Shown: positions 1 through 64,000 of the stretch, in pieces
Position numbering within the stretch: position 1 is the stretch's first letter
Layout: each line of letters begins with the position of its first letter
Assembly (NCBI RefSeq): GCF_000018545.1
Contig: NC_012586.1
Coordinates: 1-64,000 of the forward strand
From: Sinorhizobium fredii NGR234
Lineage (GTDB): Bacteria; Pseudomonadota; Alphaproteobacteria; Rhizobiales; Rhizobiaceae
DNA length: 64,000 nt
Reading direction: 5' to 3'
The notes under the pieces: model-generated
What the model saw: the letters and a program-made list of their open reading frames with translations, nothing else
The model's database searches: none
What the model was told of the DNA's origin: nothing
Made by a program: the position numbers and the translations under genes

Positions 1-77
1 CGCGTCAAGCCCAGCCGGCCTTGTTGGCCGCCTAATAAAAGAGATGCTAGAGCGGGTCGCGCAGCCGCCGCGCGCCA

Positions 78-93
78 GTTGTCCGCGGACAAC
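78..93. promoter_or_regulatory. parS-like palindrome upstream of repA
   Basis: GTTGTCCGCGGACAAC is a perfect 16-bp palindrome about 150 bp before repA. It fits the degenerate centromere consensus reported for RepB proteins of repABC plasmids, GTT-N4-GC-N4-AAC. Its core (GTCC/GGAC) differs from the core of the four other parS-like sites in this window (GACA or GACG/TGTC). Position beside repABC makes it the first candidate for this replicon's own partition site; binding by this RepB is inferred. Confidence 0.6.
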
Positions 94-158
94 TTTGTTC
101 GGCGATACTCATGAAACCGTGCCGCCCGTACGGCTAAACGGACCCCTTTGCCAAGCGT

Positions 159-200
159 TTGTCAATCGGCATCGAATCGGAGCATAGTATAACTGCGCAG
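159..200 (+). promoter_or_regulatory. candidate repABC promoter and repeated operator-like motif
   Basis: A TTGTCA hexamer at 159-164 is followed after 18-20 bases by CATAGT/TAGTAT at 183-190, a plausible -35/-10 pair for the repABC operon. CTGCGCAG at 193-200 is self-complementary, and TGCGCAG recurs at 223-229 just before repA, so the two may form an autoregulatory site for RepA. The -10 match is weak. Confidence 0.4.
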
Positions 201-241
201 ATTCGCTGCTAATGCCGATTTTTGCGCAGTTTTCGGAGATC

Positions 242-1441
242 ATGATGTTGCAGCCAAGAGTCCAGAGCGTCGATGAGCAGGAGCATTTGCCCTCCCTGCT
301 TTCTGCCGACGCCCAGGAACTTGCCCATCAACTCCAGGAACATCAGAAGAAAATCTTCTCCCCGACGGCACAGAAGACCATGCGGCTCTTCAGCCCGGCG
401 GAGGCGGCCGCCTTCATCGGAATCGGCGAAGGCTACCTGCGCCAGATCGCCTCAGAAGGCCACGGCCCGCAGCCGCTGTCAAACGGCCGGCGCATGTATG
501 CGGTCGAGGACGTCGAACGAATCCGCCGCGTCCTCGACGAGGGGGCCAAGACGGGCAAATACATCCCGCACCGCCGGCCGGGCGAAAAGCTGCAGGTCAT
601 TTCGGTGATGAACTTCAAGGGTGGGTCGGGCAAGACGACGACCTCTGCCCACCTGTCGCAATATCTGGCGTTGCGCGGCTATCGCGTGCTGGCGATCGAT
701 CTCGATCCGCAGGCGTCGCTTTCGGCGCTTTTCGGCCATCAGCCGGAGCTCGACGTCGGCGAGGCTGAGACCCTCTACGGCGCCATTCGTTACGAATCTC
801 CTCGCCCGATCGCCGATGTGGTGCGCTCGACCTACACGACCAACCTCCATTTGATCCCCGGCAATCTCGAATTGATGGAGTTCGAGCACGAGACCCCGAA
901 GGCAATGATCGGCGGCTCGGCCGAGACGCTGTTTTTCGCGCGGATCGGCGAGGTGCTGACGGAAATCGAGAGCTTCTACGACATCGTCGTCATCGATTGC
1001 CCGCCGCAGCTCGGCTTCCTGACGATGTCGGCGCTCTGCGCGGCAACCTCGGTCCTCATTACCGTCCACCCACAGATGCTCGATGTCATGTCGATGTCGC
1101 AGTTCCTGTCGATGACCAGCGAACTCATGGCCGTCGTCGAGAAGGCCGGCGGCCGCACCAGCTATGACTGGATGCGCTATCTCGTGACGCGCTTCGAACC
1201 GAATGACGGCCCGCAGAGCCAGATGACCGGCTTCATGCGGGCGATCTTCGGCAATCGCATGCTGCACAATGCCATGGTGAAATCGACCGCCATTTCGGAT
1301 GCCGGCGTCACCAAACAGACGCTCTACGAGGTCGAACGCTCGCAATTCATCCGCGGCACCTATGACCGGGCGATGGACTCCCTGTCGCTCGTCAATGCGG
1401 AGATCGAAGAGATGATCCGCAGCGTCTGGGGAAGGAAGTAA
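242..1441 (+). CDS. repA: plasmid partitioning ATPase RepA
   Basis: ParA-type ATPase of the repABC family. It segregates the plasmid together with RepB bound to parS and represses its own operon. An N-terminal helix-turn-helix region (FSPAEAAAFIGIGEGYLRQI) precedes the Walker A motif KGGSGKTTT at about residues 126-134. The switch region IDLDPQAS and the motif VVIDCPPQLG follow, all in the usual order. An in-frame ATG at 212 exists, but a GGAG at 235-238 sits correctly for the ATG codons at 242/245, giving about 399 residues, normal for RepA. The stop is 3 bp before repB, so the two genes are surely co-transcribed. Confidence 0.95.
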   Translation: MMLQPRVQSVDEQEHLPSLLSADAQELAHQLQEHQKKIFSPTAQKTMRLFSPAEAAAFIGIGEGYLRQIASEGHGPQPLSNGRRMYAVEDVERIRRVLDEGAKTGKYIPHRRPGEKLQVISVMNFKGGSGKTTTSAHLSQYLALRGYRVLAIDLDPQASLSALFGHQPELDVGEAETLYGAIRYESPRPIADVVRSTYTTNLHLIPGNLELMEFEHETPKAMIGGSAETLFFARIGEVLTEIESFYDIVVIDCPPQLGFLTMSALCAATSVLITVHPQMLDVMSMSQFLSMTSELMAVVEKAGGRTSYDWMRYLVTRFEPNDGPQSQMTGFMRAIFGNRMLHNAMVKSTAISDAGVTKQTLYEVERSQFIRGTYDRAMDSLSLVNAEIEEMIRSVWGRK

Positions 1442-1444
1442 GCG

Positions 1445-2449
1445 ATGGCCCGCAAGAACCTGATCGGCATCTCCGACAGCCCGGCTGCTCCGCCTGACGG
1501 GGAACGGCCGGCCGTCGAGCGGCCGATCGCCGGCCTTGCCCCGGGGCCTCGAACCAGTGCGCTGGTCGGCGGCATCACCAGATCGCTGTCCAATATTACC
1601 CAGAAGGTCGAGCGGGCCGAGGAGCTGGAACGCCAGCTGGCGCAAGGCCACGCGATTGTCGAGCTCGAACCGTCGCTGGTCGATGCCTCGTTCATCATCG
1701 ACCGCCTCGGCGTGACGCCCGAGACGCAGGCTGCGCTGGTCCAACAGATCCGCGACCACGGACAACAGGTGCCGATCCTGGTGCGACCGCACCCGGAGGC
1801 CGAAAACCGCTACCAGGTGGCTTATGGCCACAGGCGGCTGGCGGCGCTGCGCGAGATCGGCGGCAAGGTCAAGGCCGTCATTCGCGAGCTGAGCGACGAG
1901 CAGCTCGTCATTTCCCAGGGGCAGGAGAACAACGCCCGCACCGATCTCTCCTATATCGAGCGGTCGCTCTTCGCGACTCGGCTCGAGGACCGCGGCTTTT
2001 CGCGTGAAACCATCATGTCGGCGCTCGGTGTCGACAAGGCGGCGCTGTCGAAGATGATCAGCGTCGTGCGCCGCCTGCCCGTCGAAATCATCGAGGCGAT
2101 CGGTGCCGCGCCCTCCTTCGGCCGCCGGCGCTGGATGGAACTGGCCGACCGGCTTGAGCATGACGGACGTCGCGCCAAGGCGCTCGCCCACATCAGGCAA
2201 AGCCCGTTTATGGAAATGGACAGCGACCGGCGCTTCGAAAAACTCTTCGTCGTCCTGGCTGAAGCCAGGGGGCGGGCCAAGGCAGAGGCCTGGCTGGCGC
2301 CCGACCGGACGCGTCCCGTGCGCATCCGCGACACCGATACGGAGACGACGCTCGCCTTCAGCAAGGCGGCGGCACCGGGCTTCGCAGAATTCGTGAGGGG
2401 GAGGCTTGAGTCTCTCTACCTCGAATACCAACAGGAAACAGGAGACTAG
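1445..2449 (+). CDS. repB: plasmid partitioning protein RepB
   Basis: ParB-like centromere-binding protein, 334 aa, the normal length for RepB. The ParB/sulfiredoxin-like part carries GHRRLAALREIGG (about residues 127-139) and the conserved GQENNARTDLSYIE stretch. A helix-turn-helix (FSRETIMSALGVDKAALSKM) follows and should contact parS, and the C-terminal third should dimerise. It starts 3 bp after repA and ends 156 bp before repC, the classic spacing that leaves room for the antisense RNA. Candidate target sites are the palindromes at 78-93, 6955-6970, 8057-8072, 8178-8193 and 37544-37559. Confidence 0.95.
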   Translation: MARKNLIGISDSPAAPPDGERPAVERPIAGLAPGPRTSALVGGITRSLSNITQKVERAEELERQLAQGHAIVELEPSLVDASFIIDRLGVTPETQAALVQQIRDHGQQVPILVRPHPEAENRYQVAYGHRRLAALREIGGKVKAVIRELSDEQLVISQGQENNARTDLSYIERSLFATRLEDRGFSRETIMSALGVDKAALSKMISVVRRLPVEIIEAIGAAPSFGRRRWMELADRLEHDGRRAKALAHIRQSPFMEMDSDRRFEKLFVVLAEARGRAKAEAWLAPDRTRPVRIRDTDTETTLAFSKAAAPGFAEFVRGRLESLYLEYQQETGD

Positions 2450-2461
2450 GCAGAGCAAAAG

Positions 2462-2496
2462 AAAAAGGCTTCCGAACGACTAGCGCTGCGGAAACC
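2462..2496 (-). terminator. rho-independent terminator of the ctRNA
   Basis: On the minus strand GGTTTCCG (2496-2489) pairs with CGGAAGCC (2474-2467), with one G-T pair, around a 14-base loop. It is followed directly by TTTTT (2466-2462). Confidence 0.85.
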
Positions 2497-2511
2497 CTTC
2501 TCTCGTGTAGC
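2462..2511 (-). ncRNA. counter-transcribed RNA (ctRNA/incA) between repB and repC
   Basis: repABC plasmids encode a small antisense RNA in the repB-repC gap that limits RepC synthesis and causes incompatibility. Here the minus strand has TTGACA (2546-2541), a 17-base spacer and a weak -10 GAATCT (2523-2518), predicting a start near 2511. The RNA would end about 50 nt later at a strong hairpin and T-run. Promoter, length, orientation and terminator agree with known ctRNAs; the exact 5' end is predicted. Confidence 0.8.
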
Positions 2512-2605
2512 AACTAGAGATTCCCATTTCCGCGAATCAGTGTCAAGCGTTTTTGGCGTCGTTTCGGCGAACGGATTTCTTTTGCCTTGGAAAAGGTGAA
2601 GAAAA

Positions 2606-3919
2606 ATGGAACGTGGGAATGTGACGACGCCTTTCGGGCGCCGGGCGATGACGCTTGGCATGCTCGCAAGGCAGATCGCTGCCGGCGATATTCCGCCGAA
2701 GCAGTCGGTCGACAAATGGAAATTGTTTCGCACGGTTTGTGAAGCGAAGTCGGCGATCGGCGTCTCCGATCGCTCGCTTGCCGTGCTCAATGCTCTGTTG
2801 AGCTTCTATCCCGGTGCCGAACTCTCGAGCGAAAACGGCCTCGTCGTGTTTCCCTCGAATGCGCAGCTTTCGCTTCGCACCCACGGCATGGCCGGCACGA
2901 CACTGCGCCGCCATCTCGCCTGCCTCGTCGAAGCGGGCCTGATCGTTCGCCGCGACAGCCCGAACGGCAAGCGCTACGCCCGCAAGAGCCGCAACGGCGC
3001 GATCGGCGAAGCCTTCGGTTTCGATCTCAGTCCACTGCTTGCCCGAACGGAAGAGTTCAGGGCGGCCGCTGCGAAGCTTGCCGCCGAAAAGCAGCATCTC
3101 CGTCTCGTCCGCGAGCGTCTGAGCCTCTGCCGACGCGACATTGCAAAGCTGCTTGACCTCAGCCGGCAGAGCAATCCGGATGCAGATTGCCAAGCCTTCG
3201 AGTCCGCGTTCGGGCAGCTCAATGCCGGTCTGCCGCGCAACGCACCCGTCGGATTCCTCGAAGCACTCCTCGAAAAACTTGGGAAACTCCGCGAGCAGCT
3301 CACCAATCGATTGGAAATATTGCTGAATTCGCAAAAAACGGCCACCAATGATCACCAGAATGGACGGCACAAACAGAATTCAAATCCAGACTTCCAATTT
3401 GAATCTGAACCGGGCTTGGGAAAAGACGGGGAGGTCAGCCTGGCGGATGATTGCAGCCGAACGGAAAGCGCCGGCCGGACAGGGAAACCTCATCAACAGC
3501 GGCCGGACGAGACCTCTTCCCGGCTGCCGGACAGCGTTTCCCCCGCCCCGCCTGTCGACCGGCTTCGCCGCCAGATCCCCCTGCCCGCGGTTCTTCAGGC
3601 CTGCCCGCAAATTGCCGATTATGGGCCATCCGGCCGCGTGGCGAACTGGAAAGACCTGATGACCGCGGCGATCGTGGTGCGGACGATGCTCAATGTGAGC
3701 GCCGATGCTTTTGAGGATGCCTGCTTGGTTCTCGGATACGAGAATGCCGCGACCCTCATGGCCTGCATTCTCGAACGAGCCGATCGGATCAACTCGCCTG
3801 GCGGCTATCTCAGGGATCTCACCCAACGCGCAAGGCAGCAGGCCTTTTCGCTGGCACCGATGGTTGGCGCCTTGTCCCAGGCAAGGAGGCAGGGCTTAAG
3901 GGGGTCACAGTCAGCTTAA
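2606..3919 (+). CDS. repC: replication initiator RepC
   Basis: Initiator protein unique to repABC replicons, 437 aa, near the usual 400-440. The N-terminal half has the typical opening TTPFGRRAMTLGMLARQ, the KWKLFRTVCEAKSAIGVSDR segment and a winged-helix region (TLRRHLACLVEAGLIVRRDSPNGKRYARK). A charged linker follows, then the conserved C-terminal part ending near GGYLRDLTQRARQQAF. In this family RepC binds within its own gene and acts mostly in cis. Translation should be controlled by the antisense RNA encoded just upstream. Confidence 0.95.
   Translation: MERGNVTTPFGRRAMTLGMLARQIAAGDIPPKQSVDKWKLFRTVCEAKSAIGVSDRSLAVLNALLSFYPGAELSSENGLVVFPSNAQLSLRTHGMAGTTLRRHLACLVEAGLIVRRDSPNGKRYARKSRNGAIGEAFGFDLSPLLARTEEFRAAAAKLAAEKQHLRLVRERLSLCRRDIAKLLDLSRQSNPDADCQAFESAFGQLNAGLPRNAPVGFLEALLEKLGKLREQLTNRLEILLNSQKTATNDHQNGRHKQNSNPDFQFESEPGLGKDGEVSLADDCSRTESAGRTGKPHQQRPDETSSRLPDSVSPAPPVDRLRRQIPLPAVLQACPQIADYGPSGRVANWKDLMTAAIVVRTMLNVSADAFEDACLVLGYENAATLMACILERADRINSPGGYLRDLTQRARQQAFSLAPMVGALSQARRQGLRGSQSA
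3300..3425 (+). other. putative origin of replication (oriV) inside repC
   Basis: This stretch within repC is strikingly AT-rich against its GC-rich surroundings. It contains TTGGAAATATTGCTGAATTC, GCAAAAAAC and a run of AATTC/AATTTG words. In the repABC family the oriV maps to an AT-rich part of repC, so this is the expected unwinding region. Boundaries are approximate. Confidence 0.6.
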
Positions 3920-4177
3920 CGCAACACTGCTTCCCTCCCCGTTCAAGACGTAAGGTTGTGAGAATACGCATCACGGCCTGCGTTTGGGAAGGCGTGCGCC
4001 GCTGTAGCAGATGCAATTGGGATCAAACTACTCGCGCATAGCGAGCGACCACTCGCCTTAGTGCGAAAGGAGTAATTGAATTTTACCGGAATAGGCGCTG
4101 AATACCACCAGGGGCATGCTGTAAAAGGCGAATCCCTTTCAGCCGGCCTCAAGTAACACAGTTAGTGACCGGGTTCG
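3920..4177. other. gene-poor gap after repC
   Basis: No coding sequence is seen between repC and the glycosyltransferase. A short hairpin (CTCGC-GCATA-GCGAG, 4031-4045) is present, without a T-run. No parS-type palindrome was found here, although some repABC plasmids carry parS just after repC. Confidence 0.5.
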
Positions 4178-5389
4178 ATGCGCCTCATTCTTGTCAACGA
4201 TGTCTCCATCATTCGCGGCGGTGCCACCAAGGTGGCATTGCAGTGCATCGATGCGAGCAGGCAGGCAGGGCTGAATTGCGCCATCCTGGTCGGCGACGAC
4301 GGCGAAGGACTGATGCCGCGCTTTGCCGGCATCCGGACGGTTGCGTTAGGCCAGCGACCGCTTCGCGACGGTCCTACCTTCACCGACGTCTTCGAGAAGA
4401 ATTACAACCAGCATGCCTACGATGCGCTGGACGGTCTGCTGAAGGAAACGGACGAGGAGACCGTCGTGCATGTGCACGGCTGGTCGCAGATTCTCTCGCC
4501 GTCGATCTTCTACGCACTCGCCAAACACAAGGCCAAGGTCATCGTCACGGCGCATGATTTCTTCCTGAGTTGTCCGAACGGAGGGCTGATCAATTTCCAG
4601 AGCGGAGCCGTCTGCGATGTCCGCCCGATGTCGGCAGCATGTCTGACGACCAATTGCGACAAGCGAAACTATCTCCACAAACTCTGGCGCTTTCGCCGCA
4701 CTCTGACCCAACGCGGCGTCGGCGAGGAGTTCTGGAGCCGCGTCGGCATCGTGCTGGCGCATGAAAGCATGGAGCCCTTTCTGCACTCGGGCCCGTTGCA
4801 ACATTTTATCACCCTGCGCACACCGACCGAGCCGTTGACACATACGCCCGTGGAGGCCTGGCGCAATCACCGCACCCTCTTCTTGGGGCGAATGTGCTGG
4901 GAAAAGGGCGTCCGCACGCTCGCCGACGCCTTGAACAAGACCGGGCGAACGGCGACGCTGATCGGCCGCGGACCGCTGCTCGACGAAATGCAGCGGGCTT
5001 TGCCGCATTGTTGGGTGCCGGGCTGGCTGGCCGATGAAGAGGTAACGACGCTGGCGGGGCAAGCGCGCGTCTTCATCATGCCGTCGCGCATGCCCGAACC
5101 CTACGGACTGGTCGCCGCCGAGGCGCTGATGTCCGGCATTCCCGTCATCATCAGCAGCAATGCGCTGATTGCCGCCGAAGTAGAGCGGTACGACGCCGGG
5201 CTGGTCTTTAGAAGCGGTGATGCCGGCTCGCTGGCGGAAAGCTTGGCGAGCACCGATGACGACAGGCTGATGCAGAGACTTTGCGAAGGCGCGCTCGGGC
5301 TTGGCCAGCGGATCGCGCCCAGCAAGGCGGAATGGGGCCGGCGCATGGTCGATATCTATACAGGCAGAAGCGGCCTTTTCGCTCAATAA
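4178..5389 (+). CDS. GT4-family glycosyltransferase
   Basis: Retaining glycosyltransferase of the GT4 (glycosyl transferase group 1) type, 403 aa, probably acting on a surface polysaccharide or glycolipid. The N-terminal Rossmann half opens with LILVNDVSIIRGGATKVALQ and contains TAHDFFLSCPNGG. The C-terminal nucleotide-sugar half has FLGRMCWEKGVRTLADAL and the signature EPYGLVAAEALMSGIPVI with its E-x7-E motif. The epimerase gene starts 14 bp later, so the two are likely one operon making and transferring a sugar. Acceptor and donor cannot be named. Confidence 0.85.
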   Translation: MRLILVNDVSIIRGGATKVALQCIDASRQAGLNCAILVGDDGEGLMPRFAGIRTVALGQRPLRDGPTFTDVFEKNYNQHAYDALDGLLKETDEETVVHVHGWSQILSPSIFYALAKHKAKVIVTAHDFFLSCPNGGLINFQSGAVCDVRPMSAACLTTNCDKRNYLHKLWRFRRTLTQRGVGEEFWSRVGIVLAHESMEPFLHSGPLQHFITLRTPTEPLTHTPVEAWRNHRTLFLGRMCWEKGVRTLADALNKTGRTATLIGRGPLLDEMQRALPHCWVPGWLADEEVTTLAGQARVFIMPSRMPEPYGLVAAEALMSGIPVIISSNALIAAEVERYDAGLVFRSGDAGSLAESLASTDDDRLMQRLCEGALGLGQRIAPSKAEWGRRMVDIYTGRSGLFAQ

Positions 5390-5403
5390 ATGGAAAAAAT
5401 CAC

Positions 5404-6384
5404 ATGGCGCGGGCTTTGGTGACGGGAGGCTGTGGTTTTGTTGGAAGACATCTGATCAAGCGGCTTTTGACCGAGGGGCTGGATGTCGTCTGCGTCGATC
5501 CGCTCGTGGAAGGGACGGGGGCACGGCATCCCGATCTCTGGCAGCGCTTTCCCGGGTCGCGCTTTGCGTTCTTCGAGGAAGATTGCCGGAGTTTCTTTTT
5601 TCGCCCTCTTGAACATTTCGACTACGTCTTCCATCTTGCCGCGCTGGTCGGCGGCCGTGTCACGCTGGAGGCACGCACCCTCGACGTTGCCGAGGACCTG
5701 GCGGTGGATGCCGAATTGTGGAAATGGGCGGCACGCGCCAAACCCGGCTGTGTCGTGTTCTTCAGCTCCAGCGCAGCCTACCCCGTTTCGCTACAGACGC
5801 TCGCCAACCATCGGCTGCTTTCGGAAGATATGATTTCTTTCGAAGCCGCCATTGGCGTGCCCGATCTCAGTTATGGTTGGGCGAAACTGACCGGCGAATA
5901 TCTGATGAAGCTTTATGTCGAGCGCTACGGCAACCGCGCAGTCGCCTATCGGCCGTTCAGCGGCTATGGCGAGGATCAGGATCTTGCCTATCCGTTCCCC
6001 GCTATTTGCCGTCGCCTGCTCGATGAAAGAGGTGCTGCGGAAGTCTGCGTCTGGGGTTCGGGCCGGCAATGCCGGGACTTCATCCATATCGATGACTGTA
6101 TCGATTTCATTTGGCAAACCAAGGAACTCCTGCCGGATGGCGCCAGCCTCAACCTTTCGACCGGTAGAGCTACCTCCTTCATGAAATTGGCCGAGATCAT
6201 CGCTCGTCAGATCGGCTGGAATCCCGTCGTCAACGGCCTCCGCGATCGCCCGGAAGGCGTCTTCTATCGCTGCGGCGATACCGCCTTGCAGCGCTCCTAT
6301 GGGCTTGCCCCGCGCGTCAGCCTGGAGGAAGGGATTGCGCGGATGCTCGATCATCTGCGCATGGAATTCGACACCTGTTCTTAA
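5404..6384 (+). CDS. NAD-dependent epimerase/dehydratase
   Basis: Short-chain extended SDR acting on nucleotide sugars, 326 aa from the ATG at 5404. The NAD-binding motif TGGCGFVG is at residues 7-14. The catalytic region shows SSSAAYP and the YGWAK tyrosine-lysine pair, and FIHIDDC is the usual downstream motif. An in-frame extension back to 5281 would overlap the glycosyltransferase and lacks family sequence, so the start with MARALVTGG is preferred. It probably supplies the sugar used by the preceding GT4 enzyme. Confidence 0.88.
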   Translation: MARALVTGGCGFVGRHLIKRLLTEGLDVVCVDPLVEGTGARHPDLWQRFPGSRFAFFEEDCRSFFFRPLEHFDYVFHLAALVGGRVTLEARTLDVAEDLAVDAELWKWAARAKPGCVVFFSSSAAYPVSLQTLANHRLLSEDMISFEAAIGVPDLSYGWAKLTGEYLMKLYVERYGNRAVAYRPFSGYGEDQDLAYPFPAICRRLLDERGAAEVCVWGSGRQCRDFIHIDDCIDFIWQTKELLPDGASLNLSTGRATSFMKLAEIIARQIGWNPVVNGLRDRPEGVFYRCGDTALQRSYGLAPRVSLEEGIARMLDHLRMEFDTCS

Positions 6385-6525
6385 CGAAATGGCGGTTATC
6401 ATAACTCGTTGACGGAAAAGCTCCCCGGTTCGCCACACGGAAGCTAACTCGCCAATCGTTTCCGCTACATCGGTTTAAGAATTTCGGCCCTTCCCCGGGA
6501 CGCCCAAGGTGTTGTCCACGTCTTT
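6385..6525. other. convergent intergenic gap
   Basis: The epimerase ends at 6384 and the VOC gene ends at 6526 from the other side. No gene or clear terminator was recognised. Confidence 0.4.
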
Positions 6526-6888
6526 TCAGTCCACTTTGCGGAAAGCGCGACTGGAGACCGAGATGGAGTTCTGGCAAGGGTCTTTGGTATTGGCGAACTG
6601 ATAGCCGTCCGCTTGGTGTATGGGGCCGAATTCAAGTCCATTCTCCTTCGAGCGCCGGCAGAAAGCCTCGACGTCCTCCACGTCGAAGACGAGCTTGATG
6701 ACCGACTGGCCAGCACGCTGCCCCTTCGCAGCCGGATGAAGCATGAGTTTGGCACCGCCGTCCCGGGAGCACAGTTCCACAATCCGATCACCTGGGTGAC
6801 GGCTTATCTCGAAGCCAAAGTGCTTCTCGTAAAAGCGCGCTGTCTCGTCGACGGCTCGGGCATAGATAATCAGCCTGCTGAGCGGCAC
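6526..6888 (-). CDS. VOC superfamily (glyoxalase/bleomycin-resistance fold) protein
   Basis: Single-domain VOC protein of 120 aa. It begins with PLSRLIIYARAVDETARFYEKHFGF, the usual first beta-alpha unit, followed by VIKLVFDVEDVEAFCRRSKENGLEFG. GTG at 6888 is chosen as start because GAAGGAAG lies about 7 bases upstream; the longer open frame upstream has no family sequence. Related proteins bind metals or small toxic molecules, but the substrate is unknown. A parS-like palindrome (6955-6970) lies 67 bp upstream. Confidence 0.8.
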   Translation of the reverse strand: MPLSRLIIYARAVDETARFYEKHFGFEISRHPGDRIVELCSRDGGAKLMLHPAAKGQRAGQSVIKLVFDVEDVEAFCRRSKENGLEFGPIHQADGYQFANTKDPCQNSISVSSRAFRKVD

Positions 6889-6954
6889 ATCGCTTCCTTC
6901 TCGCAAACGGTCACCGGTGAGACACGGGGCAAAGCAGTCCAGCCTCCAAGCCCT

Positions 6955-6970
6955 GTTGACAGCTGTCAAC
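6955..6970. promoter_or_regulatory. parS-like palindrome, GTTGACAGCTGTCAAC
   Basis: Perfect 16-bp palindrome fitting GTT-N4-GC-N4-AAC, between the VOC gene and the glycosyltransferase gene. The identity with the 8178 site extends beyond the palindrome on both sides (about 24 bp in all), so one may be a duplicate of the other. Could be a RepB site or an operator of a nearby gene. Confidence 0.65.
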
Positions 6971-6982
6971 TCGATCCGGCAA

Positions 6983-7819
6983 TCACTCGCGCCAATGCTC
7001 GGCCACCCAGCCGGTCGGTCGAATATAGTGGCGCAGATATCGGAACGGGTTTCTCTCTCGGCGCTCCGGAGAAAACAGGCCGCGGACGTGGCCGAGCGGC
7101 GTGGCGGCACGGCCCTTGTAGCCGAACTGACCGTCGATCGCGTGCTGCGGCAAAAGCCCGCGCGGGAAGAGAACGATCCGGGCATCGGCCGGCAGGCGCG
7201 GCGCCAGATAGTAGTTCAGCGGAAACGGCCAGCGGCAGTCCTGTCGGAAGTGCAGGACATGACGTCGCGGGAAGAACTTGGCCCCGCCCGGCGCGTTGCG
7301 CGTCACGAAGCGCTGCTCGAAGCGATACTCGTCGGCGACACCTTGGGGATCGGTCCGGAACTTCTCCTGCAACGGCACGAGCTTGCCGACCGGGAAGCGG
7401 AACACCGACGTCTGGCCGAGCCGCTCGAAGGGCGTCGTCTGGTTGACGGCGAGCACCACGTCATCCGGCCCGCCCGCCTCGAAGAAACTGTCGAGCGACC
7501 CGACGATGACGACGTCGAGGTCGAGGAACAGCACAGGTCCTTTGAGATTGCCAAGCTTCGGTCCCCAGAGCCGCGCCTTCGGCCAAATTCCCTTGGTGTT
7601 GGTCGGCATCTCGACATCGAGCGGCGGCAGGTCCTCGCAGAGAATTTCCGGGCGGAGGTTTTCGCGGCTGTCGGTGAAGCAGGTAAAGGTGAAAGGCGGC
7701 GTGATGTTGCGCGCCACCATGGCATAGAGCCTGTTGATGAAGGGGGCGCCATATTTGGTGCCCCAGCTGATGCAGATCACCTGCTTGACGCCGCCGCTTG
7801 CCGCCAGAACGCTTGCCAT
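6983..7819 (-). CDS. glycosyltransferase with DXD motif
   Basis: 278 aa from the ATG at 7819. The start is placed at MASVLAASGG because the upstream extension is arginine-rich with no family character. The sequence VICISWGTKYGAPFINRLYAMV and the motif VLFLDLDVVIVGSLDSFF (a DLD version of the DXD metal/nucleotide-sugar site) resemble a rhizobial family of GT8-like or capsular glycosyltransferases. HVLHFRQDCRWPFPLNYY lies toward the end. It probably extends the surface-sugar theme of the 4.2-6.4 kb genes. Donor and acceptor are unknown. Confidence 0.7.
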   Translation of the reverse strand: MASVLAASGGVKQVICISWGTKYGAPFINRLYAMVARNITPPFTFTCFTDSRENLRPEILCEDLPPLDVEMPTNTKGIWPKARLWGPKLGNLKGPVLFLDLDVVIVGSLDSFFEAGGPDDVVLAVNQTTPFERLGQTSVFRFPVGKLVPLQEKFRTDPQGVADEYRFEQRFVTRNAPGGAKFFPRRHVLHFRQDCRWPFPLNYYLAPRLPADARIVLFPRGLLPQHAIDGQFGYKGRAATPLGHVRGLFSPERRERNPFRYLRHYIRPTGWVAEHWRE

Positions 7820-8056
7820 CGATTGTCGCTTCTCTCGTATCCGTGCCTGCCGAAAGCGCCTTCCCGAACTGGCGTTCGGACCGCCGGAACCGATGGTGTG
7901 GCGGATCTGCAGACGATCGATCAAACCCCGGGTGACTTAAAGCAGGAATTGCCGACAGCTGGCAAGATGCGGCGCCGAGGCAGTATCGGGCGGACGCGGT
8001 TCGACACAATTGGCGCAAGGGGAGGGGCACATTTAGCGGCGCCCGGCGGAATCGAA

Positions 8057-8072
8057 GTTGACAGCTGTCAAC
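8057..8072. promoter_or_regulatory. parS-like palindrome, GTTGACAGCTGTCAAC
   Basis: Perfect palindrome identical in its 16 bases to the sites at 6955 and 8178, upstream of the RHE_PE00001-family gene. Confidence 0.65.
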
Positions 8073-8177
8073 GGAGGCAGACAGGACACCGCGGAATGAA
8101 GGGGCGCTTGGTTCGCGAATGCTTGGTCGCGCCCCGTAGATGCGACGGGCTGGGGGATGCCAGACCGGACAGATGCT

Positions 8178-8193
8178 GTTGACAGCTGTCAAC
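8178..8193. promoter_or_regulatory. parS-like palindrome, GTTGACAGCTGTCAAC
   Basis: Perfect palindrome 162 bp before the start of the RHE_PE00001-family gene and 121 bp after the previous copy. Its flanks match those of the 6955 site. Confidence 0.65.
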
Positions 8194-8354
8194 TCGATCA
8201 GCCACTGACCACGTCGCCCCGAAAAGCAGGGAACGCCGAGCGTTGGTGTCCGGAAGCAAGCTTCGCGAAATACCAGTGGGCAACGATCCGTCACCCTGTG
8301 ACGGAAGGAAATTGCGTGTTAGCTTCCGTATCAGCGAAAGGCTTCATCTTTATA

Positions 8355-9518
8355 ATGAGATACGAAACACCCGATCCGCTTCATCCAGCGCTGCTTCCGG
8401 GCCTGATCGCCGCGGAGGACGGGCTTGCTCGTCTCGATGAACGCGCCGCCCGCCACGCCGTTGCCGAGGGGTTTCGCGAACGCGGCCAGTTCTTCGACGC
8501 GGCGGCCGCCCTTTGGGTGGCGGGCGAACTCGTCCATGTCGAGGATCTCGTTTTACACGATTCGCACATGGATGCGCGAGCACCTTCTCACGAATTGACG
8601 ATCGCCCACGCCGTTTTGCGAGCCCGGCGCCGCCTCGACCTCGCCGAGCCGGGCTGGGCGCTAAGCCTCTCCGGGCTGAATGCGCTGCGGGGAGAGCAGG
8701 GGGCTGTTCCCGCCAATGGCGGCCGCTCGGAAGCGCCGGATCACCCGCCGGACCGCGAGGAAGCGGGCGAAGCTGCTGTTGATGGCGAGGACAATCCGCT
8801 CGCCAATGAATTCGCCGAACTCGATGCGGCCATGGCGCGTTCGCAGCAGCTCCTGGATTTTCATGCCGGCAGCCTCGCTGAAGCCGCGTCGCCGCTGTCT
8901 GCGGAGAGGATGGCGCCGGAGAGGACGGCGGAGCCGACCGGCCAGCTCGGCCTGCTTTTCGACGAGGATTGGGACGAGGCGGCCCGGCTCGATGCCTGGC
9001 GTGGGGTTCTCGCGGCGGCCGATCAGTTGCCGGCCTGCCTCGGCGCCGCGGTGCTCTTCGATGCCTGGGAAAGGATCGAGCCGCTGCGCCGCCAGCATTG
9101 GCTCGGGTCGCTTCTCGTCGGCGCCTATCTGCGCTGTCGCGGCAAGGTCGCCTCGCATGTACTCGGCTTCAATACGGGGCTGAAGACCATCCGTCACGAG
9201 CGGCGTCGCTCGAAGGACCGGTCGGCGCGCCTCAATGCCTTTCTCGAGGCGATGGCGGTCACCGCCGATCTCGGCCTCAAGGAGCTCGACCGGCTGTCGC
9301 TTTCAAGGACGCAGATGGAGATGCGGATCAAGGACCGCCGCTCCAACAGCAATCTTCCGGGGCTGATCGATCTCGTCCTGTCGCGGCCGATCGTCTCGAC
9401 GGCGATGATCGCCCGGCATCTCGGCGTTACCCCGCGCGGTGCTCTCAATCTGGTGCGCGAGCTGGGCGTGCGCGAAATCACCGGCAGGGGACGCTATCGC
9501 GGCTGGGGGGTGATCTGA
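8355..9518 (+). CDS. RHE_PE00001-family protein (DUF1612 plus C-terminal HTH)
   Basis: 387 aa, matching from memory a family named after the first gene of Rhizobium etli plasmid p42e, often encoded beside repABC modules. The N-terminal part (LARLDERAARHAVAEGFRER, then LWVAGELVHVEDLVLHD) is the DUF1612-like region. The C-terminus (SRPIVSTAMIARHLGVTPRGALNLVRELGVREITGRGRYRG) is a clear helix-turn-helix with wing. The function is unknown; DNA binding is inferred. ATG 8355 is chosen because an in-frame extension to 8157 would run through a parS-like site with no family sequence. Two parS-like palindromes precede it. Confidence 0.8.
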   Translation: MRYETPDPLHPALLPGLIAAEDGLARLDERAARHAVAEGFRERGQFFDAAAALWVAGELVHVEDLVLHDSHMDARAPSHELTIAHAVLRARRRLDLAEPGWALSLSGLNALRGEQGAVPANGGRSEAPDHPPDREEAGEAAVDGEDNPLANEFAELDAAMARSQQLLDFHAGSLAEAASPLSAERMAPERTAEPTGQLGLLFDEDWDEAARLDAWRGVLAAADQLPACLGAAVLFDAWERIEPLRRQHWLGSLLVGAYLRCRGKVASHVLGFNTGLKTIRHERRRSKDRSARLNAFLEAMAVTADLGLKELDRLSLSRTQMEMRIKDRRSNSNLPGLIDLVLSRPIVSTAMIARHLGVTPRGALNLVRELGVREITGRGRYRGWGVI

Positions 9519-9547
9519 CGACGCGCGTTATGGACGGTGCCGGTCGG

Positions 9548-10048
9548 CTACTTCCGCTGCAGATTGATCTCGCTGGTCACGACGCGGTTGCCCGAGCGCG
9601 GGTCGACGTCGACGGTCATCAGCTTCATGCCGTTCTCGCCCACCTTCTGCAGGGTCAGGTTGGCGCGGCGGTCGCCGTTGACCTCCCGCGCCCAGTGGAT
9701 GGTGAGATTGATGGCGCTGCCGCGCCGCTTGCCGGTGAGCGTCGACTTGCGGCCGCTCGGCCCGACATAGGTGCCGCTATAGTTGACACCTGTAAACTGA
9801 AGGTCGGCGCCGATCGAGCGCGATACGACGATGAGGCCGCGGCACGTGCCTCGCATCGACAGGGCGGCGTCGGTCGCTTGCGAATCGAAGTTGCAGGAGA
9901 CGTTGATCGGCGTCCTGTCGACGCGAACCCTGACCATGCCGCCCCCGGTCCATTGCCCCTCCAGAGATCCGAGAAAGGCCGATTCATCGGCCTGAGCCGT
10001 GCCCGCAAAAAGGAGCAGCATGGCTGCGACGAGAAGATGCCTGGTCAT
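9548..10048 (-). CDS. exported protein of unknown function
   Basis: 166 aa with a clear signal peptide (MTRHLLVAAMLLLFAGTAQA, probable cleavage after AQA). The mature part is beta-rich: SLEGQWTGGGMVRVR, then SCNF, GTCRG, GTYVGPSGRKSTLTGKRRGSAINLTIHW. It resembles a conserved periplasmic family of rhizobia whose role I do not know. Two cysteines (in SCNF and GTCRG) could form a disulfide. It converges on the RHE_PE00001-family gene. A degenerate parS-like sequence lies inside it (9782-9797). Confidence 0.75.
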   Translation of the reverse strand: MTRHLLVAAMLLLFAGTAQADESAFLGSLEGQWTGGGMVRVRVDRTPINVSCNFDSQATDAALSMRGTCRGLIVVSRSIGADLQFTGVNYSGTYVGPSGRKSTLTGKRRGSAINLTIHWAREVNGDRRANLTLQKVGENGMKLMTVDVDPRSGNRVVTSEINLQRK

Positions 10049-10206
10049 CGGTGAGTGCCTCCCCCAATCGTCCGAGGCTGGACGCGTTTCCCATCCGGTC
10101 CAACGCGCCGCCTCGATGGAAGTTCCCGGGCCGATCTTATCATCGAGCGCCGGCATGAAGGACACCGACTTAGGGTGGTGGTCGAGGGCCGATCCGCGTC
10201 CCAAAA

Positions 10207-10350
10207 CCGCCGCACACTTTTGGGCGACAGGCATTAGATCACGATGATTTTAGGTCGGATCGATCTAAAATCATGAACGTGATCGATTCTAATAGGTTAG
10301 AGGGGGATGCGGGCGGAAAACCGCACACACTTTTCCTCATCCCGCTCTAG
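10207..10350. repeat. Sinorhizobium-style mosaic intergenic repeat
   Basis: Two nested inverted repeats. ATGATTTTAG (10244-10253) pairs with CTAAAATCAT (10265-10274), flanked by GATCAC/GTGATC. Downstream, GAGGGGGATG pairs imperfectly with CATCCCGCTC. The word CCGCACACACTTTTCC matches, from memory, a common intergenic repeat of Sinorhizobium chromosomes and megaplasmids. It may provide transcription termination for the EamA gene on its right. Confidence 0.6.
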
Positions 10351-11210
10351 CTTGCGAATTTCTTCGCCCCCGCCACGCAGGCCACGATCGCCAGCGTGGC
10401 GGCGAGCATCGGCCAGCTCACCGTTTCATCGAGCAAGGTCGCCGCCAAAGCGAGCCCGAAGAAAGGCTGCAGCAACTGCAGTTGGCCGACGGCGACGATG
10501 CCGCCCTGGGCGAGGCCGCGATACCAGAAGATGAAGCCGATCAGCATGCTGAAGACGGAGACATAGCCGAGGCCGAACCAGGAGGCGGGGCGCAAGGCAT
10601 CGAAGCTCACCGGCATGGTGGCAAGCGCCAAGCCCAGCATGACGGGAAGCGACAGCACGAGAGCCCAGGAGATGACCTGCCAGCCGCCGAGCTTGCGCGA
10701 CAGCTTGGCGCCCTCGGCGTAACCGAGACCGCAGGCGAGAATGGCGGCGAGCATCAGGAGGTCGCCGACCGGCGAGGCGGCAAAGCCCTGGCGCAGCGCG
10801 AAGCCGACGACGATGGTGCTGCCGAGCCCGGAGAACAGCCAGAAGGCCGGCTTCGGCCGCTCGCCGCCGCGCAGCACGCCGAAGATCGCCGTTGCCAGTG
10901 GCAGCAGCCCGACGAAGACGATCGAATGGGCGGAGGTGACGTGCCTCAGCGCCAGCGCCGTCAACAGCGGGAAGCCGACCACCACCCCCAGCGAAACGAT
11001 GGCGAGCGGCAGAAGATCGCCACGCTCCGGCCGCTTCTCGCGAAAGACGACGAGCAGGCAAAAGGCCAGCAATCCGGCGATCGTGGCGCGGGCCACCGTC
11101 AGGAAGACCGGATCGAAATCCATCACCGCGATCCGCGTCGCCGGCAGCGAGCCCGAGAAAATCAGCACGCCCGCCATTCCATTCATCCAGCCGCTCGTAA
11201 TCCTGTCCAT
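10347..11210 (-). CDS. EamA/DMT-family transporter
   Basis: Ten-helix drug/metabolite transporter, 287 aa, with the two EamA repeats. The first ends near VFREKRPERGDL and the second starts near LFSGLGSTIVVGFALR. It probably exports an amino acid or related metabolite across the inner membrane. Start 11210 (MDRITSG) is preferred because GGAG lies 7 bases upstream. It faces a MocR-type regulator across 117 bp, so it is the likely target of that regulator. Confidence 0.87.
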   Translation of the reverse strand: MDRITSGWMNGMAGVLIFSGSLPATRIAVMDFDPVFLTVARATIAGLLAFCLLVVFREKRPERGDLLPLAIVSLGVVVGFPLLTALALRHVTSAHSIVFVGLLPLATAIFGVLRGGERPKPAFWLFSGLGSTIVVGFALRQGFAASPVGDLLMLAAILACGLGYAEGAKLSRKLGGWQVISWALVLSLPVMLGLALATMPVSFDALRPASWFGLGYVSVFSMLIGFIFWYRGLAQGGIVAVGQLQLLQPFFGLALAATLLDETVSWPMLAATLAIVACVAGAKKFAS

Positions 11211-11327
11211 GCGATGCTCCATTCTGTCCAATACCGGCATTGCTCTGTATCGGACCGGAGGACTGGCGCTTCCAGATACGGTGAAGTACAGTTGGCTAGA
11301 ACTGTCATGGTTTAAGGGCCGGTACGG

Positions 11328-12725
11328 ATGAGACCTCAGAGCGCAGATGCCGACGGCGAGACGCTGATCGCCAGGGTCATGGCGACGGTCCGGAACCGGA
11401 TATCCGGGCGCACGCTCACGCCCGGTGCGCGGCTGCCGTCGATCCGCGCTTCCGCGACGAGCCTGAAAGTCTCGAAGTCGACCGTGGTGGAGGCCTATGA
11501 GCGGCTTGCGGCGGAGGGACTGATCCGTTCGCGGCCCGGTTCCGGCTTCTTCGTCGCCGCGCCGCTCGCGCCCTTGTCGCTTGCCGAAATCGGTCCGCGC
11601 GTCGAGCGCGAGGTCGATCCCTTGTGGATCTCGCGCCAGGCGCTCGAGGCGGACGGCAACGTGCTGAAGCCCGGCTGCGGCTGGCTGCCCGCATCATGGA
11701 TGCCGGAAGAGGGATTGCGGCGTGCCTTGCGGGCGGTGGCGCGCGGCCGTGCCGCGACGCTCGTCGAATACGGCCCGCCGCTCGGGTTGCTGGCGCTGCG
11801 TCAACTGCTGGCGCGCCGCCTGGCGCAGCACGGCATCGAGGCCTCGCCGGAGCAGGTCATGCTGACGGAATCCGGCACCCAGGCGATCGACCTGCTCTGC
11901 CGATTTCTCGTCGAGCCGGGCGAAGCGGTGCTCGTCGACGATCCGTGCTACTTCAATTTTCACGCGCTGTTGCGGGCCCATCAGGCGAAAATCGTCGGCA
12001 TCCCTTACACGCCGGCCGGGCCCGACATCGACCGCTTTGCCGCGGCGCTTCAGGAGCACCGGCCGCGGCTCTACATCACCAATTCCGCCCTTCACAATCC
12101 GACCGGCGCAACGCTCTCGCCGCTTGTCGCCCATCGCCTCCTGAAGCTCGCCGAACAGTTCGGGCTGACCATCGTCGAGGACGACATCTTCGCCGATTTC
12201 GAGGAGGCGGCCGCGCCGCGGCTCGCCGCCTTCGACGGCCTCGAGCGGGTCGTGCATATCGGCAGCTTCTCGAAATCGCTGTCGGCAGCGGTGCGCTGCG
12301 GCTTCATCGCGGCGCCGCGCGGCTGGATCGAGCCGCTCACCGACCTCAAGATCGCCACGAGCTTCGGCGCTGCCGGATTTTCCGCCGAGCTGGTGCTGAC
12401 GCTGTTGAAGGATGGCAGCTATCGCAAGCACATGGAGACGGTGCGGCAGCGGCTGTCGCGGGCGATGGCCGGGACGATCGCCAGGCTCCGTCAGATCGGC
12501 ATCGAGCCCTGGATCGAGCCGCAGGCGGGCATGTTCGTCTGGTGTCGCCTGCCGGACGGCATCGACGCGGCGCAACTCGCCAGAAGGGCGCTTGCCGAAA
12601 ACATCGTGCTCGCCCCCGGCAACGTCTTCAGCCAGGCGCAGACGGCCGGCAATTTCCTGCGCTTCAACGTGGCACAGTGCGAGGACGAGCGGCTGTTTAG
12701 GGAGCTTGCGGGATTGATGCGGTAG
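11328..12725 (+). CDS. MocR-type GntR/aminotransferase transcriptional regulator
   Basis: 465 aa, the usual MocR length. An N-terminal GntR winged helix (LPSIRASATSLKVSKSTVVEAYERLAAEGLIRSRPGSGFFVA, about residues 38-80) is fused to a fold-type I aminotransferase domain. That domain shows NPTGAT, the EDDIF aspartate and the PLP lysine in GSFSKSLSAAVR. Such regulators sense pyridoxal phosphate or its amino-acid adducts. The divergent EamA exporter gene is the obvious target. Confidence 0.9.
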   Translation: MRPQSADADGETLIARVMATVRNRISGRTLTPGARLPSIRASATSLKVSKSTVVEAYERLAAEGLIRSRPGSGFFVAAPLAPLSLAEIGPRVEREVDPLWISRQALEADGNVLKPGCGWLPASWMPEEGLRRALRAVARGRAATLVEYGPPLGLLALRQLLARRLAQHGIEASPEQVMLTESGTQAIDLLCRFLVEPGEAVLVDDPCYFNFHALLRAHQAKIVGIPYTPAGPDIDRFAAALQEHRPRLYITNSALHNPTGATLSPLVAHRLLKLAEQFGLTIVEDDIFADFEEAAAPRLAAFDGLERVVHIGSFSKSLSAAVRCGFIAAPRGWIEPLTDLKIATSFGAAGFSAELVLTLLKDGSYRKHMETVRQRLSRAMAGTIARLRQIGIEPWIEPQAGMFVWCRLPDGIDAAQLARRALAENIVLAPGNVFSQAQTAGNFLRFNVAQCEDERLFRELAGLMR

Positions 12726-12790
12726 CCGCCGTGCAATGGGCGCGCGGGGGGCTACATTGATGGTTTTGTCATGCGCGCACAGGGTCGAAG

Positions 12791-13690
12791 TCAACGCAGC
12801 AGCTGCTCCCTCGCCACCGTCGTCACCTCGCGCGTGAAATCGGCGAGCCGGTCGGCGGCAAGGCGGTTCATCTGCCAATAGAGCGGAACGTCCAACGGCG
12901 TGTCGGGGATCAGTTCGACCAGCCGTCCGGCGTCGAGATGCTGGCGCGCCAGCTGGGTCGGATTCATGCACCATCCCATGCCTGAAAGGCTGGCATCGAG
13001 GAAACTCTGCGTCGATGGCAGCCAGTGGGTCGGATAGGCGAGGTCTTTTCCGAGCGCCTGCCGTATCCACCGGCTTTGCAGCCTGTCCTTCTGGTTGAAG
13101 GTCAGGGCAGGGGCGTTGGCGATCGACTCCGGGGTGACGCCGTCGGCAAAATGCCGGGCAACGAAATCGGGGCTCGCCGTCGCGTGATAGCGCAGCGCGC
13201 CGAGCGACAGGCGCCGGCATCCCTGGATCGGCTTTTCCAGGCTGGTGACGGCTGCGATCACCCGCCCCCGCCGCAGCCACTCGGCGGTATGGTCCTCGTC
13301 GTCGAGGGCGATATTCAGCAGATAGTCCGAGCCCTTGGCGAAGCGCGATATGGCCGCGACGAACCACGTGCCGAGGCTGTCGGCGCTGGTCGCGACGTGA
13401 AGCGTCACCCTCTGCTTCGGTTCGCCGGGATCGGTGAGGGCCGGCAGGTGCTCGAACAGCTCGCTTTCGAGCATGCCGACAGTCTCCATGTGCCGGCAGA
13501 GCCAGGCTCCCTTTTCCGTCGCGGTACAGGGATTGCCCCTGGCGATGAGCACGGTGCCGAGGCGTTCCTCGAGCTGCTTCACCCGTTGCGAGACGGCCGA
13601 AGGCGTGACGTTCAGCATGGCCGCGGCCTTTTCGAAACTGCCTGTCTGGACGACCGCCGAGACGGCGCGGAGGGCGGAATAGTCGAGCAT
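12791..13690 (-). CDS. argP: LysR-family regulator ArgP (LysG-type)
   Basis: 299 aa LysR protein. The N-terminal helix-turn-helix (AVVQTGSFEKAAAMLNVTPSAVSQRVKQLEERLGTVLIAR) and RLVELIPDTPLDVPLYWQ near the end are typical of ArgP/IciA. In this family basic amino acids act as co-effectors that switch on an exporter gene. The lysE/argO gene starts 102 bp away on the other strand, exactly the argP-argO/lysG-lysE layout, which supports the name. Confidence 0.88.
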   Translation of the reverse strand: MLDYSALRAVSAVVQTGSFEKAAAMLNVTPSAVSQRVKQLEERLGTVLIARGNPCTATEKGAWLCRHMETVGMLESELFEHLPALTDPGEPKQRVTLHVATSADSLGTWFVAAISRFAKGSDYLLNIALDDEDHTAEWLRRGRVIAAVTSLEKPIQGCRRLSLGALRYHATASPDFVARHFADGVTPESIANAPALTFNQKDRLQSRWIRQALGKDLAYPTHWLPSTQSFLDASLSGMGWCMNPTQLARQHLDAGRLVELIPDTPLDVPLYWQMNRLAADRLADFTREVTTVAREQLLR

Positions 13691-13792
13691 GGATTAGTTT
13701 CGCTTAATCAGGATCAGTAGCATTAACTAGCCTGAATCCGCCCGCCGCGATAGCGGAGACGCTCACTTAAGTCAGGGAGCGCCGCGCTAGGC

Positions 13793-14401
13793 ATGAGTTT
13801 TTCGATCTATGTAACGGGTCTCATGATGGGGCTCAGCCTGATCGTCGCGATCGGCGCGCAGAATGCATTCGTCCTGCGCCAGGGCCTGCGCAACGAGCAC
13901 CTGTTCGCCGTCTGCCTGGCGTGCGGCTTGTCCGATACCCTGCTGATCGTGCTGGGCGTCACCAGCTTCCAGCACATCGCCGCGCTGCTGCCCTGGCTCG
14001 ATCCGGTCATGCGCTATGGAGGGGCGGCCTTCCTGATCTGGTATGGGGCAAAGAACCTCTATTCCGCCCTGCGGTCGTCCGGCGCGCTGGCGGCCCCCGA
14101 GGCGAGGCCGTCGAGCTTCCGCCAGACGCTTGCCACCTGCCTGGCGCTGACCTGGCTCAACCCGCATGTCTATCTCGACACGGTGGTGCTGCTCGGGACG
14201 ATCTCGACCCGCTTTCCCGGACAGGAGTTTTCGTTCACCACCGGTGCGGTGACGGCCTCCTTCCTGTTCTTCTTCGGGCTCGGCTACGGCGCGACGTGGC
14301 TGCGGCCGATATTTCTCAAACCGACCGCCTGGCGCGTGCTGGAAACGCTCATTGCCTTTACGATGTGGATGATCGCCTCCAAACTGTTGCGCGGGGCGTG
14401 A
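13793..14401 (+). CDS. LysE/ArgO-type basic amino acid exporter
   Basis: 202 aa, about six transmembrane segments. GLSLIVAIGAQNAFVLRQGLR at the N-terminus is the ArgO/LysE signature, and LTWLNPHVYLDTVVLLG marks the centre. It exports lysine and/or arginine through the inner membrane. Expression probably depends on the divergent ArgP. A second, distantly related exporter follows 56 bp later. Confidence 0.9.
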   Translation: MSFSIYVTGLMMGLSLIVAIGAQNAFVLRQGLRNEHLFAVCLACGLSDTLLIVLGVTSFQHIAALLPWLDPVMRYGGAAFLIWYGAKNLYSALRSSGALAAPEARPSSFRQTLATCLALTWLNPHVYLDTVVLLGTISTRFPGQEFSFTTGAVTASFLFFFGLGYGATWLRPIFLKPTAWRVLETLIAFTMWMIASKLLRGA

Positions 14402-14457
14402 TTCCGACGACGTATCGTTCCGAAGGGACCGCCGCTCACTTCACAAGGATTCAAAGC

Positions 14458-15093
14458 TTGCTCGCCGAACTCAACCATCTTCTGCTTGTCTATACCGCCT
14501 ATGTGATCGCTGCCGGCAGCCCCGGCCCCAGCAACATGCGGATCATGGGCGTTGCGATGAACAATGGAAGGCGAGCCGCCCTTGTGCTTGCCGCCGGCGT
14601 CGTCAGCGGCTCGATCTTCTGGGGCACGATGGCCGCCACCGGCATCTCCGCCATTCTCAGCCGATATGCCGAAGCGCTGATCGTTCTCAAGATCTTCGGC
14701 GGCCTCTATCTCCTTTATCTCGCCTTCAAGGCCGGCCGTGCCGCTCTCGCTTCCGACGCCGAGGCGGCGCGCACGAGCTCGGGCGACGAGACGCTCTCCG
14801 GCGCGGCGCTCTACCGGCGCGGACTGCTGATGCATCTCACCAATCCGAAATCCGTGCTCGCCTGGATCGCCCTGGTAACCCTCGGTCTCGGGCCGGGCTC
14901 GTCTTGGCATACGCTGGCGGCGATCCTCGCAGGCTGCGCGGTGCTGAGCGTGACCATCTTCTGCGGCTACGCGATCATTTTCTCGACCGCGCCGATGGTG
15001 CGCCTCTATCGCCGGACGCGGCGCTGGATTGAGGCCATTCTGGCGGTGTTTTTCGGCGTGGCCGGCCTGCGCCTGCTGCTGTCGCGCGCATGA
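14458..15093 (+). CDS. RhtB/LysE-family amino acid exporter
   Basis: 211 aa from a TTG start at 14458, chosen because AAGGA lies 8 bases upstream and the family sequence begins at LLAELNHLLLVYTAYVIAAGSPGPSNM. The SPGPSN motif and LMHLTNPKSVLAWIALVTLG are typical of RhtB (threonine/homoserine) exporters. About six membrane spans. The in-frame region further upstream overlaps lysE and is not coding here. The DapA-like gene starts 10 bp after it, so the two are probably co-transcribed. Confidence 0.85.
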   Translation: MLAELNHLLLVYTAYVIAAGSPGPSNMRIMGVAMNNGRRAALVLAAGVVSGSIFWGTMAATGISAILSRYAEALIVLKIFGGLYLLYLAFKAGRAALASDAEAARTSSGDETLSGAALYRRGLLMHLTNPKSVLAWIALVTLGLGPGSSWHTLAAILAGCAVLSVTIFCGYAIIFSTAPMVRLYRRTRRWIEAILAVFFGVAGLRLLLSRA

Positions 15094-15103
15094 GGAGAAG
15101 ATC

Positions 15104-15997
15104 GTGACGCTCTTTACCGGACTGGCGGCCTTTCCCATCACCCCCACCGATGCTTCCGGGCATGTCGATACGGCGGCGCTCGCGCGCTTGCTGGAACGAA
15201 TCCGGTTGGCCGGCGCCGATTCCATCGGGCTGCTCGGCAGCACAGGTGGTTACGCCTTCCTGTCGCGGGACGAGCGGCGATGCGCCGTCGAGGCGGCAAT
15301 GGCCTGCGTCGGCGGACGAATACCCGTGATCGTCGGCGTCGGGGCGCTTCGAACCGACGACGCGCAAGCACTGGCGCGCGATGCCAGGGCCGCCGGCGCC
15401 GACGGGCTGCTGCTCGCGCCCATGTCCTACACGCCGCTGCTCGACGAAGAGGTATATCAACACTTCGCGGCGGTCGCCGATGCGGGGGACCTGCCGCTCT
15501 CCATCTACAACAATCCCGGCACCACCAGATTCACGTTCAGCAACGCGCTGATCGGGCGGCTTTCGAAGGTGGCGAAGGTCGCGGCGGTGAAAATGCCACT
15601 GCCGCCGGACGGCGACTTCAAGGGCGAGATGGCCCGGCTCCGCACCGAGACCGCGCCCGGTTTCTCGATCGGCTACAGCGGCGATTGGGGAGCGGCGGCT
15701 GCGCTGCTTTCCGGCTGTGACGCCTGGTACAGCGTGGTTGCCGGCCTCCTCCCCGCCGAAGCCATGGCGCTGACACGCGCCGCCCGGGCCGGCGACCTCT
15801 CCGAGGTCGAACGGCTGGACCGGGCATTTCAGCCCTTGTGGAGCCTGTTCAAGGCGTTCGGCAGCTTCCGGGTGATGTATGCGATCGCCGAAGCGCTTGG
15901 CCTTTGCCGGGCCGAGCCGCCGCGCCCGATCCTGCCTTTGCCCTCGACCGAAATACCGAGAGTCAGAAGCGCGCTCGATCGCGTCTTGTTGAAGTAG
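15104..15997 (+). CDS. DapA-family (dihydrodipicolinate synthase/NAL-like) aldolase
   Basis: 297 aa class I aldolase-fold protein. GTG at 15104 follows AGGAGAAG. FPITPTDASGHVD, GLLGSTGGYAFLS and SIYNNPGTTRF (catalytic tyrosine region) are typical, and the Schiff-base lysine is in AAVKMPLP. The usual GTTGE is replaced by GSTGG, so it is probably a catabolic relative of DapA rather than the biosynthetic enzyme. Location with two amino acid exporters suggests a role with lysine-like or keto-acid substrates. Its 3' end overlaps the convergent MscS gene by 35 bp. Confidence 0.82.
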   Translation: MTLFTGLAAFPITPTDASGHVDTAALARLLERIRLAGADSIGLLGSTGGYAFLSRDERRCAVEAAMACVGGRIPVIVGVGALRTDDAQALARDARAAGADGLLLAPMSYTPLLDEEVYQHFAAVADAGDLPLSIYNNPGTTRFTFSNALIGRLSKVAKVAAVKMPLPPDGDFKGEMARLRTETAPGFSIGYSGDWGAAAALLSGCDAWYSVVAGLLPAEAMALTRAARAGDLSEVERLDRAFQPLWSLFKAFGSFRVMYAIAEALGLCRAEPPRPILPLPSTEIPRVRSALDRVLLK

Positions 15998-17291
15998 CCG
16001 GCTCTTCCGCGCCGGCAAGCTCGGCCGGCGTCTTCATGATGATTTCGCGCGGATCGGGCATCGAGATGCCGGCCGCATCGAACGCGTCCCAAAGCGCCAT
16101 GAACACCTGGCCGCGGATGTTCGTCAGCCCGTTGCTCGGATCGGAGATCCAGAACCGGAGCTTGAAACCGAGCGACGATCCGCCGAAGCCGGTCAGCCAG
16201 CAGACCGGTTCGGCATAGGCACTGGCGACCCGCGGAACGGTCTTGGCGGTTTCGATCGCCAGGCGCGCCACCTCGTGCGGATCGCTGCTGGGGGACGTCT
16301 CGAAGCCCACGTCGATGCGGACATAGTCGCTGGAAAACGACCAGTTCACCACCTGCTTGGAAATGAAGTCCTCGTTGGGGATCAGATACTCCTTACCGTC
16401 CCTGGTGATGACCGAGACGAAGCGGGAGCGGAGGTCCCTGACCGAGCCGAAGGTTTCCCCAAGCGTGATCGTGTCGCCCGGCTTGATCGACTTGTCGAGG
16501 AGGATGATGATCCCGGAAATGAAGTTCGACACGACCTTCTGCAGGCCGAAGCCGATGCCGACGCCGACGGCACCGGAAAAGACGGTGAGCGCCGTCAGAT
16601 CGATGCCGGTGGCCGAGAGCGCAATGGTGCCGGCCAGCATGATGAGACCGATCTTGATCAGCTTGCTGATCAAGACCTTCAGCGACGGCGTCAGGTCGGC
16701 GGATTTCTGGACCCAGTTCGACGACATGTTGCCGAAGAGGACGGCGAGCCAGATCATCGCCGCGGACAAGAGGATCGCCTTCAGCACCAGCAGCATCGAA
16801 AGGCGGACGGCGCCGAGATTGACGGCGAGGCTGTCGAGCGCCGTCAGCACCGGGCGGTCGAGGCCGAGCGCGTAGAGCGCGAAATAGAGCCAGCCGATAA
16901 CCGCGACGACACGCGCCAGCGTCTGGTTGCGGATGATGCGGGTCAACACAGCGATGATGAACCAGGCGGCCACGAGCGTCAGCGCGGTCGCCACCAGCCA
17001 GCGATAGGAAGGCCAGCCGTAGCGCGACAGCACGACATCGGCGATCCATAACCAGACGATCAGGAACAGCCACTTGAGCCGCCGCATGAAGGCGATGATG
17101 ACGCGCAAGAGGTCCGGGTTTCCCTTGATCATCCGCGCACGGGCCTCGAGCGCCGGCTCGAGGCGTTTTGCCAGCAGGCCGCAAACGAAATAGCCGACGA
17201 CGATCAGCGCAGACTGGTAGAGCGTCCATTCGTTGATGAGGAACGTCTGGAGCCACGATGCGGCAGCGTTGAGGGCCTCGACGAAATCCAT
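15963..17291 (-). CDS. MscS-family mechanosensitive channel
   Basis: 442 aa from ATG 17291. Several N-terminal membrane helices precede the MscS core: GAVGVGIGFGLQKVVSNFISGIIILLDKSIKPGD, the pore-lining helix and beta domain, about residues 240-280. The conserved beta region contains LIPNEDFISKQVVNWSFSSD. It should release solutes during osmotic downshock. The in-frame extension to 17360 has no family sequence. Confidence 0.9.
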   Translation of the reverse strand: MDFVEALNAAASWLQTFLINEWTLYQSALIVVGYFVCGLLAKRLEPALEARARMIKGNPDLLRVIIAFMRRLKWLFLIVWLWIADVVLSRYGWPSYRWLVATALTLVAAWFIIAVLTRIIRNQTLARVVAVIGWLYFALYALGLDRPVLTALDSLAVNLGAVRLSMLLVLKAILLSAAMIWLAVLFGNMSSNWVQKSADLTPSLKVLISKLIKIGLIMLAGTIALSATGIDLTALTVFSGAVGVGIGFGLQKVVSNFISGIIILLDKSIKPGDTITLGETFGSVRDLRSRFVSVITRDGKEYLIPNEDFISKQVVNWSFSSDYVRIDVGFETSPSSDPHEVARLAIETAKTVPRVASAYAEPVCWLTGFGGSSLGFKLRFWISDPSNGLTNIRGQVFMALWDAFDAAGISMPDPREIIMKTPAELAGAEEPATSTRRDRARF

Positions 17292-17621
17292 CGGAGTTCT
17301 CTTCGCGATTTGGTTGCTGCCTGTTCCCAGGAAATGGCGCCGATCCGGGACTGGGAGCAAGCAGCGGCCGTCGCGCGCCTGAAAAGGCGCACGGCGCAGT
17401 CATATAACCAACCGGGCAGGGGTTTTGTTCAATGCGGCGACCGATGCAGCGGCGCGGCTTTGGACGCGACGACGTCGATGGCCCCTCGTCGGTTGCCGCA
17501 CCACCTCACATTTTCGGACGCGCTTGCTTGGAGGCGGCCTGCGGATTTATCCTCAGCGTTTCGCGAGCCTGCCCCGGCGCGCAGCCGAGGTGGAAGGCGC
17601 GGCGACAGAGGGAGGTTCATC
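17292..17621. other. 330-bp gap between divergent genes
   Basis: Separates the minus-strand MscS gene from the plus-strand cupin gene. Short open frames are present but none has recognisable sequence or a good ribosome site. Confidence 0.4.
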
Positions 17622-18092
17622 ATGAGAATCGTGTCACTAAGTGCAGTCGTTTGCATCGGACTCTGCGGGATCGCCTCCTTTGCCTCGGCAGAAGATGCGC
17701 ACACGATAATCGCGCCCGATGATGTCAAGTGGGCTCCGGCCCCGAAAATACTGCCTGCCGGAGCAGAAACGGCGGTCTTGTTCGGCGATCCATCCAAGGA
17801 AGGCCTGTTTGCGCTCCGGCTCAAAGTGCCGTCGGGCTACGCGGTCCCGCCGCATACGCATCCAGCGGATGAAGTGGTCACAGTCATATCGGGGACGATC
17901 AATCTTGGCATGGGCGAAACCGCCGATCGGAGTGCTTCCAAGGCACTGTCCGCGGGCAGCTTCTTCGCATTGCCGCCCGGCATGGCGCATTTCGCTTACT
18001 TCGACGAAGAGACCGTCGTCCAGATTACAACCAATGGGCCGTGGGGCATCAAATATGTCAATCCGGCGGACGATCCCCAAAAGTCGCAGTAA
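17622..18092 (+). CDS. exported cupin-domain protein
   Basis: 156 aa. A signal peptide (MRIVSLSAVVCIGLCGIASFASA) leads to a small cupin: PSGYAVPPHTHPADEVVTVISGTINLGMG is motif 1 with HTH and E metal ligands, and LPPGMAHFAYFDEE supplies the motif 2 histidine. GGAGG lies just before the ATG. Probably a periplasmic metal-binding enzyme or sensor; substrate unknown. It converges with the QuiC-type gene and is not part of that operon. Confidence 0.82.
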   Translation: MRIVSLSAVVCIGLCGIASFASAEDAHTIIAPDDVKWAPAPKILPAGAETAVLFGDPSKEGLFALRLKVPSGYAVPPHTHPADEVVTVISGTINLGMGETADRSASKALSAGSFFALPPGMAHFAYFDEETVVQITTNGPWGIKYVNPADDPQKSQ

Positions 18093-18195
18093 CCGCCCGC
18101 AGCACTGAAGGACGAGCGGCAGTCGCTCGACAAAGCGCGGCTCAAAGGGTCGAGTTCTGAGTGAATGCGCTCAGGACGCCGACCCGACGTCCCGC

Positions 18196-20085
18196 TCACC
18201 CCTTCGGCATGCCCTCCGGCCGCAGATGTTTCTTCAGCGCCGCAATCCTGAAGATCGCATTGGCCGCGCCGTAACCGCGGTAGCCGCGTCGTTCGATGAT
18301 CTCGAAGAAGAAGCCCTCGCCATAGGTCGGGCTGTAGAGCTGGAAAAATTCGCCGCCCTCGTCGCGGTCGTAGAGGATGTTTTCCGCCTTCAGCCGCTCG
18401 ACCAGGTCGGCCTCCAGGCCGAAGCGGGCCTCGACGTCGTCATAATAATTGGGCGAGATCGGCAGAGCCCGAAAACCGTTCGCCCGGAGGGCCGCGGCGG
18501 TCGCGAAGATGTCGTCGGTGGCGAAGGCGAGGTGCTGGACGCCGGAGCCGAAGGTTTCGGCGATGAAGCGGCCGGCGAGCGTGTTGCGGTTTTCGGCGCC
18601 GTTCAGCGTCAGGCGCAGCGTGCCGGCGTCGTTTTCCACCACCTGGCTGCGGACGATGCCGGCCGGGTCGATGATGTCGACCATCGGCGTTTTCCGGGTG
18701 TCGAGCAACGACGTGTAGAAAAGTAGCCAGGTCAGCAACTCCTCGTATTTGACCGTCTGGGCGACGTGGTCGATGACAGTGAGGCCGGCCGGCGCCGCCG
18801 TGTCGTCATCGGTCACCGGCTCGAATTCGATCTCCCAGATTTTTGAGAGATCGGATTTCTCGTCGAGGAAATAGATGAGGCCGCCGCCGACGCCGCGGAT
18901 CGCCGGGACCATAAGCTCCCCCGGCCCGACCGCCTGCTCGAAGGGCTCGGCGCCAAGCGCGCGGGCCCGTTCCGCCGTCGCGGCGGCATCGTCGACCATC
19001 AGGCCGAAGGCATAGGCGGACGTGCCGTGCACCAGATAGGAAGCGCTGGCGAAGCCCTCGCGCTCGGTGTTGATCACCAGGTTGATCGCGCCCTGGCGGT
19101 AGACCAGCACCTGTTTCGTCCGGTGCCGCGCTGCTCTTCGAAAGCCGATCGTGCGGATCAGCGCTTCGAGCTCGACCGCTTCCTCTTCCGAGGCGGTGAA
19201 TTCGACGAAGGCGACGCCCTTCACATCGACACGCGGCGGCATCGCCGGGACCGGTAGCCGGATACCCGGTTCGGCGCGCTTCACCTGGTCGCCGAGATAG
19301 ATCAGCGAGCGGTAGCCGTCGACGGCGATGGCATTGGCATTGCCGCCGCGGAACTGGTCGTTGAAGATTTCGAGCGACAGATAGCCGTCATAGCCGGTCG
19401 CCGCCACGGCGCGGGTGAAGTCGGTCACCGGCAGGTCGCCCTCGCCCGGCATGTTGCGGAAATGACGGCTCCAGTAGAGGAGATCCATGTCGATCAGCGG
19501 CGCGTCGGCAAGCTGGACGATGAAGATTTTCTCCTTCGGAATCGAGCGGATCGAGTTGACCTCGATCTTGCGCGACAGCGTGTGGAAGCTGTCGAGGATC
19601 AGGCCGATATTCGGATGGTCGGCCCGCCGAACGATCTCCCAGGCGTCGCGATGATCGCTGATATGGCGGCCCCAGGCGAGCGCCTCATAGCCGACGCGCA
19701 AGCCGCGTTTGGCGGCGCGTTCGCCAAGCTCGCGGAAATCGGCGGCGGTCCGGTCGATGCCGCCGAGTGCCGCCGGCGAGACGTTGGAGCAGACGAGCAC
19801 GAGGTCGGTGCCGAGTTCCTGCATCAGGTCGAACTTGCGTTCGGCCCGGTCGAAGGTGCGCGTCCGCAGCGGTTCCGGCATTCCCTCGAAGTCGCGGAAC
19901 GGCTGGAACAGGCTGATCTCCAGACCGAAGTCGCGCACCATCCGGCCGACCTCGCGCGGGCTCTCGTCGAAGGCGAGGAAGTCGTTCTCGAATATCTCGA
20001 CGCCGTCGAAGCCGGCCTTGGCGATGGCGCGCAGCTTGTCGCTGAGGTCGCCGCTCAAGGAAACTGTCGCTATCGAGGTCTTCAT
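18196..20085 (-). CDS. quiC: 3-dehydroshikimate dehydratase, QuiC-type two-domain protein
   Basis: 629 aa fusion. The N-terminal half is a TIM-barrel sugar isomerase-like domain (IAKAGFDGVEIFENDFLAFD; LILDSFHTLSR; YLSLEIFNDQFR), which carries 3-dehydroshikimate dehydratase activity in this family. The C-terminal half is a 4-hydroxyphenylpyruvate dioxygenase-like VOC domain (VIDHVAQTVKYEELLTWLLFY; SGVQHLAFATDDIF; GFFFEIIERRGYRGYG). Product would be protocatechuate. It is the last gene of a minus-strand set with shikimate dehydrogenase and a TRAP transporter, supporting quinate/shikimate use. Start 20085 (MKTSIATVSL) fits the family. Confidence 0.85.
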   Translation of the reverse strand: MKTSIATVSLSGDLSDKLRAIAKAGFDGVEIFENDFLAFDESPREVGRMVRDFGLEISLFQPFRDFEGMPEPLRTRTFDRAERKFDLMQELGTDLVLVCSNVSPAALGGIDRTAADFRELGERAAKRGLRVGYEALAWGRHISDHRDAWEIVRRADHPNIGLILDSFHTLSRKIEVNSIRSIPKEKIFIVQLADAPLIDMDLLYWSRHFRNMPGEGDLPVTDFTRAVAATGYDGYLSLEIFNDQFRGGNANAIAVDGYRSLIYLGDQVKRAEPGIRLPVPAMPPRVDVKGVAFVEFTASEEEAVELEALIRTIGFRRAARHRTKQVLVYRQGAINLVINTEREGFASASYLVHGTSAYAFGLMVDDAAATAERARALGAEPFEQAVGPGELMVPAIRGVGGGLIYFLDEKSDLSKIWEIEFEPVTDDDTAAPAGLTVIDHVAQTVKYEELLTWLLFYTSLLDTRKTPMVDIIDPAGIVRSQVVENDAGTLRLTLNGAENRNTLAGRFIAETFGSGVQHLAFATDDIFATAAALRANGFRALPISPNYYDDVEARFGLEADLVERLKAENILYDRDEGGEFFQLYSPTYGEGFFFEIIERRGYRGYGAANAIFRIAALKKHLRPEGMPKG

Positions 20086-20128
20086 CGTCCTGTCCTCGCG
20101 TTTGGAGTTCAATTTCGGGAGGCGGAGA

Positions 20129-20300
20129 CCCCCCTCTGCCCTGCCGGGCATCTCCCCCACAAGGGGGGAGATCGCCGAGCTGCGGGCTCCCCGTTCTCTC
20201 TCGTCGACACCGCCAGCCTCGAAGTCGGCACTGGTGCCGTGCGGTGCCTCCTGCCAATCTCCCTCCTTGTGGGGGAGATGTGCGGCAGGCCAGAGGGGGG
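20129..20300. repeat. RIME-like rhizobial palindromic intergenic element
   Basis: Two near-identical arms of about 47 bp in inverted orientation (20129-20175 and 20255-20300), separated by about 80 bp. Each arm contains CATCTCCCCCACAAGG or its complement and the CCCCTCTG edge. This is the look of the rhizobial intergenic mosaic element. It sits between two genes of one operon, so the transcript would carry a large stem-loop. Confidence 0.75.
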
Positions 20301-20325
20301 TGCGCCAAGCCGACCGATCAGTTCA

Positions 20326-21186
20326 TCACCCGGTCATCGCCTTGAAATGCTCAAGCATCCGCCCCGCATCCGGTTCGAGGCCGGTAAACAGCCGGAAGGC
20401 GCCGACCGCCTGGAAGACCGCCATGCCGCCGCCGTCGAGGGTGCGGCAGCCGCGCCGTTTCGCCTCCTTGAGCAGCGCCGTTTCGAGCGGGAAGTAGACG
20501 ATCTCGGCGACCCAGTGGTGCGGGGCGAGGAGCTCGGCGTCGAGCGGCAGCCCCGGATATTTCGCCATGCCGGTCGGGGTGGCGTGGATCACCCCGGCGG
20601 CGTCAAGCATCGCCGCGGCGAGATCGGTGCCGGCGGCGATGTCCGCCTCGGGGAAGAGCGGCGCAAGCATTTCGGCAAGCGCCTCGGCCCGTTCCGGTTC
20701 ACGGTCGAACACGGCAAGCCGACGCAAGCCGAGCGAGAGGCCCGCATAGGCCGTCGCCACGCCGGCGCCGCCGGCGCCGAGCTGCACGGCGGAGGATAAA
20801 TCGGCGCCCGGCAGGCCGCGCTTGAATCCTTCGGCGAAACCCCACCAGTCGGTATTGTGGCCATAGCGCCGGCCGCCCTTCAGCACCACGGTGTTGACGG
20901 CGCCGAGCCGGCGGGCATCGGGGGCGAGTTCGTCGAGATGGGCAATCACCGCCTGCTTGCAGGGATGGGTGATGTTGAGTCCGGCAAGGCCGCGGGCTTC
21001 CGCCTCGGCGAGCAGACGCGGCAGGTCGTCTTCCGTGGCGCCCAGCGCCTGCAGGTCGATCAGCTCGTACTCATAGCTGAGCCCCTGGGCGGCGCCCTCG
21101 GCCATGTGCATCGCCGGGGTCAGCGAGGCCTGGATGCCGGCGCCGATCAGGCCGGCCTTCAAGGGTCTTACAAGCGTTTCGGCCAT
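20326..21186 (-). CDS. shikimate/quinate dehydrogenase (AroE-like)
   Basis: 286 aa NAD(P)-dependent dehydrogenase. GLIGAGIQASLTPAMH is a variant of the AroE substrate loop. GLNITHPCKQAVIAHLDEL contains the catalytic lysine, GAVNTVV and NTDWWGF follow, and QLGAGGAGVATAYAGLSLG is the nucleotide-binding motif. The ITHPCKQ variant and the setting with QuiC and a TRAP importer favour a catabolic quinate/shikimate enzyme rather than chorismate biosynthesis. It lies 82 bp after dctP. Confidence 0.85.
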   Translation of the reverse strand: MAETLVRPLKAGLIGAGIQASLTPAMHMAEGAAQGLSYEYELIDLQALGATEDDLPRLLAEAEARGLAGLNITHPCKQAVIAHLDELAPDARRLGAVNTVVLKGGRRYGHNTDWWGFAEGFKRGLPGADLSSAVQLGAGGAGVATAYAGLSLGLRRLAVFDREPERAEALAEMLAPLFPEADIAAGTDLAAAMLDAAGVIHATPTGMAKYPGLPLDAELLAPHHWVAEIVYFPLETALLKEAKRRGCRTLDGGGMAVFQAVGAFRLFTGLEPDAGRMLEHFKAMTG

Positions 21187-21268
21187 GTTTTCCGCTCTCA
21201 CTTTGTCCGTCCCGTCGCGCCTTCTTCCGGTCCGCCTTTGGATAGGCGGACCGGAGCTTGGCCGGCTG

Positions 21269-22282
21269 TTACTGGCCGCGGGCCGCGCCGATCTCCTTGA
21301 ACAGCGCCTGCACCGTGTCGGCACCGATCTCGGCGCTGAACTTCTCGATCACCGGCTTGACGGCATCGCGCAGCTTCTGCGTTTCTTCCGGGCTGAGTTC
21401 GCTCACCTCCATGCCGGTCTTCTTGATTTCCTCGAGCGCCTCGGCATCCTTCTCGCGCGAAACCTTGCGCTGAAAATCGCGCGCTTCGGTCGCGGCCGAT
21501 TGGAGCACGGCCTTTTCCTCGTCGTTCAGCCCGTCCCAGAATTTCTTGCTGACCAGGACGATCTGCGGGTTGTACTGGTGACGGGTCAGCGTCATGTACT
21601 TCTGCACTTCGTAGAACTTGGCGTTCAGGATGTTGGCCGCCGGGTTCTCCTGGCCGTCGACGGTTCCGGTCTCGAGCGCGGTGTAGAGCTCGGTGTAGGG
21701 CAGCGGCACGGCATTGGCGCCGAGCGTGTTGAAGAGCTCGAGCGGGATCGGCGACTGGATGGTGCGGATCTTCAGGCCCTTGATGTCCTCGAGCTTGGTC
21801 ACCGCATGGCGATTGTTGGTGAGGTTGCGGAAGCCGAGCTCCCAATAGCCGAGGCCGACGAGGCCGGTATCGGGCAGAAGCTTCAAGAGGCTCTCGCCGA
21901 AGGGGCCGTCCATCACCTTGTCGGCTTCCTCGCCGCTGTTGAACAGGAAGGGCAGGTCGACGGCGCCGAACTGCTTGACGTTGTTGGAGAGGATGCCGGC
22001 GTTCAGCACGGTCATCTCGATGACGCCGCCCTGCAGCGCCGAGATCGTCTGCACGTCGCCGCCGAGCGTGCCGCCGGGGAAGAGCTTGACCTCGATCTTG
22101 CCGCCGCTCTTTTCCTTGACGAGCTCGGCGAATTTTTCCATGCCGGTCACCTGCGGGTGACCCTTGTTGTTGGCCGAGGCGAATTTCAGCGTGTGTTCGC
22201 CGATCTCCGCATTGGTCGGCCCTGCGGTCAGCAGAGCGAGCGGCAGGGCAAGGCCCAATGCCAGTTTCGTGAATTTCAACAT
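21269..22282 (-). CDS. TRAP transporter substrate-binding protein (DctP family)
   Basis: 337 aa periplasmic binding protein. The signal peptide (LALGLALPLALLTAGPTNA) is followed by HTLKFASANNKGHPQVTGMEKFAELVKEKSGG, the opening of DctP proteins. GLGYWELGFRNLTNNRHAVTKLEDIKGLKIRT carries the carboxylate-binding arginine of the family. Organic acids are the usual ligands; shikimate or quinate is inferred from the neighbours. Confidence 0.9.
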   Translation of the reverse strand: MLKFTKLALGLALPLALLTAGPTNAEIGEHTLKFASANNKGHPQVTGMEKFAELVKEKSGGKIEVKLFPGGTLGGDVQTISALQGGVIEMTVLNAGILSNNVKQFGAVDLPFLFNSGEEADKVMDGPFGESLLKLLPDTGLVGLGYWELGFRNLTNNRHAVTKLEDIKGLKIRTIQSPIPLELFNTLGANAVPLPYTELYTALETGTVDGQENPAANILNAKFYEVQKYMTLTRHQYNPQIVLVSKKFWDGLNDEEKAVLQSAATEARDFQRKVSREKDAEALEEIKKTGMEVSELSPEETQKLRDAVKPVIEKFSAEIGADTVQALFKEIGAARGQ

Positions 22283-22344
22283 GTTTTCCTCCCGGGTTGG
22301 GCCGGCACTCCCGCCGGCCGTGTTGAAAAGCGTGAAAATCCGTA

Positions 22345-23625
22345 TCAGTGCCCGAACCAGGAGACCGGAACGGTCACCAGCTCAGGGAACAGGACGAGCA
22401 GGAACAGTACGATCAGTTCGGCGATCAGGAAGGGCATCACGCCCTTCATCAGGTCTTCCATCGACAGCTTCGAGACGCCGCAGATGACGTTCAGCACCGT
22501 GCCGACCGGCGGGGTGATGAGGCCGATCGAGTTGTTGATGATGAACAGCACGCCGAAATAGACCGGGTCGATGCCCGCCTGCTTGATGATCGGCATCAAG
22601 ACCGGCGTCATCACCAGGATGGTCGGCGTCATGTCCATGGCGGTGCCGACGACGACGACCAGCGCCATGATCGCGATGAGCAGCAGCGTCTGGTTGTCCA
22701 TCAGCGGCTCGACAAGGGCGGCGAGCGCGCCGGGCACGTCGGCGACGGTAATCAGCCAGGCCGAGACCGCGGCGCAGGCGACCAGGAACATGACGACGGC
22801 GGTGATCTTGGCGGCCGCGACGAAGACGTGGAACAGCTGAGCCGGCGGCAGCTCGCGATAGACGACCATCGCGACGAAGAGCGAATAGACGGCCGCCACG
22901 ACGCCCGCTTCGGTCGGGGTGAAGACGCCGAACTTCAGGCCGACGATGATGATCACCGGCAGCATGAGCGCCCATATGCTGTCGGCGAGGGCCTTGAGCC
23001 GCACCGCGCCGCTTTCCTTCGGCGGCAATTCGAACTGCTCCTTGCGGGCGACGAGGAACCAGGTGATGCAGAGTGCCGCGGCGATCATCAGGCCGGGGAA
23101 GATGCCGGCGAGGAAGAGCTTGGTGATCGAGACGCCGCCGACGACGCCATAGAGGATGAAGCCGATCGACGGCGGAATGATCGGGCCGATGATCGAGGCC
23201 GACGCCAGCAGACCGCCGGCGCGCGCCGCATCATGGCCGCTCTTCAGCATCATCGGCAGGAGCAGCGCCCCGAGGGCGGCCGCATCGGCGACGGCCGAGC
23301 CGGAAAGGCTGGAGAGAATGCAGGCGGCGAAGATCGCCACGAAGCCGAGGCCGCCGCGGATATGGCCGACCATGGCCATCGCCAGCGCGACGATGCGGCG
23401 GGAAAGGCCGCCGGTGTTCATCACCTCGCCGGCGAGCAGGAAGAAGGGCACGGCCATCAGCGGAAAGCTGTCGGCGCCGTTCAGGACGTTCTGCGCGACG
23501 ATCTGCGCGTCGAAGAGGCCGAGATAGAGCATCAGTGCGACGCCGCTGAGGATGAGCGCGAAGGCGATCGGCACGCCGAGCGCCATGGGGCCGAGAAGGG
23601 CGCCGATGAAGATCGAAACGGTCAT
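22345..23625 (-). CDS. TRAP transporter large permease (DctM family)
   Basis: 426 aa, about 12 membrane spans. Family stretches include FPLMAVPFFLLAGEVMNTGGLSRRIVALA, LSSLSGSAVADAAALGALLLPMM and IIGPIIPPSIGFILYGVVGGVSI. It forms the Na+-coupled transport channel with the small subunit encoded 10 bp upstream. The binding-protein gene follows after 62 bp. Confidence 0.92.
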   Translation of the reverse strand: MTVSIFIGALLGPMALGVPIAFALILSGVALMLYLGLFDAQIVAQNVLNGADSFPLMAVPFFLLAGEVMNTGGLSRRIVALAMAMVGHIRGGLGFVAIFAACILSSLSGSAVADAAALGALLLPMMLKSGHDAARAGGLLASASIIGPIIPPSIGFILYGVVGGVSITKLFLAGIFPGLMIAAALCITWFLVARKEQFELPPKESGAVRLKALADSIWALMLPVIIIVGLKFGVFTPTEAGVVAAVYSLFVAMVVYRELPPAQLFHVFVAAAKITAVVMFLVACAAVSAWLITVADVPGALAALVEPLMDNQTLLLIAIMALVVVVGTAMDMTPTILVMTPVLMPIIKQAGIDPVYFGVLFIINNSIGLITPPVGTVLNVICGVSKLSMEDLMKGVMPFLIAELIVLFLLVLFPELVTVPVSWFGH

Positions 23626-23635
23626 GGTCGCCTCC

Positions 23636-24199
23636 TCAGTGCTTCGCGGAAACCGGCCCGAGGGCGGGCGAGGGAATTTCGTCGAGGGCGACCTCGTCCT
23701 CGCTGTCGCGCACCAGTTCGGCTGTCGTCACATCGATGCGGCCGGTGGCGATGGCGAAGGCGTCGGAAAGGAGGATCAGGAAGGCCGGAATGCCGAAGGC
23801 AAGACCGGCGCCGTAGAAGAAGCCCATGGAAAGCCCGGTCGCCGGCGCGCCGACATGGAGATTGATCAGCGTCTGCGCCCAGCTGCCGCTGATCATCAGC
23901 CAGGTCGCATAGAGCATCAGCACGTGGCCGATCAGCACGGCGACCTTGGCGCCGAGCGGCGGCAGCCGCTTGATCAGCGTATCGACGCCCAAATGGCCGT
24001 GTTCGCGCATGGCGACGACGGCGCCGAGAAAGGTCAGCCAGACGAAGAAGATGCGCGACAGCTCCTCGGAGACCGTGATGCCCTGGTTGAAGGCGTAACG
24101 CAGGACGACATTGCCGAAGACGAGCACGACCATGCCGGCCAGCAGCAGGGCGATCGTCACCTTCAGCGCGAAGAAATAGAAATCGATGATGCGGGTCAT
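23636..24199 (-). CDS. TRAP transporter small permease (DctQ family)
   Basis: 187 aa with four membrane helices and the conserved VSEELSRIFFVWLTFLGAVVAMREHGHLGVD stretch. First gene of the minus-strand operon small permease-large permease-binding protein-dehydrogenase-QuiC. The promoter must lie in the 393-bp gap shared with the TetR gene. Confidence 0.9.
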   Translation of the reverse strand: MTRIIDFYFFALKVTIALLLAGMVVLVFGNVVLRYAFNQGITVSEELSRIFFVWLTFLGAVVAMREHGHLGVDTLIKRLPPLGAKVAVLIGHVLMLYATWLMISGSWAQTLINLHVGAPATGLSMGFFYGAGLAFGIPAFLILLSDAFAIATGRIDVTTAELVRDSEDEVALDEIPSPALGPVSAKH

Positions 24200-24268
24200 G
24201 CGCTCCTCCCGAGCGACAGGCGAGTCCCGACGGACGCGCTTGCGCGAGCTTGTCTTCCAATGCCGGCC

Positions 24269-24370
24269 TACAGCGCCGTGCGTCTTTCAGACGCACAAAG
24301 GCCGCTGTAGCACTTTGAGTTGCTGCATGTTTTGGTCCTTAGATCGGTAACGATTTAAGGAAACATGCAG
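24269..24370 (-). repeat. Sinorhizobium-type intergenic element, copy 1
   Basis: Contains CTACAGCG...CGCTGTAG at the left (24269-24310) and CTGCATGTTT...AAACATGCAG around CCTTAGATCG-GTAA-CGATTTAAGG at the right (24324-24370). The same blocks occur in reverse order and orientation at 37423-37530. I recognise this as a family of palindromic intergenic repeats common in Sinorhizobium. Confidence 0.6.
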
Positions 24371-24426
24371 AGCCCGGCCGCCAGGACCCCGCGCTCCTCC
24401 GCGTGTCCGGCTATGTCCCTCTAAAA

Positions 24427-24446
24427 TGTACTAACTAGTTCGGATG
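24427..24446. promoter_or_regulatory. candidate TetR operator
   Basis: TGTACTAACTAGTTCGGATG has the dyad AACTAGTT at its centre and 6 of 10 matching positions between half-sites. Its size and position between the divergent TRAP operon and the tetR gene are typical for a TetR-family operator. Ownership by this regulator is inferred. Confidence 0.4.
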
Positions 24447-24592
24447 TCAAGCGGCTTGCTATTGAAAGCAAGCGCCAAGCTGAATATGTCTTGATGCATC
24501 GCTTGGGAGAGGGGCCTCCGGCTCGACCCTTTAAAGCGGGCATTATGGCCGACGGAACAAGGGCTTGTGGAAGAGCGGGGCAGCGCGCGACG

Positions 24593-25258
24593 ATGGCCGA
24601 ACGGCAGATGAACGGCAGGAAGAACGATCCGGCGAGAACCCAGGAAGACATTCTCGAGGTGGCGACGGAGGAGTTTTCGACCCACGGCCTGGCGGGCGCC
24701 CGGGTGGATCAGATCGCCGAACGGACCCGCACCTCGAAGCGTATGATCTATTATTATTTCGGCAGCAAGGAAGCGCTCTATCTCGCCGTGCTGGAGCGCT
24801 CCTACCGCAAGATCCGCACGCTCGAGGCTGACCTGGAACTCGCCAACCTGCCGCCCGAACAGGCGCTCCGCACCCTGATCGCCACCACCTTCGACCATGA
24901 CGAGGCCAATCCGGACTTCGTCCGCCTGGTCAGCATCGAGAACATCCACCACGCCGCCCACATGCTGCGCTCCGAGGCGATCCGCGAGTTGAACGTCTCG
25001 GTGATCCAGACAATTGATGCCATAGTTCAGCGCGGCCTAGCGGACGGCACCTTCCGCCGCAGGGCCGATCCGATCGACATCCACATGCTGATCAGCGCCT
25101 TCTGCTTCTTCCGCGTTTCGAACCGCTACACCTTCGGCACGATCTTCCGCCGCGACCTCTCCGAACCGGCGACGATCGGCCGGCACCGCACGATGATCGC
25201 CGATGCGGTGGTGAGCTATTTGAAGGAGGAGGAGGGGGGGGGCCGAGGCGGGCGTTGA
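24593..25258 (+). CDS. TetR-family transcriptional regulator
   Basis: About 221 aa from ATG 24593; ATGs at 24545 and 24608 are also possible because no ribosome site is decisive. The N-terminal helix-turn-helix (ARTQEDILEVATEEFSTHGLAGARVDQIAERTRTSKRMIYYYFGSKEALY) is standard. The C-terminal ligand domain has AIRELNVSVIQTIDAIVQRGLADGTFRRRADP. Divergent from the TRAP-shikimate operon, so probably its repressor, with a pathway intermediate as inducer. Confidence 0.87.
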   Translation: MAERQMNGRKNDPARTQEDILEVATEEFSTHGLAGARVDQIAERTRTSKRMIYYYFGSKEALYLAVLERSYRKIRTLEADLELANLPPEQALRTLIATTFDHDEANPDFVRLVSIENIHHAAHMLRSEAIRELNVSVIQTIDAIVQRGLADGTFRRRADPIDIHMLISAFCFFRVSNRYTFGTIFRRDLSEPATIGRHRTMIADAVVSYLKEEEGGGRGGR

Positions 25259-25346
25259 TGACGCGGGCGTAAACAGCCGCTTACCTCGATGCTCGGAAAG
25301 AAGCCGCAACTAGGTAGCAACTGCCACCCATGTCGCAGAAGGGCCA

Positions 25347-25841
25347 TCAACGGCGGGACCAGTATTCCTTGTGGAGTTTCGCCGCCTCGTCCGCAAGCAT
25401 GGGACCGACGACTTCCGTCGGGCGCTGACCGGCGGCGAACACGATGTCGCAGGGGAGGTCAAGCGTCGGATTTTCCTTGCTGTCGCCTATCTGTTGTTTC
25501 ATCTCTCTCTCGGACAGGCCAAACACGACGCGCCCTATGCCTGCCCAATAGATCGCGCCTGAGCACATGGCGCATGGCTCCGCGGATGTGTACATCGTGC
25601 ATTCGGCTAAAAAATCCAAATCATAGGATTTGCCGGCGCGCGTGGCGAGAAGTCGCTCGGCGTGGGCAGTGCGGTCGCCTCCTTCCGAACTGTAGCCATT
25701 GCACTGTTCCAGTAAGACATTGCCGTCACGGTCGGCGAGAATTGAACCAAACGGGTGATCCCCGCCTTCGCGCGAACGCCGCGCCACATCGAAGGCCTTG
25801 CGCAAAAGTGACTCATCATAGGGCCGTTTGGTGCCAGGCAT
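25347..25841 (-). CDS. nucleoside/guanine deaminase-like CDA-fold protein
   Basis: 164 aa zinc deaminase. The HAE motif is at residues 60-62 and PCAMC at 89-93, giving the full zinc and proton-shuttle set. DHPFGSILADRDGNVL is typical of the tRNA adenosine/guanine deaminase superfamily. Length and EMKQQIGD region suit a free-base or nucleoside deaminase rather than TadA. Stand-alone gene; substrate not decided. Confidence 0.85.
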   Translation of the reverse strand: MPGTKRPYDESLLRKAFDVARRSREGGDHPFGSILADRDGNVLLEQCNGYSSEGGDRTAHAERLLATRAGKSYDLDFLAECTMYTSAEPCAMCSGAIYWAGIGRVVFGLSEREMKQQIGDSKENPTLDLPCDIVFAAGQRPTEVVGPMLADEAAKLHKEYWSRR

Positions 25842-26073
25842 ATTGTGAGCTCCTGAGAGTTATCGCAGTTCGTTCACCATCAATGGTTCCCCGGTACCGG
25901 GGCGGGTAATTTTTGATCTCGGCAAAGTAGAAAAGTTGCCAGCGTCCCAGCGCCGATCACCTGACATTCCCCCATGAACAGGGTCAATTTGATCCTTTTC
26001 GACTTTGTCAGCAAGACCGATCGAAGGTGCAAGCCTGTCGGGGAACGATCGGGTGGCTGGAGGCAGTTGCTAC
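25842..26073. other. intergenic gap with a GC palindrome
   Basis: No gene. A 14-bp palindrome CCCCGGTACCGGGG (25889-25902) is followed on the plus strand by TAATTTTT, the form of a terminator, although no plus-strand gene ends here. It may instead act in the deaminase leader. Confidence 0.4.
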
Positions 26074-26880
26074 TTAGTTGCGGAAGAATCCCTCCAGTTC
26101 CGCAAAGCCCATCGCCTTCTCCGAAAACCGGAAAGTGCCCTGCGATCGCATCTCCCGTGCAGCGTCCACCACCGCACCGAAGGCAAGACGAGCCAGGGCG
26201 GAACCGACACTGATGCGTTTCGCCCCGGCCTCGGCCAGTTCGGCAAGGCCGAACGTCAGCCCCGGCATGCCCATCACGACGTTGACCGGCTTCGTCACAG
26301 CCTCGCAAATGGCGCGGATCGAATCGAGGTCGGGCAGGCCCGGAGCGTAGAGCACATCGGCCCCGGCCCGCTCGAAGGCTTGCAGGCGCCTGATCGTATC
26401 GTCGAGATCGGTGTGCCCCCACAGGAAATTCTCGCAACGCGCCGTCAGAAGGAAATCGTGCGGCAGCGATCGGCATGCCTGCGCCGCCGCCTCGATACGC
26501 TCCACCGCCAGTCCGAAATCGAAGATGGGCCGTGCCCGATCTCCCGTGTGGTCTTCGAGAGAGCACCCGGCCAAGCCGATGCCGGCCGCCGCCACGACGG
26601 TCTCCGCGGCACTTTCCGGGTCGTCCCCGAAGCCTTTTTCGAGATCGGCGGAAACCGGAAGCGGCGTCGCATCGACGATCGACCGGCAGTGGGCGAGGGT
26701 TTGTTCGCGCGAGGCGCGACCCTCCGGCAGGCCGAGCGAAAACGCCATGCCGGCGCTGGTCGTGGCGAGAGCGGGAAACGCGGCCAGAATTCGCGCCGTG
26801 CCGGTATCCCAGGGATTGGGAATGATGAAGGTTCCGGGGTCGTCGTGCAGCTTCCGAAACAGCGTGTGCTTGTCGTCCAT
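26074..26880 (-). CDS. isocitrate lyase/PEP mutase-family protein
   Basis: 268 aa TIM-barrel carbon-carbon lyase relative. IIPNPWDTGTARILAAFPALATTSAGMAFSLG opens the barrel. LPVSADLEKGFGDDPESAAETV carries the conserved metal-site aspartate, GLAGCSLEDHTG and LTARCENFLWG follow. The PEP mutase-superfamily features are clear, but the KKCGH-type isocitrate lyase loop is not seen, so a 2-methylisocitrate lyase- or oxaloacetate hydrolase-like role is more likely. No operon partner is evident. Confidence 0.82.
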   Translation of the reverse strand: MDDKHTLFRKLHDDPGTFIIPNPWDTGTARILAAFPALATTSAGMAFSLGLPEGRASREQTLAHCRSIVDATPLPVSADLEKGFGDDPESAAETVVAAAGIGLAGCSLEDHTGDRARPIFDFGLAVERIEAAAQACRSLPHDFLLTARCENFLWGHTDLDDTIRRLQAFERAGADVLYAPGLPDLDSIRAICEAVTKPVNVVMGMPGLTFGLAELAEAGAKRISVGSALARLAFGAVVDAAREMRSQGTFRFSEKAMGFAELEGFFRN

Positions 26881-27084
26881 GTGTCACCTCACCGAAGTTC
26901 CCAAAGGCGAGCATTGCACGTCCCCGAGAACAAATAAAGAACATTATACTCGACAAGTCGGCTCGATGGCTTCGTTTGCTCCGTATGAATCTCGACTTTC
27001 CCGCACGGAGGGGGGAGGCGTGGGTGCGCCCGAATCGAATGAGAGCGCACCCCCTTTTCCTACCGGAACCCTCGCAAGTACACC

Positions 27085-28257
27085 TTAGCGTGGCGCCAGC
27101 GCTGCCGAGGCGGCTGCCGCCAGCATCAAGGCTGCCGCCGCCAGCGGCAGGGTGTAAAAGGCAGTCCCGGAATAGGCCGCACCGAAGCCGAGCGTGCCGG
27201 CGAAGAGGGCGAGATAGGTGACGCCGCTGTTGAGCCCCATGATTGCGCCACGTCTGGCGGGGTCGAGTCCGGTCAGCCGCATGATCAGCACGTTCAAGCC
27301 GAAATGGTTGGCAAGCCCCCAGAGAAATACGACCGCCAGCATGGCAGGATAGGACCCGCTCGCTGCCGACATGAGAACGTAGACGCCGGCGACGGCGAGG
27401 AAAATGAGCGGCAGCAGCCTGTCCGCGCCGAAGCGATCGATCAGCCGGTCGAGGAAGGCGGCACCGCCGAAGCCCAAACCGTAGGACACCGCAACGAGGC
27501 CATTGGCGCTGACGGGCAGGCCGAGCGCGGCATGGAGATGGTCGCCGATATAGGCGTAGACACCATAGAAGGCCGCCATGAAGGCCGCGCAGGCGATGAG
27601 AAGCGGCGCGACGCCGCTGACGCCGAGTGCTGCCAGCGGCGACGTCGCCTTGCCCCCCGGACCCTCACGCACCGTCGCGAGCCGGACGGCGGCGCAGGCG
27701 ACCAGCGTTGCGGCAGCGACGACGAGATAGACTGCCCGCCAGCCGGCGAAATCGGCGATGGCCGCCGACAGGGGCACGCCGGCCACCATGCTCAGCGTCC
27801 AGCCGGTCAGCACCAGGCCGATCGTCTCGCTCTCCCGCCCGGCCGGCGCGATCACCGAGGCCAGCGTGTAGATGGCCGGAAGCGCAATGCCCGCGGCGAT
27901 GCCGACGACGAGCTGGGCGGCGACCAGGAGCGGCAACGCCGGCGCGAAGGCGCTGCCGGCGAGCCCGGCGGCAAGCAGCAACAGCGCCGCCGCGAGCATG
28001 CGCCGCGGGCCGTTGCGGTCGATGAGGCGCCCGAGAAAGACGGCGCTCGCCGCGGTGCCGAGGCCGAAGGCAGCGGAAGCCGTCATCACGGCAGGGACGT
28101 CGGCGCCGAGGGCCTTCGCCACTTCCGGTGCGATCGGTCCGAGCGCCAGCGAGTTGGAGCCGATGACGCCGATGCAGACCGTCAGCACGAAGGCGAAGGG
28201 CGGAATGCGTGCCCGCTCTGCGGATAGGGTGGAAATGGATTGATCGATGTTCGTCAT
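27085..28257 (-). CDS. MFS transporter, drug-efflux (Cmx/AraJ-like) type
   Basis: 390 aa, 12 predicted membrane helices. VFLGRLIDRNGPRRMLAAALLLLAAGL is the MFS loop 2-3 motif, and GIALPAIYTLASVIAPAGRESETIGLVLTGWTLSMVAGVPLSAAI is the efflux-type motif C region. The start at 28257 (MTNIDQ) overlaps nothing and lies 48 bp from the divergent Lrp-type gene. Probably regulated by that protein; substrate unknown. Confidence 0.87.
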   Translation of the reverse strand: MTNIDQSISTLSAERARIPPFAFVLTVCIGVIGSNSLALGPIAPEVAKALGADVPAVMTASAAFGLGTAASAVFLGRLIDRNGPRRMLAAALLLLAAGLAGSAFAPALPLLVAAQLVVGIAAGIALPAIYTLASVIAPAGRESETIGLVLTGWTLSMVAGVPLSAAIADFAGWRAVYLVVAAATLVACAAVRLATVREGPGGKATSPLAALGVSGVAPLLIACAAFMAAFYGVYAYIGDHLHAALGLPVSANGLVAVSYGLGFGGAAFLDRLIDRFGADRLLPLIFLAVAGVYVLMSAASGSYPAMLAVVFLWGLANHFGLNVLIMRLTGLDPARRGAIMGLNSGVTYLALFAGTLGFGAAYSGTAFYTLPLAAAALMLAAAASAALAPR

Positions 28258-28305
28258 TCCTGCATGGTTGCAGAACATAATTCGGCAGCAAGAGGAAATA
28301 ACGGA

Positions 28306-28830
28306 ATGGATCAAAATACAGATGACGTTCGGCGGAAGCGTCCGCCGGAGCGCGACCTCGACGCGATGGACCGAAAGCTATTAGGCGTCCTGGTCGAGGA
28401 CGCGACGACGAGCTACGCCGAGCTCGGTGAACGCGTCGGGCTTTCGCCGCCGGCCGCGCACGAGCGGGTGAAGCGCCTCCGGCGCTCAGGGGCAATCCGC
28501 CGCGTCGCGGCGCTGATCGATCCCGAGGCTGTGGGCAAAACGCTGCTCGCCTTCGTCCATGTCGACACGACCGGCTGGGGCAAGACACAGGCCCTCCTTG
28601 CGATCGAGGAATATCCGGAAGTCGAGGAGATCCACTCGGTCGCAGGCGACACCTGCATGCTGCTCAAGGTCCGCACCGAGAGCACCCATGCGCTCGAGGG
28701 CCTGTTGGCGCGCCTCTACGACACGCCCGGCGTCAAGGCAACGCGCAGCTATGTGGTGCTTTCGACCTACCTGGAACGGCCGGTGCAGCCGGGCACGACG
28801 AGCGAATGGCCGGCCGTGGTGAAGAGCTAA
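28306..28830 (+). CDS. Lrp/AsnC-family transcriptional regulator
   Basis: 174 aa. The N-terminal winged helix (LDAMDRKLLGVLVEDATTSYAELGERVGLSPPAAHERVKRLRRSGAIRR) is followed by the RAM ligand domain (EYPEVEEIHSVAGDTCMLLKVRTESTHALEGLLARLYDTPGVKATRSYVVLSTY). ATG 28306 is preferred because AGAGGAAA lies upstream. Divergent from the MFS gene, pointing to control of amino-acid or drug export. Its stop is one base from the stop of the convergent PIN toxin gene. Confidence 0.9.
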   Translation: MDQNTDDVRRKRPPERDLDAMDRKLLGVLVEDATTSYAELGERVGLSPPAAHERVKRLRRSGAIRRVAALIDPEAVGKTLLAFVHVDTTGWGKTQALLAIEEYPEVEEIHSVAGDTCMLLKVRTESTHALEGLLARLYDTPGVKATRSYVVLSTYLERPVQPGTTSEWPAVVKS

Positions 28831-28831
28831 A

Positions 28832-29245
28832 TCAGAACTCCCACGGCGAAACGAGGTCGAGCCCCGTCGATCGAAAGTCCGCAATATTGCGGGTCGCCAA
28901 ACGTCCGCGATTCACCTGTGTGATGGCGGCGATCATGCCGTCCGGAGCCGACATTGTGCTCCCCTGCCTCGAGGCTGCGCCCATGATCTCGCCATAGGCA
29001 ATCGCCGCCTCTTCCATTAAACCGAATATCCGGCCGGCAAACCGTCGCCGCCAGTCGGAAAGCGCCTGTTCCAGCCGCACCGCGCGCTGATCGGGCATGA
29101 TCTTCTGGATAGCGTAGGCGATCTCGGCGATCGTGACGGTCGGAAGTGCGATCTCCGCGTCGTGACGCACCAGCCAGGAGATCACCGTTTCGGACGGCGA
29201 CTTGCGCAACGTCTCGGAGATGACATTGGTGTCCAGAAAGATCAA
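28832..29245 (-). CDS. VapC-type PIN-domain toxin
   Basis: 137 aa ribonuclease toxin. MIFLDTNVISE gives the first acidic residue, IAEIAYAI the second, and DGMIAAITQ followed by LATRNIADF the last acidic cluster, so the active site looks complete. It overlaps the upstream antitoxin by 4 bp (29242-29245), the usual coupled arrangement. Confidence 0.9.
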   Translation of the reverse strand: MIFLDTNVISETLRKSPSETVISWLVRHDAEIALPTVTIAEIAYAIQKIMPDQRAVRLEQALSDWRRRFAGRIFGLMEEAAIAYGEIMGAASRQGSTMSAPDGMIAAITQVNRGRLATRNIADFRSTGLDLVSPWEF

Positions 29246-29490
29246 AGCTCGGGGCCTTTGTGGGGCCGTCGTCCTTCCCTGATCACTGCCTCAAGATCGA
29301 TGTCGCTTCCGGAACTGTCAGACAGGCGGGCGTAGAAAGCCGACGCGGGCTCGCGGCCCGCTTCGCGAATCTCATAGGCTTCAAGCGCACGTTCGACGAT
29401 ATCGGCGATCGAGCGATTTTCGCGTCGCGCAAGCCGATGCGCAAGATCGCGGGCTCTGGCACTTCTGACGGAAAGCTGGGGCTCGGCCAT
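29242..29490 (-). CDS. VapB-type antitoxin
   Basis: 82 aa from the ATG at 29490, preceded by AAGGAG. The N-terminal QLSVRSARARDLAHRLARRENRSIADIVERALEAYE is a ribbon-helix-helix DNA-binding unit, and the acidic C-terminus should wrap the toxin. Two tandem palindromes upstream (29530-29561) are likely operator sites. Confidence 0.87.
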   Translation of the reverse strand: MAEPQLSVRSARARDLAHRLARRENRSIADIVERALEAYEIREAGREPASAFYARLSDSSGSDIDLEAVIREGRRPHKGPEL

Positions 29491-29529
29491 TTTGGAGCTC
29501 CTTGTCCGCTTAGAGGCCGAGACGGTTAT

Positions 29530-29561
29530 GCCATCAAGATGGCTCGTGCCATCCTGATGGC
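29530..29561. promoter_or_regulatory. tandem operator-like palindromes before the VapB gene
   Basis: GCCATC-AA-GATGGC and GCCATC-CT-GATGGC occur with an 18-bp period, 40-70 bp upstream of the antitoxin start. Paired palindromes of this size are typical binding sites for ribbon-helix-helix antitoxins. Confidence 0.5.
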
Positions 29562-29694
29562 TCACGGGGTTCCCGAAGCGCGCGATACCGACGCTTGTCT
29601 CTTCGATTGCGGCGCACGCAAGGTCCAGGTCCACCGGCTCGTTTTAGTAATCGCCGATATTGCGGTAGAGTAGTCATCCGAGGGACTTCGTCCA

Positions 29695-31926
29695 ATGGAG
29701 CGCAGGCTTGCCGCCGTCATGATTGCGGACGTCGCCGGCTATGGACTACTCAGCCAGGCCGACGAGGAAGGCACCCGTGTGCGGTTTCAGGCCGATCTGC
29801 ACGAGCTTTTCGAAAAACGCATTGCCGCCCACGGCGGGCGGTTGATCAAGACCATGGGCGACGGGCTGCTGATCGAGTTCCACAGCGTCGTCGAGGCGGT
29901 CCGCTGCGCGGTGGAGGTGCAGCGGGCGAAATCCGAGAACCGCGGCGTCGAACAGAACGGGCTTGAATTCCGCATCGGCATCAATCTCGGCGACGTGATC
30001 GTCGAGGGCGACGACATCCAGGGCGATGGGGTGATCATCGCCGAGCGCCTGCAGAGCCGCGCCGAGCCGGGCGGGATCATGATCTCCGGCACGGCTTTCG
30101 ACCAGGTCGAGAAGCACCTCGACGTCGGCTTCGACTTCCTCGGCGAACAGCGCCTGAAGCACATCGAAAAGCCGGTGCGGACCTACCGCCTCCTGCCATG
30201 TGAAACGCCCGTCGGCAGTACGAAGACGGCGGTGCGACGTCGCCGAAGACGCTTTGGAGTGCTCGCTGCGTGTGCCGCGGTGTTCGCCGTCGCTGCCGGC
30301 CTGATCTGGTGGCAGCCATGGCGGCAGACCACTCAAACGGCCTCGATCGCCCGCGCGGAACTCGCCCTGCCGGACAAGCCGTCGATCGCGGTGCTTCCCT
30401 TCGCCAATGTCAGCGACGACCCCAGGCAGGAGTACTTCGCCGATGGCATGACCGATGCGCTCGTCACCGAGTTGGCGCAGATTTCCGGACTGTTCGTGAT
30501 CGCCCGCAATTCGACCTTCACCTACAAGGGCAGGGCGGTGACGGCCGCGCAGGTGTCCGGGGAACTCGGGGTCAGATATATCCTGGAGGGCAGCGTGCAG
30601 CGGGCCGGGGAACAGCTCCGCATCAATGCCCAACTCGTCGACGCGCAAAGCGGCGGGCACGCCTGGGCGGGAAAATTCGACGGGACGCTCGCCGATGTCT
30701 TCGCATTGCAGGACGACGTGACCCGCGGCATTGCCGAGGCCCTGGCGCTTCGCTTGCAGCCCGGCGAGCAAATGGCGCTCGGCCGCAAGGAAACGACGGT
30801 CCCGGCGGCTTTCGATGCGTTCCTGCGCGGCTGGGAACATCATCGGCGCATGACCCCCGAGGATATTGCCAAGGCCGTGCCCTATTTCGAAGAGGCGATT
30901 GCGCTCGACCCCGCCTATGGACGGGCCTACGCCGCGGCGGCGATGGTCTACGCGCGCCTTTATGCCTGGCGTTGGCACTACCATTTGGGAATGACGCGGT
31001 TCGAAGCGAGAGCCAAGGCATCGAAGTATCTGCGCACTGCACAGCGCTACAAGACGGCGCTGGCGCATCAGGTGGCTGGACTGCTGGCCGAAGCCGACTG
31101 GCAGCATGCACAGGCGCTTGCCGAACTCAAGGAAGCCATCGCGCTCGAACCGGGAGATTCCTGGAGCTACGCCATGATGGCGCTCACCCTCACATCCGTC
31201 GGGCGGCCGGATGAGGCTATACCCCATATCCGCACGGCCATCCGGCTCGACCCGCACTATCCCTCCTTCTTCATGTACGTCCTCGGCCTGACCGAGTTCA
31301 GCATGCGGAACTACGAGGCGGCGGCGGAGGCAGCGGAGAGCAGCACCAAGCTCAATTCCGGGGATGAGAATTCCTTCCTTCTGCTCGCCGCCGCGGCCGG
31401 ACATCTTGGTCAGCGATCGGCAGCCGAAAATGCCGTCGCCCGTTTCAACGCCCTTAGCGTCGGACGCGGCGGAACCGTCGCCACCATCTCGACCACGCCG
31501 CCGCTTGATCTCGCCAGGCACGAGGACAGGCAATCGCTCCTCGAGGGGCTGCGGCTTGCCGGAGTGCCGGAGAGCCTGACGAGCGGCGATTTCACCAGCA
31601 TCAACAAGCTGACGGCCGAAGAGGTCCGTTCGCTGTTCTTCGGGCAACGGCTGCGCGGACGCATGCTGGACTATGGCGAGGCGCACGAGGCAACCTTCTC
31701 GACGGAGGGCAAGGGCACGCTATCGGGAGGCTGGGCCTCCATCGGCGGTGGCCGCATGAGCGGCGTCGAGATACGCTTTGAGGGGGATGAGGTCTGTTTT
31801 TTGTGGCTCGACACCGCGCGCCTGTGCGGCCTGGTGCTGCGAAACCCCGGAGGGCTCAACGCCAAGGAGAACGAGTTCGTCTGGTATCATGGCGATATCG
31901 CCTTCACCTTCTCGCAGGTGAAGTAA
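29695..31926 (+). CDS. class III adenylate/guanylate cyclase-TPR protein
   Basis: 743 aa. Cyclase domain at residues 1-165: MIADVAGYGLL and MGDGLLIEF supply the metal aspartates. A membrane helix lies near 185-205 (FGVLAACAAVFAVAAGLIWW). A TolB-like segment follows (PSIAVLPFANVSDDPRQEYFADGMTDALVTEL), then TPR-like repeats to about 600. This is a common rhizobial architecture. The transition-state Asn of the usual GDGVNxAxRL motif is Ile here (GDGVIIAERL), so activity is uncertain. The C-terminal 90 residues form a beta-rich tail of unknown role. Confidence 0.87.
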   Translation: MERRLAAVMIADVAGYGLLSQADEEGTRVRFQADLHELFEKRIAAHGGRLIKTMGDGLLIEFHSVVEAVRCAVEVQRAKSENRGVEQNGLEFRIGINLGDVIVEGDDIQGDGVIIAERLQSRAEPGGIMISGTAFDQVEKHLDVGFDFLGEQRLKHIEKPVRTYRLLPCETPVGSTKTAVRRRRRRFGVLAACAAVFAVAAGLIWWQPWRQTTQTASIARAELALPDKPSIAVLPFANVSDDPRQEYFADGMTDALVTELAQISGLFVIARNSTFTYKGRAVTAAQVSGELGVRYILEGSVQRAGEQLRINAQLVDAQSGGHAWAGKFDGTLADVFALQDDVTRGIAEALALRLQPGEQMALGRKETTVPAAFDAFLRGWEHHRRMTPEDIAKAVPYFEEAIALDPAYGRAYAAAAMVYARLYAWRWHYHLGMTRFEARAKASKYLRTAQRYKTALAHQVAGLLAEADWQHAQALAELKEAIALEPGDSWSYAMMALTLTSVGRPDEAIPHIRTAIRLDPHYPSFFMYVLGLTEFSMRNYEAAAEAAESSTKLNSGDENSFLLLAAAAGHLGQRSAAENAVARFNALSVGRGGTVATISTTPPLDLARHEDRQSLLEGLRLAGVPESLTSGDFTSINKLTAEEVRSLFFGQRLRGRMLDYGEAHEATFSTEGKGTLSGGWASIGGGRMSGVEIRFEGDEVCFLWLDTARLCGLVLRNPGGLNAKENEFVWYHGDIAFTFSQVK

Positions 31927-32087
31927 GGGGAGTGCCGAACGGCGAGGCAGGCCATGCCGGTGTCGCCAAGCCCCGCAGGACTGGTATCATCGATTGATTA
32001 TGAAGCCGCAAGACATGTTCGGCTGTTCGCGACTCACGCCGGGCCACTGCTGCCTTGGCGATGCTCAGGGAGTGACAAGACAACGCC

Positions 32088-33680
32088 ATGCGCAACTTCG
32101 AGGATCCCGGCCGATCGCTGGCCGTTGCCCGTCACGGGATGGCGGCAACCTCGCATCCGGCCGCGACCCTGACGGCGATCGAGGTCCTGAAGGCAGGCGG
32201 CAACGCCGTCGATGCGGCGGTGGCGGCCGTCGCTGTGCAGTCGGTCGTCGAGGCGGGCTCGACCGGCGTCGGCGGGGATTGTTTTGCAATGATAGCGCTG
32301 GAAGGATCGACTGACATCCGCGCCTATAACGGCTCTGGCCGGGCGCCGGCCGGCCTGACCGGCGAGGCGTTGCGGGCCGAAGGGGTGGAGGCGATCGAGC
32401 GCTCAACGCCGCACGCGGTTACGGTTCCCGGAGCCGTCGATGCCTGGTGCCGCCTGTTGCGCGACTTCGGCCGGATGCCAATCGCCGAGGTCCTTCAGCC
32501 GGCGATCGCGATGGCACGCGAGGGCTACGTGCTGACGCCGCGCGTCGCCGCCGATCTTGGCCTGCAGCGCGATCTCCTGGCGGGGGATCCGACCGCCCGG
32601 GCCACCTTCCTAGTGGAGGGAGAGGCGCCGCCGGTCGGCAGCATCCAGCACCAGCCCCTGCTCGCCGATACCCTCGACGCGATCGCGCACGAGGGTCGGG
32701 ACGCCTTCTATGGCGGTGCCGTGGCAGCGGACATGGTTGACTATCTGCGCGGCCTCGGCGGCCGTCACAGCCTCGAGGATTTCGGCAGCGCCCAGGGAGA
32801 CTATGTGACACCGATCTCCACGACCTATCGCGGCCGAACCGTCTACGAATGCCCGCCGAACGGTCAGGGCGTCGTCGCCCTCCTCATCCTGAACATCCTT
32901 GCGCGTTTCTCGCTGTCCAAGGACCCGTTCGCCATCGACGATCTGCATGTCCTCCTCGAGGCGACCCGGCTCGCCTACGCCGCGCGTGACGCGATGGTCG
33001 CCGATCCGACCGGTTCGGACAAGGCCGTCGAGCACATGCTGTCGAGCACGCTTGCCGACCGCCTCGTCAGCGCCATCTCCGTCGATCGGATCGCCGAGCC
33101 GCTGCCGTCCTTCGACACGGTCGAGCACAAGGACACCGTCTATCTTTGCGTGGTGGATCGAGACCGCAACGCAGTCAGCTTCATCAATTCGATCTTCAGC
33201 GCCTATGGCAGCGGGCTCATGGCACCGCGCTCCGGCGTGTTGTTCCACAATCGGGGCCAGAGCTTTTCGCTTGTGGCAGGGCATCCGAACGAGGTCGGCC
33301 CGCGCAAGCGGCCGATGCACACGATCATTCCCGGAATGGTCGCCGAGGCCGGCCGCGTGGTCATGCCGTTCGGCGTCATGGGCGGTCACTACCAGGCGAT
33401 GGGTCATGCCCATCTGTTGTCCCGGCTCTACGATTGCGGCCTCGATCTTCAGACGGCCATCGACCTGCCGCGCCTCTTCCCATTGCCCGCCACCGCGACG
33501 GTGGAAGCCGAGGCAGCCATCCGCACCCGCCTCGGCGCCGAGCTCGAACGCCGCGGCTTCAAGATTGAGTCGCCCCGCATCGCCATCGGCGGCGCGCAGG
33601 CCATCCGGATCGACTGGGAGCGCGGCGTCCTGATCGGAGCGTCCGACCCCCGCAAGGATGGGATGGCGTTGGGGTATTAG
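32088..33680 (+). CDS. gamma-glutamyltransferase-family protein
   Basis: 530 aa Ntn-hydrolase. GMAATSHPAATLTAIEVLKAGGNAVDAAVAA and GSTGVGGDCFAMI open the large subunit. The processing/catalytic threonine is T350 in HKDTVYLCVVDRDRNAVSFINSIF. GSGLMAPRSGVLFHNRGQSF and FGVMGGHYQAMGH follow. No signal peptide is seen, so it is probably cytoplasmic, as in the rhizobial acylase-like branch. Substrate could be a gamma-glutamyl or other amide. Confidence 0.88.
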   Translation: MRNFEDPGRSLAVARHGMAATSHPAATLTAIEVLKAGGNAVDAAVAAVAVQSVVEAGSTGVGGDCFAMIALEGSTDIRAYNGSGRAPAGLTGEALRAEGVEAIERSTPHAVTVPGAVDAWCRLLRDFGRMPIAEVLQPAIAMAREGYVLTPRVAADLGLQRDLLAGDPTARATFLVEGEAPPVGSIQHQPLLADTLDAIAHEGRDAFYGGAVAADMVDYLRGLGGRHSLEDFGSAQGDYVTPISTTYRGRTVYECPPNGQGVVALLILNILARFSLSKDPFAIDDLHVLLEATRLAYAARDAMVADPTGSDKAVEHMLSSTLADRLVSAISVDRIAEPLPSFDTVEHKDTVYLCVVDRDRNAVSFINSIFSAYGSGLMAPRSGVLFHNRGQSFSLVAGHPNEVGPRKRPMHTIIPGMVAEAGRVVMPFGVMGGHYQAMGHAHLLSRLYDCGLDLQTAIDLPRLFPLPATATVEAEAAIRTRLGAELERRGFKIESPRIAIGGAQAIRIDWERGVLIGASDPRKDGMALGY

Positions 33681-33885
33681 CCGATCTCGGGCACCGCAAG
33701 TCCGCTCCGAAGGAGCGATCGTCGCAGCGTGTGGTACCCTGAAGCCGTGAAGCTGGATACGCTCTCCTTCGCCAATTTGAATTCGCATGGCTTCGCATGT
33801 ATGGATCCAGGGACGAGTCTTGACCGGGCGACCTGCGTGGAGGACGGGTAGGGAGCGCGGAGGATTTGCCTCGACGCACTAGGTC

Positions 33886-34467
33886 GTGAACGAACGGGAG
33901 ATCAGGCTGGACTTGGACGAAGAGACGCAGCAATCCGACACGCCGACGCCGCGCATGTTCGCATGGGCGCGCAATTCGGCCATCTATCGCCTCGAACGGC
34001 GGATGCATACGGAAAAGCAGCTCTTCGACGCCATTTCGCGAAAGGCCAGGCAGGAGTTCGACAAAATCAGCGACGCGCAGGTCAAGGCGCTCGCCGACTC
34101 CGCCGTGAAGTTCGCCTCTGACAACCGGGCGCTCGACGATACGGCCTATGCCGAAATCAAGGCCCGTTCGGGCATGCGTGGCGGCAAATCGAAACGTGCA
34201 ATCGCGCAGAATTTGTCGCAGAAGGGTGTCGCCAAGGATACGGTCGCGGCCGCCGTCGCCGAGGCGGATGACCTTTACGCGGCCCTCGTCCTTGCCCGAA
34301 AGCGCGCCTTCGGGCCGTTCCGGAAGTGTGACTCGGACGAAAAGCGAAGGTCGAAGGAGCTCTCCGCCTTTGCCAGGGCAGGCTTCGGCTTCGAGATCGG
34401 CAAAACGGTTTTCGAGATGTCGGTCGACGATGCCGAGGAGGCATTGGCCGCCGGCCGCCATTTCTAG
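33886..34467 (+). CDS. RecX-family regulatory protein
   Basis: 193 aa from a GTG at 33886. RecX-type three-helix repeats are visible: NSAIYRLERRMHTEKQLFDAISRKA, LDDTAYAEIKARSGMRGGKSKRAIAQNLSQKGVAKDTVAAAV and FARAGFGFEIGKTVF. RecX proteins modulate RecA filaments, but plasmid copies away from recA like this one are common in rhizobia and may act otherwise. No clear ribosome site precedes the GTG, so the start is tentative. Confidence 0.82.
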   Translation: MNEREIRLDLDEETQQSDTPTPRMFAWARNSAIYRLERRMHTEKQLFDAISRKARQEFDKISDAQVKALADSAVKFASDNRALDDTAYAEIKARSGMRGGKSKRAIAQNLSQKGVAKDTVAAAVAEADDLYAALVLARKRAFGPFRKCDSDEKRRSKELSAFARAGFGFEIGKTVFEMSVDDAEEALAAGRHF

Positions 34468-34507
34468 CCGTCTGCCGGCACGATCTCTTTCGGCCGAAAA
34501 GCCTCGA

Positions 34508-34975
34508 TCAGGCTCGCCTCAGCGCCGGGTCGTCGAGTGCCGGATTGTAGAAGAGCGAAAGCGTCAGGCTTCGCGCGATACGCTCCGCCGTGGCCATGAA
34601 CCAGACCTTCGCCTCATTGTTGGGGGCAATATCCTCAAGCGTTGCAGCAAAAAGCTCCAGCCATTTCGGGAAAAGCTCCGGCGTCATGTTGGCGACGCCA
34701 AGATGCGCCTGGACCGGCTTTCCCCCGTAGGCGCCACTGCGGAAGGCAATGGCGGACCAGAAGCTCTTCATCTTCTCCATATGTTCAGGCCAGCGTCCCG
34801 AAAGCCTGGCGTCGAAGACCGGCCCGAGTTCGGGATGTGCCAGCACGCGGCCATAAAATGTATCGACCAGGGTGCCGATGAAGGCGGCGTCGACCCCGAT
34901 CGCGCTCATCTCTTCTTCCGCGCTTTCGCGGATCGCTGCTACATGAGCAGCGCGGCCCTGCAATTCGTTGTTCAT
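34508..34975 (-). CDS. group III truncated hemoglobin
   Basis: 155 aa. FIGTLVDTFYGRVLAHPELGPVF, HMEKMKSFWSAIAFRSGAYGGKPVQAHLGV (with the proximal histidine in AHLGV) and FPKWLELFAATLED are typical of group III truncated globins. ATG 34975 follows GGAG by 6 bases. Proposed roles in the family are NO or oxygen chemistry under low oxygen. Confidence 0.88.
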   Translation of the reverse strand: MNNELQGRAAHVAAIRESAEEEMSAIGVDAAFIGTLVDTFYGRVLAHPELGPVFDARLSGRWPEHMEKMKSFWSAIAFRSGAYGGKPVQAHLGVANMTPELFPKWLELFAATLEDIAPNNEAKVWFMATAERIARSLTLSLFYNPALDDPALRRA

Positions 34976-35349
34976 TTCAAGCTCCGGCTTTGCTGGCCTC
35001 ATATAAGCGTTGCAAATGCGGCATCAAAGACGGTAACCGCCGATTGCGGCAATCTGTCAGACGAGGTCGGGTTCTGCGTCCCGCGCAATATCGCTTGCCT
35101 GCTTGCTTCGGCTCCGGACGAGACGCTCGTGGCAGCACGAATACCGGCTTGAGCAACGGACGCTCGCGCAGAGCCTAGACCGGCGGCGGCCTTCGTTGCG
35201 TCCGATGTCAACCTACCGTTGAAAAAAAGGCGCCAGGAGCGAGGCGGCGGGAAAGAGAAGACGGCGCATGCCGTCATGGTGGCCGATATAGCATGCGGCC
35301 CCGCGCCTGGGGAGGCACGGGGCCGCAACGGGTTGCAAGAGAGGCCTTC
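34976..35349. other. 374-bp gap with the tctA-side hairpin
   Basis: No gene is supported. It holds the promoter of the globin gene and, at 35295-35326, a strong hairpin beyond the end of tctA. Confidence 0.45.
35295..35326 (-). terminator. hairpin after tctA
   Basis: GCGGCCCCG (35295-35303) and CGGGGCCGC (35318-35326) form a perfect 9-bp GC stem 24 bp past the tctA stop. No T-run follows on the minus strand, so it may slow or protect rather than terminate on its own. Confidence 0.5.
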
Positions 35350-36858
35350 TCAATCCTCTTCGACGAAGACCTCCTCGCGCTTCGCCTTGACGCTCGGCAG
35401 GAACACGACGACGAGCACGATGGCAGCGATCAGCAAGAGGACGGCGCTGATCGGCCGGGTGACGAAGGTGGTCGGGTCGCCGCGCGACAGGATCATGGCG
35501 CGCCGAAGATTCTCCTCGAGCAGCGGCCCGAGCACGAAGCCGAGCAAGAGCGGTGCCGGCTCGCAGCGCAGCTTCAGGAGCAGGTAGCCGATGAGCCCGA
35601 AGAAGGCGACGGCGTAGAGGTCGAAGACGTTGGAATTGACGCTGTAGACCCCGATCGAGCAGAAAGCCATGATGATCGGGAAGAGCACGAAATAGGGGAT
35701 CTTCAGAAGCTTCACCCAGAGCCCGATCAGCGGCAGGTTCAGGACGACGAGCATCAGGTTGCCGATCCACATCGAGGCGATGATGCCCCAGAAGAGCGCC
35801 GGCTGTTCGACCGCGACATTCGGGCCGGGCACGATGCCCTGGATGATCATCGCGCCGATCATCAGCGCCATGACCGGGTTGGCCGGAATACCGAGGGTGA
35901 GTAGCGGGATGAACGAGGTCTGGGCGCCGGCATTGTTGGCGCTTTCCGGGCCGGCGACGCCGGCAATGGCGCCGCGGCCGAATTCCTCGGGCCGGTCGGA
36001 GAGGCGCTTTTCCACCGTGTAGGAGGCGAAGGCGGCGAGGATGGCGCCGCCGCCGGGCAGCACGCCGAGCGCCGAGCCGATCACCGTGCCGCGCACGACA
36101 GGCGCGAACATCCGCTTGAAATCCTCTTTCGTCGGCAGAAGCTCGCTGACCTTCGCCATCAGGACTTCGCGGGTCTTTTCGCTTTCGAGGTTGCGCAGGA
36201 TCTCGGCGATGCCGAAGACGCCGACCGCGAGCGCCACGAAGTTGAGGCCGTCGGCATACTCGCGAATGCCCAGCGTGAAGCGCGGCGTGCCGGTATAGAT
36301 GTCGGTGCCGACGAGGCCGAGCAGCAGGCCGAGCGCCACCATGGCGAGCGCCTTGACGACCGAGCCGTGCGCCAGCGCGACGGAGGAGACGAGGCCGACG
36401 ATCATCAGCGAGAAATATTCGGCGGCGCCGAATTCCAGCGCGATTTCGGTGAGCGGCGGCGCGAAGAGGGCGACGAGGAAGGTCGAGACCGTGCCGGCGA
36501 AGAACGAGCCGAGCGCTGCGACCGCCAGCGCCGTGCCGGCGCGGCCGTTGCGGGCCATCTGGTAGCCGTCGATGGCGGTGACGGCGGAGGAGGATTCGCC
36601 CGGCATGTTGATCAGGATCGCCGTGGTCGAGCCGCCATATTGGGCGCCGTAATAGATGCCGGCGAGCATGATCAGCGACGAGACCGGCTCGAGCTGGAAG
36701 GTGATCGGCAGCAGCATGGCGATCGTCGCCGTGGCGCCGATGCCGGGAAGCACGCCGATCAGCGTGCCGAGGAGCACGCCGATCAGGCAGAAGAGGAGGT
36801 TCGCCGGCGAAGCGGCGGTGGCAAAGCCGAGGGCAAGATTGCTGAAGAGATCCATCAT
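35350..36858 (-). CDS. tctA: tripartite tricarboxylate transporter large permease TctA
   Basis: 502 aa, about 12 membrane spans. GTLIGVLPGIGATATIAMLLPITF and GIYYGAQYGGSTTAILINMPGESSSAVTAIDGYQMARNGRAGTAL are TctA signatures, and VLPGGGAILAAFASYTVEKRL is the second repeat. It works with TctB (7 bp upstream) and the TctC binding protein. Citrate or another carboxylate is the likely substrate. Confidence 0.93.
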   Translation of the reverse strand: MMDLFSNLALGFATAASPANLLFCLIGVLLGTLIGVLPGIGATATIAMLLPITFQLEPVSSLIMLAGIYYGAQYGGSTTAILINMPGESSSAVTAIDGYQMARNGRAGTALAVAALGSFFAGTVSTFLVALFAPPLTEIALEFGAAEYFSLMIVGLVSSVALAHGSVVKALAMVALGLLLGLVGTDIYTGTPRFTLGIREYADGLNFVALAVGVFGIAEILRNLESEKTREVLMAKVSELLPTKEDFKRMFAPVVRGTVIGSALGVLPGGGAILAAFASYTVEKRLSDRPEEFGRGAIAGVAGPESANNAGAQTSFIPLLTLGIPANPVMALMIGAMIIQGIVPGPNVAVEQPALFWGIIASMWIGNLMLVVLNLPLIGLWVKLLKIPYFVLFPIIMAFCSIGVYSVNSNVFDLYAVAFFGLIGYLLLKLRCEPAPLLLGFVLGPLLEENLRRAMILSRGDPTTFVTRPISAVLLLIAAIVLVVVFLPSVKAKREEVFVEED

Positions 36859-36865
36859 CCGTCTC

Positions 36866-37327
36866 CTAGAACCGGACCCAGGGGCCGAAGCGTTCGAACG
36901 GCAGGTTGAGGCCGTAGCTGAACACCGCGACCGAGAAGATCGCCAGCCCCAGCGAGACGGCCAGCGCCCAGAGCGGCTTCATGCGATGCGAAGCGAAACA
37001 AGCGATCAGCGCCGTGAAGAACACGGCCGGCACGAAGCCCAGTCCCCGTACCGTCAGCCCGAAGAAGATCGGCGCCGGCAGGATGAAGAGCATGCCGCGG
37101 ATGGCGATCGGCCCCATCGGCTCGTGGTTCACCCGGGCCGACTGCACCAGGATGACGACGCCGAGCAGCGTCAGCACGACGGAGAGCAGCAGCGGGAAAT
37201 AGCCGGGGCCCATCCGGAAGGCGGTGCCGAGCTCGAGCCCGAAGGACTGCCAGGCGAAGAAAAGGCCAACGGCCGTCAGGATACTCCCGCACAGCGCGTT
37301 GGTGGCATCGAAGGAGATGGCTTTCAT
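36866..37327 (-). CDS. tctB: tripartite tricarboxylate transporter small subunit TctB
   Basis: 153 aa with four membrane helices. LGTAFRMGPGYFPLLLSVVLTLLGVVIL is the family signature. It sits directly before tctA, the standard order. Confidence 0.88.
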   Translation of the reverse strand: MKAISFDATNALCGSILTAVGLFFAWQSFGLELGTAFRMGPGYFPLLLSVVLTLLGVVILVQSARVNHEPMGPIAIRGMLFILPAPIFFGLTVRGLGFVPAVFFTALIACFASHRMKPLWALAVSLGLAIFSVAVFSYGLNLPFERFGPWVRF

Positions 37328-37422
37328 CTTGTCCCCATTTTATCGTTCGAACGCGGCCGCCAGCGTCCTGATGGCTTGGCCCTGATGTCTGGGCGATGTC
37401 CTCGCATTTTGCCGGCTCAAGC

Positions 37423-37530
37423 TCCTGCATGTTTCCTCGAAACGGAGCCGGTTCAAGGATAAGAACATGAAGGACTTCAAAGTGCTACAGCGAAACGTCT
37501 TGCGTCTGGAAAGACGCGCGGCGCCGTAGC
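37423..37530 (+). repeat. Sinorhizobium-type intergenic element, copy 2
   Basis: Shares blocks with copy 1 at 24269-24370 in the opposite orientation: CTGCATGTTTCC, GTTCAAGGAT, TCAAAGTGCTACAGCG, and GTCTGGAAAGACGCGCGGCGCCGTAG. More diverged than copy 1 in the first hairpin. Confidence 0.6.
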
Positions 37531-37543
37531 GGGCCGAGAGCAA

Positions 37544-37559
37544 GTTGACGGCTGTCAAC
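37544..37559. promoter_or_regulatory. parS-like palindrome, GTTGACGGCTGTCAAC
   Basis: Differs from the 6955/8057/8178 sites at one base (G for A at position 7), but still fits GTT-N4-GC-N4-AAC. It is about 29 kb from the nearest other copy. Confidence 0.55.
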
Positions 37560-37683
37560 TTTGCCGGCCGCCGGTCGAGTTCTCCGACCGGCCGCTGCCC
37601 CACAGCGCGGCCGGTCGGAGGCGATGCCGCTTTCGTCCCGCTCCCGGTTGGAGAACGGATCGGCGGCGGCTCGCGGGAGCCGA

Positions 37684-38661
37684 TTAGTCGGCGTACTGGC
37701 CGGCTGCCTCGATCACCGGCTTCCAGCGGGCGATCTCGCTTTCAAGCTTGGCCTTCAGCGCCGCCGGGGTCGCATCGGCTTCGCTCGAAGGTTCGGTGCC
37801 GAGCTCTGCGAAGCGGGCCGCGACGTTCTCGTCCTTCAGAGCCTTCTGCAGCGACTTCGACAGGCGATCGGTGACGTCGGCCGGCGTGCCCTTCGGTGCA
37901 TAGACGCCGTGCCAGATGCCGACCTGGAAGCCCTTGAGGCCGGCCTCTTCAGCCGTCGGCAGGTCGGGGAAGATCTTCAGGCGCTTCGGCGAGGTTGTGG
38001 CATAGGCCTTGATCGTGCCGCCCTGGATCTGCTTCGTGGTATTGGTCGTCTGGTCGCACATGATGTCGACCTGGCCGCCGAGCAGATCGGTCATTGCCGG
38101 GCCGGTGCCCTTGTAAGGCACGGTGGTGAGCGGCGTCTCGATGGCGCTCATGAACATCATGCCGCAAAGATGCGACGCCGCGCCGATGCCGGCATTGGCG
38201 ACCGTCACCGTATCCTTGTTGGCCTTGGCGTATTCGATCAGGCCCTTGAGGTCGGTCGGCTCGAAGTCCTTGCGGGCGACGATCGTCATCGGCACTTCGG
38301 TGACGAGGCCGACATATTCGAAGGCGTTCAGCGTGTCATAGGCGAGCTTGCGGTAGAGCGTGGCGCTGGTCGCCATGCCGATATGGTGCAGCAGGATCGT
38401 ATAGCCGTCGGGATCGGCCTGGGCGACGCGGCCCGCACCGAGCGTGCCGCCGGCGCCGCCGACGTTCTCGACGATGATCTGCTGGCCGAGATCCTTCGAC
38501 ATGGACTCGGCGACGAGGCGGGCGACCGTGTCGGTCGGGCCGCCGGCCGAGAAGGGGACCACCATGGTGATCGAGCGCTCCGGATAGGTTTGGGCGCTGG
38601 CCGAAGCGGCAAACAGCGAAACGGCGGCGGCGGCGCCCAGAAGCGCGTTCAAAATTTTCAT
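37684..38661 (-). CDS. tctC: tripartite tricarboxylate transporter binding protein TctC (Bug family)
   Basis: 325 aa. The signal peptide (MKILNALLGAAAAVSLFAASASA) leads to YPERSITMVVPFSAGGPTDTVARLVAESMSKDLGQ, the Bug-family opening. NVGGAGGTLGAGRVAQADPDGYTILL, the second ligand loop, follows. AGGAAAAG precedes the ATG at 38661. It should capture a carboxylate for TctAB. Confidence 0.92.
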   Translation of the reverse strand: MKILNALLGAAAAVSLFAASASAQTYPERSITMVVPFSAGGPTDTVARLVAESMSKDLGQQIIVENVGGAGGTLGAGRVAQADPDGYTILLHHIGMATSATLYRKLAYDTLNAFEYVGLVTEVPMTIVARKDFEPTDLKGLIEYAKANKDTVTVANAGIGAASHLCGMMFMSAIETPLTTVPYKGTGPAMTDLLGGQVDIMCDQTTNTTKQIQGGTIKAYATTSPKRLKIFPDLPTAEEAGLKGFQVGIWHGVYAPKGTPADVTDRLSKSLQKALKDENVAARFAELGTEPSSEADATPAALKAKLESEIARWKPVIEAAGQYAD

Positions 38662-38835
38662 CTTTTCCTCCCGGATGACGTGTCCACCAGCCGGCACGGT
38701 TCCTCCCGCCGGTTCTGGTTGCACCCATTAGCAAACGGGATTTTACCACAGACAACCGCTCTCAGCGGTCGTTTTGCGCATTTCCCGCAGGAGCGGCGGG
38801 GCGATGGGTGGATTTGGAAACAAAAGCGCCTGGCT

Positions 38836-38855
38836 ATGGGTGGATTTCCACCCAT
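38836..38855 (-). terminator. hairpin after the pseudouridine synthase gene
   Basis: ATGGGTGGA and TCCACCCAT form a 9-bp stem 9 bp past the stop codon at 38864. TTTTGTTT follows about 10 bases later on the minus strand. A second GATGGGTGGATTT (38802-38814) repeats one arm. Confidence 0.45.
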
Positions 38856-38863
38856 CGAAACGA

Positions 38864-39655
38864 TCAGGAACCGGTATGTCGCCGAAGATACTGGACCTCC
38901 GCCTCGCTCAGGGGCCGGCTCGCCCCCTTGGGCAGGTCGCCGAGACGGATTTCGCCGATCGAAACGCGAACGAGCCGCAGGCATTCGAAACCGAGTGCAT
39001 CCAGCATGCGGCGGATCTGCCGGTTGCGGCCTTCCTGAAGCTCGACCTCGATCCAGGAGTTTTTGTCGCCGCTCCTCAGGCGGCGGACGTCGATCGCCTT
39101 CAGCATCTCGCCGCCCTCGCTGACGCCGTCCATCATCGCCCGCGCCGCGGCCTCGTCGAAGAGGCCGCGAACCTGGACGTGGTAGGTCTTGCCGAGATGG
39201 GTGGCGGGATCAAGCAGGCGTTGCGCCAAGACGGTGTCGTTGGTGAAGAGCAGCAGTCCCTCGCTCGCCTTGTCGAGCCTTCCGACCGGCGACATGAAAC
39301 GGGCATCGACCTTGCCGAGGCAATCGAACACCGTCGGCCGCCCTTCCGGGTCGTCGCGCGTCGTCACCAGGCCGCGCGGCTTGTTCAGCATCAGATAGAT
39401 CCTGGCCTCGGCCGCGACCGGAGTGCCGTCCACGGTGATCCGGTCCCGGTCGATGTCGATCCAAAGCGAGAGGTCGGTCGTCTTCCGGCCGCCGACGCTG
39501 ACGCGGCCCTCGGCGATCAGCCTTTCGGCCTGGGTGCGCGAACAGTAGCCGAGCTTGGAGAGCGCCCGGGCAAGCGTCACGCGCTTGCCGGCAGCGCCGT
39601 CGTCAGCCTTCGTTCCGGCGCGTTTCGTGTCTGGCGAGGGGCGGCGCTGCTTCAC
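38864..39655 (-). CDS. RluB/RluE/RsuA-family pseudouridine synthase
   Basis: 263 aa. An N-terminal S4 RNA-binding domain (VTLARALSKLGYCSRTQAERLIAEGRVSVGG) precedes the catalytic domain. VGRLDKASEGLLLFTND holds the catalytic aspartate. LNKPRGLVTTRDDPEGRPTVFDCL and ELQEGRNRQIRRMLDALGF are standard. It modifies rRNA, but the exact position cannot be read from sequence. Confidence 0.9.
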   Translation of the reverse strand: MKQRRPSPDTKRAGTKADDGAAGKRVTLARALSKLGYCSRTQAERLIAEGRVSVGGRKTTDLSLWIDIDRDRITVDGTPVAAEARIYLMLNKPRGLVTTRDDPEGRPTVFDCLGKVDARFMSPVGRLDKASEGLLLFTNDTVLAQRLLDPATHLGKTYHVQVRGLFDEAAARAMMDGVSEGGEMLKAIDVRRLRSGDKNSWIEVELQEGRNRQIRRMLDALGFECLRLVRVSIGEIRLGDLPKGASRPLSEAEVQYLRRHTGS

Positions 39656-39922
39656 CCGTCAAGTCTCCGCGCTTGCTGCATTCAAACCGCTGCAGCCTCC
39701 TCCGTGCGCCTCTCGAAAAGACGCGCTGCTGCCCGGTGTCTCTGGCCCATCAGATACAACCGGAGTCAAGGGGCCGGACCCGAAAATCTTTTGATTGCGA
39801 CGCTTTGAGAGCAAGACCACAAGTGGTAGTCTTGCTCCAGACTTGTTTGAGGGGCCGTCTCGGAAAGGCGCTGTTTCCTGAAATGCGAGCGCTTTCTCCG
39901 ACGCTTGAGGGAGTCGCGTATC

Positions 39923-41344
39923 ATGCACAAGTCCGTTCTGGGGGGACTCGTCGCCCTGGCCGCATCATCCCTGCTGCAGATCGACGGCACGCCGCTCTCT
40001 TCGGCAGCGCTGGCACAGCAGGCAGCCGCACCGTCAACGCCCGCTCCGCCCGCGGAGCAGCCGGCGGCGCCCGAACCGCTGACCGATGACGAACTCGAGG
40101 TGCTGGTGGCGCGCATCGCGCTCTATCCGGACGAACTGGTAGCACTCGTCTCTGCGGCGTCGCTCTTTCCCCTGCAGATCATCGAGGCGGAACGGTTTCT
40201 CGAGGCTCGCAAGAAGAACGCCGAGCTGAAGCCGAAGGAAAGCTGGGACGGCAGCGTCATCTCGCTTTTGAACTATCCCGAGATCGTCAAGATGATGAGC
40301 GAGGATCTCGAATGGACCCAGGCCTTCGGCGAGGCGATCGCCAATCAGCAGAAGGACGTGCTGATCGCCATCCAGCAATTGCGCGACGAGGCGGTCGCCA
40401 AGGACATCATCAAGACGGACGACAAGATGAAGGTGGTCGAGGAGGGCGACAACATCATCATCCAGTCAGCGAGCCCCGAAACCATCTATGTGCCGCAGTA
40501 TCCGCCCGAGATGCTCTACGAGCCGGGTTACATGCCGGCACCGATCGATTATTACGACGATCCCTATCCCGCCTATTGGTATCCGGGCGCAGCCTTTTTC
40601 GCCGGTGCGGTCACCGGGGCGATCTTCGGCGCCATCGTCGACTGGGACGACTGGGGTGTCTGGGGCGGGCGCTGGGACGGCGACATCGACGTCGACTGCA
40701 ACAAATGCTTCAACAACATCGACTTCGACGGCAAGCTCAACTTCAACGACATCGACTGGAAGAATGTCGACCGCAGCAAGCTCAGCTTCGACCGCGACCA
40801 GTTCAACAAGTTCGACCGGACCAACATCAAGAACAACATCAAGGCCAGGGGCGACAACAACCTGCGCAACCGCGCCGCCGAGATCAACCGCGACCGGCCG
40901 CAGGCGCGCCCGGGTGGTGCCGGGGGTGGCCAGCTGAAGGACGTGCGCAAGAGCACGCTCGAAGGGCTGAAGGCCCAACCGAGACGGGACGCATCGGCAC
41001 GGCCAGGAACGCGTCCCGGCGGCGGGCAGGCGGCGGCAAGGGCGAAGGCCGGCGACCTAAAGCCGAGCGTCAACCGGCCGCAGGGCAAGAAGTCCTCCGT
41101 CAACCGGCCGGCCGGCAAGAAGAAGATGGCCTCGAAGGCGCAGAACCGGCCGAGGAAACCGTCCGGTCTCGGCAACGTCAATTCCGGCCGGCGCGAGGTC
41201 GCTTCGTCACGGCGTGGCGGCCACAGCATGGGCGGCGGCCATCGGGGCGGCGGACGCCCGCAAATGAGCCGCGGCGGCGGCGGCAGGCCGCCAATGGGCC
41301 GCGGCGGCGGTGGCCGCGGTGGCGGGCGCGGCGGCAGACGTTAA
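39923..41344 (+). CDS. DUF3300-domain exported protein
   Basis: 473 aa. A signal peptide (residues 1-33) is followed by the DUF3300 region: LEVLVARIALYPDELVALVSAASLFPLQIIEAERFL, then ASPETIYVPQYPPEMLYEPGY. A short hydrophobic segment (AAFFAGAVTGAIFGAIV) comes next. The middle is Asp/Asn-rich with repeated NxxD units, and the tail is Arg/Gly-rich and low complexity. ATG 39923 follows GAGGGAG. The DUF2950 gene starts 21 bp later. Function unknown; probably envelope-associated. Confidence 0.85.
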   Translation: MHKSVLGGLVALAASSLLQIDGTPLSSAALAQQAAAPSTPAPPAEQPAAPEPLTDDELEVLVARIALYPDELVALVSAASLFPLQIIEAERFLEARKKNAELKPKESWDGSVISLLNYPEIVKMMSEDLEWTQAFGEAIANQQKDVLIAIQQLRDEAVAKDIIKTDDKMKVVEEGDNIIIQSASPETIYVPQYPPEMLYEPGYMPAPIDYYDDPYPAYWYPGAAFFAGAVTGAIFGAIVDWDDWGVWGGRWDGDIDVDCNKCFNNIDFDGKLNFNDIDWKNVDRSKLSFDRDQFNKFDRTNIKNNIKARGDNNLRNRAAEINRDRPQARPGGAGGGQLKDVRKSTLEGLKAQPRRDASARPGTRPGGGQAAARAKAGDLKPSVNRPQGKKSSVNRPAGKKKMASKAQNRPRKPSGLGNVNSGRREVASSRRGGHSMGGGHRGGGRPQMSRGGGGRPPMGRGGGGRGGGRGGRR

Positions 41345-41365
41345 CCGGACGATGGGAGAACGACC

Positions 41366-42331
41366 ATGAGCAAGCTCTTTCATCCTCTTCTCCTGGGACC
41401 GGTTCTTCCGGGACTGGCGATCGGGCTCACGCTCGCCGTTGCGTCCATCGATCTGGCCTTCGCGCAGGTGAAGCCGCCGGAAAACATCGAGGACTACGCC
41501 GCAGCGGAGGATCCACCGGTATTCGACGATCCGGCCAAGGCGGTGGAGGCGCTCAAATCGGCGCTTGCCGCCAATGATTTCGACGGGGTCGCCAAGCTGC
41601 TCGGGCTCGACGCGGCAAAGGTGAGGACCGGCGAGGACGCGATGGAGACCTTCGCGCAGATTCGCGAGGGGGCGGCCCGCAATGTCCGGGTGCGCGATCT
41701 CGAAGGCCGCAAGATCATCGAGATCGGCGACCGGCTCTGGCCGCTGCCCTTCCCGATCACCAAGGGCGAGGACGGCAAATGGGCTTTCGACACCTATGTC
41801 GGGCTCGAGGAGATCGTCAACCGCCGCGTCGGCGAGAACGAGCTCCAGGCGATCGAGACGGCCCGCGCCTATGTCGAGGCGCAGAAGGACTATGCTTCGG
41901 TGGACCGCGACGCCGACGGTGTGCTCGAATATGCCCAGAAGCTGATCAGCAGCCCGGATCAGACCGACGGGCTCTTCTGGCCGGCCGATCAGGGCGACGG
42001 TGAAAGCCCGGTCGGCGACGCGATCAACGAGGCCGCTTTGGAAAAGGCCAAGGCCGGCGAGGGCTATTTCGGCTATCGCTACCGCATCCTGACCTCGCAG
42101 GGCGACAACATCGCCGGCGGCCGCTATGATTATGTCATCAACGACAACATGATTGCCGGCTTCGCGCTGATCGTCTGGCCGGTGACCTATGCCGAGACGG
42201 GCGTCAAGACCTTCCTCGTCAACCAGCAGGGCATCGTCTACGAACGGGATCTCGGGGCCAGCACCGCGGCGATCGTGCCGTTCATCGACCGCTTCGACCC
42301 GGACGACACCTGGACGGTGGTGAACGATTAG
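41366..42331 (+). CDS. DUF2950-family exported protein
   Basis: 321 aa with a signal peptide (cleavage near FAQV). The mature part contains VEALKSALAANDFDGVAKLLGLDAAKV, YVEAQKDYASVDRDADGVLEYAQKLIS and GYFGYRYRILTSQG, typical of DUF2950 proteins. These are commonly encoded with DUF3300 proteins, as here, so the two may form one envelope system of unknown role. Confidence 0.85.
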   Translation: MSKLFHPLLLGPVLPGLAIGLTLAVASIDLAFAQVKPPENIEDYAAAEDPPVFDDPAKAVEALKSALAANDFDGVAKLLGLDAAKVRTGEDAMETFAQIREGAARNVRVRDLEGRKIIEIGDRLWPLPFPITKGEDGKWAFDTYVGLEEIVNRRVGENELQAIETARAYVEAQKDYASVDRDADGVLEYAQKLISSPDQTDGLFWPADQGDGESPVGDAINEAALEKAKAGEGYFGYRYRILTSQGDNIAGGRYDYVINDNMIAGFALIVWPVTYAETGVKTFLVNQQGIVYERDLGASTAAIVPFIDRFDPDDTWTVVND

Positions 42332-42412
42332 GCCGGCAAACCGGCATCGGGCGGAAGCGCAGACGATTTTCCTCGCCTCGAGCGGAGCCCGCAGCTCATC
42401 CGGGGAAAGTCA

Positions 42413-43558
42413 ATGCACAATTTCGAGGAACGAGGCGCCGCCGCGCCACCACGCTCTGCCATTGGAGCCGCCATCGCCGAGTTTCGACGAACGCCCCTCC
42501 TTGCGCTCATCGTGTTCGTGCCTGTCGTCATCCTGCTGGAGCGGGTTTCGCCCGAGGCGCACACCCTGCTGTTTCTCCTTTCGGTCGTAGCTATCGTGCC
42601 GCTCGCCGCACTGTTGAGCCGTGCGACCGAGGCGGTCGCCGCGAAGACCGGAGACGCCGTCGGGGGCCTGCTCAACGCCACGCTCGGAAACCTGACAGAA
42701 CTGGTGATCTCGCTTGCGGCCCTGCAGGCCGGGCAATATCTGCTGGTCAAGGCATCGATTGCCGGTGCGATCGTCACCAACACCCTTTTCATGCTGGGAG
42801 GCGCCTTTCTCGTCGGTGGTCTCAAGCACCACCTGCAGGAATTCAACAGGGTGAACGCGCGCTTCCAGGCGAGCCTGTTGTTCCTCGCGACGATCGCCAT
42901 TCTGGTGCCCTCGCTGATCAGCGAAGTGGATCGCGCGCCCGCGGCCGCCTTCTCGCAGCAGCTGAGCCTGGGGTTGGCAATTCTTCTGATCATCGTTTAC
43001 GCGCTGGGCATGTTGTTTTCGCTCAGGACTCACCGCGAACTTTTCGCCAGCAGCGGCCACGCCGAAGAGGAGGAGAAACCCTGGCCGCTTCCGGTCGGGA
43101 CCGTCGTTCTGATTGTCGTCACGCTGCTGGTGGCGATGGTCAGCGAGATCTTCGTCGGCTCCGTCCAGGTCGCCGCCCAGCATCTCGGGATGACGCCGGC
43201 CTTCGTCGGCTTCATCGTCGTCGCCCTGGTGGGCGGGGCGGCGGAAATGACGTCGGCTTTCTCGGCGGCGCGCGCAAATCGCCTTGACCTAAGTGTCAGC
43301 ATCGCATTGGGCAGTGCCGCGCAGATCGCTCTTTTCGTGGCCCCGGTCCTGGTGCTCGTCAGCTATTTTGTCGGTCCGGCGCCGATGTCCCTGCAATTCT
43401 GGCCCGGAGCGGTTGCGATGATGCTGGTCGCGACGATGGCCGCAACGCTGTTGTCGAATGGCGGGCGCGCGGCCTGGTATGCGGGCGTCATGGCGCTGGC
43501 GGTCTATGCCATCTTCGGCTTGACGCTGTTTCTCCTGCCGCCCGGAGCGCCGTCGTGA
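42413..43558 (+). CDS. Ca2+/H+ antiporter (CaCA family, CAX/ChaA type)
   Basis: 381 aa, about 11 membrane helices. The two alpha repeats are present: GDAVGGLLNATLGNLTELVISLAAL and FVGFIVVALVGGAAEMTSAFSAARANRLDLSVSIALGSAAQIALFVAPVLVL. These acidic repeats exchange calcium for protons. An acidic cytoplasmic loop (AEEEEKPWP) is in the centre. Confidence 0.9.
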   Translation: MHNFEERGAAAPPRSAIGAAIAEFRRTPLLALIVFVPVVILLERVSPEAHTLLFLLSVVAIVPLAALLSRATEAVAAKTGDAVGGLLNATLGNLTELVISLAALQAGQYLLVKASIAGAIVTNTLFMLGGAFLVGGLKHHLQEFNRVNARFQASLLFLATIAILVPSLISEVDRAPAAAFSQQLSLGLAILLIIVYALGMLFSLRTHRELFASSGHAEEEEKPWPLPVGTVVLIVVTLLVAMVSEIFVGSVQVAAQHLGMTPAFVGFIVVALVGGAAEMTSAFSAARANRLDLSVSIALGSAAQIALFVAPVLVLVSYFVGPAPMSLQFWPGAVAMMLVATMAATLLSNGGRAAWYAGVMALAVYAIFGLTLFLLPPGAPS

Positions 43559-43584
43559 CGGCAGCGCCGTGTTGCTGATCGCAA

Positions 43585-44037
43585 TCAGCCCTTCGGGTCG
43601 CCGTCATCCATTGCCTGCGGATCGGTGCGGAAGTAGAGGCGCTGGATGACGGCCATCATCAGAGCCGTTGCCCATCCGAAGATGATCCAGCCATTGATCG
43701 CCTCGAAGGTCGCGACCTGGCGCCAGTCCCTGTCGAGAACGATGTCGCCGTAGCCGACCGTCGTGAAGGTGACGGTCGAGAAGTAGAGGGCGTCTTCAAA
43801 GCTCGGAAGGGCCTGCGCAAGATAGTAGAACGCTGCCCAGAGGCAGACATCGAACAGGATCGGGATGATCAGGTAGATGACCCAGGCCACGGTGACGAGA
43901 GTCGGATAATGGCTAAGGAAATCAGGCCGGTCCTTCTCCATCTGCCGGAAGGCCCGCAGTCCGGCGGACATGAAAAATGCCTGAATGGTGACCGTTGCCG
44001 CAATCAGCCCACCCGCGATGGCCAGCCGCAATATCAC
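43585..44037 (-). CDS. small two-helix potassium channel
   Basis: About 150 aa. An upstream GTG at 44049 is possible, but GTG 44037 has GGAGG five bases before it and is preferred. The selectivity filter TTVGYGD is preceded by the pore helix DALYFSTVTF and followed by a final membrane helix (INGWIIFGWATALMMAVI). Two earlier hydrophobic segments bring the total to about four. No regulatory domain is attached. Confidence 0.85.
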   Translation of the reverse strand: MILRLAIAGGLIAATVTIQAFFMSAGLRAFRQMEKDRPDFLSHYPTLVTVAWVIYLIIPILFDVCLWAAFYYLAQALPSFEDALYFSTVTFTTVGYGDIVLDRDWRQVATFEAINGWIIFGWATALMMAVIQRLYFRTDPQAMDDGDPKG

Positions 44038-44156
44038 TGACGCCTCCACAAGCTGGCGGAGCGCGCGCTTGCCTCCGCTTCAGCCCTTGGTTGCCACTGT
44101 ACCAAAGGCCCTGCATTAGATTGAACGATATAGCCAGGGCCCAGGCAATACGCGCT

Positions 44157-45329
44157 TTAGACGATCAGCCTGGCTGCCCGGCCCTGTTTACGTTCAGCAT
44201 AATTGTAATAGCTCGCCGCCTGGGTCACTGACTTGTGCAGCGACTGCTCCATTGCTTCCGGGAGCGGAATGCCGCGATTGGCCGCCTCGGTTAGATAGCC
44301 GGATCTTAGGCCATGCGCCGAAAACAGCGCCGGGTCGAGCCCGGCCTGCCGGCAGCGGCGCTTCAGGATCAGGTTGACCGATTGGGGCGTCAGCGGCCGC
44401 CGGTCGACATTACCCCATTGATCGATGCGCCGAAATACCGGCCCTTCCTTGATTGCAGCTTCCGACAGCCAACGTTTCAGAGCGCTCGCCGGACGACCGA
44501 TCAGCAGCACATGTTCGCTGTCGTCGCGGGTCGTCGTTTTCGTGCGGCCGAGACGGATCGACAGGCATGGCAGGGGAGGGGAGTTCTTGTCGGCCGGATC
44601 GGCGCGCACCGGTTCCTCGTCAACGAGATCCTCGACACGCAATCCCGCCACTTCCGACCGCCGACGGCCGCCGGAGGCAAAGGCGGTCAAAAGCAGGGCC
44701 CGGTCGCGCACGTCGACCACCCGCTCGCCGGCGCAGGTCCCGAGCAATTGCGCCAGGATATCGACGGTCACCGCCTTCCTGCTCTTCCTCTGCCGCGGCC
44801 GATTGCTCGCCTTGACCGCCAGCCTGAGGGCGCTTTTCAGCGAGGGCGCGCCAAAGGCGCCGGTCAGACCGCGCCAGCGGGTGAGGATCGACCACGAGGT
44901 CAGCCGCCGCCGCACCGTGCCCGGTGCGTGCGGTCCTTGCGTTTTCAGCAGCCGCTCCGCGCGCAATTCGGCTTCGACCTCAGCCGGCATGCCGTGGCTC
45001 GGATCCTCGGCGCGCTTGACCGGGTCCCAGAGGTGGTGGGCGACGAATTTCAGGATCAGCGCTTCCGGCGCTGGCCAGGGGAGGGGGGTACCGGTCGCAA
45101 GCCGGCACCAGGCCTCGAGATAGCCCAGATCGGAGGCGAGCGCCCTGAGCGTATTTTCGCCCATGCCCTCAGCTGCGAGATGCTTCAGCGTTGCGACGTC
45201 GTCGTCGGTCAGCAGCCCGGCGAGCTGGTCGCGCCGGCCGAACGGCAGGATGGCGTCGAGAGCGTCGAGCTCCGCGCGGCGATGCACCGCTTGGCTGTCC
45301 GACGCCGCAACTCTATGTTTGTTGATCAT
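44157..45329 (-). CDS. tyrosine recombinase/site-specific integrase
   Basis: 390 aa from ATG 45329. The SAM-like N-terminal domain (LAAEGMGENTLRALASDLGYLEAWCRL) precedes the catalytic domain. ASGGRRRSEVAGLRVEDL has the first Arg, LFSAHGLRSGYLTEAA the H-x-x-R, and QSLHKSVTQAASYYNYA the final tyrosine region. All catalytic residues appear present. It marks the left edge of an accessory island. A decayed paralogue is at 51572-52498 in the same orientation. Confidence 0.88.
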   Translation of the reverse strand: MINKHRVAASDSQAVHRRAELDALDAILPFGRRDQLAGLLTDDDVATLKHLAAEGMGENTLRALASDLGYLEAWCRLATGTPLPWPAPEALILKFVAHHLWDPVKRAEDPSHGMPAEVEAELRAERLLKTQGPHAPGTVRRRLTSWSILTRWRGLTGAFGAPSLKSALRLAVKASNRPRQRKSRKAVTVDILAQLLGTCAGERVVDVRDRALLLTAFASGGRRRSEVAGLRVEDLVDEEPVRADPADKNSPPLPCLSIRLGRTKTTTRDDSEHVLLIGRPASALKRWLSEAAIKEGPVFRRIDQWGNVDRRPLTPQSVNLILKRRCRQAGLDPALFSAHGLRSGYLTEAANRGIPLPEAMEQSLHKSVTQAASYYNYAERKQGRAARLIV

Positions 45330-45399
45330 GGATTCAGCCACCGACGCTCTTGTGGGCATTCCGGAAAATCCGTGTGTTGCGGAAAAGAGGAGCATTGAA

Positions 45400-45678
45400 A
45401 TGGCGTCCACCGTGACCGAGGCGGCGGTTTCCAAGAATTTCCCGGCCTACCAGGATGCCGCCGAGCGCGAGCCGGTGATCATTACCGAGAATGGCCGGCC
45501 GCGCACCGTGCTCATTGCCTATGAGGATTATCTGCGGCTGTCGCGGCGTGACCGTCGCGTCGAGACGACGGCGGACCTGAGCGACGCCGACCTCGCCGCC
45601 GTCGAAAAGTCCGAAATGGAGCCGGGCCTCGAGCACCTCAATGCCGAGTTGCTGACGGACAAGCATGCTGCCGACTGA
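45400..45678 (+). CDS. Phd/YefM-family antitoxin
   Basis: 92 aa, ATG 45400 after AAGAGGAG. VTEAAVSKNFPAYQDAAEREPVIITENGRPRTVLIAYEDYLRLSRRDRR is the Phd/YefM fold with DNA-binding N-terminus, and the acidic tail should bind a toxin. Divergent from the integrase, 70 bp apart. The next open frame overlaps its end by 14 bp, as a toxin gene would, but is short and unconvincing. Confidence 0.85.
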   Translation: MASTVTEAAVSKNFPAYQDAAEREPVIITENGRPRTVLIAYEDYLRLSRRDRRVETTADLSDADLAAVEKSEMEPGLEHLNAELLTDKHAAD

Positions 45679-45847
45679 AATCAAGGTCGGCCACGTCTTT
45701 CAGAGCTTTCGTGTAGGTCGCCGGCGATCATCTCGGCAAGCCGTGCTCGTCATACAGTCCGTCGTGAGCGGAGCTCGCTCCGACCGGGGCTGCGCGCCTA
45801 CCCTCGGCCGCCAGATCGCACACCCCTTTAATGTCCGGCTTGTGTGA
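45665..45847 (+). pseudogene. possible remnant of the toxin partner of the 45400 antitoxin
   Basis: The start ATG overlaps the end of the antitoxin gene, the normal place for the toxin. MLPTEIKVGHVFQSF resembles the opening of PemK/MazF-like plasmid toxins, but after about 15 residues the sequence turns Arg/Ser-rich and ends at 60 aa, half or less of a PemK length. I read it as a truncated or frameshifted toxin; it could also be chance. Confidence 0.35.
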
Positions 45848-45904
45848 TCACGCAGGCGGGACGCACGGTCGGCGTTTCGGTCATCCTGGCAAGTAGAATT
45901 CGGA

Positions 45905-46324
45905 TCAGTGCTCATGCTCAAGTGGACCCACTATCTTCAAGCCTTCGCCGCGTGCGGCGGCGGCCATCCTTCGATCGACCGTCGCAAGCGGCAGCTCAGT
46001 CGATTTCGCCAGCGCGACGTAGCTCGCGTCGTATCCCGAGAGACCATGCTTGAGGGCAAGATCAACGACGGAGACGTCATTGCCGAAGCCGCCGTCCTGC
46101 AACGGCAATCCGCGCAGGCTCAGTGTCATGGCGAGCGCTGAGCCGGGATTCACCCGGCCGCGTCGCTCCGCCATGACGAAGAGGTTGCGGACTTCGAACC
46201 AGAACAGCGCAGGCACCAGGCCCGGTGCGACGGCGAGCGCCGCAATCAGCGTCTCGGCGGCCTCGCTTTCCTCATCGGGAAGAAACCAGCTGGCAGCGAT
46301 CGAGGCGTCGAGGACGAACGACAT
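45905..46324 (-). CDS. PIN-domain toxin
   Basis: 139 aa VapC-like ribonuclease. MSFVLDASIAASWFLPDE gives the first aspartate and WFEVRNLFVMAERRGR the glutamate. LSGYDASYVALAKSTELPLATVDRRM carries the later aspartates. Its start shares one base with the antitoxin stop (TAATG at 46326-46322), so translation is coupled. Expressed from the promoter at 46634-46662. Confidence 0.88.
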   Translation of the reverse strand: MSFVLDASIAASWFLPDEESEAAETLIAALAVAPGLVPALFWFEVRNLFVMAERRGRVNPGSALAMTLSLRGLPLQDGGFGNDVSVVDLALKHGLSGYDASYVALAKSTELPLATVDRRMAAAARGEGLKIVGPLEHEH

Positions 46325-46563
46325 TACGCACGGCCTTCATCGCGCCAGGCGCGGATCTCTTCCTGGGTAACGGGTTTGGCCAGCGCCCGCATCGCCCGGA
46401 TCTCGGCGATTGCCGTCTCTATGGAGCTTTCCTTGCGAATGCGCGACAGTACGGCAATCGGATCATTGCCACGGGCAATGATCACCTCCTCGCCGGCTTC
46501 GACGCGCGCCAGCAGTTCGGAAAGATGCGCCTTGGCCTCGGCGACCTTGACGGTCACGGTCAT
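46324..46563 (-). CDS. Phd/YefM-family antitoxin
   Basis: 79 aa, GGAGAA 7 bases before ATG 46563. VKVAEAKAHLSELLARVEAGEEVIIARGNDPIAVLSR is the Phd/YefM core, and the C-terminal TQEEIRAWRDEGRA should bind the PIN toxin. The control region upstream closely matches that of the second operon at 53198-53488. Confidence 0.87.
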   Translation of the reverse strand: MTVTVKVAEAKAHLSELLARVEAGEEVIIARGNDPIAVLSRIRKESSIETAIAEIRAMRALAKPVTQEEIRAWRDEGRA

Positions 46564-46633
46564 CGTCGGTTCTCCATGGTTGCGCGCGCTCGGCGAAAGC
46601 AGTGCCAGAAGCCCGCGGTTCGACCTTTGCTCT

Positions 46634-46662
46634 ACGATAGATGCAAATCTGCAGATGGTCAA
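46634..46662 (-). promoter_or_regulatory. promoter of the first PIN/Phd operon
   Basis: On the minus strand TTGACC (46662-46657) is followed after exactly 17 bases by TATCGT (46639-46634). It predicts a start near 46627, about 64 bases before the antitoxin ATG. Confidence 0.6.
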
Positions 46663-46674
46663 CGGGTGGACCAT

Positions 46675-46709
46675 CTCACTATCGATACTTGAAACCTATC
46701 GATAGTGAG
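46675..46709. promoter_or_regulatory. CTCACTATCGATA inverted repeat (operator copy 1)
   Basis: CTCACTATCGATA (46675-46687) and TATCGATAGTGAG (46697-46709) are perfect 13-bp arms with a 9-bp spacer. The repeat ends 12 bp before the -35 of the first PIN/Phd operon. A near-identical repeat at 53561-53595 holds the same place before the second operon. Confidence 0.7.
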
Positions 46710-46735
46710 GCGTCGCGGTAGATGGCATCCGGATG

Positions 46736-46763
46736 ACGGAAGTAACATTGCGGTTACTTCCGT
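46736..46763. repeat. 11-bp inverted repeat
   Basis: ACGGAAGTAAC (46736-46746) and GTTACTTCCGT (46753-46763) flank six bases. It lies between the PIN/Phd operator and the 46960 gene, so it could be a further operator or a terminator without a T-run. Confidence 0.45.
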
Positions 46764-46959
46764 TTACAGATTTTTACCCGCAATATCATATGGTTCATGA
46801 TTCATGAATGAGGTCCGAACAAGGACTGCTCGAAGGCGGGTGAAGCCGATAGGGTGGCGGCGCTGCCTCAACGGGCTGAAATGATGTTGTAGGTAGCTGT
46901 TGACCCGCGTTGCATTGGTCGGTTTTCACAGCGACGATTGCTCTGGATGGAGGCCCAGA

Positions 46960-47280
46960 ATGCACGGCATTAACCTTGACGACTTGAGCGAAACGGAGCT
47001 GATCGCCTTGCACGATGCGGTCGTCGATCGGCTCCGGTTTCTGCATCAGCAGAAGACGACGCATGCCTTGCTTGAACTGGCGATCGGCGAGCGGGTGATG
47101 TTCGAAGACAATAGCGGCCAGACGCAGGCTGGAATCGTCATCCGTCGAAATCGCAAGACGGTGACGGTGCACGGCGACAATGGCCGGCAATGGAATGTTT
47201 CGCCACAGCTCTTGCGAAAGGAAAAGCAGGCAGTCGCCGCTCAAGGTGGCAAGCTGGTGCCGTTTCTGCGGAAAGGGTGA
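46960..47280 (+). CDS. small protein of unknown function
   Basis: 106 aa, ATG 46960 after ATGGAGG. INLDDLSETELIALHDAVVDRLRFLHQQKTTHALLELAIGERVMF is helical. It is followed by a small beta-rich region with DNSGQTQAGIVIRRNRKTVTVHGDNGRQWNVSPQLL, reminiscent of SH3/KOW-like barrels. Similar proteins occur in mobile regions of alphaproteobacteria, but I cannot name a function. An inverted repeat at 46736-46763 lies upstream. Confidence 0.65.
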   Translation: MHGINLDDLSETELIALHDAVVDRLRFLHQQKTTHALLELAIGERVMFEDNSGQTQAGIVIRRNRKTVTVHGDNGRQWNVSPQLLRKEKQAVAAQGGKLVPFLRKG

Positions 47281-47570
47281 CCGTCAGGCGGGGCATGCCC
47301 ACGAGGTCGGCCAGCGACGGTATTTTTGATCCGCCGGTTGCGAGACCAAGACAATCACCGAGATAGCGGTGAAACGACATACGCGACAGGTCTTCATGCG
47401 GCCGAGCATGACGTCGCGGGCAATACGGCCGTGGAGGCTGTTGCGCCACAGAAGATCTTGCGCCTGGTGACGAAAGCCCGCAGGTCGTTCTCGGAGGAAA
47501 TTCTGAACTTGCCGTTTTCACGCGGGGACCGGGTCGCCGTGAACCAGCGCACTCCACCCACACGGCGCCG
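47281..47570. other. 290-bp gap without recognised gene
   Basis: Short open frames exist on both strands, none recognisable. It lies between the 46960 gene and the end of the primase-helicase remnant, and may hold debris from a deletion. Confidence 0.35.
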
Positions 47571-48512
47571 CTACTCGATCATGTAGCCCAGCGCCCGATA
47601 GCCCGCGCGACGCTTCGCCGCCATCCGGGCCAGAACCGGGACGGTGTCATCGACATAATCGACGACCAGGACATCCTTCTTGCCGTCATGCAGACGATGC
47701 AGACGGCCGACATACTGCGCCAGGGTTCCCTTCCAGGCGATGGGCATCGTCAAGAACAACGTGTCGAGTCGGGCGTCATCAAAGCCTTCGCCGATGTAGC
47801 GGCCCGTCGCGATTATCAGCCGCTCCTCGTCATCCGAGACCCGCAATGCGGCATTGGCCAGTTTTCGGTCGCTGGCTGACATGCCGCCGCGCAGGACCGC
47901 GATATTCTTTACGAAAGGCGCGAAGCGCTGCTGAAGGTAATCGAGATGATCCTTCCGCTCGAAACACGTTTCGTCTTGAAGCAGAGGATAAACCCCGGCG
48001 ATGAAGTCGCCGAAACGGCCATCGCCGCCACGCAGGTGCTTTTCGATGATATCGGCGATGGGTGGAATGAAGGCCTGATGCGGGCACTCTCCACATTTCA
48101 CCTTCGGTTTGCCGCAGATCCCCTTCGCCCATTCGTTGGAGCAGGCCGGCGAATATCCTGAGCGCCCGGCCTTTCTGTTTTCCCATCGAACGGGAAAAAC
48201 ATCGGGGCGCCCAGCAAACAAACGGCGAAACAGCTCGATCTTCTCGATCGATGGCGAGTTGTTGGTGACCGGCGCATCGGTAAAGGACGACCGTTCAGCC
48301 GCGCGACTACCGGATGCCAGCTTTTGCTCGAGCTCTTCCAACACAAGCTCAAGCTCCGCGCGCTCGGCGTCGAGATCGGCTAAACGACGCCGAATGCGCG
48401 TAATCTCTTCCGAAGTTTCATCCCAACCCGCCAACGCCGCAGTCCCGTCCCAAGAAGTTCCCTGCCATGCGGGCAACATAGAGCAAAGGCAGCTCATGCT
48501 TAAGGGCCGCAA
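47571..48512 (-). pseudogene. internally deleted TOTE-type primase-helicase
   Basis: 313 aa open frame combining two distant parts of one large protein. Residues 35-70 are the N-terminal coiled coil (ITRIRRRLADLDAERAELEL). Residues about 78-185 match the start of the archaeo-eukaryotic primase domain of TOTE conflict proteins, with FRRLFAGRPDVFPVRWEN and the cysteine cluster C-x4-KPKVKCGEC. Right after DETC the sequence jumps to the SF2 helicase C-terminal lobe (ERKDHLDYL, ATGRYIGEGFDDARLDTLFLT, QYVGRLHRLHDG). The primase catalytic acids and helicase motifs I-III are missing. Intact relatives are several hundred residues longer. The start codon is uncertain. Confidence 0.75.
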
Positions 48513-48960
48513 CGTGCAAGCCGCGCCTAGCGCTCGGCCTGGGGGGTCTTACTCTCGGGGCACCGGAAAAATCGACTGCAAATGTGTAGCCAGCCAATTA
48601 ATATTGGCTCAAATGGCCGAGCACTGTACCTCAGTAAGTGATTGATACGGCAGTCTTATCAGTCAGTATATGATCACGACAGGCCGTGTGGTTTCTTGCA
48701 ATTATGATAGCAAAAAGCGCTCAGGTGATGTAGCTTCGTATCCATGAATTCGCTCACCGCCGCTACTGTTTCTGCCTCTGTGGTCCCCGGCTGACGTCTT
48801 CGGGCCTGACACAGTCACCCGACCTGTCCGTTGTCGATCGTCGAGGCGCTGATTTTTTGCTTCATGGCCACCGCCCGCGCTATTTGAGGGCTTTATCGAG
48901 CTTGTGAGCGGTGATACAATTCCTCGGACAATGGTTTCCACGATCCGAGTTTTTGTATCA
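48513..48960. other. 448-bp gap before the AbiE operon
   Basis: No gene is supported. The region is richer in A and T than the window average and should hold the promoter of abiEi. Confidence 0.4.
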
Positions 48961-49578
48961 ATGACTGGCTCCGCGACTCAACGTCAAATCGCCCGGACCG
49001 TGCTCATCGAGCGCGGCATAGCACGTCTGGCGGAGCTTCGGAACGCTGGTGTGACAGCGGCCACAATGAGCCGAATGGAACGGGATGGCGAAGTTCTGCG
49101 GCTTGCTCGTGGTCTCTATCAACTTCCCGATGCCGAGCTCGATGCCAACCATAGTCTCGCAGAGACCGCCAAGCGTGTTCCGAAAGCCGTCGTCTGCCTT
49201 GTCTCAGCTCTCGCATTTCACGGCCTCACCGATCAGCTGCCGAGACACGTGTGGCTTGCCATTGGCCGCAAAGACTGGGCTCCGAAACCAGATGGCACAC
49301 CTATTCGTATCGTGCGCTTTACGGAGAGCCTGCTCCACGATGGGGTCGAAACGCATCTGGTCGAAGGCGTTCCTGTAAAGGTCTTTCGAGTCGCCAAAAC
49401 AATTGCCGATTGCTTCCGCTATCGCAGCAAGATCGGTCTTTCTGTGGCGATCGAGGGACTTCAGGAAGCACTGCGGCAGCGCAAGGCCACGCCCGGCGAC
49501 ATCGCCAACCAGGCCGAACGTGGTGGTGTTGGCACCGTGATCCGCCCCTATCTCGAGGCACTGACCGCCAATGGCTAA
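48961..49578 (+). CDS. AbiEi-type antitoxin/transcriptional repressor
   Basis: 205 aa. The N-terminal winged helix (TQRQIARTVLIERGIARLAELRNAGVTAATMSRMERDGEVLRLARGLYQLP) and the C-terminal AbiEi domain (VPKAVVCLVSALAFHGLTDQLPRHVWLAI; VFRVAKTIADCFRYRSKIGLSVAIEGLQEAL) are complete. In AbiE systems it represses the operon and opposes the AbiEii toxin. ATG 48931 is also possible. It overlaps the toxin gene by 8 bp. Confidence 0.88.
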   Translation: MTGSATQRQIARTVLIERGIARLAELRNAGVTAATMSRMERDGEVLRLARGLYQLPDAELDANHSLAETAKRVPKAVVCLVSALAFHGLTDQLPRHVWLAIGRKDWAPKPDGTPIRIVRFTESLLHDGVETHLVEGVPVKVFRVAKTIADCFRYRSKIGLSVAIEGLQEALRQRKATPGDIANQAERGGVGTVIRPYLEALTANG

Positions 49579-50284
49579 GGAAATCAGAAATGTTGGCGCC
49601 TCGGTGCGGGCCCGCCCCCTGCAACTCTCCAAGGCAAGCGGGCAAAGCTTTGATCTGGTTCTGACGCGTTTTGCCCTCGAGCGGTTGCTGTTCCGGCTCA
49701 GCCAGTCACCCCATGCCGGTCGCTTCGTGCTGAAGGGCGCTATGCTGATGATGAGCTGGTTCGAGGATCCGCACCGCGGCACGCGCGATCTCGACCTTCT
49801 GGGCTTTGGCAGTCCCGAACCGGACCTGATGCTGGGCACATTTCGGGAAATCCTGGCGCAGCAGGTTGACGATGGTGTCATGTTCGATGCCGACACCCTG
49901 AGGGTGGATCGCATCCGTGAGGAGCTTGAATATGGTGGGCTCCGGCTACGGGCGGTCGCTTCGATCAGCGGCGCCCGGATCAACCTGACGATCGACATTG
50001 GCTTTGGCGATGCGCTTGAGCCCGGGGCGGAGATGCTGGACTATCCTTCTATGCTGGATTTCCCGGCGCCACGACTTCGGGCCTATGCGCGGGAGACGGT
50101 CATCGCAGAGAAGTTCCAGGCGATGGTCATGCTTGGGCGTGTGAACAGCCGGATGAAGGACTTTTACGACATCTGGATTCTCAGCAGGTCCTTTGATTTC
50201 GATGATGACAGGCTGGCGCGCGCAATCACCGCCACCTTCGAGCGCCGCGAAACGCCGATCCCGGAAGACCTACCGGATGCTTGA
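49571..50284 (+). pseudogene. AbiEii nucleotidyltransferase toxin, frameshifted near the C-terminus
   Basis: 237 aa as read. RFVLKGAMLMMSWFEDPHRGTRDLDLLGFG holds the nucleotidyltransferase G-x-A and RDLDLLG motifs, and VIAEKFQAMVMLGRVNSRMKDFYDIWIL the later conserved block. Translation stops after PEDLPDA. One frame over, an unbroken 50-codon extension (LAKDEQKQRQWRAFVEG... to TAA at 50437-50439) gives the missing C-terminus. The cause is CGGATGCTT repeated at 50274 and 50285, an 11-bp tandem duplication. Most of the toxin is intact, so activity is uncertain. Confidence 0.82.
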
Positions 50285-50439
50285 CGGATGCTTTGGCTAA
50301 AGACGAGCAAAAGCAAAGGCAATGGCGCGCTTTTGTCGAAGGCGTTGCGCACGATCCGGGGGATCTGACGAACGTCATCGCGGAGATTGCCGCATTCCTG
50401 ATGCCGCATGCTATTGCAGCCGCGAAGCTGGGAAAATAA
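50285..50439 (+). pseudogene. detached C-terminal part of AbiEii
   Basis: Out-of-frame continuation of the AbiEii gene, encoding KDEQKQRQWRAFVEGV and EIAAFLMPHAIAAA up to TAA 50437-50439. Removing the 11-bp duplication would rejoin it to the main part. Confidence 0.75.
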
Positions 50440-50639
50440 TGAGCTTGGCTTCAGACCGTTGGACTGTGGAGCATCGACAAGTCGGCTAAGTTGGCCGGCC
50501 ATCGGTATAATGCGTCGTCATTTTATCCCCCTTATATCAGGGAGCGTTTGCTTTTATCCAGTTTTTGTCGGAATTCGAAGCCTGCTCGTCATGTGATATA
50601 AATGAAAACAACAAGATAGAGGCTGAAATCGAGAACGAC

Positions 50640-51094
50640 TTATATCATTGCCATAAGCCGACATGGTATCGCGGCACCCCGGTAGTAAATCTTCTTTGCG
50701 ATGATTTCTGCGGGAGTCTCAAGCAGAACGTCTCTTCCGCGCACCTCTGCTTTCACCGTCGGGTTGTCGGTCAGGCTAGCGGCGCAGATGAAGTCGATTT
50801 CACCGACATTTTCGAAGACGATCTTTAATGTCCTCGATCCGTCGGACTCATAGCCGACAGGGCTGATGTCGAGCGTGTAGCCTGTGTCTTCGGATTCAGA
50901 TATGGCAGGACCTGTGGGTCATCGAGGAATATGTCGACATCAAAGCTCTCACGGTGATCGATCTGGAGCATTAGGGCCGTGCCGCCTCCAAAAGTCCAAC
51001 CGTCGATCAATGTGAGTTCGGAGTTCGCTTGATCGAAGATGCGCCCAGCCTGCTCAAACAGGTCACCCCATCTGCTGGCTGGGTGTTCAATCAC
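50640..51094 (-). pseudogene. second AbiEii-like nucleotidyltransferase, frameshifted and truncated
   Basis: The first part (51094 to about 50884) encodes IDGWTFGGGTALMLQIDHRESFDVDIFLDDPQVLPYL, a nucleotidyltransferase toxin core with GGGTAL and the D-x-D pair. At about 50880-50884 the frame shifts. The next frame reads YTLDISPVGYESDGSRTLKIVF and VLLETPAEIIAKKIYYRGA, typical of the same family, ending at TAA 50642-50640 without the usual C-terminal helices. GTG 51094 directly follows the stop of the preceding small gene, a coupled toxin-antitoxin layout. Confidence 0.72.
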
Positions 51095-51364
51095 CTACGC
51101 CGCTCGCGCCAAAGGAAGCAGGTAGCCCGCAAGGGCCGAGAACTCCCGTGCCAGGTTGGCGGCGATCGATGGATCAACGTGCATCTCGTCCAGGAATGAG
51201 TTCTGAAGGTCCTCGTCCACTTCGGAAAAGAAGGAGAATGCCGAGGGATCGAAATCGACTGCGCTGGCAGGATCAGAAATCTTGGAGGCCAACTGCTCAG
51301 CCGAAAGCGCCGTCCCGTAAGGGGCGTTGACAGTGGACAGAACCTTTACTGCAACGACCGACAT
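51095..51364 (-). CDS. small protein paired with the AbiEii-like toxin remnant
   Basis: 89 aa from ATG 51364 (GGGAAAG upstream). VVAVKVLSTVNAPYGTALSAEQLASKISDPASAVDFDPSAFSFFSEVDEDLQNSFLDEM is not a family I can name. Its stop touches the GTG of the nucleotidyltransferase gene, so it is probably the cognate antitoxin or an accessory gene. A frame extending to 51487 would run over the inverted repeat at 51443-51467. Confidence 0.55.
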   Translation of the reverse strand: MSVVAVKVLSTVNAPYGTALSAEQLASKISDPASAVDFDPSAFSFFSEVDEDLQNSFLDEMHVDPSIAANLAREFSALAGYLLPLARAA

Positions 51365-51442
51365 CTTTCCCACTGCAGAACTTCTTAGATCTTTATATAC
51401 CGCGACGATGACTGCGAAACAAGGATCGCGGGTTGGAGAGGT

Positions 51443-51467
51443 CAGTTCCACCGTGTCGGTGGAACTG
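51443..51467. promoter_or_regulatory. CAGTTCCACCG inverted repeat
   Basis: CAGTTCCACCG-TGT-CGGTGGAACTG, perfect 11-bp arms with a 3-base loop, 79 bp upstream of the 51364 start. The most likely use is an operator for the toxin-antitoxin operon; it could also end transcription of the recombinase pseudogene region. Confidence 0.5.
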
Positions 51468-51571
51468 CGTCGGCCGCCGACCGGCACGATAGATCCCAGA
51501 CGAAAGCGGAGCCGGCAGAATGGCAGTCGCTTGAGAGGCGAGCCGATACATTCTCCGGCGCGTTGCCACGC

Positions 51572-52498
51572 CTAGACGATCAGCCGGGCCGCTCGTCCAT
51601 TCTTTCGTTCCGCGTTGTTGTAATAGCTCGCCGCCTGCGTCACCGACTTGTGCAGCGATTGCTGCATCGCCTAGGGCAGCGGAATGCCGCGGTTGGCCGC
51701 CTCGGTCAGATAGCCGGATCTGAGACCATGCGCCGAAAACAGTTCCGGATCGAGCCCGGCCTGCTGGCAGCGGCGCTTCAGGATCAGGTTGACCGACTGC
51801 GGCGTCACGTTGTCGGCCGACCCGCAATCGCGCCACTTCCGAGCGCCGACGGCCGCCGGAGGCAAACGCGGTCAGGAGCAGGGTCCGATCGCGCACGTCG
51901 ACCAGTCGATCGGAGGCGCATGTTTCGAGGAGCTTTGCGAGCACCTCGCCAGTGACTGCCTTCGTGCTCTTGCGTTGCCGGAGCCGGGCGCTCGCGCGAA
52001 CGGCAAGCCGCAGCGCGGACTTGAGCGATGGCGCGGCAAAAGCTCGGTCAGACCGCGCCGGAGCGTGAGGATCGACCAGGTGGTCAGTCGCCGCCGCACC
52101 GTCCCTGGCGCATGCGGGCCGTCGGCCCTGAGCAGGCGCAGGGCGCGCAATCCGACCTCGACCTCGGCCGGCATGCCGTGGGCCGGATCCTCGGCGCGCT
52201 TTGCCGGATCCCAAAGGTGGTGGGCGAGGAACTTCAGCAGTAGCGATTCCGGCGCCGGCCAGGGGAGGGGGGAGCCGGTCGCCAGCCGGCACCAGGCCTC
52301 GAGATAGCCGAGGTCGGAGGCGAGCGCCCTGAGCGTATTCTCGCCCATGCCTTCCGCTGCCAGATGTTTCAGCGTCGCGACGTCTTCGTCGGTCAGCAGC
52401 GCGGCGAGCTGGTCGCGCCGATCAAACGGCAGGATGGCATCGAGCGCGTCGACTTCCTCGGCGCGGCTGGCAATCGACGTCGATGGCGCGACAGTCAT
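51572..52498 (-). pseudogene. decayed paralogue of the tyrosine recombinase
   Basis: High similarity to the intact integrase at 44157-45329 over both ends, with at least three lesions. After TWSILTLRRGLTE the frame shifts and continues as SLKSALRLAVRASARLRQRKS in another frame. About 0.2 kb of the centre is gone, fusing ARLRVG to DNVTPQSVNLILKRRCQQAG. The conserved glutamate codon after IPLP is TAG, ahead of AMQQSLHKSVTQAASYY. It cannot give an active recombinase. It marks the right part of the island. Confidence 0.88.
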
Positions 52499-52815
52499 CG
52501 CGGCAGCCCGTCTACGTCATAGAGATCATCGTGCGCCGACGTCATATCATGTTCCCGCCCCGGCTTGCCTTCTGCAGCGAGGATCCATACGTCGTCGATC
52601 GAACCTAATTTTCCGCCCTCAACCAGCTTGCTGGCCGGCCCTGTGTGGGGAAGGGTTTCTGCGGATTCATTTGAAAGGAGATCCTCGCTCTGTGAGAGGC
52701 GGCGAGCTGAGCTATAGGCCGCTCGCCCCGGCACACAAACGTCTTGCCGGAAAGCCAGATCGATCAGCTCTTCCAAGCGTTCTGCCGCCTCGTCGACCTC
52801 AATCAATATCTTCAT
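52495..52815 (-). CDS. orphan Phd-like antitoxin
   Basis: 106 aa. MKILIEVDEAAERLEELIDLAFRQD resembles a Phd N-terminus, and the end HDDLYDVDGLPR is typical of Phd antitoxins. The middle looks degenerate. No toxin follows: its stop overlaps the first codon of the recombinase pseudogene (ATGA at 52498-52495). The toxin seems to have been lost or replaced by the recombinase gene. Confidence 0.55.
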   Translation of the reverse strand: MKILIEVDEAAERLEELIDLAFRQDVCVPGRAAYSSARRLSQSEDLLSNESAETLPHTGPASKLVEGGKLGSIDDVWILAAEGKPGREHDMTSAHDDLYDVDGLPR

Positions 52816-52823
52816 CGGCTTGC

Positions 52824-53201
52824 CTACCAGACCCGCTCATGCAGCACCCCATCGAAAGCGCTGTCGAGCGAAACAAACGTGCAATGCTCCAGCCGCGTCT
52901 GGGCGGCAAGAAGGCGGTCCCATGGGTCGCGGTGATCCCAGTCGAAGCTTGCGGCCAGTTCGGCATGCAGATCGGTGATGGCAAGCGTCTGCAAGCCGCT
53001 GGCTGTGACGGCGGCGCGCAACTCCTGTGGCTTGAGGTCGAGCTTCTTCAGCCGCATCTTGTTGTCGAGCTCGTAGAAGGAGACGGCGCTGACGAGGATC
53101 GTGTTGGCCTTGTCCTCGATCAGCGATCGTGCCCGCAGGGAAAGGCGGTCGCTGCCGATCGTCCACCAGTAGACCGCGTGGCTGTCGAGCAGCATCTTCA
53201 T
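52824..53201 (-). CDS. PIN-domain toxin
   Basis: 125 aa. MKMLLDSHAVYWWTIG, AVSFYELDNKMRL and FDWDHRDPWDRLLAAQTRLEHCTFVSLDSAFD supply the acidic residues of the PIN fold. It overlaps its antitoxin by 4 bp (ATGA at 53201-53198). The DSHAVYWW form puts it in a different PIN subgroup from the 45905 toxin, although both operons share upstream control elements. Confidence 0.88.
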   Translation of the reverse strand: MKMLLDSHAVYWWTIGSDRLSLRARSLIEDKANTILVSAVSFYELDNKMRLKKLDLKPQELRAAVTASGLQTLAITDLHAELAASFDWDHRDPWDRLLAAQTRLEHCTFVSLDSAFDGVLHERVW

Positions 53202-53488
53202 TTGGAGGGGTCGCGGTCGTTGGATTTGCCCTGCCAGACGCCGACATCGTCGTTCCAGTCACCGGCGTCGATCGCGGCCTGTTCGGCGTCGATTTCGTCG
53301 AACAGATCGTCCGGCAGACCACGCTGGCGCAAGAGGCCGAACGGGCGCTTGCCGCCGTCGGCCGGACCGATGCGGGCATAGACTTCGTTGCCGCGCATGA
53401 TGATGATTTCCTCGCCGTGGTTGGCGCGTTCGAGCACCTCGGCGAAATGCTTGCGGGCTTCGCTGATCTTGTAGGTGATCTGGGGCAT
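53198..53488 (-). CDS. Phd/YefM-family antitoxin
   Basis: 96 aa, GGAGG before ATG 53488. ITYKISEARKHFAEVLERANHGEEIIIMRGNEVYARIGPADGGKRPFGLLRQRGLPDDLFDEID is a Phd/YefM domain with an acidic toxin-binding tail. Promoter TTGTAC-N17-TATGCT lies upstream at 53519-53547. Confidence 0.88.
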   Translation of the reverse strand: MPQITYKISEARKHFAEVLERANHGEEIIIMRGNEVYARIGPADGGKRPFGLLRQRGLPDDLFDEIDAEQAAIDAGDWNDDVGVWQGKSNDRDPSK

Positions 53489-53518
53489 CGCAACCTCCGG
53501 CAATTTGGCGCGTGAGGC

Positions 53519-53560
53519 AGCATAACATCGCTTCGCGGGGCGTACAATGGTATTGTACGC
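53519..53560 (-). promoter_or_regulatory. promoter and overlapping palindrome of the second PIN/Phd operon
   Basis: Minus-strand TTGTAC (53547-53542), 17 bases, TATGCT (53524-53519). The -35 lies inside the palindrome GCGTACAAT-GGT-ATTGTACGC (53540-53560), a good site for autorepression by the antitoxin. Confidence 0.6.
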
Positions 53561-53595
53561 GTCACTATCGATACTTGGTCCCTATCGATAATGAG
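53561..53595. promoter_or_regulatory. CACTATCGATA inverted repeat (operator copy 2)
   Basis: GTCACTATCGATA (53561-53573) and TATCGATAATGAG (53583-53595) with a 9-bp spacer, 13 bp before the -35. It matches the repeat at 46675-46709, and similarity continues another 30 bases outward (ATGGC-TCCGG-TGACGGAAG). Confidence 0.7.
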
Positions 53596-54241
53596 ACGGC
53601 GCGGAAAATGGCGTCCGGGTGACGGAAGCTAGAGGCAATTTTGGTTCCGAGAAAAGGATATCGCTAATTCATATAGTTAATGATCGGCTAACGGTGACCA
53701 AGACGCTGCGTTGAGGGAAACGGGGTGTGGCTTCTACTTCTGGACTTCAATTGAAGCCGCAAGCTGAAAATTGGGTCTTCGTAAAAGCCGCTGCAAAAAG
53801 CGCCACTACTGTTCCCAGAGTCCACATTCCCGAGCAGGGGAGGGATCGATCCAAACCCGCGGAACACCGGCCCGGGTCTAGGTTTCCGCTCAGTCGGCCT
53901 TGAAGCCGATACCATCGAGTCCGGCCGTTCAGCCCGCACAGACCCGAGAAGCTTTGCTCGACCACAAAACGTGGGCGAGCGAGGTTCCTCGCGCACCCCG
54001 CAAGGCACCGCTCTCGTCCAGAGAGGAGAGATCATGCCTGCCACAACGCTTCTCGCTACATTCTCCTTGCTTTCTCGATCGGCTTCGCTTCGTTCGATCC
54101 CGGGCCGGACCTCCCCTCACGTGCAAATTGTCATTCCGCTTGGAAACTGACGGTCGTCATGGTCCGAAGGACGCCTCCGTCGCTTGAATTTCGGGCGGTA
54201 AACCTGGCGCGAACGCAGCCAAAATGCATGGAGAAGAAGCC
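53596..54241. other. 646-bp gap at the right edge of the island
   Basis: No gene is supported, and composition is mixed. It contains the end of the similarity to 46710-46760 and the upstream region of the first BON gene. No insertion-sequence ends or direct repeats were recognised. Confidence 0.4.
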
Positions 54242-54841
54242 ATGAGGACCGACATCGACATCAAGCAGGACGTGGAAGGCGAACTACACATGAATCCGGA
54301 TATTGATGCCACCGATGTGGCGGTCGCTGTGAAGGACGGCGTCGTCACATTGACCGGCTATGTCCGCAGCTACAGCCAGAAATGGGAGGCCGAGCGAACC
54401 GGCAAGCTCGCCATCGGCGTCGCTGGTGTCGTCAACGACATCGAAGTCCGCCTACCGGTCTTCGCCCAGCGGCCCGACCCGGAAATCGTGTGCGATGCGG
54501 TAGCTGCGATCCAAGCCGAACTGCCCTATTCTTCAGAGCATATTCGCGTGGTCGTGAGGGACGGGTGGCTGACGCTCGAAGGCCGAGTCGATTGGGACTA
54601 CGCGCGTGAGCGCGCGGAGAGTGCCGTAAGGCGGGTACGAGGCGTCAAAGGCGTCTCCAGCCTGATCCAGGTCACGCGGGTTGCTCCCTCCGAGGTGAAG
54701 CGGAAGATCGAGGAAGCGTTTCGCCGCAATGCCGAACTCGACGCAAACCGCATAAAGGTCGAAACCGATGGCGGCGTGGTAACGCTGCGTGGAACGGTTC
54801 GCTCATGGGCCGAGCGCGAGGAAGCGCAAGCGCAAAACTGA
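54242..54841 (+). CDS. three-BON-domain protein, shortened by a nonsense change
   Basis: 199 aa, ATG 54242 after GGAGAAGAAG. Three BON domains: IKQDVEGELHMNPDIDATDVAVAVKDGVVTLTGYV, then DAVAAIQAELPYSSEHIRVVVRDGWLTLEGRV, then KIEEAFRRNAELDANRIKVETDGGVVTLRGTVRSW. No signal peptide. The paralogues at 59250 and 63331 end [17 protein letters not shown]. Here the Trp codon is TGA (54839-54841), and in frame the next codons still read MAPGCAVENLLTVGM. The last strand of BON 3 is therefore lost. Confidence 0.87.
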   Translation: MRTDIDIKQDVEGELHMNPDIDATDVAVAVKDGVVTLTGYVRSYSQKWEAERTGKLAIGVAGVVNDIEVRLPVFAQRPDPEIVCDAVAAIQAELPYSSEHIRVVVRDGWLTLEGRVDWDYARERAESAVRRVRGVKGVSSLIQVTRVAPSEVKRKIEEAFRRNAELDANRIKVETDGGVVTLRGTVRSWAEREEAQAQN

Positions 54842-55201
54842 ATGGCTCCGGGGTGCGCGGTGGAGAACCTGCTCACCGTCGGCATGTGAGCGGGCCAGGT
54901 TCATGGTCCGGTACGGACGGACAGGGAGGTGCGTGAGGTCGGCTTCGAGCCGCTCTCGAGCATTGCCACCGGGTGGGCGATCAGTTGTCTCACACCATTT
55001 TCGAGGCCTTTTTGCATCCGTCCCGACCAGCAGCGGCAATTCACGACTACCGGCGCCTCTCCCGCGCGCCGACCCGGCTCTGGGCGACATTCTGCCATTT
55101 GCTTCGATGTGCTTGTCGGCCGCTGCCGCTCTGTTACGCATTTGTAAGTTTGATTTTGCATGGGCTCCGACTATGCTCCGCTGTGAACACAACGATATGC
55201 A
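54842..55201. other. 360-bp gap
   Basis: The first 48 bases are the old 3' end of the BON gene. The rest has no recognisable gene; it must carry the promoter of the 55202 gene. Confidence 0.45.
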
Positions 55202-55714
55202 ATGAGGACAATGCGGCCGATGACTTCTCTTCCTCGTGTAACCGAACTGACCCGGGAACTCGTGTCAAGGCAGTTCGATGACTTGGGCCCGGAGGCATGT
55301 CTGGCGGAAATCACCGAGTGCCTGATGCGAGAAAACCCCGAACTACTGGACATGGCCCGCAAGTGCGCCGCCGACGTCGGCGACGCACCTAAGATCATGG
55401 TTGGCTTCGGCATGTTCTATCAGCTGCTAATATCGGCGTCGCTCGACGCCGCCGATAAGCAGATCATGCACCCTTTGCCATGCGTGACGGCAAAGACGCG
55501 CGACGCGCTCGTGCGTGAAATCGATGATGATGGTTCCGAAGCGTTCACGCTCCGGGCAATCGAGGATCTGGAACGCACCAATCCTGAGCTCATGCAGATG
55601 GCGCATGGTTTCGCCTCGCGTTACAAGGACTACTTGCATGTGATGCAGGGATTTGCCCTGCTCTATAGATCTCTCGATGTCCAGGCAACGACCGACCGCA
55701 AATATCTGCACTGA
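55202..55714 (+). CDS. protein of unknown function with an internal duplication
   Basis: 170 aa or slightly shorter; ATGs at 55202, 55211 and 55220 are all possible. The two halves are related: RELVSRQFDDLGPEACLAEITECLMRENPELLDMARKCAADVGDAPKIMVGFGMFYQLL aligns with RDALVREIDDDGSEAFTLRAIEDLERTNPELMQMAHGFASRYKDYLHVMQGFALLYRSL. Each is a helical unit of about 60 residues with an NPEL-MA core. No membrane segment or signal. I do not recognise the family. Confidence 0.72.
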   Translation: MRTMRPMTSLPRVTELTRELVSRQFDDLGPEACLAEITECLMRENPELLDMARKCAADVGDAPKIMVGFGMFYQLLISASLDAADKQIMHPLPCVTAKTRDALVREIDDDGSEAFTLRAIEDLERTNPELMQMAHGFASRYKDYLHVMQGFALLYRSLDVQATTDRKYLH

Positions 55715-55763
55715 CGATCGAGCCGACCGGGCGGAAGAGGCGCTCCGTCGGATCGTGCCGGGT

Positions 55764-56060
55764 TCATCTTGAACTGGTCACGTCATCCGATGTCACAAGG
55801 TCGATGTAGGAATTGCCGAAATGTGTGCGTCAACGACGGTGGCAATTTGCCCCTCATCGGGCACTTCGCCGAAGGGCCGTGGACAATGAGGTAGGTGGGA
55901 TAGCAGGCCGTTCCAGATTCTCGTTCTCTGCAAGCGCAGGATATTTGCCGGCGCAGACAGCGCCCTCGGCAGCCTTGGCAGACCCCGCGGTAGATTTCTC
56001 GTCGCCCGTCTTGCCGAAAAATGCGACGGATCGGCAAAACTCGAATCCACGCGCGCTTGC
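55764..56060 (-). pseudogene. degraded c-type cytochrome
   Basis: Pieces of one small cytochrome c lie in different frames: REIYRGVCQGC (the second heme Cys-His is destroyed), GKYPALAENENLERPAI, YPTYLIVHG, DEGQIATVVDAHI and finally FGNSYIDLVTSDDV ending at TGA 55766-55764. Their order is that of a cytochrome c that accepts electrons from amine oxidoreductases. At least three frameshifts separate them. Confidence 0.65.
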
Positions 56061-56099
56061 CGCCCTAGCCGGGAGCATGAGGAGCGGGAGTTGGCATTG

Positions 56100-56727
56100 T
56101 AAGTGATCAGCTTCCCGACTTTGCGTTCTAAAGCCTTGGCGATCATGTCCATGCCGCCGACCAGCTGGACGTCGGCATCTGGAATTCGCGGTTGTCACCA
56201 ACGAAAACGCTGCGCCCGAGGCGTGAACTTACCACCTCGCGGGAGGGCAACGGTTCGGACGGTTTCGGTTTTCTCGAAAGGCCGCCGCGGTGCACGCCCG
56301 CTTTGTACCTGACGCCGCCGCAGAAATCGGTAGCGTTGCGGCTCTCCCCGAAAAGCCTTGGTGGAATGCAGGCAGGCGTTGTTATTGACCTTGATGAAGG
56401 GTTCGAGCGCCACATTCAGCGGCGACAGTAATCGAGCACGCCGTGGTGGTGATAAGGGATTCGCCACCGAGCAGGATTGAGATAGTTGCCTTCAGAGAAC
56501 CCGACCCTTCTGGGCCGCCCAGTTCGGGAGTTCTCGCCGCAAGGGTCCAGTTTCGACCGCCCGCCTGTTCCGGATATTCGAGCGCCACGACCAGATAACC
56601 CGCGGCACTTAATTCGGGCGCCGCAGTCATGCCGGCAAGCCCAGCGCCAAGGATCAATATATCACGGCGCTTCCGGCGGTGGTGCCATCTGCGCCAGAAG
56701 CTCGCGGCGTGTCAGTATGCGTTTCAT
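56100..56727 (-). pseudogene. degraded flavin monoamine oxidase
   Basis: Starts with MKRILTRRELLAQM (56727) and breaks. It resumes as ILILGAGLAGMTAAPELSAAGYLVVALEYPEQAGGRNWTL, with the FAD-binding GxGxxG and GGRNWT motifs. Then, in successive frames, come IPYHHHGVLDYCRR and LNVALEPFIKVNNN, and lastly GGMDMIAKALERKVGKLITY. About half of a 500-residue enzyme is gone. The cytochrome remnant follows it directly, as in intact amine oxidase operons. Confidence 0.75.
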
Positions 56728-56941
56728 TCCGATCACAAATGCCTTCTGTCCGGGTCCAGAATGAGGCACTACGGAAGCCCGGCCAAGCCGGGGATGTAAA
56801 CCGGCCCGGTACGTACGCCTGGCCGGCCATGCAGAGCGCCTGCACAGTCGCAACTTAGCCGGGTGTCGTTTCGGGCCTTGATGATCATATCTTTTACAGA
56901 GACGCAGTTTGCGTCCTCTTCCAAAGTCGCGATTTGCTGAA

Positions 56942-56971
56942 TAAAAACCAACGCCCCTCATTGGGGCGTTG
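56942..56971 (-). terminator. terminator of the PRC-barrel gene
   Basis: CAACGCCCC (56949-56957) pairs with GGGGCGTTG (56963-56971) around TCATT. On the minus strand the stem is followed by TTTTTAT. A textbook rho-independent terminator 22 bp past the stop at 56993. Confidence 0.85.
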
Positions 56972-56992
56972 ACAACGGGAGAGGTGCGACAA

Positions 56993-57424
56993 TTACTTTT
57001 TTTCGTATTTGAACTCCGGAAGCTTCTGCAGCTCTTCCTTGCTTCCCTGGGCGAGCACGATCTTCGAGCCATTCTCGTTGAGCTCCAGCGAATTGTAGGG
57101 AATAGCGACGAGGAAGCCGCCAATGCCGAGAAAGCCACCGACCTCGAGAATTGCGAACAAGACCTTCTCGCGGTCGACGATAAGGTCATCGATCGAACCG
57201 ATCTTCTCTCCCGTATTGTTTTCGACATCTGCACCGGCGAGCTCGGAGGCGCGATAGCCTTTGGCTACTTCCTTCACATCGACGTCGATCACCACGACGT
57301 TCTGCGAGAATGCCGGTCGTGTGGCCGATGACAGGAGGATGGCGATCATCAGGAGCATGCTCCCACCGATTGCCAGTGCGAGGCGGAAATTGCGATATTT
57401 CTCGGAAGCGCTGTTCTGTTGCAT
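56993..57424 (-). CDS. membrane-anchored PRC-barrel protein
   Basis: 143 aa. A hydrophobic N-terminal segment (LALAIGGSMLLMIAILLSSA) is either an anchor or an uncleaved signal. The PRC-barrel follows: KGYRASELAGADVENNTGEKIGSIDDLIVDREKVLFAILEVGGFLGIGGFLVAIPYNSLEL. Such proteins are common in rhizobial stress gene groups; a binding partner is not known. GAGGA precedes the ATG and a strong terminator follows, so it is probably a single-gene transcript. Confidence 0.87.
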   Translation of the reverse strand: MQQNSASEKYRNFRLALAIGGSMLLMIAILLSSATRPAFSQNVVVIDVDVKEVAKGYRASELAGADVENNTGEKIGSIDDLIVDREKVLFAILEVGGFLGIGGFLVAIPYNSLELNENGSKIVLAQGSKEELQKLPEFKYEKK

Positions 57425-57562
57425 CTCGAATCCTCTGGCTTGGGAGCGATGTCGGCGGGCCGGGCGTAACCCCGTTCCTCCAGCTTCGCGGGCTTCGTGA
57501 GAGTTGAACGAAATCGCCGCGACTGCCTTGACGCCTGTCAGTTTCCCCAGCCGCGCTCGGAC

Positions 57563-58105
57563 TCAGCGCACGGGAGCCAGGACGTCCATTGCGGTCTGGA
57601 TCGACGCTGCAAGCTCCGGCGCAGTGAAGCCGCCCTCGTGCCGCAACCCATTGACGAAGAAGGTAGGCGTTCCGTTGACGCCGCTGCGGACGCCACCGAT
57701 GAAGTCGGCCTGAATCTTGTCGGCGTGAAGCGAGCGTGCGATCGAATCGCGAAGCCCGATCTGCGACAACTGCAAGGTGCTGGCTATGGCGAACAGGAGC
57801 TGTATGCTTAGCCGATGCTGGTTTGAAAAGATGGCGTCGTGCATTTCCCAGAACAGGCCATGATCGCCGGCAAACTCCGCCGTCTCCGCAGCAGTCCCCG
57901 CGAACGGGTGGACTTCGATCATCGGGAAATGCCGGAAGACGACAGATAGGGCCTGACCATATCGGTTCTCCAGAGATCGGACGACCGGGTTGGCGATGGC
58001 GCAAACGGGGCACTGATAGTCGCCATATTCCACGAGCGTAACGGTTGCGTTCGTTCCGCCGCGCCTGTGATCACGCGGATTGATGGGAACTTTGAGCGTC
58101 GACAT
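57563..58105 (-). CDS. DsbA-family thioredoxin-fold oxidoreductase
   Basis: 180 aa from ATG 58105. VTLVEYGDYQCPVCAIANPVV has the CPVC redox centre (C32, C35), and VNGTPTFFVNGLRHEGGF the cis-Pro loop. No signal peptide is visible, suggesting a cytoplasmic member such as those linked to Na+/H+ antiporter NhaA C-termini. It overlaps the peroxiredoxin gene by 35 bp, so the two are co-expressed and may form one peroxide-reducing pair. Confidence 0.87.
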   Translation of the reverse strand: MSTLKVPINPRDHRRGGTNATVTLVEYGDYQCPVCAIANPVVRSLENRYGQALSVVFRHFPMIEVHPFAGTAAETAEFAGDHGLFWEMHDAIFSNQHRLSIQLLFAIASTLQLSQIGLRDSIARSLHADKIQADFIGGVRSGVNGTPTFFVNGLRHEGGFTAPELAASIQTAMDVLAPVR

Positions 58106-58583
58106 TTTTCTGCTCCAGGTTTGGCATCTGATCGAGGGCGTCGAGAATGCCGTCCGCTCCGGGGTTGACTGCGACCGGAGACAGGTGGCTCCACGCGATC
58201 GTGCCGTTCTCGTCGATGATGAAGAGCGCACGAGCGCTCTCCCCGACATCGTCGCGATAGGCGCCGTAGGCCCGGGAAACCTCTCCCTTGGGATGAAAAT
58301 CCGCCAGCAAGGGGAAATGGAGGTTCCGGTCCCGGGCGAAGGCCTGGTGGCACCACGCCCCATCCACGGATATGCCCACGAGTTCCGCACCCTTCTTGCG
58401 GAACTCGGAAAGGACGTGGTTGTAGAGTGTCATCTGGTCGCCGCAGACCGGACTCCAGTCCGCCGGATAAAAGGCCAGGATCACGCGCCGTCCCGCGAAC
58501 TCGGACAGGGAAAGCGTCTGGTCGGGCGTCACGCGCAGCGTGAAGCTGGGTGCTTTTGTCCCCGAGGCAAGAATCGCCGACAT
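58071..58583 (-). CDS. peroxiredoxin (AhpC/TSA family)
   Basis: 170 aa. VILAFYPADWSPVCGDQMTLYN holds the peroxidatic cysteine C47, where the usual T-x-x-C is S-P-V-C. C78 in DGAWCHQAF could be the resolving cysteine. FPLLADFHPKGEVSRAYGAY is typical. GGGAGG lies before the ATG. Electrons may come from the overlapping DsbA-like gene product. Confidence 0.9.
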   Translation of the reverse strand: MSAILASGTKAPSFTLRVTPDQTLSLSEFAGRRVILAFYPADWSPVCGDQMTLYNHVLSEFRKKGAELVGISVDGAWCHQAFARDRNLHFPLLADFHPKGEVSRAYGAYRDDVGESARALFIIDENGTIAWSHLSPVAVNPGADGILDALDQMPNLEQKNVDAQSSHQSA

Positions 58584-58604
58584 GTCTTTCCTCCCTTCGA
58601 CCGG

Positions 58605-59216
58605 TCAAGCCGTGCCGGAAGTGGCGAGATCGCTCGGCATGCCGGTTTTGTGGGACCGCAGCTTGTACGCCAGGACAAGCAGTGTGGCGCCCAGCACGAC
58701 CGCGTGCGCGCCGGTCCAAAAGGTGAGCACCAGGGCCCCAATAAAGGGCGAGATGACGAGGAGAATCCCGAACACGACGCTTGCGATGCCGCCGATCACC
58801 AGCCAGACGCGGCCATGGTCGATCTTGAGCCGGAATGCCGAGATCAGCATGAACGTGCCCGATACCAGCGCCCATGCCGCCACCAGAATGACGAAGGCAA
58901 GAACCGTGATGCCGGGCCAAAGGATCGCAACGGCGCTGGCGACGATGCTGAGGATGCCGCTCAGGAGCAGCCAGATCCAGCGCTCGCCCTTGCGCGCACC
59001 GCGCACGGACATGATGATCCCGAATACGCCGTCGACGAAACTGAAGGCGGCAAAGACCACCACCAGCGACACCATCATGAGGAGCGGCATCGCGAATGCG
59101 GCAATGCCGAAGAGGATTGCGACGACGCCTCGCAATGCGACCGCCCACCAATTGTTGGCAAGCATGTCGTTCATCGCTTCGGTTTTTGGGCTGTCGGTCG
59201 ATTGGATGCTTGTCAT
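58605..59216 (-). CDS. HdeD-family membrane protein (DUF308)
   Basis: 203 aa with six membrane helices in three repeats. WWAVALRGVVAILFGIAAFAMPLLMMVSLVVVFAAFSFVDGVFGII and WLLLSGILSIVASAVAILWPGITVLAFVILVAAWALVSG are characteristic. Related to E. coli acid-resistance HdeD, though the role in rhizobia is unknown. GGAGAG precedes the ATG. It lies 21 bp before the peroxiredoxin gene, so it probably leads this operon. Confidence 0.88.
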   Translation of the reverse strand: MTSIQSTDSPKTEAMNDMLANNWWAVALRGVVAILFGIAAFAMPLLMMVSLVVVFAAFSFVDGVFGIIMSVRGARKGERWIWLLLSGILSIVASAVAILWPGITVLAFVILVAAWALVSGTFMLISAFRLKIDHGRVWLVIGGIASVVFGILLVISPFIGALVLTFWTGAHAVVLGATLLVLAYKLRSHKTGMPSDLATSGTA

Positions 59217-59249
59217 TGTGCTCTCCGTTCGCGTCCGGGACTTGAATTG

Positions 59250-59900
59250 TTAGCTGGCGATAGTGATGCGATTGTCGACCTTTAGGACGCCAGGCGCGCG
59301 CCAGGCCGCTTCATCGGCTTCCTTGCGCTCGGCCCATGATCGGACCGTTCCTTTAAGGACGACTTCGTCGCCGTTTGCTTCCACGACAATATTGGCGGCT
59401 TCGAGCAGCGCGTTGCGCTTCAACGCCTCCGCTATTGTCTGATGAATATCCTCTGGTGAGACGGGAGAACGGACCTTGATCGTGTTGATGACACCCTTTA
59501 TCCCGCGCACCCGCCGTACGGCACGGGTGACGTGGCGGCTCTGCCGATGTGTTTCGACTTCGCCCTCGAGCCTGACCAAGCCGTCCTTCACGACAACCCT
59601 GATGTCGACAAGGTCCGGCAATTCATACAGGAGCGTAGTCACGGCGTCCCTCGCGATGTCCGGATCCGGGCGCTGGCCGATCGACGGCAGGCGGACGTCC
59701 AGATCGTTGGCCACGCCGAGCACGCCGGCCACGCGCTTTGCCACGTCCTCGGCTTCCCATTTCTCGTTGAAGCTCTTGACGAAGCCCGTTAGGGTAACAG
59801 CGCCATCCTTGACCGTCGGGACGATGTCGTTGGCGTCCAGGGCCGGGTCCCACTGGAGTTCGCTCTCGACATCGGTCCTGATATCTTCGTCGGATTTCAT
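59250..59900 (-). CDS. three-BON-domain protein
   Basis: 216 aa from ATG 59900 (GGGAG upstream). BON 1 IRTDVESELQWDPALDANDIVPTVKDGAVTLTGFV, BON 2 DAVTTLLYELPDLVDIRVVVKDGLVRLEGEV, BON 3 TIAEALKRNALLEAANIVVEANGDEVVLKGTVRSW, complete to [19 protein letters not shown]. No signal peptide, so probably cytoplasmic, unlike OsmY. Lies just upstream of the HdeD-peroxiredoxin-DsbA set, 33 bp apart, and may be its first gene. Confidence 0.9.
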   Translation of the reverse strand: MKSDEDIRTDVESELQWDPALDANDIVPTVKDGAVTLTGFVKSFNEKWEAEDVAKRVAGVLGVANDLDVRLPSIGQRPDPDIARDAVTTLLYELPDLVDIRVVVKDGLVRLEGEVETHRQSRHVTRAVRRVRGIKGVINTIKVRSPVSPEDIHQTIAEALKRNALLEAANIVVEANGDEVVLKGTVRSWAERKEADEAAWRAPGVLKVDNRITIAS

Positions 59901-60072
59901 GGTCGCCGGCTCCCTGCCGACGACCAAATTCTGCACGCAAAATCCGTGTCCGTCGGCATTTCAGGTCCGAACGTTAGAATTGCTTCGCCGCGGAGGCCTT
60001 GATGACCGTCAGTTTTGAGGCGATGCTTGGCCGATAGGATCGCAGCGACCCGGCCCAACAAGGGAGCCTGCC

Positions 60073-60918
60073 ATGCCTTCAACCATCAGGACAACGCGAT
60101 TGCCGGCGGGTGACCAGGTACCGGTTCTCGGCCAGGGGACGTGGGGCATGGGCGAGAAGCCGATCCGTCGCACCGACGAGGTGGCCGCGCTCAGACTGGG
60201 TCTGGATCTCGGCATGACGCTCATCGACACCGCCGAGATGTATGGCGACGGTGGCGCGGAAGAGGTGGTAGGCGAGGCCGTTTGCGGGCGGCGTGACGAG
60301 GTCTTCATCGTCAGCAAGGTCCTGCCAATCCACGCGTCGCGCCTCGGCGTGACGACCGCGTGCAACCAAAGCCTGCGGCGCCTGCGTACCGACCGGATCG
60401 ACCTCTATCTGCTCCATTGGCGCCTCGGCACGCCGCTTGCCGAGACCATCGCGGGCTTCGAGGCGCTCAAGGCGGCCGGAAAGATACGCCATTGGGGCGT
60501 CAGCAATTTCGATACCGCCGATATGGTTGAGGTTGCCGGCGTCGCGGAGGGAAAGAACGTGCAGACCGACCAGCTGCTCTACAATCTGAGGAGGCGCGGC
60601 ATCGAATATGACCTCCTCCCCTGGTGTCGCGAACGCGGAATCCCGGTGATGGCCTACTCACCCGTCGAACAGGGCGTCCTGGCGGACGACGGACGGCTGG
60701 CCAGGGTCGCCGATCGATACGGCGTGAGCCGCTCGCAGATCGCGCTTGCCTGGGTCTTGCGCCAGGACGGTGTCATCGCCATTCCGAAGGCAAGCAAACA
60801 GGATCACGTTCGGGAAAATCGCGCCGCGCATGACATACGGCTTATTCCTGCGGATCTGCAGGAACTCGATCGCTCCTTCCCGCCCCCGACAGCGAAACGC
60901 CCGCTAGAGATGATATAG
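60073..60918 (+). CDS. aldo/keto reductase
   Basis: 281 aa, near the lower end for the family. The catalytic tetrad is in place: D52 and Y57 (LIDTAEMYGDGGAEEVVGEA), K82 (FIVSKV), H115 (YLLHW). GKIRHWGVSNFD and PVMAYSPVEQG complete the barrel, and IPKASKQDHVREN binds NADP. GGGAG precedes the ATG. Probably reduces aldehydes formed under stress. Confidence 0.92.
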   Translation: MPSTIRTTRLPAGDQVPVLGQGTWGMGEKPIRRTDEVAALRLGLDLGMTLIDTAEMYGDGGAEEVVGEAVCGRRDEVFIVSKVLPIHASRLGVTTACNQSLRRLRTDRIDLYLLHWRLGTPLAETIAGFEALKAAGKIRHWGVSNFDTADMVEVAGVAEGKNVQTDQLLYNLRRRGIEYDLLPWCRERGIPVMAYSPVEQGVLADDGRLARVADRYGVSRSQIALAWVLRQDGVIAIPKASKQDHVRENRAAHDIRLIPADLQELDRSFPPPTAKRPLEMI

Positions 60919-60933
60919 AGCGTCCGCGTCGGT

Positions 60934-61232
60934 TCATGGCAGCTTGGTTGCGACCACCTCGATCTTTTCGATCTGAGGCGGCTGCGGAAAAGCTCCTCCG
61001 CACGCGTCCTCAATGCATCCGCAACCTTTCCAGCAAGATGGGCGTCGCGGGCGGCATCGTCCGGGAATGCATCGAAGATGCCGTATGTCATGGGACCCAT
61101 CTTGACCGCGAACCAGGCTTTCGTTGACGGTTCCGCCTCCACCAGCGGCAAGGTGCTCTTGAGGAATTCTTCAACCCTTGTTTCGAAACCCGGCTTGGCT
61201 TCCAGCCGCACATACCGCGCCTTTTCGACCAC
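60934..61232 (-). pseudogene. ABM-domain monooxygenase-like protein with a frameshift
   Basis: Starts at GTG 61232. ARYVRLEAKPGFETRVEEFLKSTLPLVEAEPSTKAWFAVKMGPMTYGIFDAFPDDAARDAHLAGKVADAL is an antibiotic biosynthesis monooxygenase-type dimeric barrel. After AEEL the open frame becomes Arg/Ser-rich. A one-base shift at the A4 run 60988-60991 gives PQPPQIEKIEVVATKLP and a stop at 60936-60934, the expected end. It may be a true frameshift or a sequence error. Confidence 0.75.
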
Positions 61233-61284
61233 GAACGTCGACTTTCTGGACGTTAAAATTTGTTCACGCCCCGAGCCAATTCCC

Positions 61285-62970
61285 TCAGCGCTTGATGAGC
61301 TCCGCCCTGACCGTGCTTACGATGCAGGCTGCCTCGTCCTGTGTCTTTCCACAGAACAGCAGCGCCCGATCCGCAAGGCTCAGGCCAGCCGCGAGATTTT
61401 CCGGGAACACTGCGGTCGCGTCGAGCTGCGAGAAGCGCGCCATGTTGAGATCGTCGGCAGTCGAGACAAGGGAGGCCGGCGCTGGGTCGAGTGTCTTTAT
61501 CTGATGCAGGATGCGCTCCACCGCTCCGTGACGATCGAAGGTGAGGATCACCAGTTGCGCTCGGTCCAGCCCCGCTGCCTCGAGAATGCGGTGGTGTCTT
61601 GCATCGCCGAACACGACCTCGTGACCTTGTCGGCGCGCAGCACGAAACCGTGTCAGATCCAGTTCGATGGCGATATAGGCGATGTCCGCCGATTCCAGGA
61701 CAGTCGCCACGAGGCGGCCGACGCGACCGCAGCCACAAAGGATGACGTGGTCGTGGAGCCCACCGCTCAGAGCACGGATCGATACTTCAGTCGCTGCGAT
61801 GCGGCGATCACGATGGCCGAAAGGCCATTCGGCCCAGTGGTTGCGCTGTATTACGAGTGGGGCAAGGCCCATCGTGAGGGCCAAGGCAATCAGCGCGGGC
61901 TGGCCCAGGTCGGGCGACACGAGGCCGGATTGGAGTGCAAGCGTGATAAGGAGCAATCCGAATTCCCCACCATGCGCAAGAATGATAGCGGTTCTCGCCG
62001 ACGCTTCCCGGTGCGCTCCGGCAAGCAGGCCGGTCATGAAGACCAGGAGAGCCTTTACCGGAACAAATACGAGCACCCACAATATGATCGCACCAGGAAA
62101 GCGCGCTATAGCCGACAGATCGATGCTCATGCCCACGCTAATGAAGAACAGGCCCACCAGCACGTCACGGAATGGCCGGATATCTTCCTCGACACGATGG
62201 CGGAATTCGCTTTCGCCGATGACCATGCCCGCGACGAAGGCGCCGATCGGAGGGGCCAGACCCGCAAGATGTACGGCATAGGCGGTACCGAGCGCGGTGA
62301 TCAGCACCCACAGCAGGAAGAGGTCAGGGGAGCGGGTCCCGAGAACCCACGAGAATCCAAAATGGATCAAAGGCCGCGCGATGATGGCTGCAGCGGCAAG
62401 CGCTGCGGCGGCCATGGCCATCTGTTTCAGAATTGCTATCGGAGCCGCCGCTCCGGCGCTGGACCAGGCGTCCGCGAGAATGAGCAGGGGCAGTGTCGCC
62501 ACGTCTTGGAAAAGCAGTATCCCGAGCGCGAGCCGCCCGTGCCGGTTGGTAATCTCGCCCTGCTCGGCGAGTTGCTTCAGCGTAACGGCCGTCGACGACA
62601 TGGCGATTGCACCGCCCATGATAATGGCCGGCTGGGCTTGCGCGCCTGTCAAGACAAGTCCGGTAGCAACAAGCGCCACTGTCATGCTGACCTGCAGGCT
62701 GCCTGCAACAAGTACGTCCCATCGCGCGCCGAGAATCGTTGGAATCGAGAATTCGAGGCCAACCATGAACATGAGGAAGATCAGGCCGAGTTCCGCGAGA
62801 AAACGCGTATCCTCCGCGGATTCGATCAGATCGAAGCCATGCGGCCCGAGTGCCACGCCGACGACCAGGTAGCCCATGACGGCGGGCATTCGCAACGCGG
62901 TGAGTATGCCCACCGTCAAGCCCGAAGCCGCGACGAGGATCAACGTTCGGGCCAGCAGGAAATCATTCAT
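61285..62970 (-). CDS. KefB/KefC-type monovalent cation:proton antiporter (CPA2)
   Basis: 561 aa. About 12 membrane helices (VMGYLVVGVALGPHGFDLI; GGAIAMSSTAVTLKQLAEQGEITNRHGRLALGILLFQDVATLPLLI; GLFFISVGMSIDL) are followed by an RCK_N domain with the nucleotide motif GCGRVGR (VILCGCGRVGRLVATVLESADIAYIAIELD). It probably extrudes K+ in exchange for H+ during electrophile or oxidative stress, fitting the neighbours. No ancillary KefF/KefG is seen. Confidence 0.9.
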   Translation of the reverse strand: MNDFLLARTLILVAASGLTVGILTALRMPAVMGYLVVGVALGPHGFDLIESAEDTRFLAELGLIFLMFMVGLEFSIPTILGARWDVLVAGSLQVSMTVALVATGLVLTGAQAQPAIIMGGAIAMSSTAVTLKQLAEQGEITNRHGRLALGILLFQDVATLPLLILADAWSSAGAAAPIAILKQMAMAAAALAAAAIIARPLIHFGFSWVLGTRSPDLFLLWVLITALGTAYAVHLAGLAPPIGAFVAGMVIGESEFRHRVEEDIRPFRDVLVGLFFISVGMSIDLSAIARFPGAIILWVLVFVPVKALLVFMTGLLAGAHREASARTAIILAHGGEFGLLLITLALQSGLVSPDLGQPALIALALTMGLAPLVIQRNHWAEWPFGHRDRRIAATEVSIRALSGGLHDHVILCGCGRVGRLVATVLESADIAYIAIELDLTRFRAARRQGHEVVFGDARHHRILEAAGLDRAQLVILTFDRHGAVERILHQIKTLDPAPASLVSTADDLNMARFSQLDATAVFPENLAAGLSLADRALLFCGKTQDEAACIVSTVRAELIKR

Positions 62971-63224
62971 TTGCTATCGCGAGGGTCTGCGACGGACGCG
63001 CTCGAGCATGTGGGAGCCAGGCGCGAACTGCTCTGCGGTGGAGTCACGGCCCGCCCCGGCGTCGGCGCGTCGGCGCGCGGATCGACCTTCCAGGAAGCGG
63101 ACTTTTGAGGGAAGCCTTGCGTTGTAGTTGTGGCGGGGTTGCCAAGATGCATGGGAATCCACCAAGGCGGGTCGCTCGCAGGAAATGACTGGATGCGGGC
63201 CCGCTCAACTTGGTCGGGTTTCAC
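62967..63224 (-). CDS. small protein with an SFPASDPP motif
   Basis: 85 aa if GTG 63224 is used; a TTG further upstream is also possible. KPDQVERARIQSFPASDPPWWIP contains the short motif of a widespread family of tiny proteobacterial proteins of unknown function. The remainder is Pro/Thr-rich and may not be conserved. The stop overlaps the KefC-type start by 4 bp (ATGA), consistent with translational coupling. Confidence 0.45.
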   Translation of the reverse strand: MKPDQVERARIQSFPASDPPWWIPMHLGNPATTTTQGFPQKSASWKVDPRADAPTPGRAVTPPQSSSRLAPTCSSASVADPRDSK

Positions 63225-63330
63225 TGTCTCCGGCTGATCAGGTTTCCGCTTGCGGCGCAAGTCACAAGCTCCTCTGTCGAGGATACCAGCCGGACAGACG
63301 AAAGCCCGGCCGGTTTCAACGTCGGATGTA

Positions 63331-63984
63331 TCAGGGAGATATGGTGATTCGGTTCTCAACCTTGGTGACGCCAGGTGCCCTCCAGGCCGCGCGCTCGGCC
63401 TCCTGTCGTTCCGCCCAGGAACGCACTGTACCGGTGAGGGTTACCTCGCCGCCGCTGGCGGTGACCGTCACGCGGCCCGCATCGACTTCCGCCATCCGCT
63501 TCAGCGCCTCCTCGATCTTGGACTTGATCTCCGATGGAGCGACACGCGGTTTCAGCATTACCAGGTTCGAGATGCCCTTGACACTCCTTACCTTACGCAC
63601 GGCCGCTTCCGCGCGATAGCGTTGATATTCCCACTCGGCATTTCCTTCGAGGGTAACCCAGCCGTTTTTCACAACGACCTTGATGTTCTCGTGGGAGTAG
63701 GGAAGCTCGCTCTTGATCGCCTCGACGGCAGCACGAGCAATCTCAGGATCGGGTTTCTCGTGGAGGGACGGCAGCCGAACCTCTATATCATTGGCGACAC
63801 CAAGCACGCCCTTGACACGCTTCGTGGCTTTCTCGGCCTCATATTTCTGGCTGTAGCTGCGCACAAAGCCGCTCAGCGTGACGACCCCATTTTTCACCGC
63901 CACTCCGATGTCGGAAGCATCGATGTCCGGATCCCATTTGAGTTCACTTTCCACATCACGTTTGATGTCGCTATCTATTCTCAT
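63331..63984 (-). CDS. three-BON-domain protein
   Basis: 217 aa, AAGGAGG before the [69 protein letters not shown], then a second ([22 protein letters not shown]) and a third BON domain ([24 protein letters not shown]), ending complete at [13 protein letters not shown]. Closest in pattern to the 54242 protein. Cytoplasmic by lack of signal. BON domains are thought to bind phospholipids or peptidoglycan-related ligands, but in this group the ligand is unknown. Confidence 0.9.
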
Positions 63985-64000
63985 GTCGTGATCCTCCTTA

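What the first reader, a model, noticed from the sequence alone, without database searches (positions are those of the whole stretch)
6955..37559. Array of parS-like 16-mers far beyond repABC
GTTGACAGCTGTCAAC occurs perfectly at 6955, 8057 and 8178, and with one change at 37544. All four fit the GTT-N4-GC-N4-AAC consensus reported for RepB centromeres, yet they lie 3 to 34 kb past repC rather than at repABC. A random exact 16-mer is not expected even once in 64 kb. If RepB binds them, this plasmid has a dispersed, chromosome-like centromere region that could support RepB spreading. Otherwise they are operators of an unknown regulator.
Basis: partly seen in the sequence, partly recalled or inferred. 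Interest (0 to 1): 0.75.

Follow-up and report, generated by a model that had tools for sequence, protein, structure and literature searches.

The report
Remote centromeres of an orphan partition system
The repeated 16-letter palindromes near the origin of this large symbiont plasmid look like the centromeres of a second DNA-segregation system whose genes sit about 214,000 bases away, so this well-known type of bacterial mini-chromosome probably carries two partition systems rather than one.

Summary
In detail: GTTGACAGCTGTCAAC is exact at 6955, 8057 and 8178, with one change at 37544. Within one change it occurs once more in the 6.89-Mb genome, at C2:2222857 on the same replicon.

That fifth site lies inside repB2 of an orphan repA2B2 locus without repC, 214 kb from the cluster. 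The repABC operon in the window has a different palindrome, GTTGTCCGCGGACAAC, upstream of repA.

In 247 Rhizobiaceae genomes the 16-mer pattern tracks RepB2 (62 both, 3 RepB2 only, 5 pattern only, 177 neither); of 24 genomes with a RepB1-like but no RepB2-like protein, 2 have it. GTTGTCCGCGGACAAC tracks RepB1 (21/16/0/210). In other genera the site usually lies within 2 kb of repB2 (21 of 25), in complete repABC operons where I looked. In Sinorhizobium the layout is conserved.

RepB2 binding and a partition role are inferred, not tested. Each ingredient has a precedent (pAMI4 remote parS; SCP1 dual ParABS); the combination was not found in the searched literature.

The parts
78..93 (.). class I site GTTGTCCGCGGACAAC, putative parS of the repABC-encoded RepB1
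   Evidence: Unique in the genome within 1 change. Present upstream of repA1 in 16 of 16 relatives whose upstream DNA was in the fetched stretch, of 20 fetched. Co-occurs with RepB1 in 247 genomes: 21 both, 16 RepB1 only, 0 site only, 210 neither.
212..1441 (+). repA1
   Evidence: NCBIfam TIGR03453, 637.6 bits against cut-off 348.45
1445..2449 (+). repB1
   Evidence: NCBIfam TIGR03454, 403.7 bits against cut-off 201.5
2455..2501 (-). antisense ctRNA between repB and repC
   Evidence: Rfam RF00489, 57.4 bits against 50
2606..3919 (+). repC1, replication initiator
   Evidence: NCBIfam NF040974, 513.8 bits against 150
6955..6970 (.). class II site 1, exact GTTGACAGCTGTCAAC, putative parS of orphan RepB2
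   Evidence: A class II site lies on this (repC) side of the neighbouring gene in 20 of 20 relatives examined, in G018 with one change.
6983..7819 (-). gene flanked by class II sites (no Pfam match; I read it as glycosyltransferase-like, which no call confirms)
   Evidence: Found between class II sites in 20 of 20 relatives examined, in G004 and G016 in pieces. Also flanked in S. meliloti 1021 pSymB.
8057..8072 (.). class II site 2, exact
8178..8193 (.). class II site 3, exact
8355..9518 (+). DUF1612 + HTH_13 gene, neighbour; not the likely owner of the sites
   Evidence: Pfam PF07756 and PF11972. Of 50 genomes with this gene but no RepB2, 2 have the pattern.
9782..9797 (+). two-change look-alike GTTGACACCTGTAAAC inside a coding region; status unclear
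   Evidence: same letters in the same gene in relatives G006 and G021
37544..37559 (.). class II site 4, GTTGACGGCTGTCAAC, between tctB (36866-37327) and tctC (37684-38661)
   Evidence: A class II site (in G012 with one change) lies in the same gap in 17 fetched relative loci, 12 of them fetched because of the site; in S. meliloti 1021 and in 3 of 4 Ensifer-like genomes it lies between tctC and tctA.

Best explanation
The 16-mers are the centromere sites (parS2) of a second ParABS partition system on this replicon. Its genes, repA2 and repB2, form an orphan locus without repC at about C2:2221909-2224299. Its centromere cluster lies 214 kb away, beside the replication module repABC1. RepB2 is expected to bind the cluster as a ParB-type DNA clamp and RepA2 to move it, so that the origin region of this pSymB-type chromid is segregated by RepA2B2-parS2 alongside RepA1B1-parS1. 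The site inside repB2 probably gives feedback control or is the ancestral parS at the 5' end of repB. Shown here: the sites, the orphan genes, their conservation and the RepB2/site pairing. Inferred: binding, partition function and the feedback role.
For: (1) Genome-wide the 16-mer within one change is found only at the four window sites and inside repB2. (2) Same 247 genomes, pattern GTTGACANCTGTCAAC on either strand: RepB2 and pattern 62/3/5/177; inside the 12 genera that vary for RepB2, 20 both, 2 RepB2 only, 0 pattern only, 21 neither. (3) Double dissociation: RepB2 without RepB1, 49 of 52 have the pattern and 0 of 52 class I; RepB1 without RepB2, 2 of 24 have the pattern and 9 of 24 class I. 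(4) Linkage outside Sinorhizobium and the Ensifer-like genus: among the 25 RepB2 genomes whose site positions the capped list shows, 21 have one within 2 kb of repB2. Of 20 such loci fetched with flanks, chosen by me partly because a site was near, 16 have an exact copy within 2 kb, all beside a repC. (5) In own + 20 Sinorhizobium relatives the site inside repB2 is the only 16-column stretch of the gene with at least 15 invariant columns, in an indel-rich region (flanks 0.67 and 0.77 conserved), using minority codons TTG, ACA and mostly CCT. (6) repA2 and repB2 are under purifying selection, median dN/dS 0.105 and 0.115 over 20 comparisons with own, and score far above the RepA and RepB cut-offs. 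(7) 33 of 33 genus genomes carry GTTGACNGCNGTCAAC and 32 of 33 the orphan-type RepB2 (the miss is 70% complete). (8) The identical 16-mer is bound by RepB of pAMI4, and the locus holding three of its copies is needed for full stability (PMC9040568).
Against: No binding or stability data. The repB2 site is GTTGACA[C/T]CTGTCAAC, off the strict GC centre of the consensus; in G022 it has one further change. In four Ensifer-like genomes repB2 carries no such site. In 4 of the 25 listed genomes the site is not near repB2. pAMI4 RepB is overall slightly closer to RepB1 (40.6%) than to RepB2 (37.5%); at 11 columns separating the two classes it agrees with RepB2 at 5, with RepB1 at 2 (one a shared gap) and with neither at 4. 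RepB2 of G003 has one internal stop. Three genomes have RepB2 without the pattern and five the reverse; two of the five (G201, G247) carry GTTGACAGATGTCAAC about 50 bases upstream of a RepB that is 44-47% identical to RepB1. In some searches at most 8 candidates per genome were scored, so absences depend on that first look. Genomes are related, so Fisher p-values overstate certainty; the within-genus count is the safer figure.
Confidence: 0.83

Rival explanations
1. RepB1 of the local repABC binds both palindromes, so the 16-mers are extra parS sites of one system.
For: The 16-mers cluster downstream of repC1 in own + 20 relatives examined and match the general repABC consensus. In the four Ensifer-like genomes they lie on both sides of repABC1.
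Against: RepB1-like without RepB2-like genomes lack the pattern in 22 of 24; RepB2-like without RepB1-like have it in 49 of 52. A different palindrome tracks RepB1. In other genera the site lies close to repB2.
Confidence: 0.06
2. RepB2 does bind the sites, but mainly for something other than plasmid partition: origin tethering to other replicons, loading of SMC, or gene regulation; partition is done by RepAB1.
For: PMC13342612 (passages) reports ori-ori contacts between chromosome, pSymA and pSymB in S. meliloti and says that ParB and RepB mediate such contacts in Agrobacterium fabrum. On Streptomyces SCP1 only one of two functional ParABS systems is crucial for maintenance in the laboratory (PMC13245405 abstract).
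Against: Conserved pairing of RepA2 with RepB2 and a multi-site cluster at the origin are the usual layout for partition; no direct test either way.
Confidence: 0.25
3. The sites are operators of a regulator, for example the adjacent DUF1612/HTH_13 protein.
For: Two sites lie in the gap upstream of that gene, and across the family the gene and the pattern are loosely associated (41 both, 49 gene only, 26 pattern only, 131 neither).
Against: Of 50 genomes with the gene but no RepB2, only 2 have the pattern; of 25 with RepB2 but no such gene, 23 have it. The fourth site lies among tct transporter genes. Other regulators were not tested.
Confidence: 0.02
4. The whole RepA2B2-parS2 set is a non-functional relic of an old replicon fusion.
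For: No repC match beside repA2B2 in own, 20 Sinorhizobium relatives and 4 Ensifer-like loci; G003 repB2 has an internal stop.
Against: Purifying selection and near-invariant sites over own + 20 relatives; presence in 32 of 33 genomes.
Confidence: 0.05

Closest known systems
pAMI4 3parS locus of Paracoccus aminophilus (PMC9040568)
   Same: Identical 16-mer; three copies outside the repABC operon, 11.5 kb downstream of repC; bound by RepB and needed for full stability there. I saw the three copies in NC_022049 at 425025, 425289 and 425483.
   Different: In pAMI4 the same 16-mer also lies in its own repABC operon and one RepB serves all sites. Here the local repABC has a different palindrome and the paired RepB is encoded 214 kb away without repC. 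The sites here are not in a long AT-rich non-coding region (gap 7820-8354 is 60% GC, window 63%).
Allorhizobium vitis chromosome 2 / Neorhizobium pNCHU2750a remote parS pairs (PMC9040568)
   Same: pNCHU2750a RepB is closest to RepB2 (57% identity, 41% to RepB1), and the record has the exact 16-mer at 91064 and 92006, about 87 kb past repC, and the 37544-type variant at 18331. A. vitis chromosome 2 was not held.
   Different: In pNCHU2750a repA and repB are still joined to repC; here repC is missing beside repA2B2 and the sites sit beside another repABC. I read 100 kb of that record and did not search it for a second repAB.
Dual ParABS of Streptomyces plasmid SCP1 (PMC13245405)
   Same: Two type I partition systems with distinct parS sites on one replicon.
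   Different: Unrelated host and plasmid type. I read the abstract, outline and one results section; how far its sites lie from its genes was not established.
S. meliloti pSymA multiple parS upstream of repA (as described in PMC9040568 and PMC13274422)
   Same: Several parS copies at a rhizobial megaplasmid origin.
   Different: All six are upstream of repA and tied to the pSymA repABC.

Membership tests
repABC-type (type Ia) ParABS partition system | RepA ATPase of the family | tested here: met
   RepA2: TIGR03453 648.1 bits against 348.45; Walker-type GGSGKTT stretch in the translation
repABC-type (type Ia) ParABS partition system | RepB/ParB DNA-binding protein of the family | tested here: met
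   RepB2: TIGR03454 375.5 bits against 201.5; sequence match to solved ParB, Spo0J and Noc chains
repABC-type (type Ia) ParABS partition system | 16-bp palindromic site fitting GTT-N4-GC-N4-AAC | tested here: met
   The four window sites fit; the site inside repB2 lacks the GC centre
repABC-type (type Ia) ParABS partition system | site and RepB co-occur specifically | tested here: met
   62/3/5/177 over 247 genomes; 20/2/0/21 within varying genera
repABC-type (type Ia) ParABS partition system | repC in the same operon | tested here: not met
   No match to the window's RepC beside repAB2 in own, 20 Sinorhizobium relatives or 4 Ensifer-like loci; RepC beside RepB2 in other genera was found at 33-50% identity
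repABC-type (type Ia) ParABS partition system | main sites in or next to the repAB operon | tested here: not met
   One imperfect site inside repB2; the exact sites are 214 kb away
repABC-type (type Ia) ParABS partition system | RepB2 binds the site | not testable with these tools
   needs gel shift or ChIP-seq
repABC-type (type Ia) ParABS partition system | site gives stability in cis and incompatibility | not testable with these tools
   needs plasmid stability and incompatibility assays
pAMI4-like 3parS locus | same site present in the local repABC operon | tested here: not met
   local operon carries GTTGTCCGCGGACAAC instead
pAMI4-like 3parS locus | long AT-rich non-coding region | tested here: not met
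   gap 7820-8354 is 0.5 kb and 60% GC
dual ParABS replicon (SCP1-like) | two ParAB pairs with distinct palindromes on one replicon | tested here: met
   repAB1 + class I and repAB2 + class II on C2
dual ParABS replicon (SCP1-like) | both systems functional | not testable with these tools
   no binding or stability assay available

The most novel reading that the evidence does not exclude
The pSymB-type chromid is a merged replicon with two centromeres: when repABC1 took over as origin next to the old parS2 cluster, the original partition genes lost repC and came to lie 0.1-0.6 Mb away (13 relatives), yet RepA2B2-parS2 remains the main segregation machine of the origin, while the repABC operon's own parS mainly regulates repABC. 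This would be a ParABS system whose genes and centromere have stayed apart on one replicon across a genus.
Probability: 0.35. Interest if true: 0.82.

Novelty: new variant of a known kind. Interest (0 to 1): 0.7.

Why it matters
pSymB-type chromids are models for how multipartite bacterial genomes are copied and inherited, and vectors have been built on the pSymB repABC (PMC6576745, passages). If a second, split ParABS system acts at their origin, models of pSymB segregation, incompatibility and origin-origin contacts lack a component. The finding gives a direct way to ask why a replicon keeps two centromeres, and supplies a pair of related RepB proteins with distinct sites for studying ParB specificity. 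It also shows how searching only for copies of the local parS, the method described in PMC9040568, would miss a foreign set.

Tried and rejected
Considered and rejected: chance; even spread over replicons; ownership by RepB1; ownership by the adjacent DUF1612/HTH_13 gene. Specificity residues: 11 alignment columns separate class I from class II RepB proteins, but they also separate the two clades, so they cannot be read as specificity positions; pAMI4 RepB is mixed there. The RepB tree puts the class II rows (orphan and complete-operon RepB2 together) apart from the class I rows, but pAMI4 and the C1 RepB sit on long branches and their place is unsafe. I looked for some of the window's repABC1 neighbours (tct, glycosyltransferase-like, epimerase, EamA and GntR genes) beside repABC2 in other genera, to see whether repABC1 replaced repABC2 in place; none were seen in the 20 loci. 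In that call the DUF1612 query was in the wrong frame (27 residues) and says nothing; it was corrected, on Sinorhizobium loci only. Sequence searches did not settle which system is dominant. No structure was predicted. Three site look-alikes elsewhere in relatives (L145-L147) had none of the queried genes beside them and were left as probable chance.

Literature: no paper found that assigns a site or function to the orphan repAB of pSymB-type replicons. Searches: in an open-licence library only, so subscription papers (including MacLellan 2006 and the S. meliloti genome papers, which I know only as citations or from recall) were not read. Seen as passages only: PMC2783167, PMC1557990, PMC13274422, PMC13342612, PMC4492784, PMC6576745, PMC4207669, PMC6090056, PMC5114275. 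PMC9040568: parts 1-3 of 6 and passages. PMC13245405: abstract, outline, one section and a term search.
Full report
WHAT WAS CLAIMED AND CHECKED. The finding said that GTTGACAGCTGTCAAC occurs exactly at 6955, 8057 and 8178 and with one change at 37544, that all fit the RepB centromere consensus, and that they lie 3 to 34 kb past repC. All of this is correct. Shuffled sequence expects 0.09 matches at up to three changes against 5 seen. The consensus also matches at 78, upstream of repA, with a different palindrome, GTTGTCCGCGGACAAC.

WHERE ELSE IN THE GENOME. The window is the start of contig C2 (2,430,033 bases); C1 is 536,165 bases and the genome 6,891,900. From memory these lengths are those of Sinorhizobium fredii NGR234 (pNGR234b, pNGR234a); no call names the host. 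Within one change the 16-mer occurs at the four window sites and at C2:2222857 (GTTGACAGGTGTCAAC; on the other strand GTTGACACCTGTCAAC), and nowhere on C1 or C3. GTTGTCCGCGGACAAC is unique within one change.

A SECOND PARTITION LOCUS. Searching the genome with the window's RepB found a second RepB on C2 at 2222098-2222901, minus strand, at 46% identity, besides one on C1. The gene, repB2 (L008:9909-10970), follows a repA2 (L008:10974-12299), and the four RepC matches in the genome lie elsewhere. RepA2 and RepB2 score far above the curated cut-offs for plasmid RepA and RepB. The fifth 16-mer-like site lies inside the 5' part of repB2. The distance from there to the site at 6955 round the circle is 214,116 bases.

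CONSERVATION IN THE GENUS. All 33 genomes of the genus carry GTTGACNGCNGTCAAC, 2 to 6 copies each, against 0 or 1 for the reversed control pattern. RepB2 at 79-100% identity is in 32 of 33; the exception, G030, is 70% complete. I fetched both loci for 20 of the 32 relatives. In 20 of 20 there are at least two exact 16-mers between 0.4 and 3.9 kb after repC1 (in the window 3.0 to 4.3 kb). In 16 of 16 with upstream DNA in the stretch, the other palindrome lies upstream of repA1. In 20 of 20 the repB2 gene carries GTTGACA[C/T]CTGTCAAC starting at base 83-107. A further relative, G022, has one more change in that site. Class II sites flank the same gene in 20 of 20. The outlying site, 37544 here, sits in the gap between tctB and tctC in 17 relative loci: five seen in stretches fetched for another reason (in G012 with one change), twelve in stretches fetched because of the site. 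In G001 all three copies are in the cluster, so that genome lacks it by this pattern. In G006 the tct genes lie about 31 kb on the other side of repABC1 and still hold the site. S. meliloti 1021 pSymB shows the same layout: sites at 54646, 53601 and 37182 (between tctC and tctA), the repA1 palindrome at 58913, and orphan repA2B2 at 1611541-1613811 with its internal site at 1612854. Where cluster and repB2 were on one contig in 13 relatives, they are 100 to 562 kb apart.

WHY THE SITE IN repB2 IS A DNA SIGNAL. In a codon alignment of own + 20 relatives, the 16-mer is the only 16-column stretch of the gene with at least 15 invariant columns, while the 60 columns on either side average 0.67 and 0.77 conserved and are full of insertions and deletions. 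Its codons TTG, ACA and CCT are minority choices in these genes (0.10, 0.06 and 0.07 of their amino acid); its GTC and AAC are majority choices (0.53, 0.64), and three relatives have TCT for CCT. Median dN/dS is 0.105 for repA2 and 0.115 for repB2.

WHO OWNS THE 16-MER. I put four searches to the same draw of 247 family genomes. RepB2-like protein (E at most 1e-75) and the pattern GTTGACANCTGTCAAC: 62 both, 3 RepB2 only (G049, G108, G230), 5 pattern only (G059, G147, G201, G204, G247), 177 neither. RepB1-like protein and its palindrome: 21 both, 16 RepB1 only, 0 palindrome only, 210 neither. RepB1-like without RepB2-like: 24 genomes, 2 with the pattern, 9 with the class I palindrome. RepB2-like without RepB1-like: 52 genomes, 49 with the pattern, 0 with class I. 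Relatedness inflates such tables, so I also counted inside the 12 genera that vary for RepB2: 20 both, 2 RepB2 only, 0 pattern only, 21 neither. In the protein searches at most 8 candidates per genome were scored.

WHAT RepB2 LOOKS LIKE ELSEWHERE. The list of positions is capped. Among the 25 RepB2 genomes it shows outside Sinorhizobium and the Ensifer-like genus g66, 21 have a site within 2 kb of repB2; G128, G121, G243 and G266 do not. I fetched 20 RepB2 loci from these other genera with flanks (of 56 genomes with a match), partly because a site was known to be near. All 20 hold a RepC match downstream of repB2. Sixteen have an exact 16-mer within 2 kb of repB2: upstream of repA, at the repA-repB junction, in repB or in repC. 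Four do not: G128, G121, G243 and G088. G121 and G243 have exact 16-mers elsewhere on the same contig, 70 and 292 kb off, and G121 a one-change copy upstream of repA2; G128 has one-change copies 71-86 kb off; G088, whose locus is cut by the contig end, has two copies that the capped list did not place. Four Ensifer-like genomes have the same split as Sinorhizobium: repA2B2 without repC, and exact 16-mers around repABC1; in three of the four one lies between tctA and tctC. Their repB2 lacks the internal site. That g66 is Ensifer is my reading; no call names it.

COMPARISON WITH WHAT IS KNOWN. In PMC9040568 (parts 1-3 of 6 read, plus passages) the identical 16-mer is the parS of Paracoccus aminophilus pAMI4: RepB binds it in gel shifts, a locus of three copies 11.5 kb past repC is needed for full stability, and remote pairs occur in A. 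vitis chromosome 2 and relatives. For one of those relatives, pNCHU2750a, RepB is of the RepB2 type (57%), with exact 16-mers at 91064 and 92006 and the 37544-type variant at 18331. So that published case and the present one share the same RepB-site pairing. That paper looked for copies of whatever palindrome lies in the local repABC region (methods passage), which would not reveal a second set. PMC2783167 (passages) counts five repAB operons without repC among six faulty operons; the word pSymB does not occur in its main text. PMC13245405 (abstract, outline and one section) reports dual ParABS on SCP1 and says plasmids with several systems are more common than recognised. PMC13274422 (passages) describes the repABC origin of a pSymB-like replicon; the passages I saw mention no second repAB there. 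I found no paper giving the orphan repAB of these replicons a site or role (open-licence library only).

MECHANISM. Most likely RepB2 loads at the cluster beside repABC1 and RepA2 segregates it, giving the chromid two partition systems at one origin, with the second encoded far away. The site within repB2 may be a feedback site or the ancestral parS at the 5' end of repB, a common place in Rhizobiales according to PMC9040568. A simple history is that a replicon with repA2B2C lost repC2 when repABC1 became the origin close to the old centromere. I looked for shared neighbours of the two loci that would show this and found none, so the history is inference. Binding, clamp spreading, partition and which system dominates are untested.

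RESULTS AGAINST. The off-consensus centre of the repB2 site, its absence in Ensifer-like repB2, the extra change in G022, the internal stop in G003 repB2, the eight discordant genomes, the four listed genomes whose sites are not near repB2, G201 and G247 where a RepB1-like RepB has GTTGACAGATGTCAAC just upstream, and pAMI4 RepB being slightly closer overall to RepB1 all leave room for error. Overlap of specificity between RepB1 and RepB2 cannot be excluded from sequence.

Noticed in passing
relatives G007:C1 and G021:C1 (loci L021, L034): repABC1 and repAB2 lie on contigs of 6.48 and 6.13 Mb, larger than the replicon elsewhere, which suggests chromosome-chromid cointegrates (or assembly joins) that kept both partition systems.
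   Followed up: no
window 8355-9518 and relatives: The DUF1612/HTH_13 gene lies within about 2-6 kb of repB or repC on several other repABC replicons (own C1:8136, G180 C2 and C4, G274, G112, G114, G194, G157, G075), as if it were a regular companion of repABC modules.
   Followed up: partly
C2:147141-147338 (locus L014): A 66-residue fragment 53% identical to RepC lies about 143 kb past repC1, possibly a remnant of another replication module.
   Followed up: no
G003 repB2 (C2:1270410-1271465): One in-frame TAA inside repB2; it was the only row flagged with a stop.
   Followed up: no
L118:998-3838 (S. meliloti ml46 pSymB): In S. meliloti ml46 the orphan repAB2 lies near a gene annotated as DNA translocase FtsK; in the window's genome I read the neighbouring frames as sugar-catabolism genes.
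   Followed up: no
L125:3273 and L126:3267 (G247, G201): A RepB1-like operon has GTTGACAGATGTCAAC at the repA-repB junction, hinting at a further RepB-site pairing.
   Followed up: no
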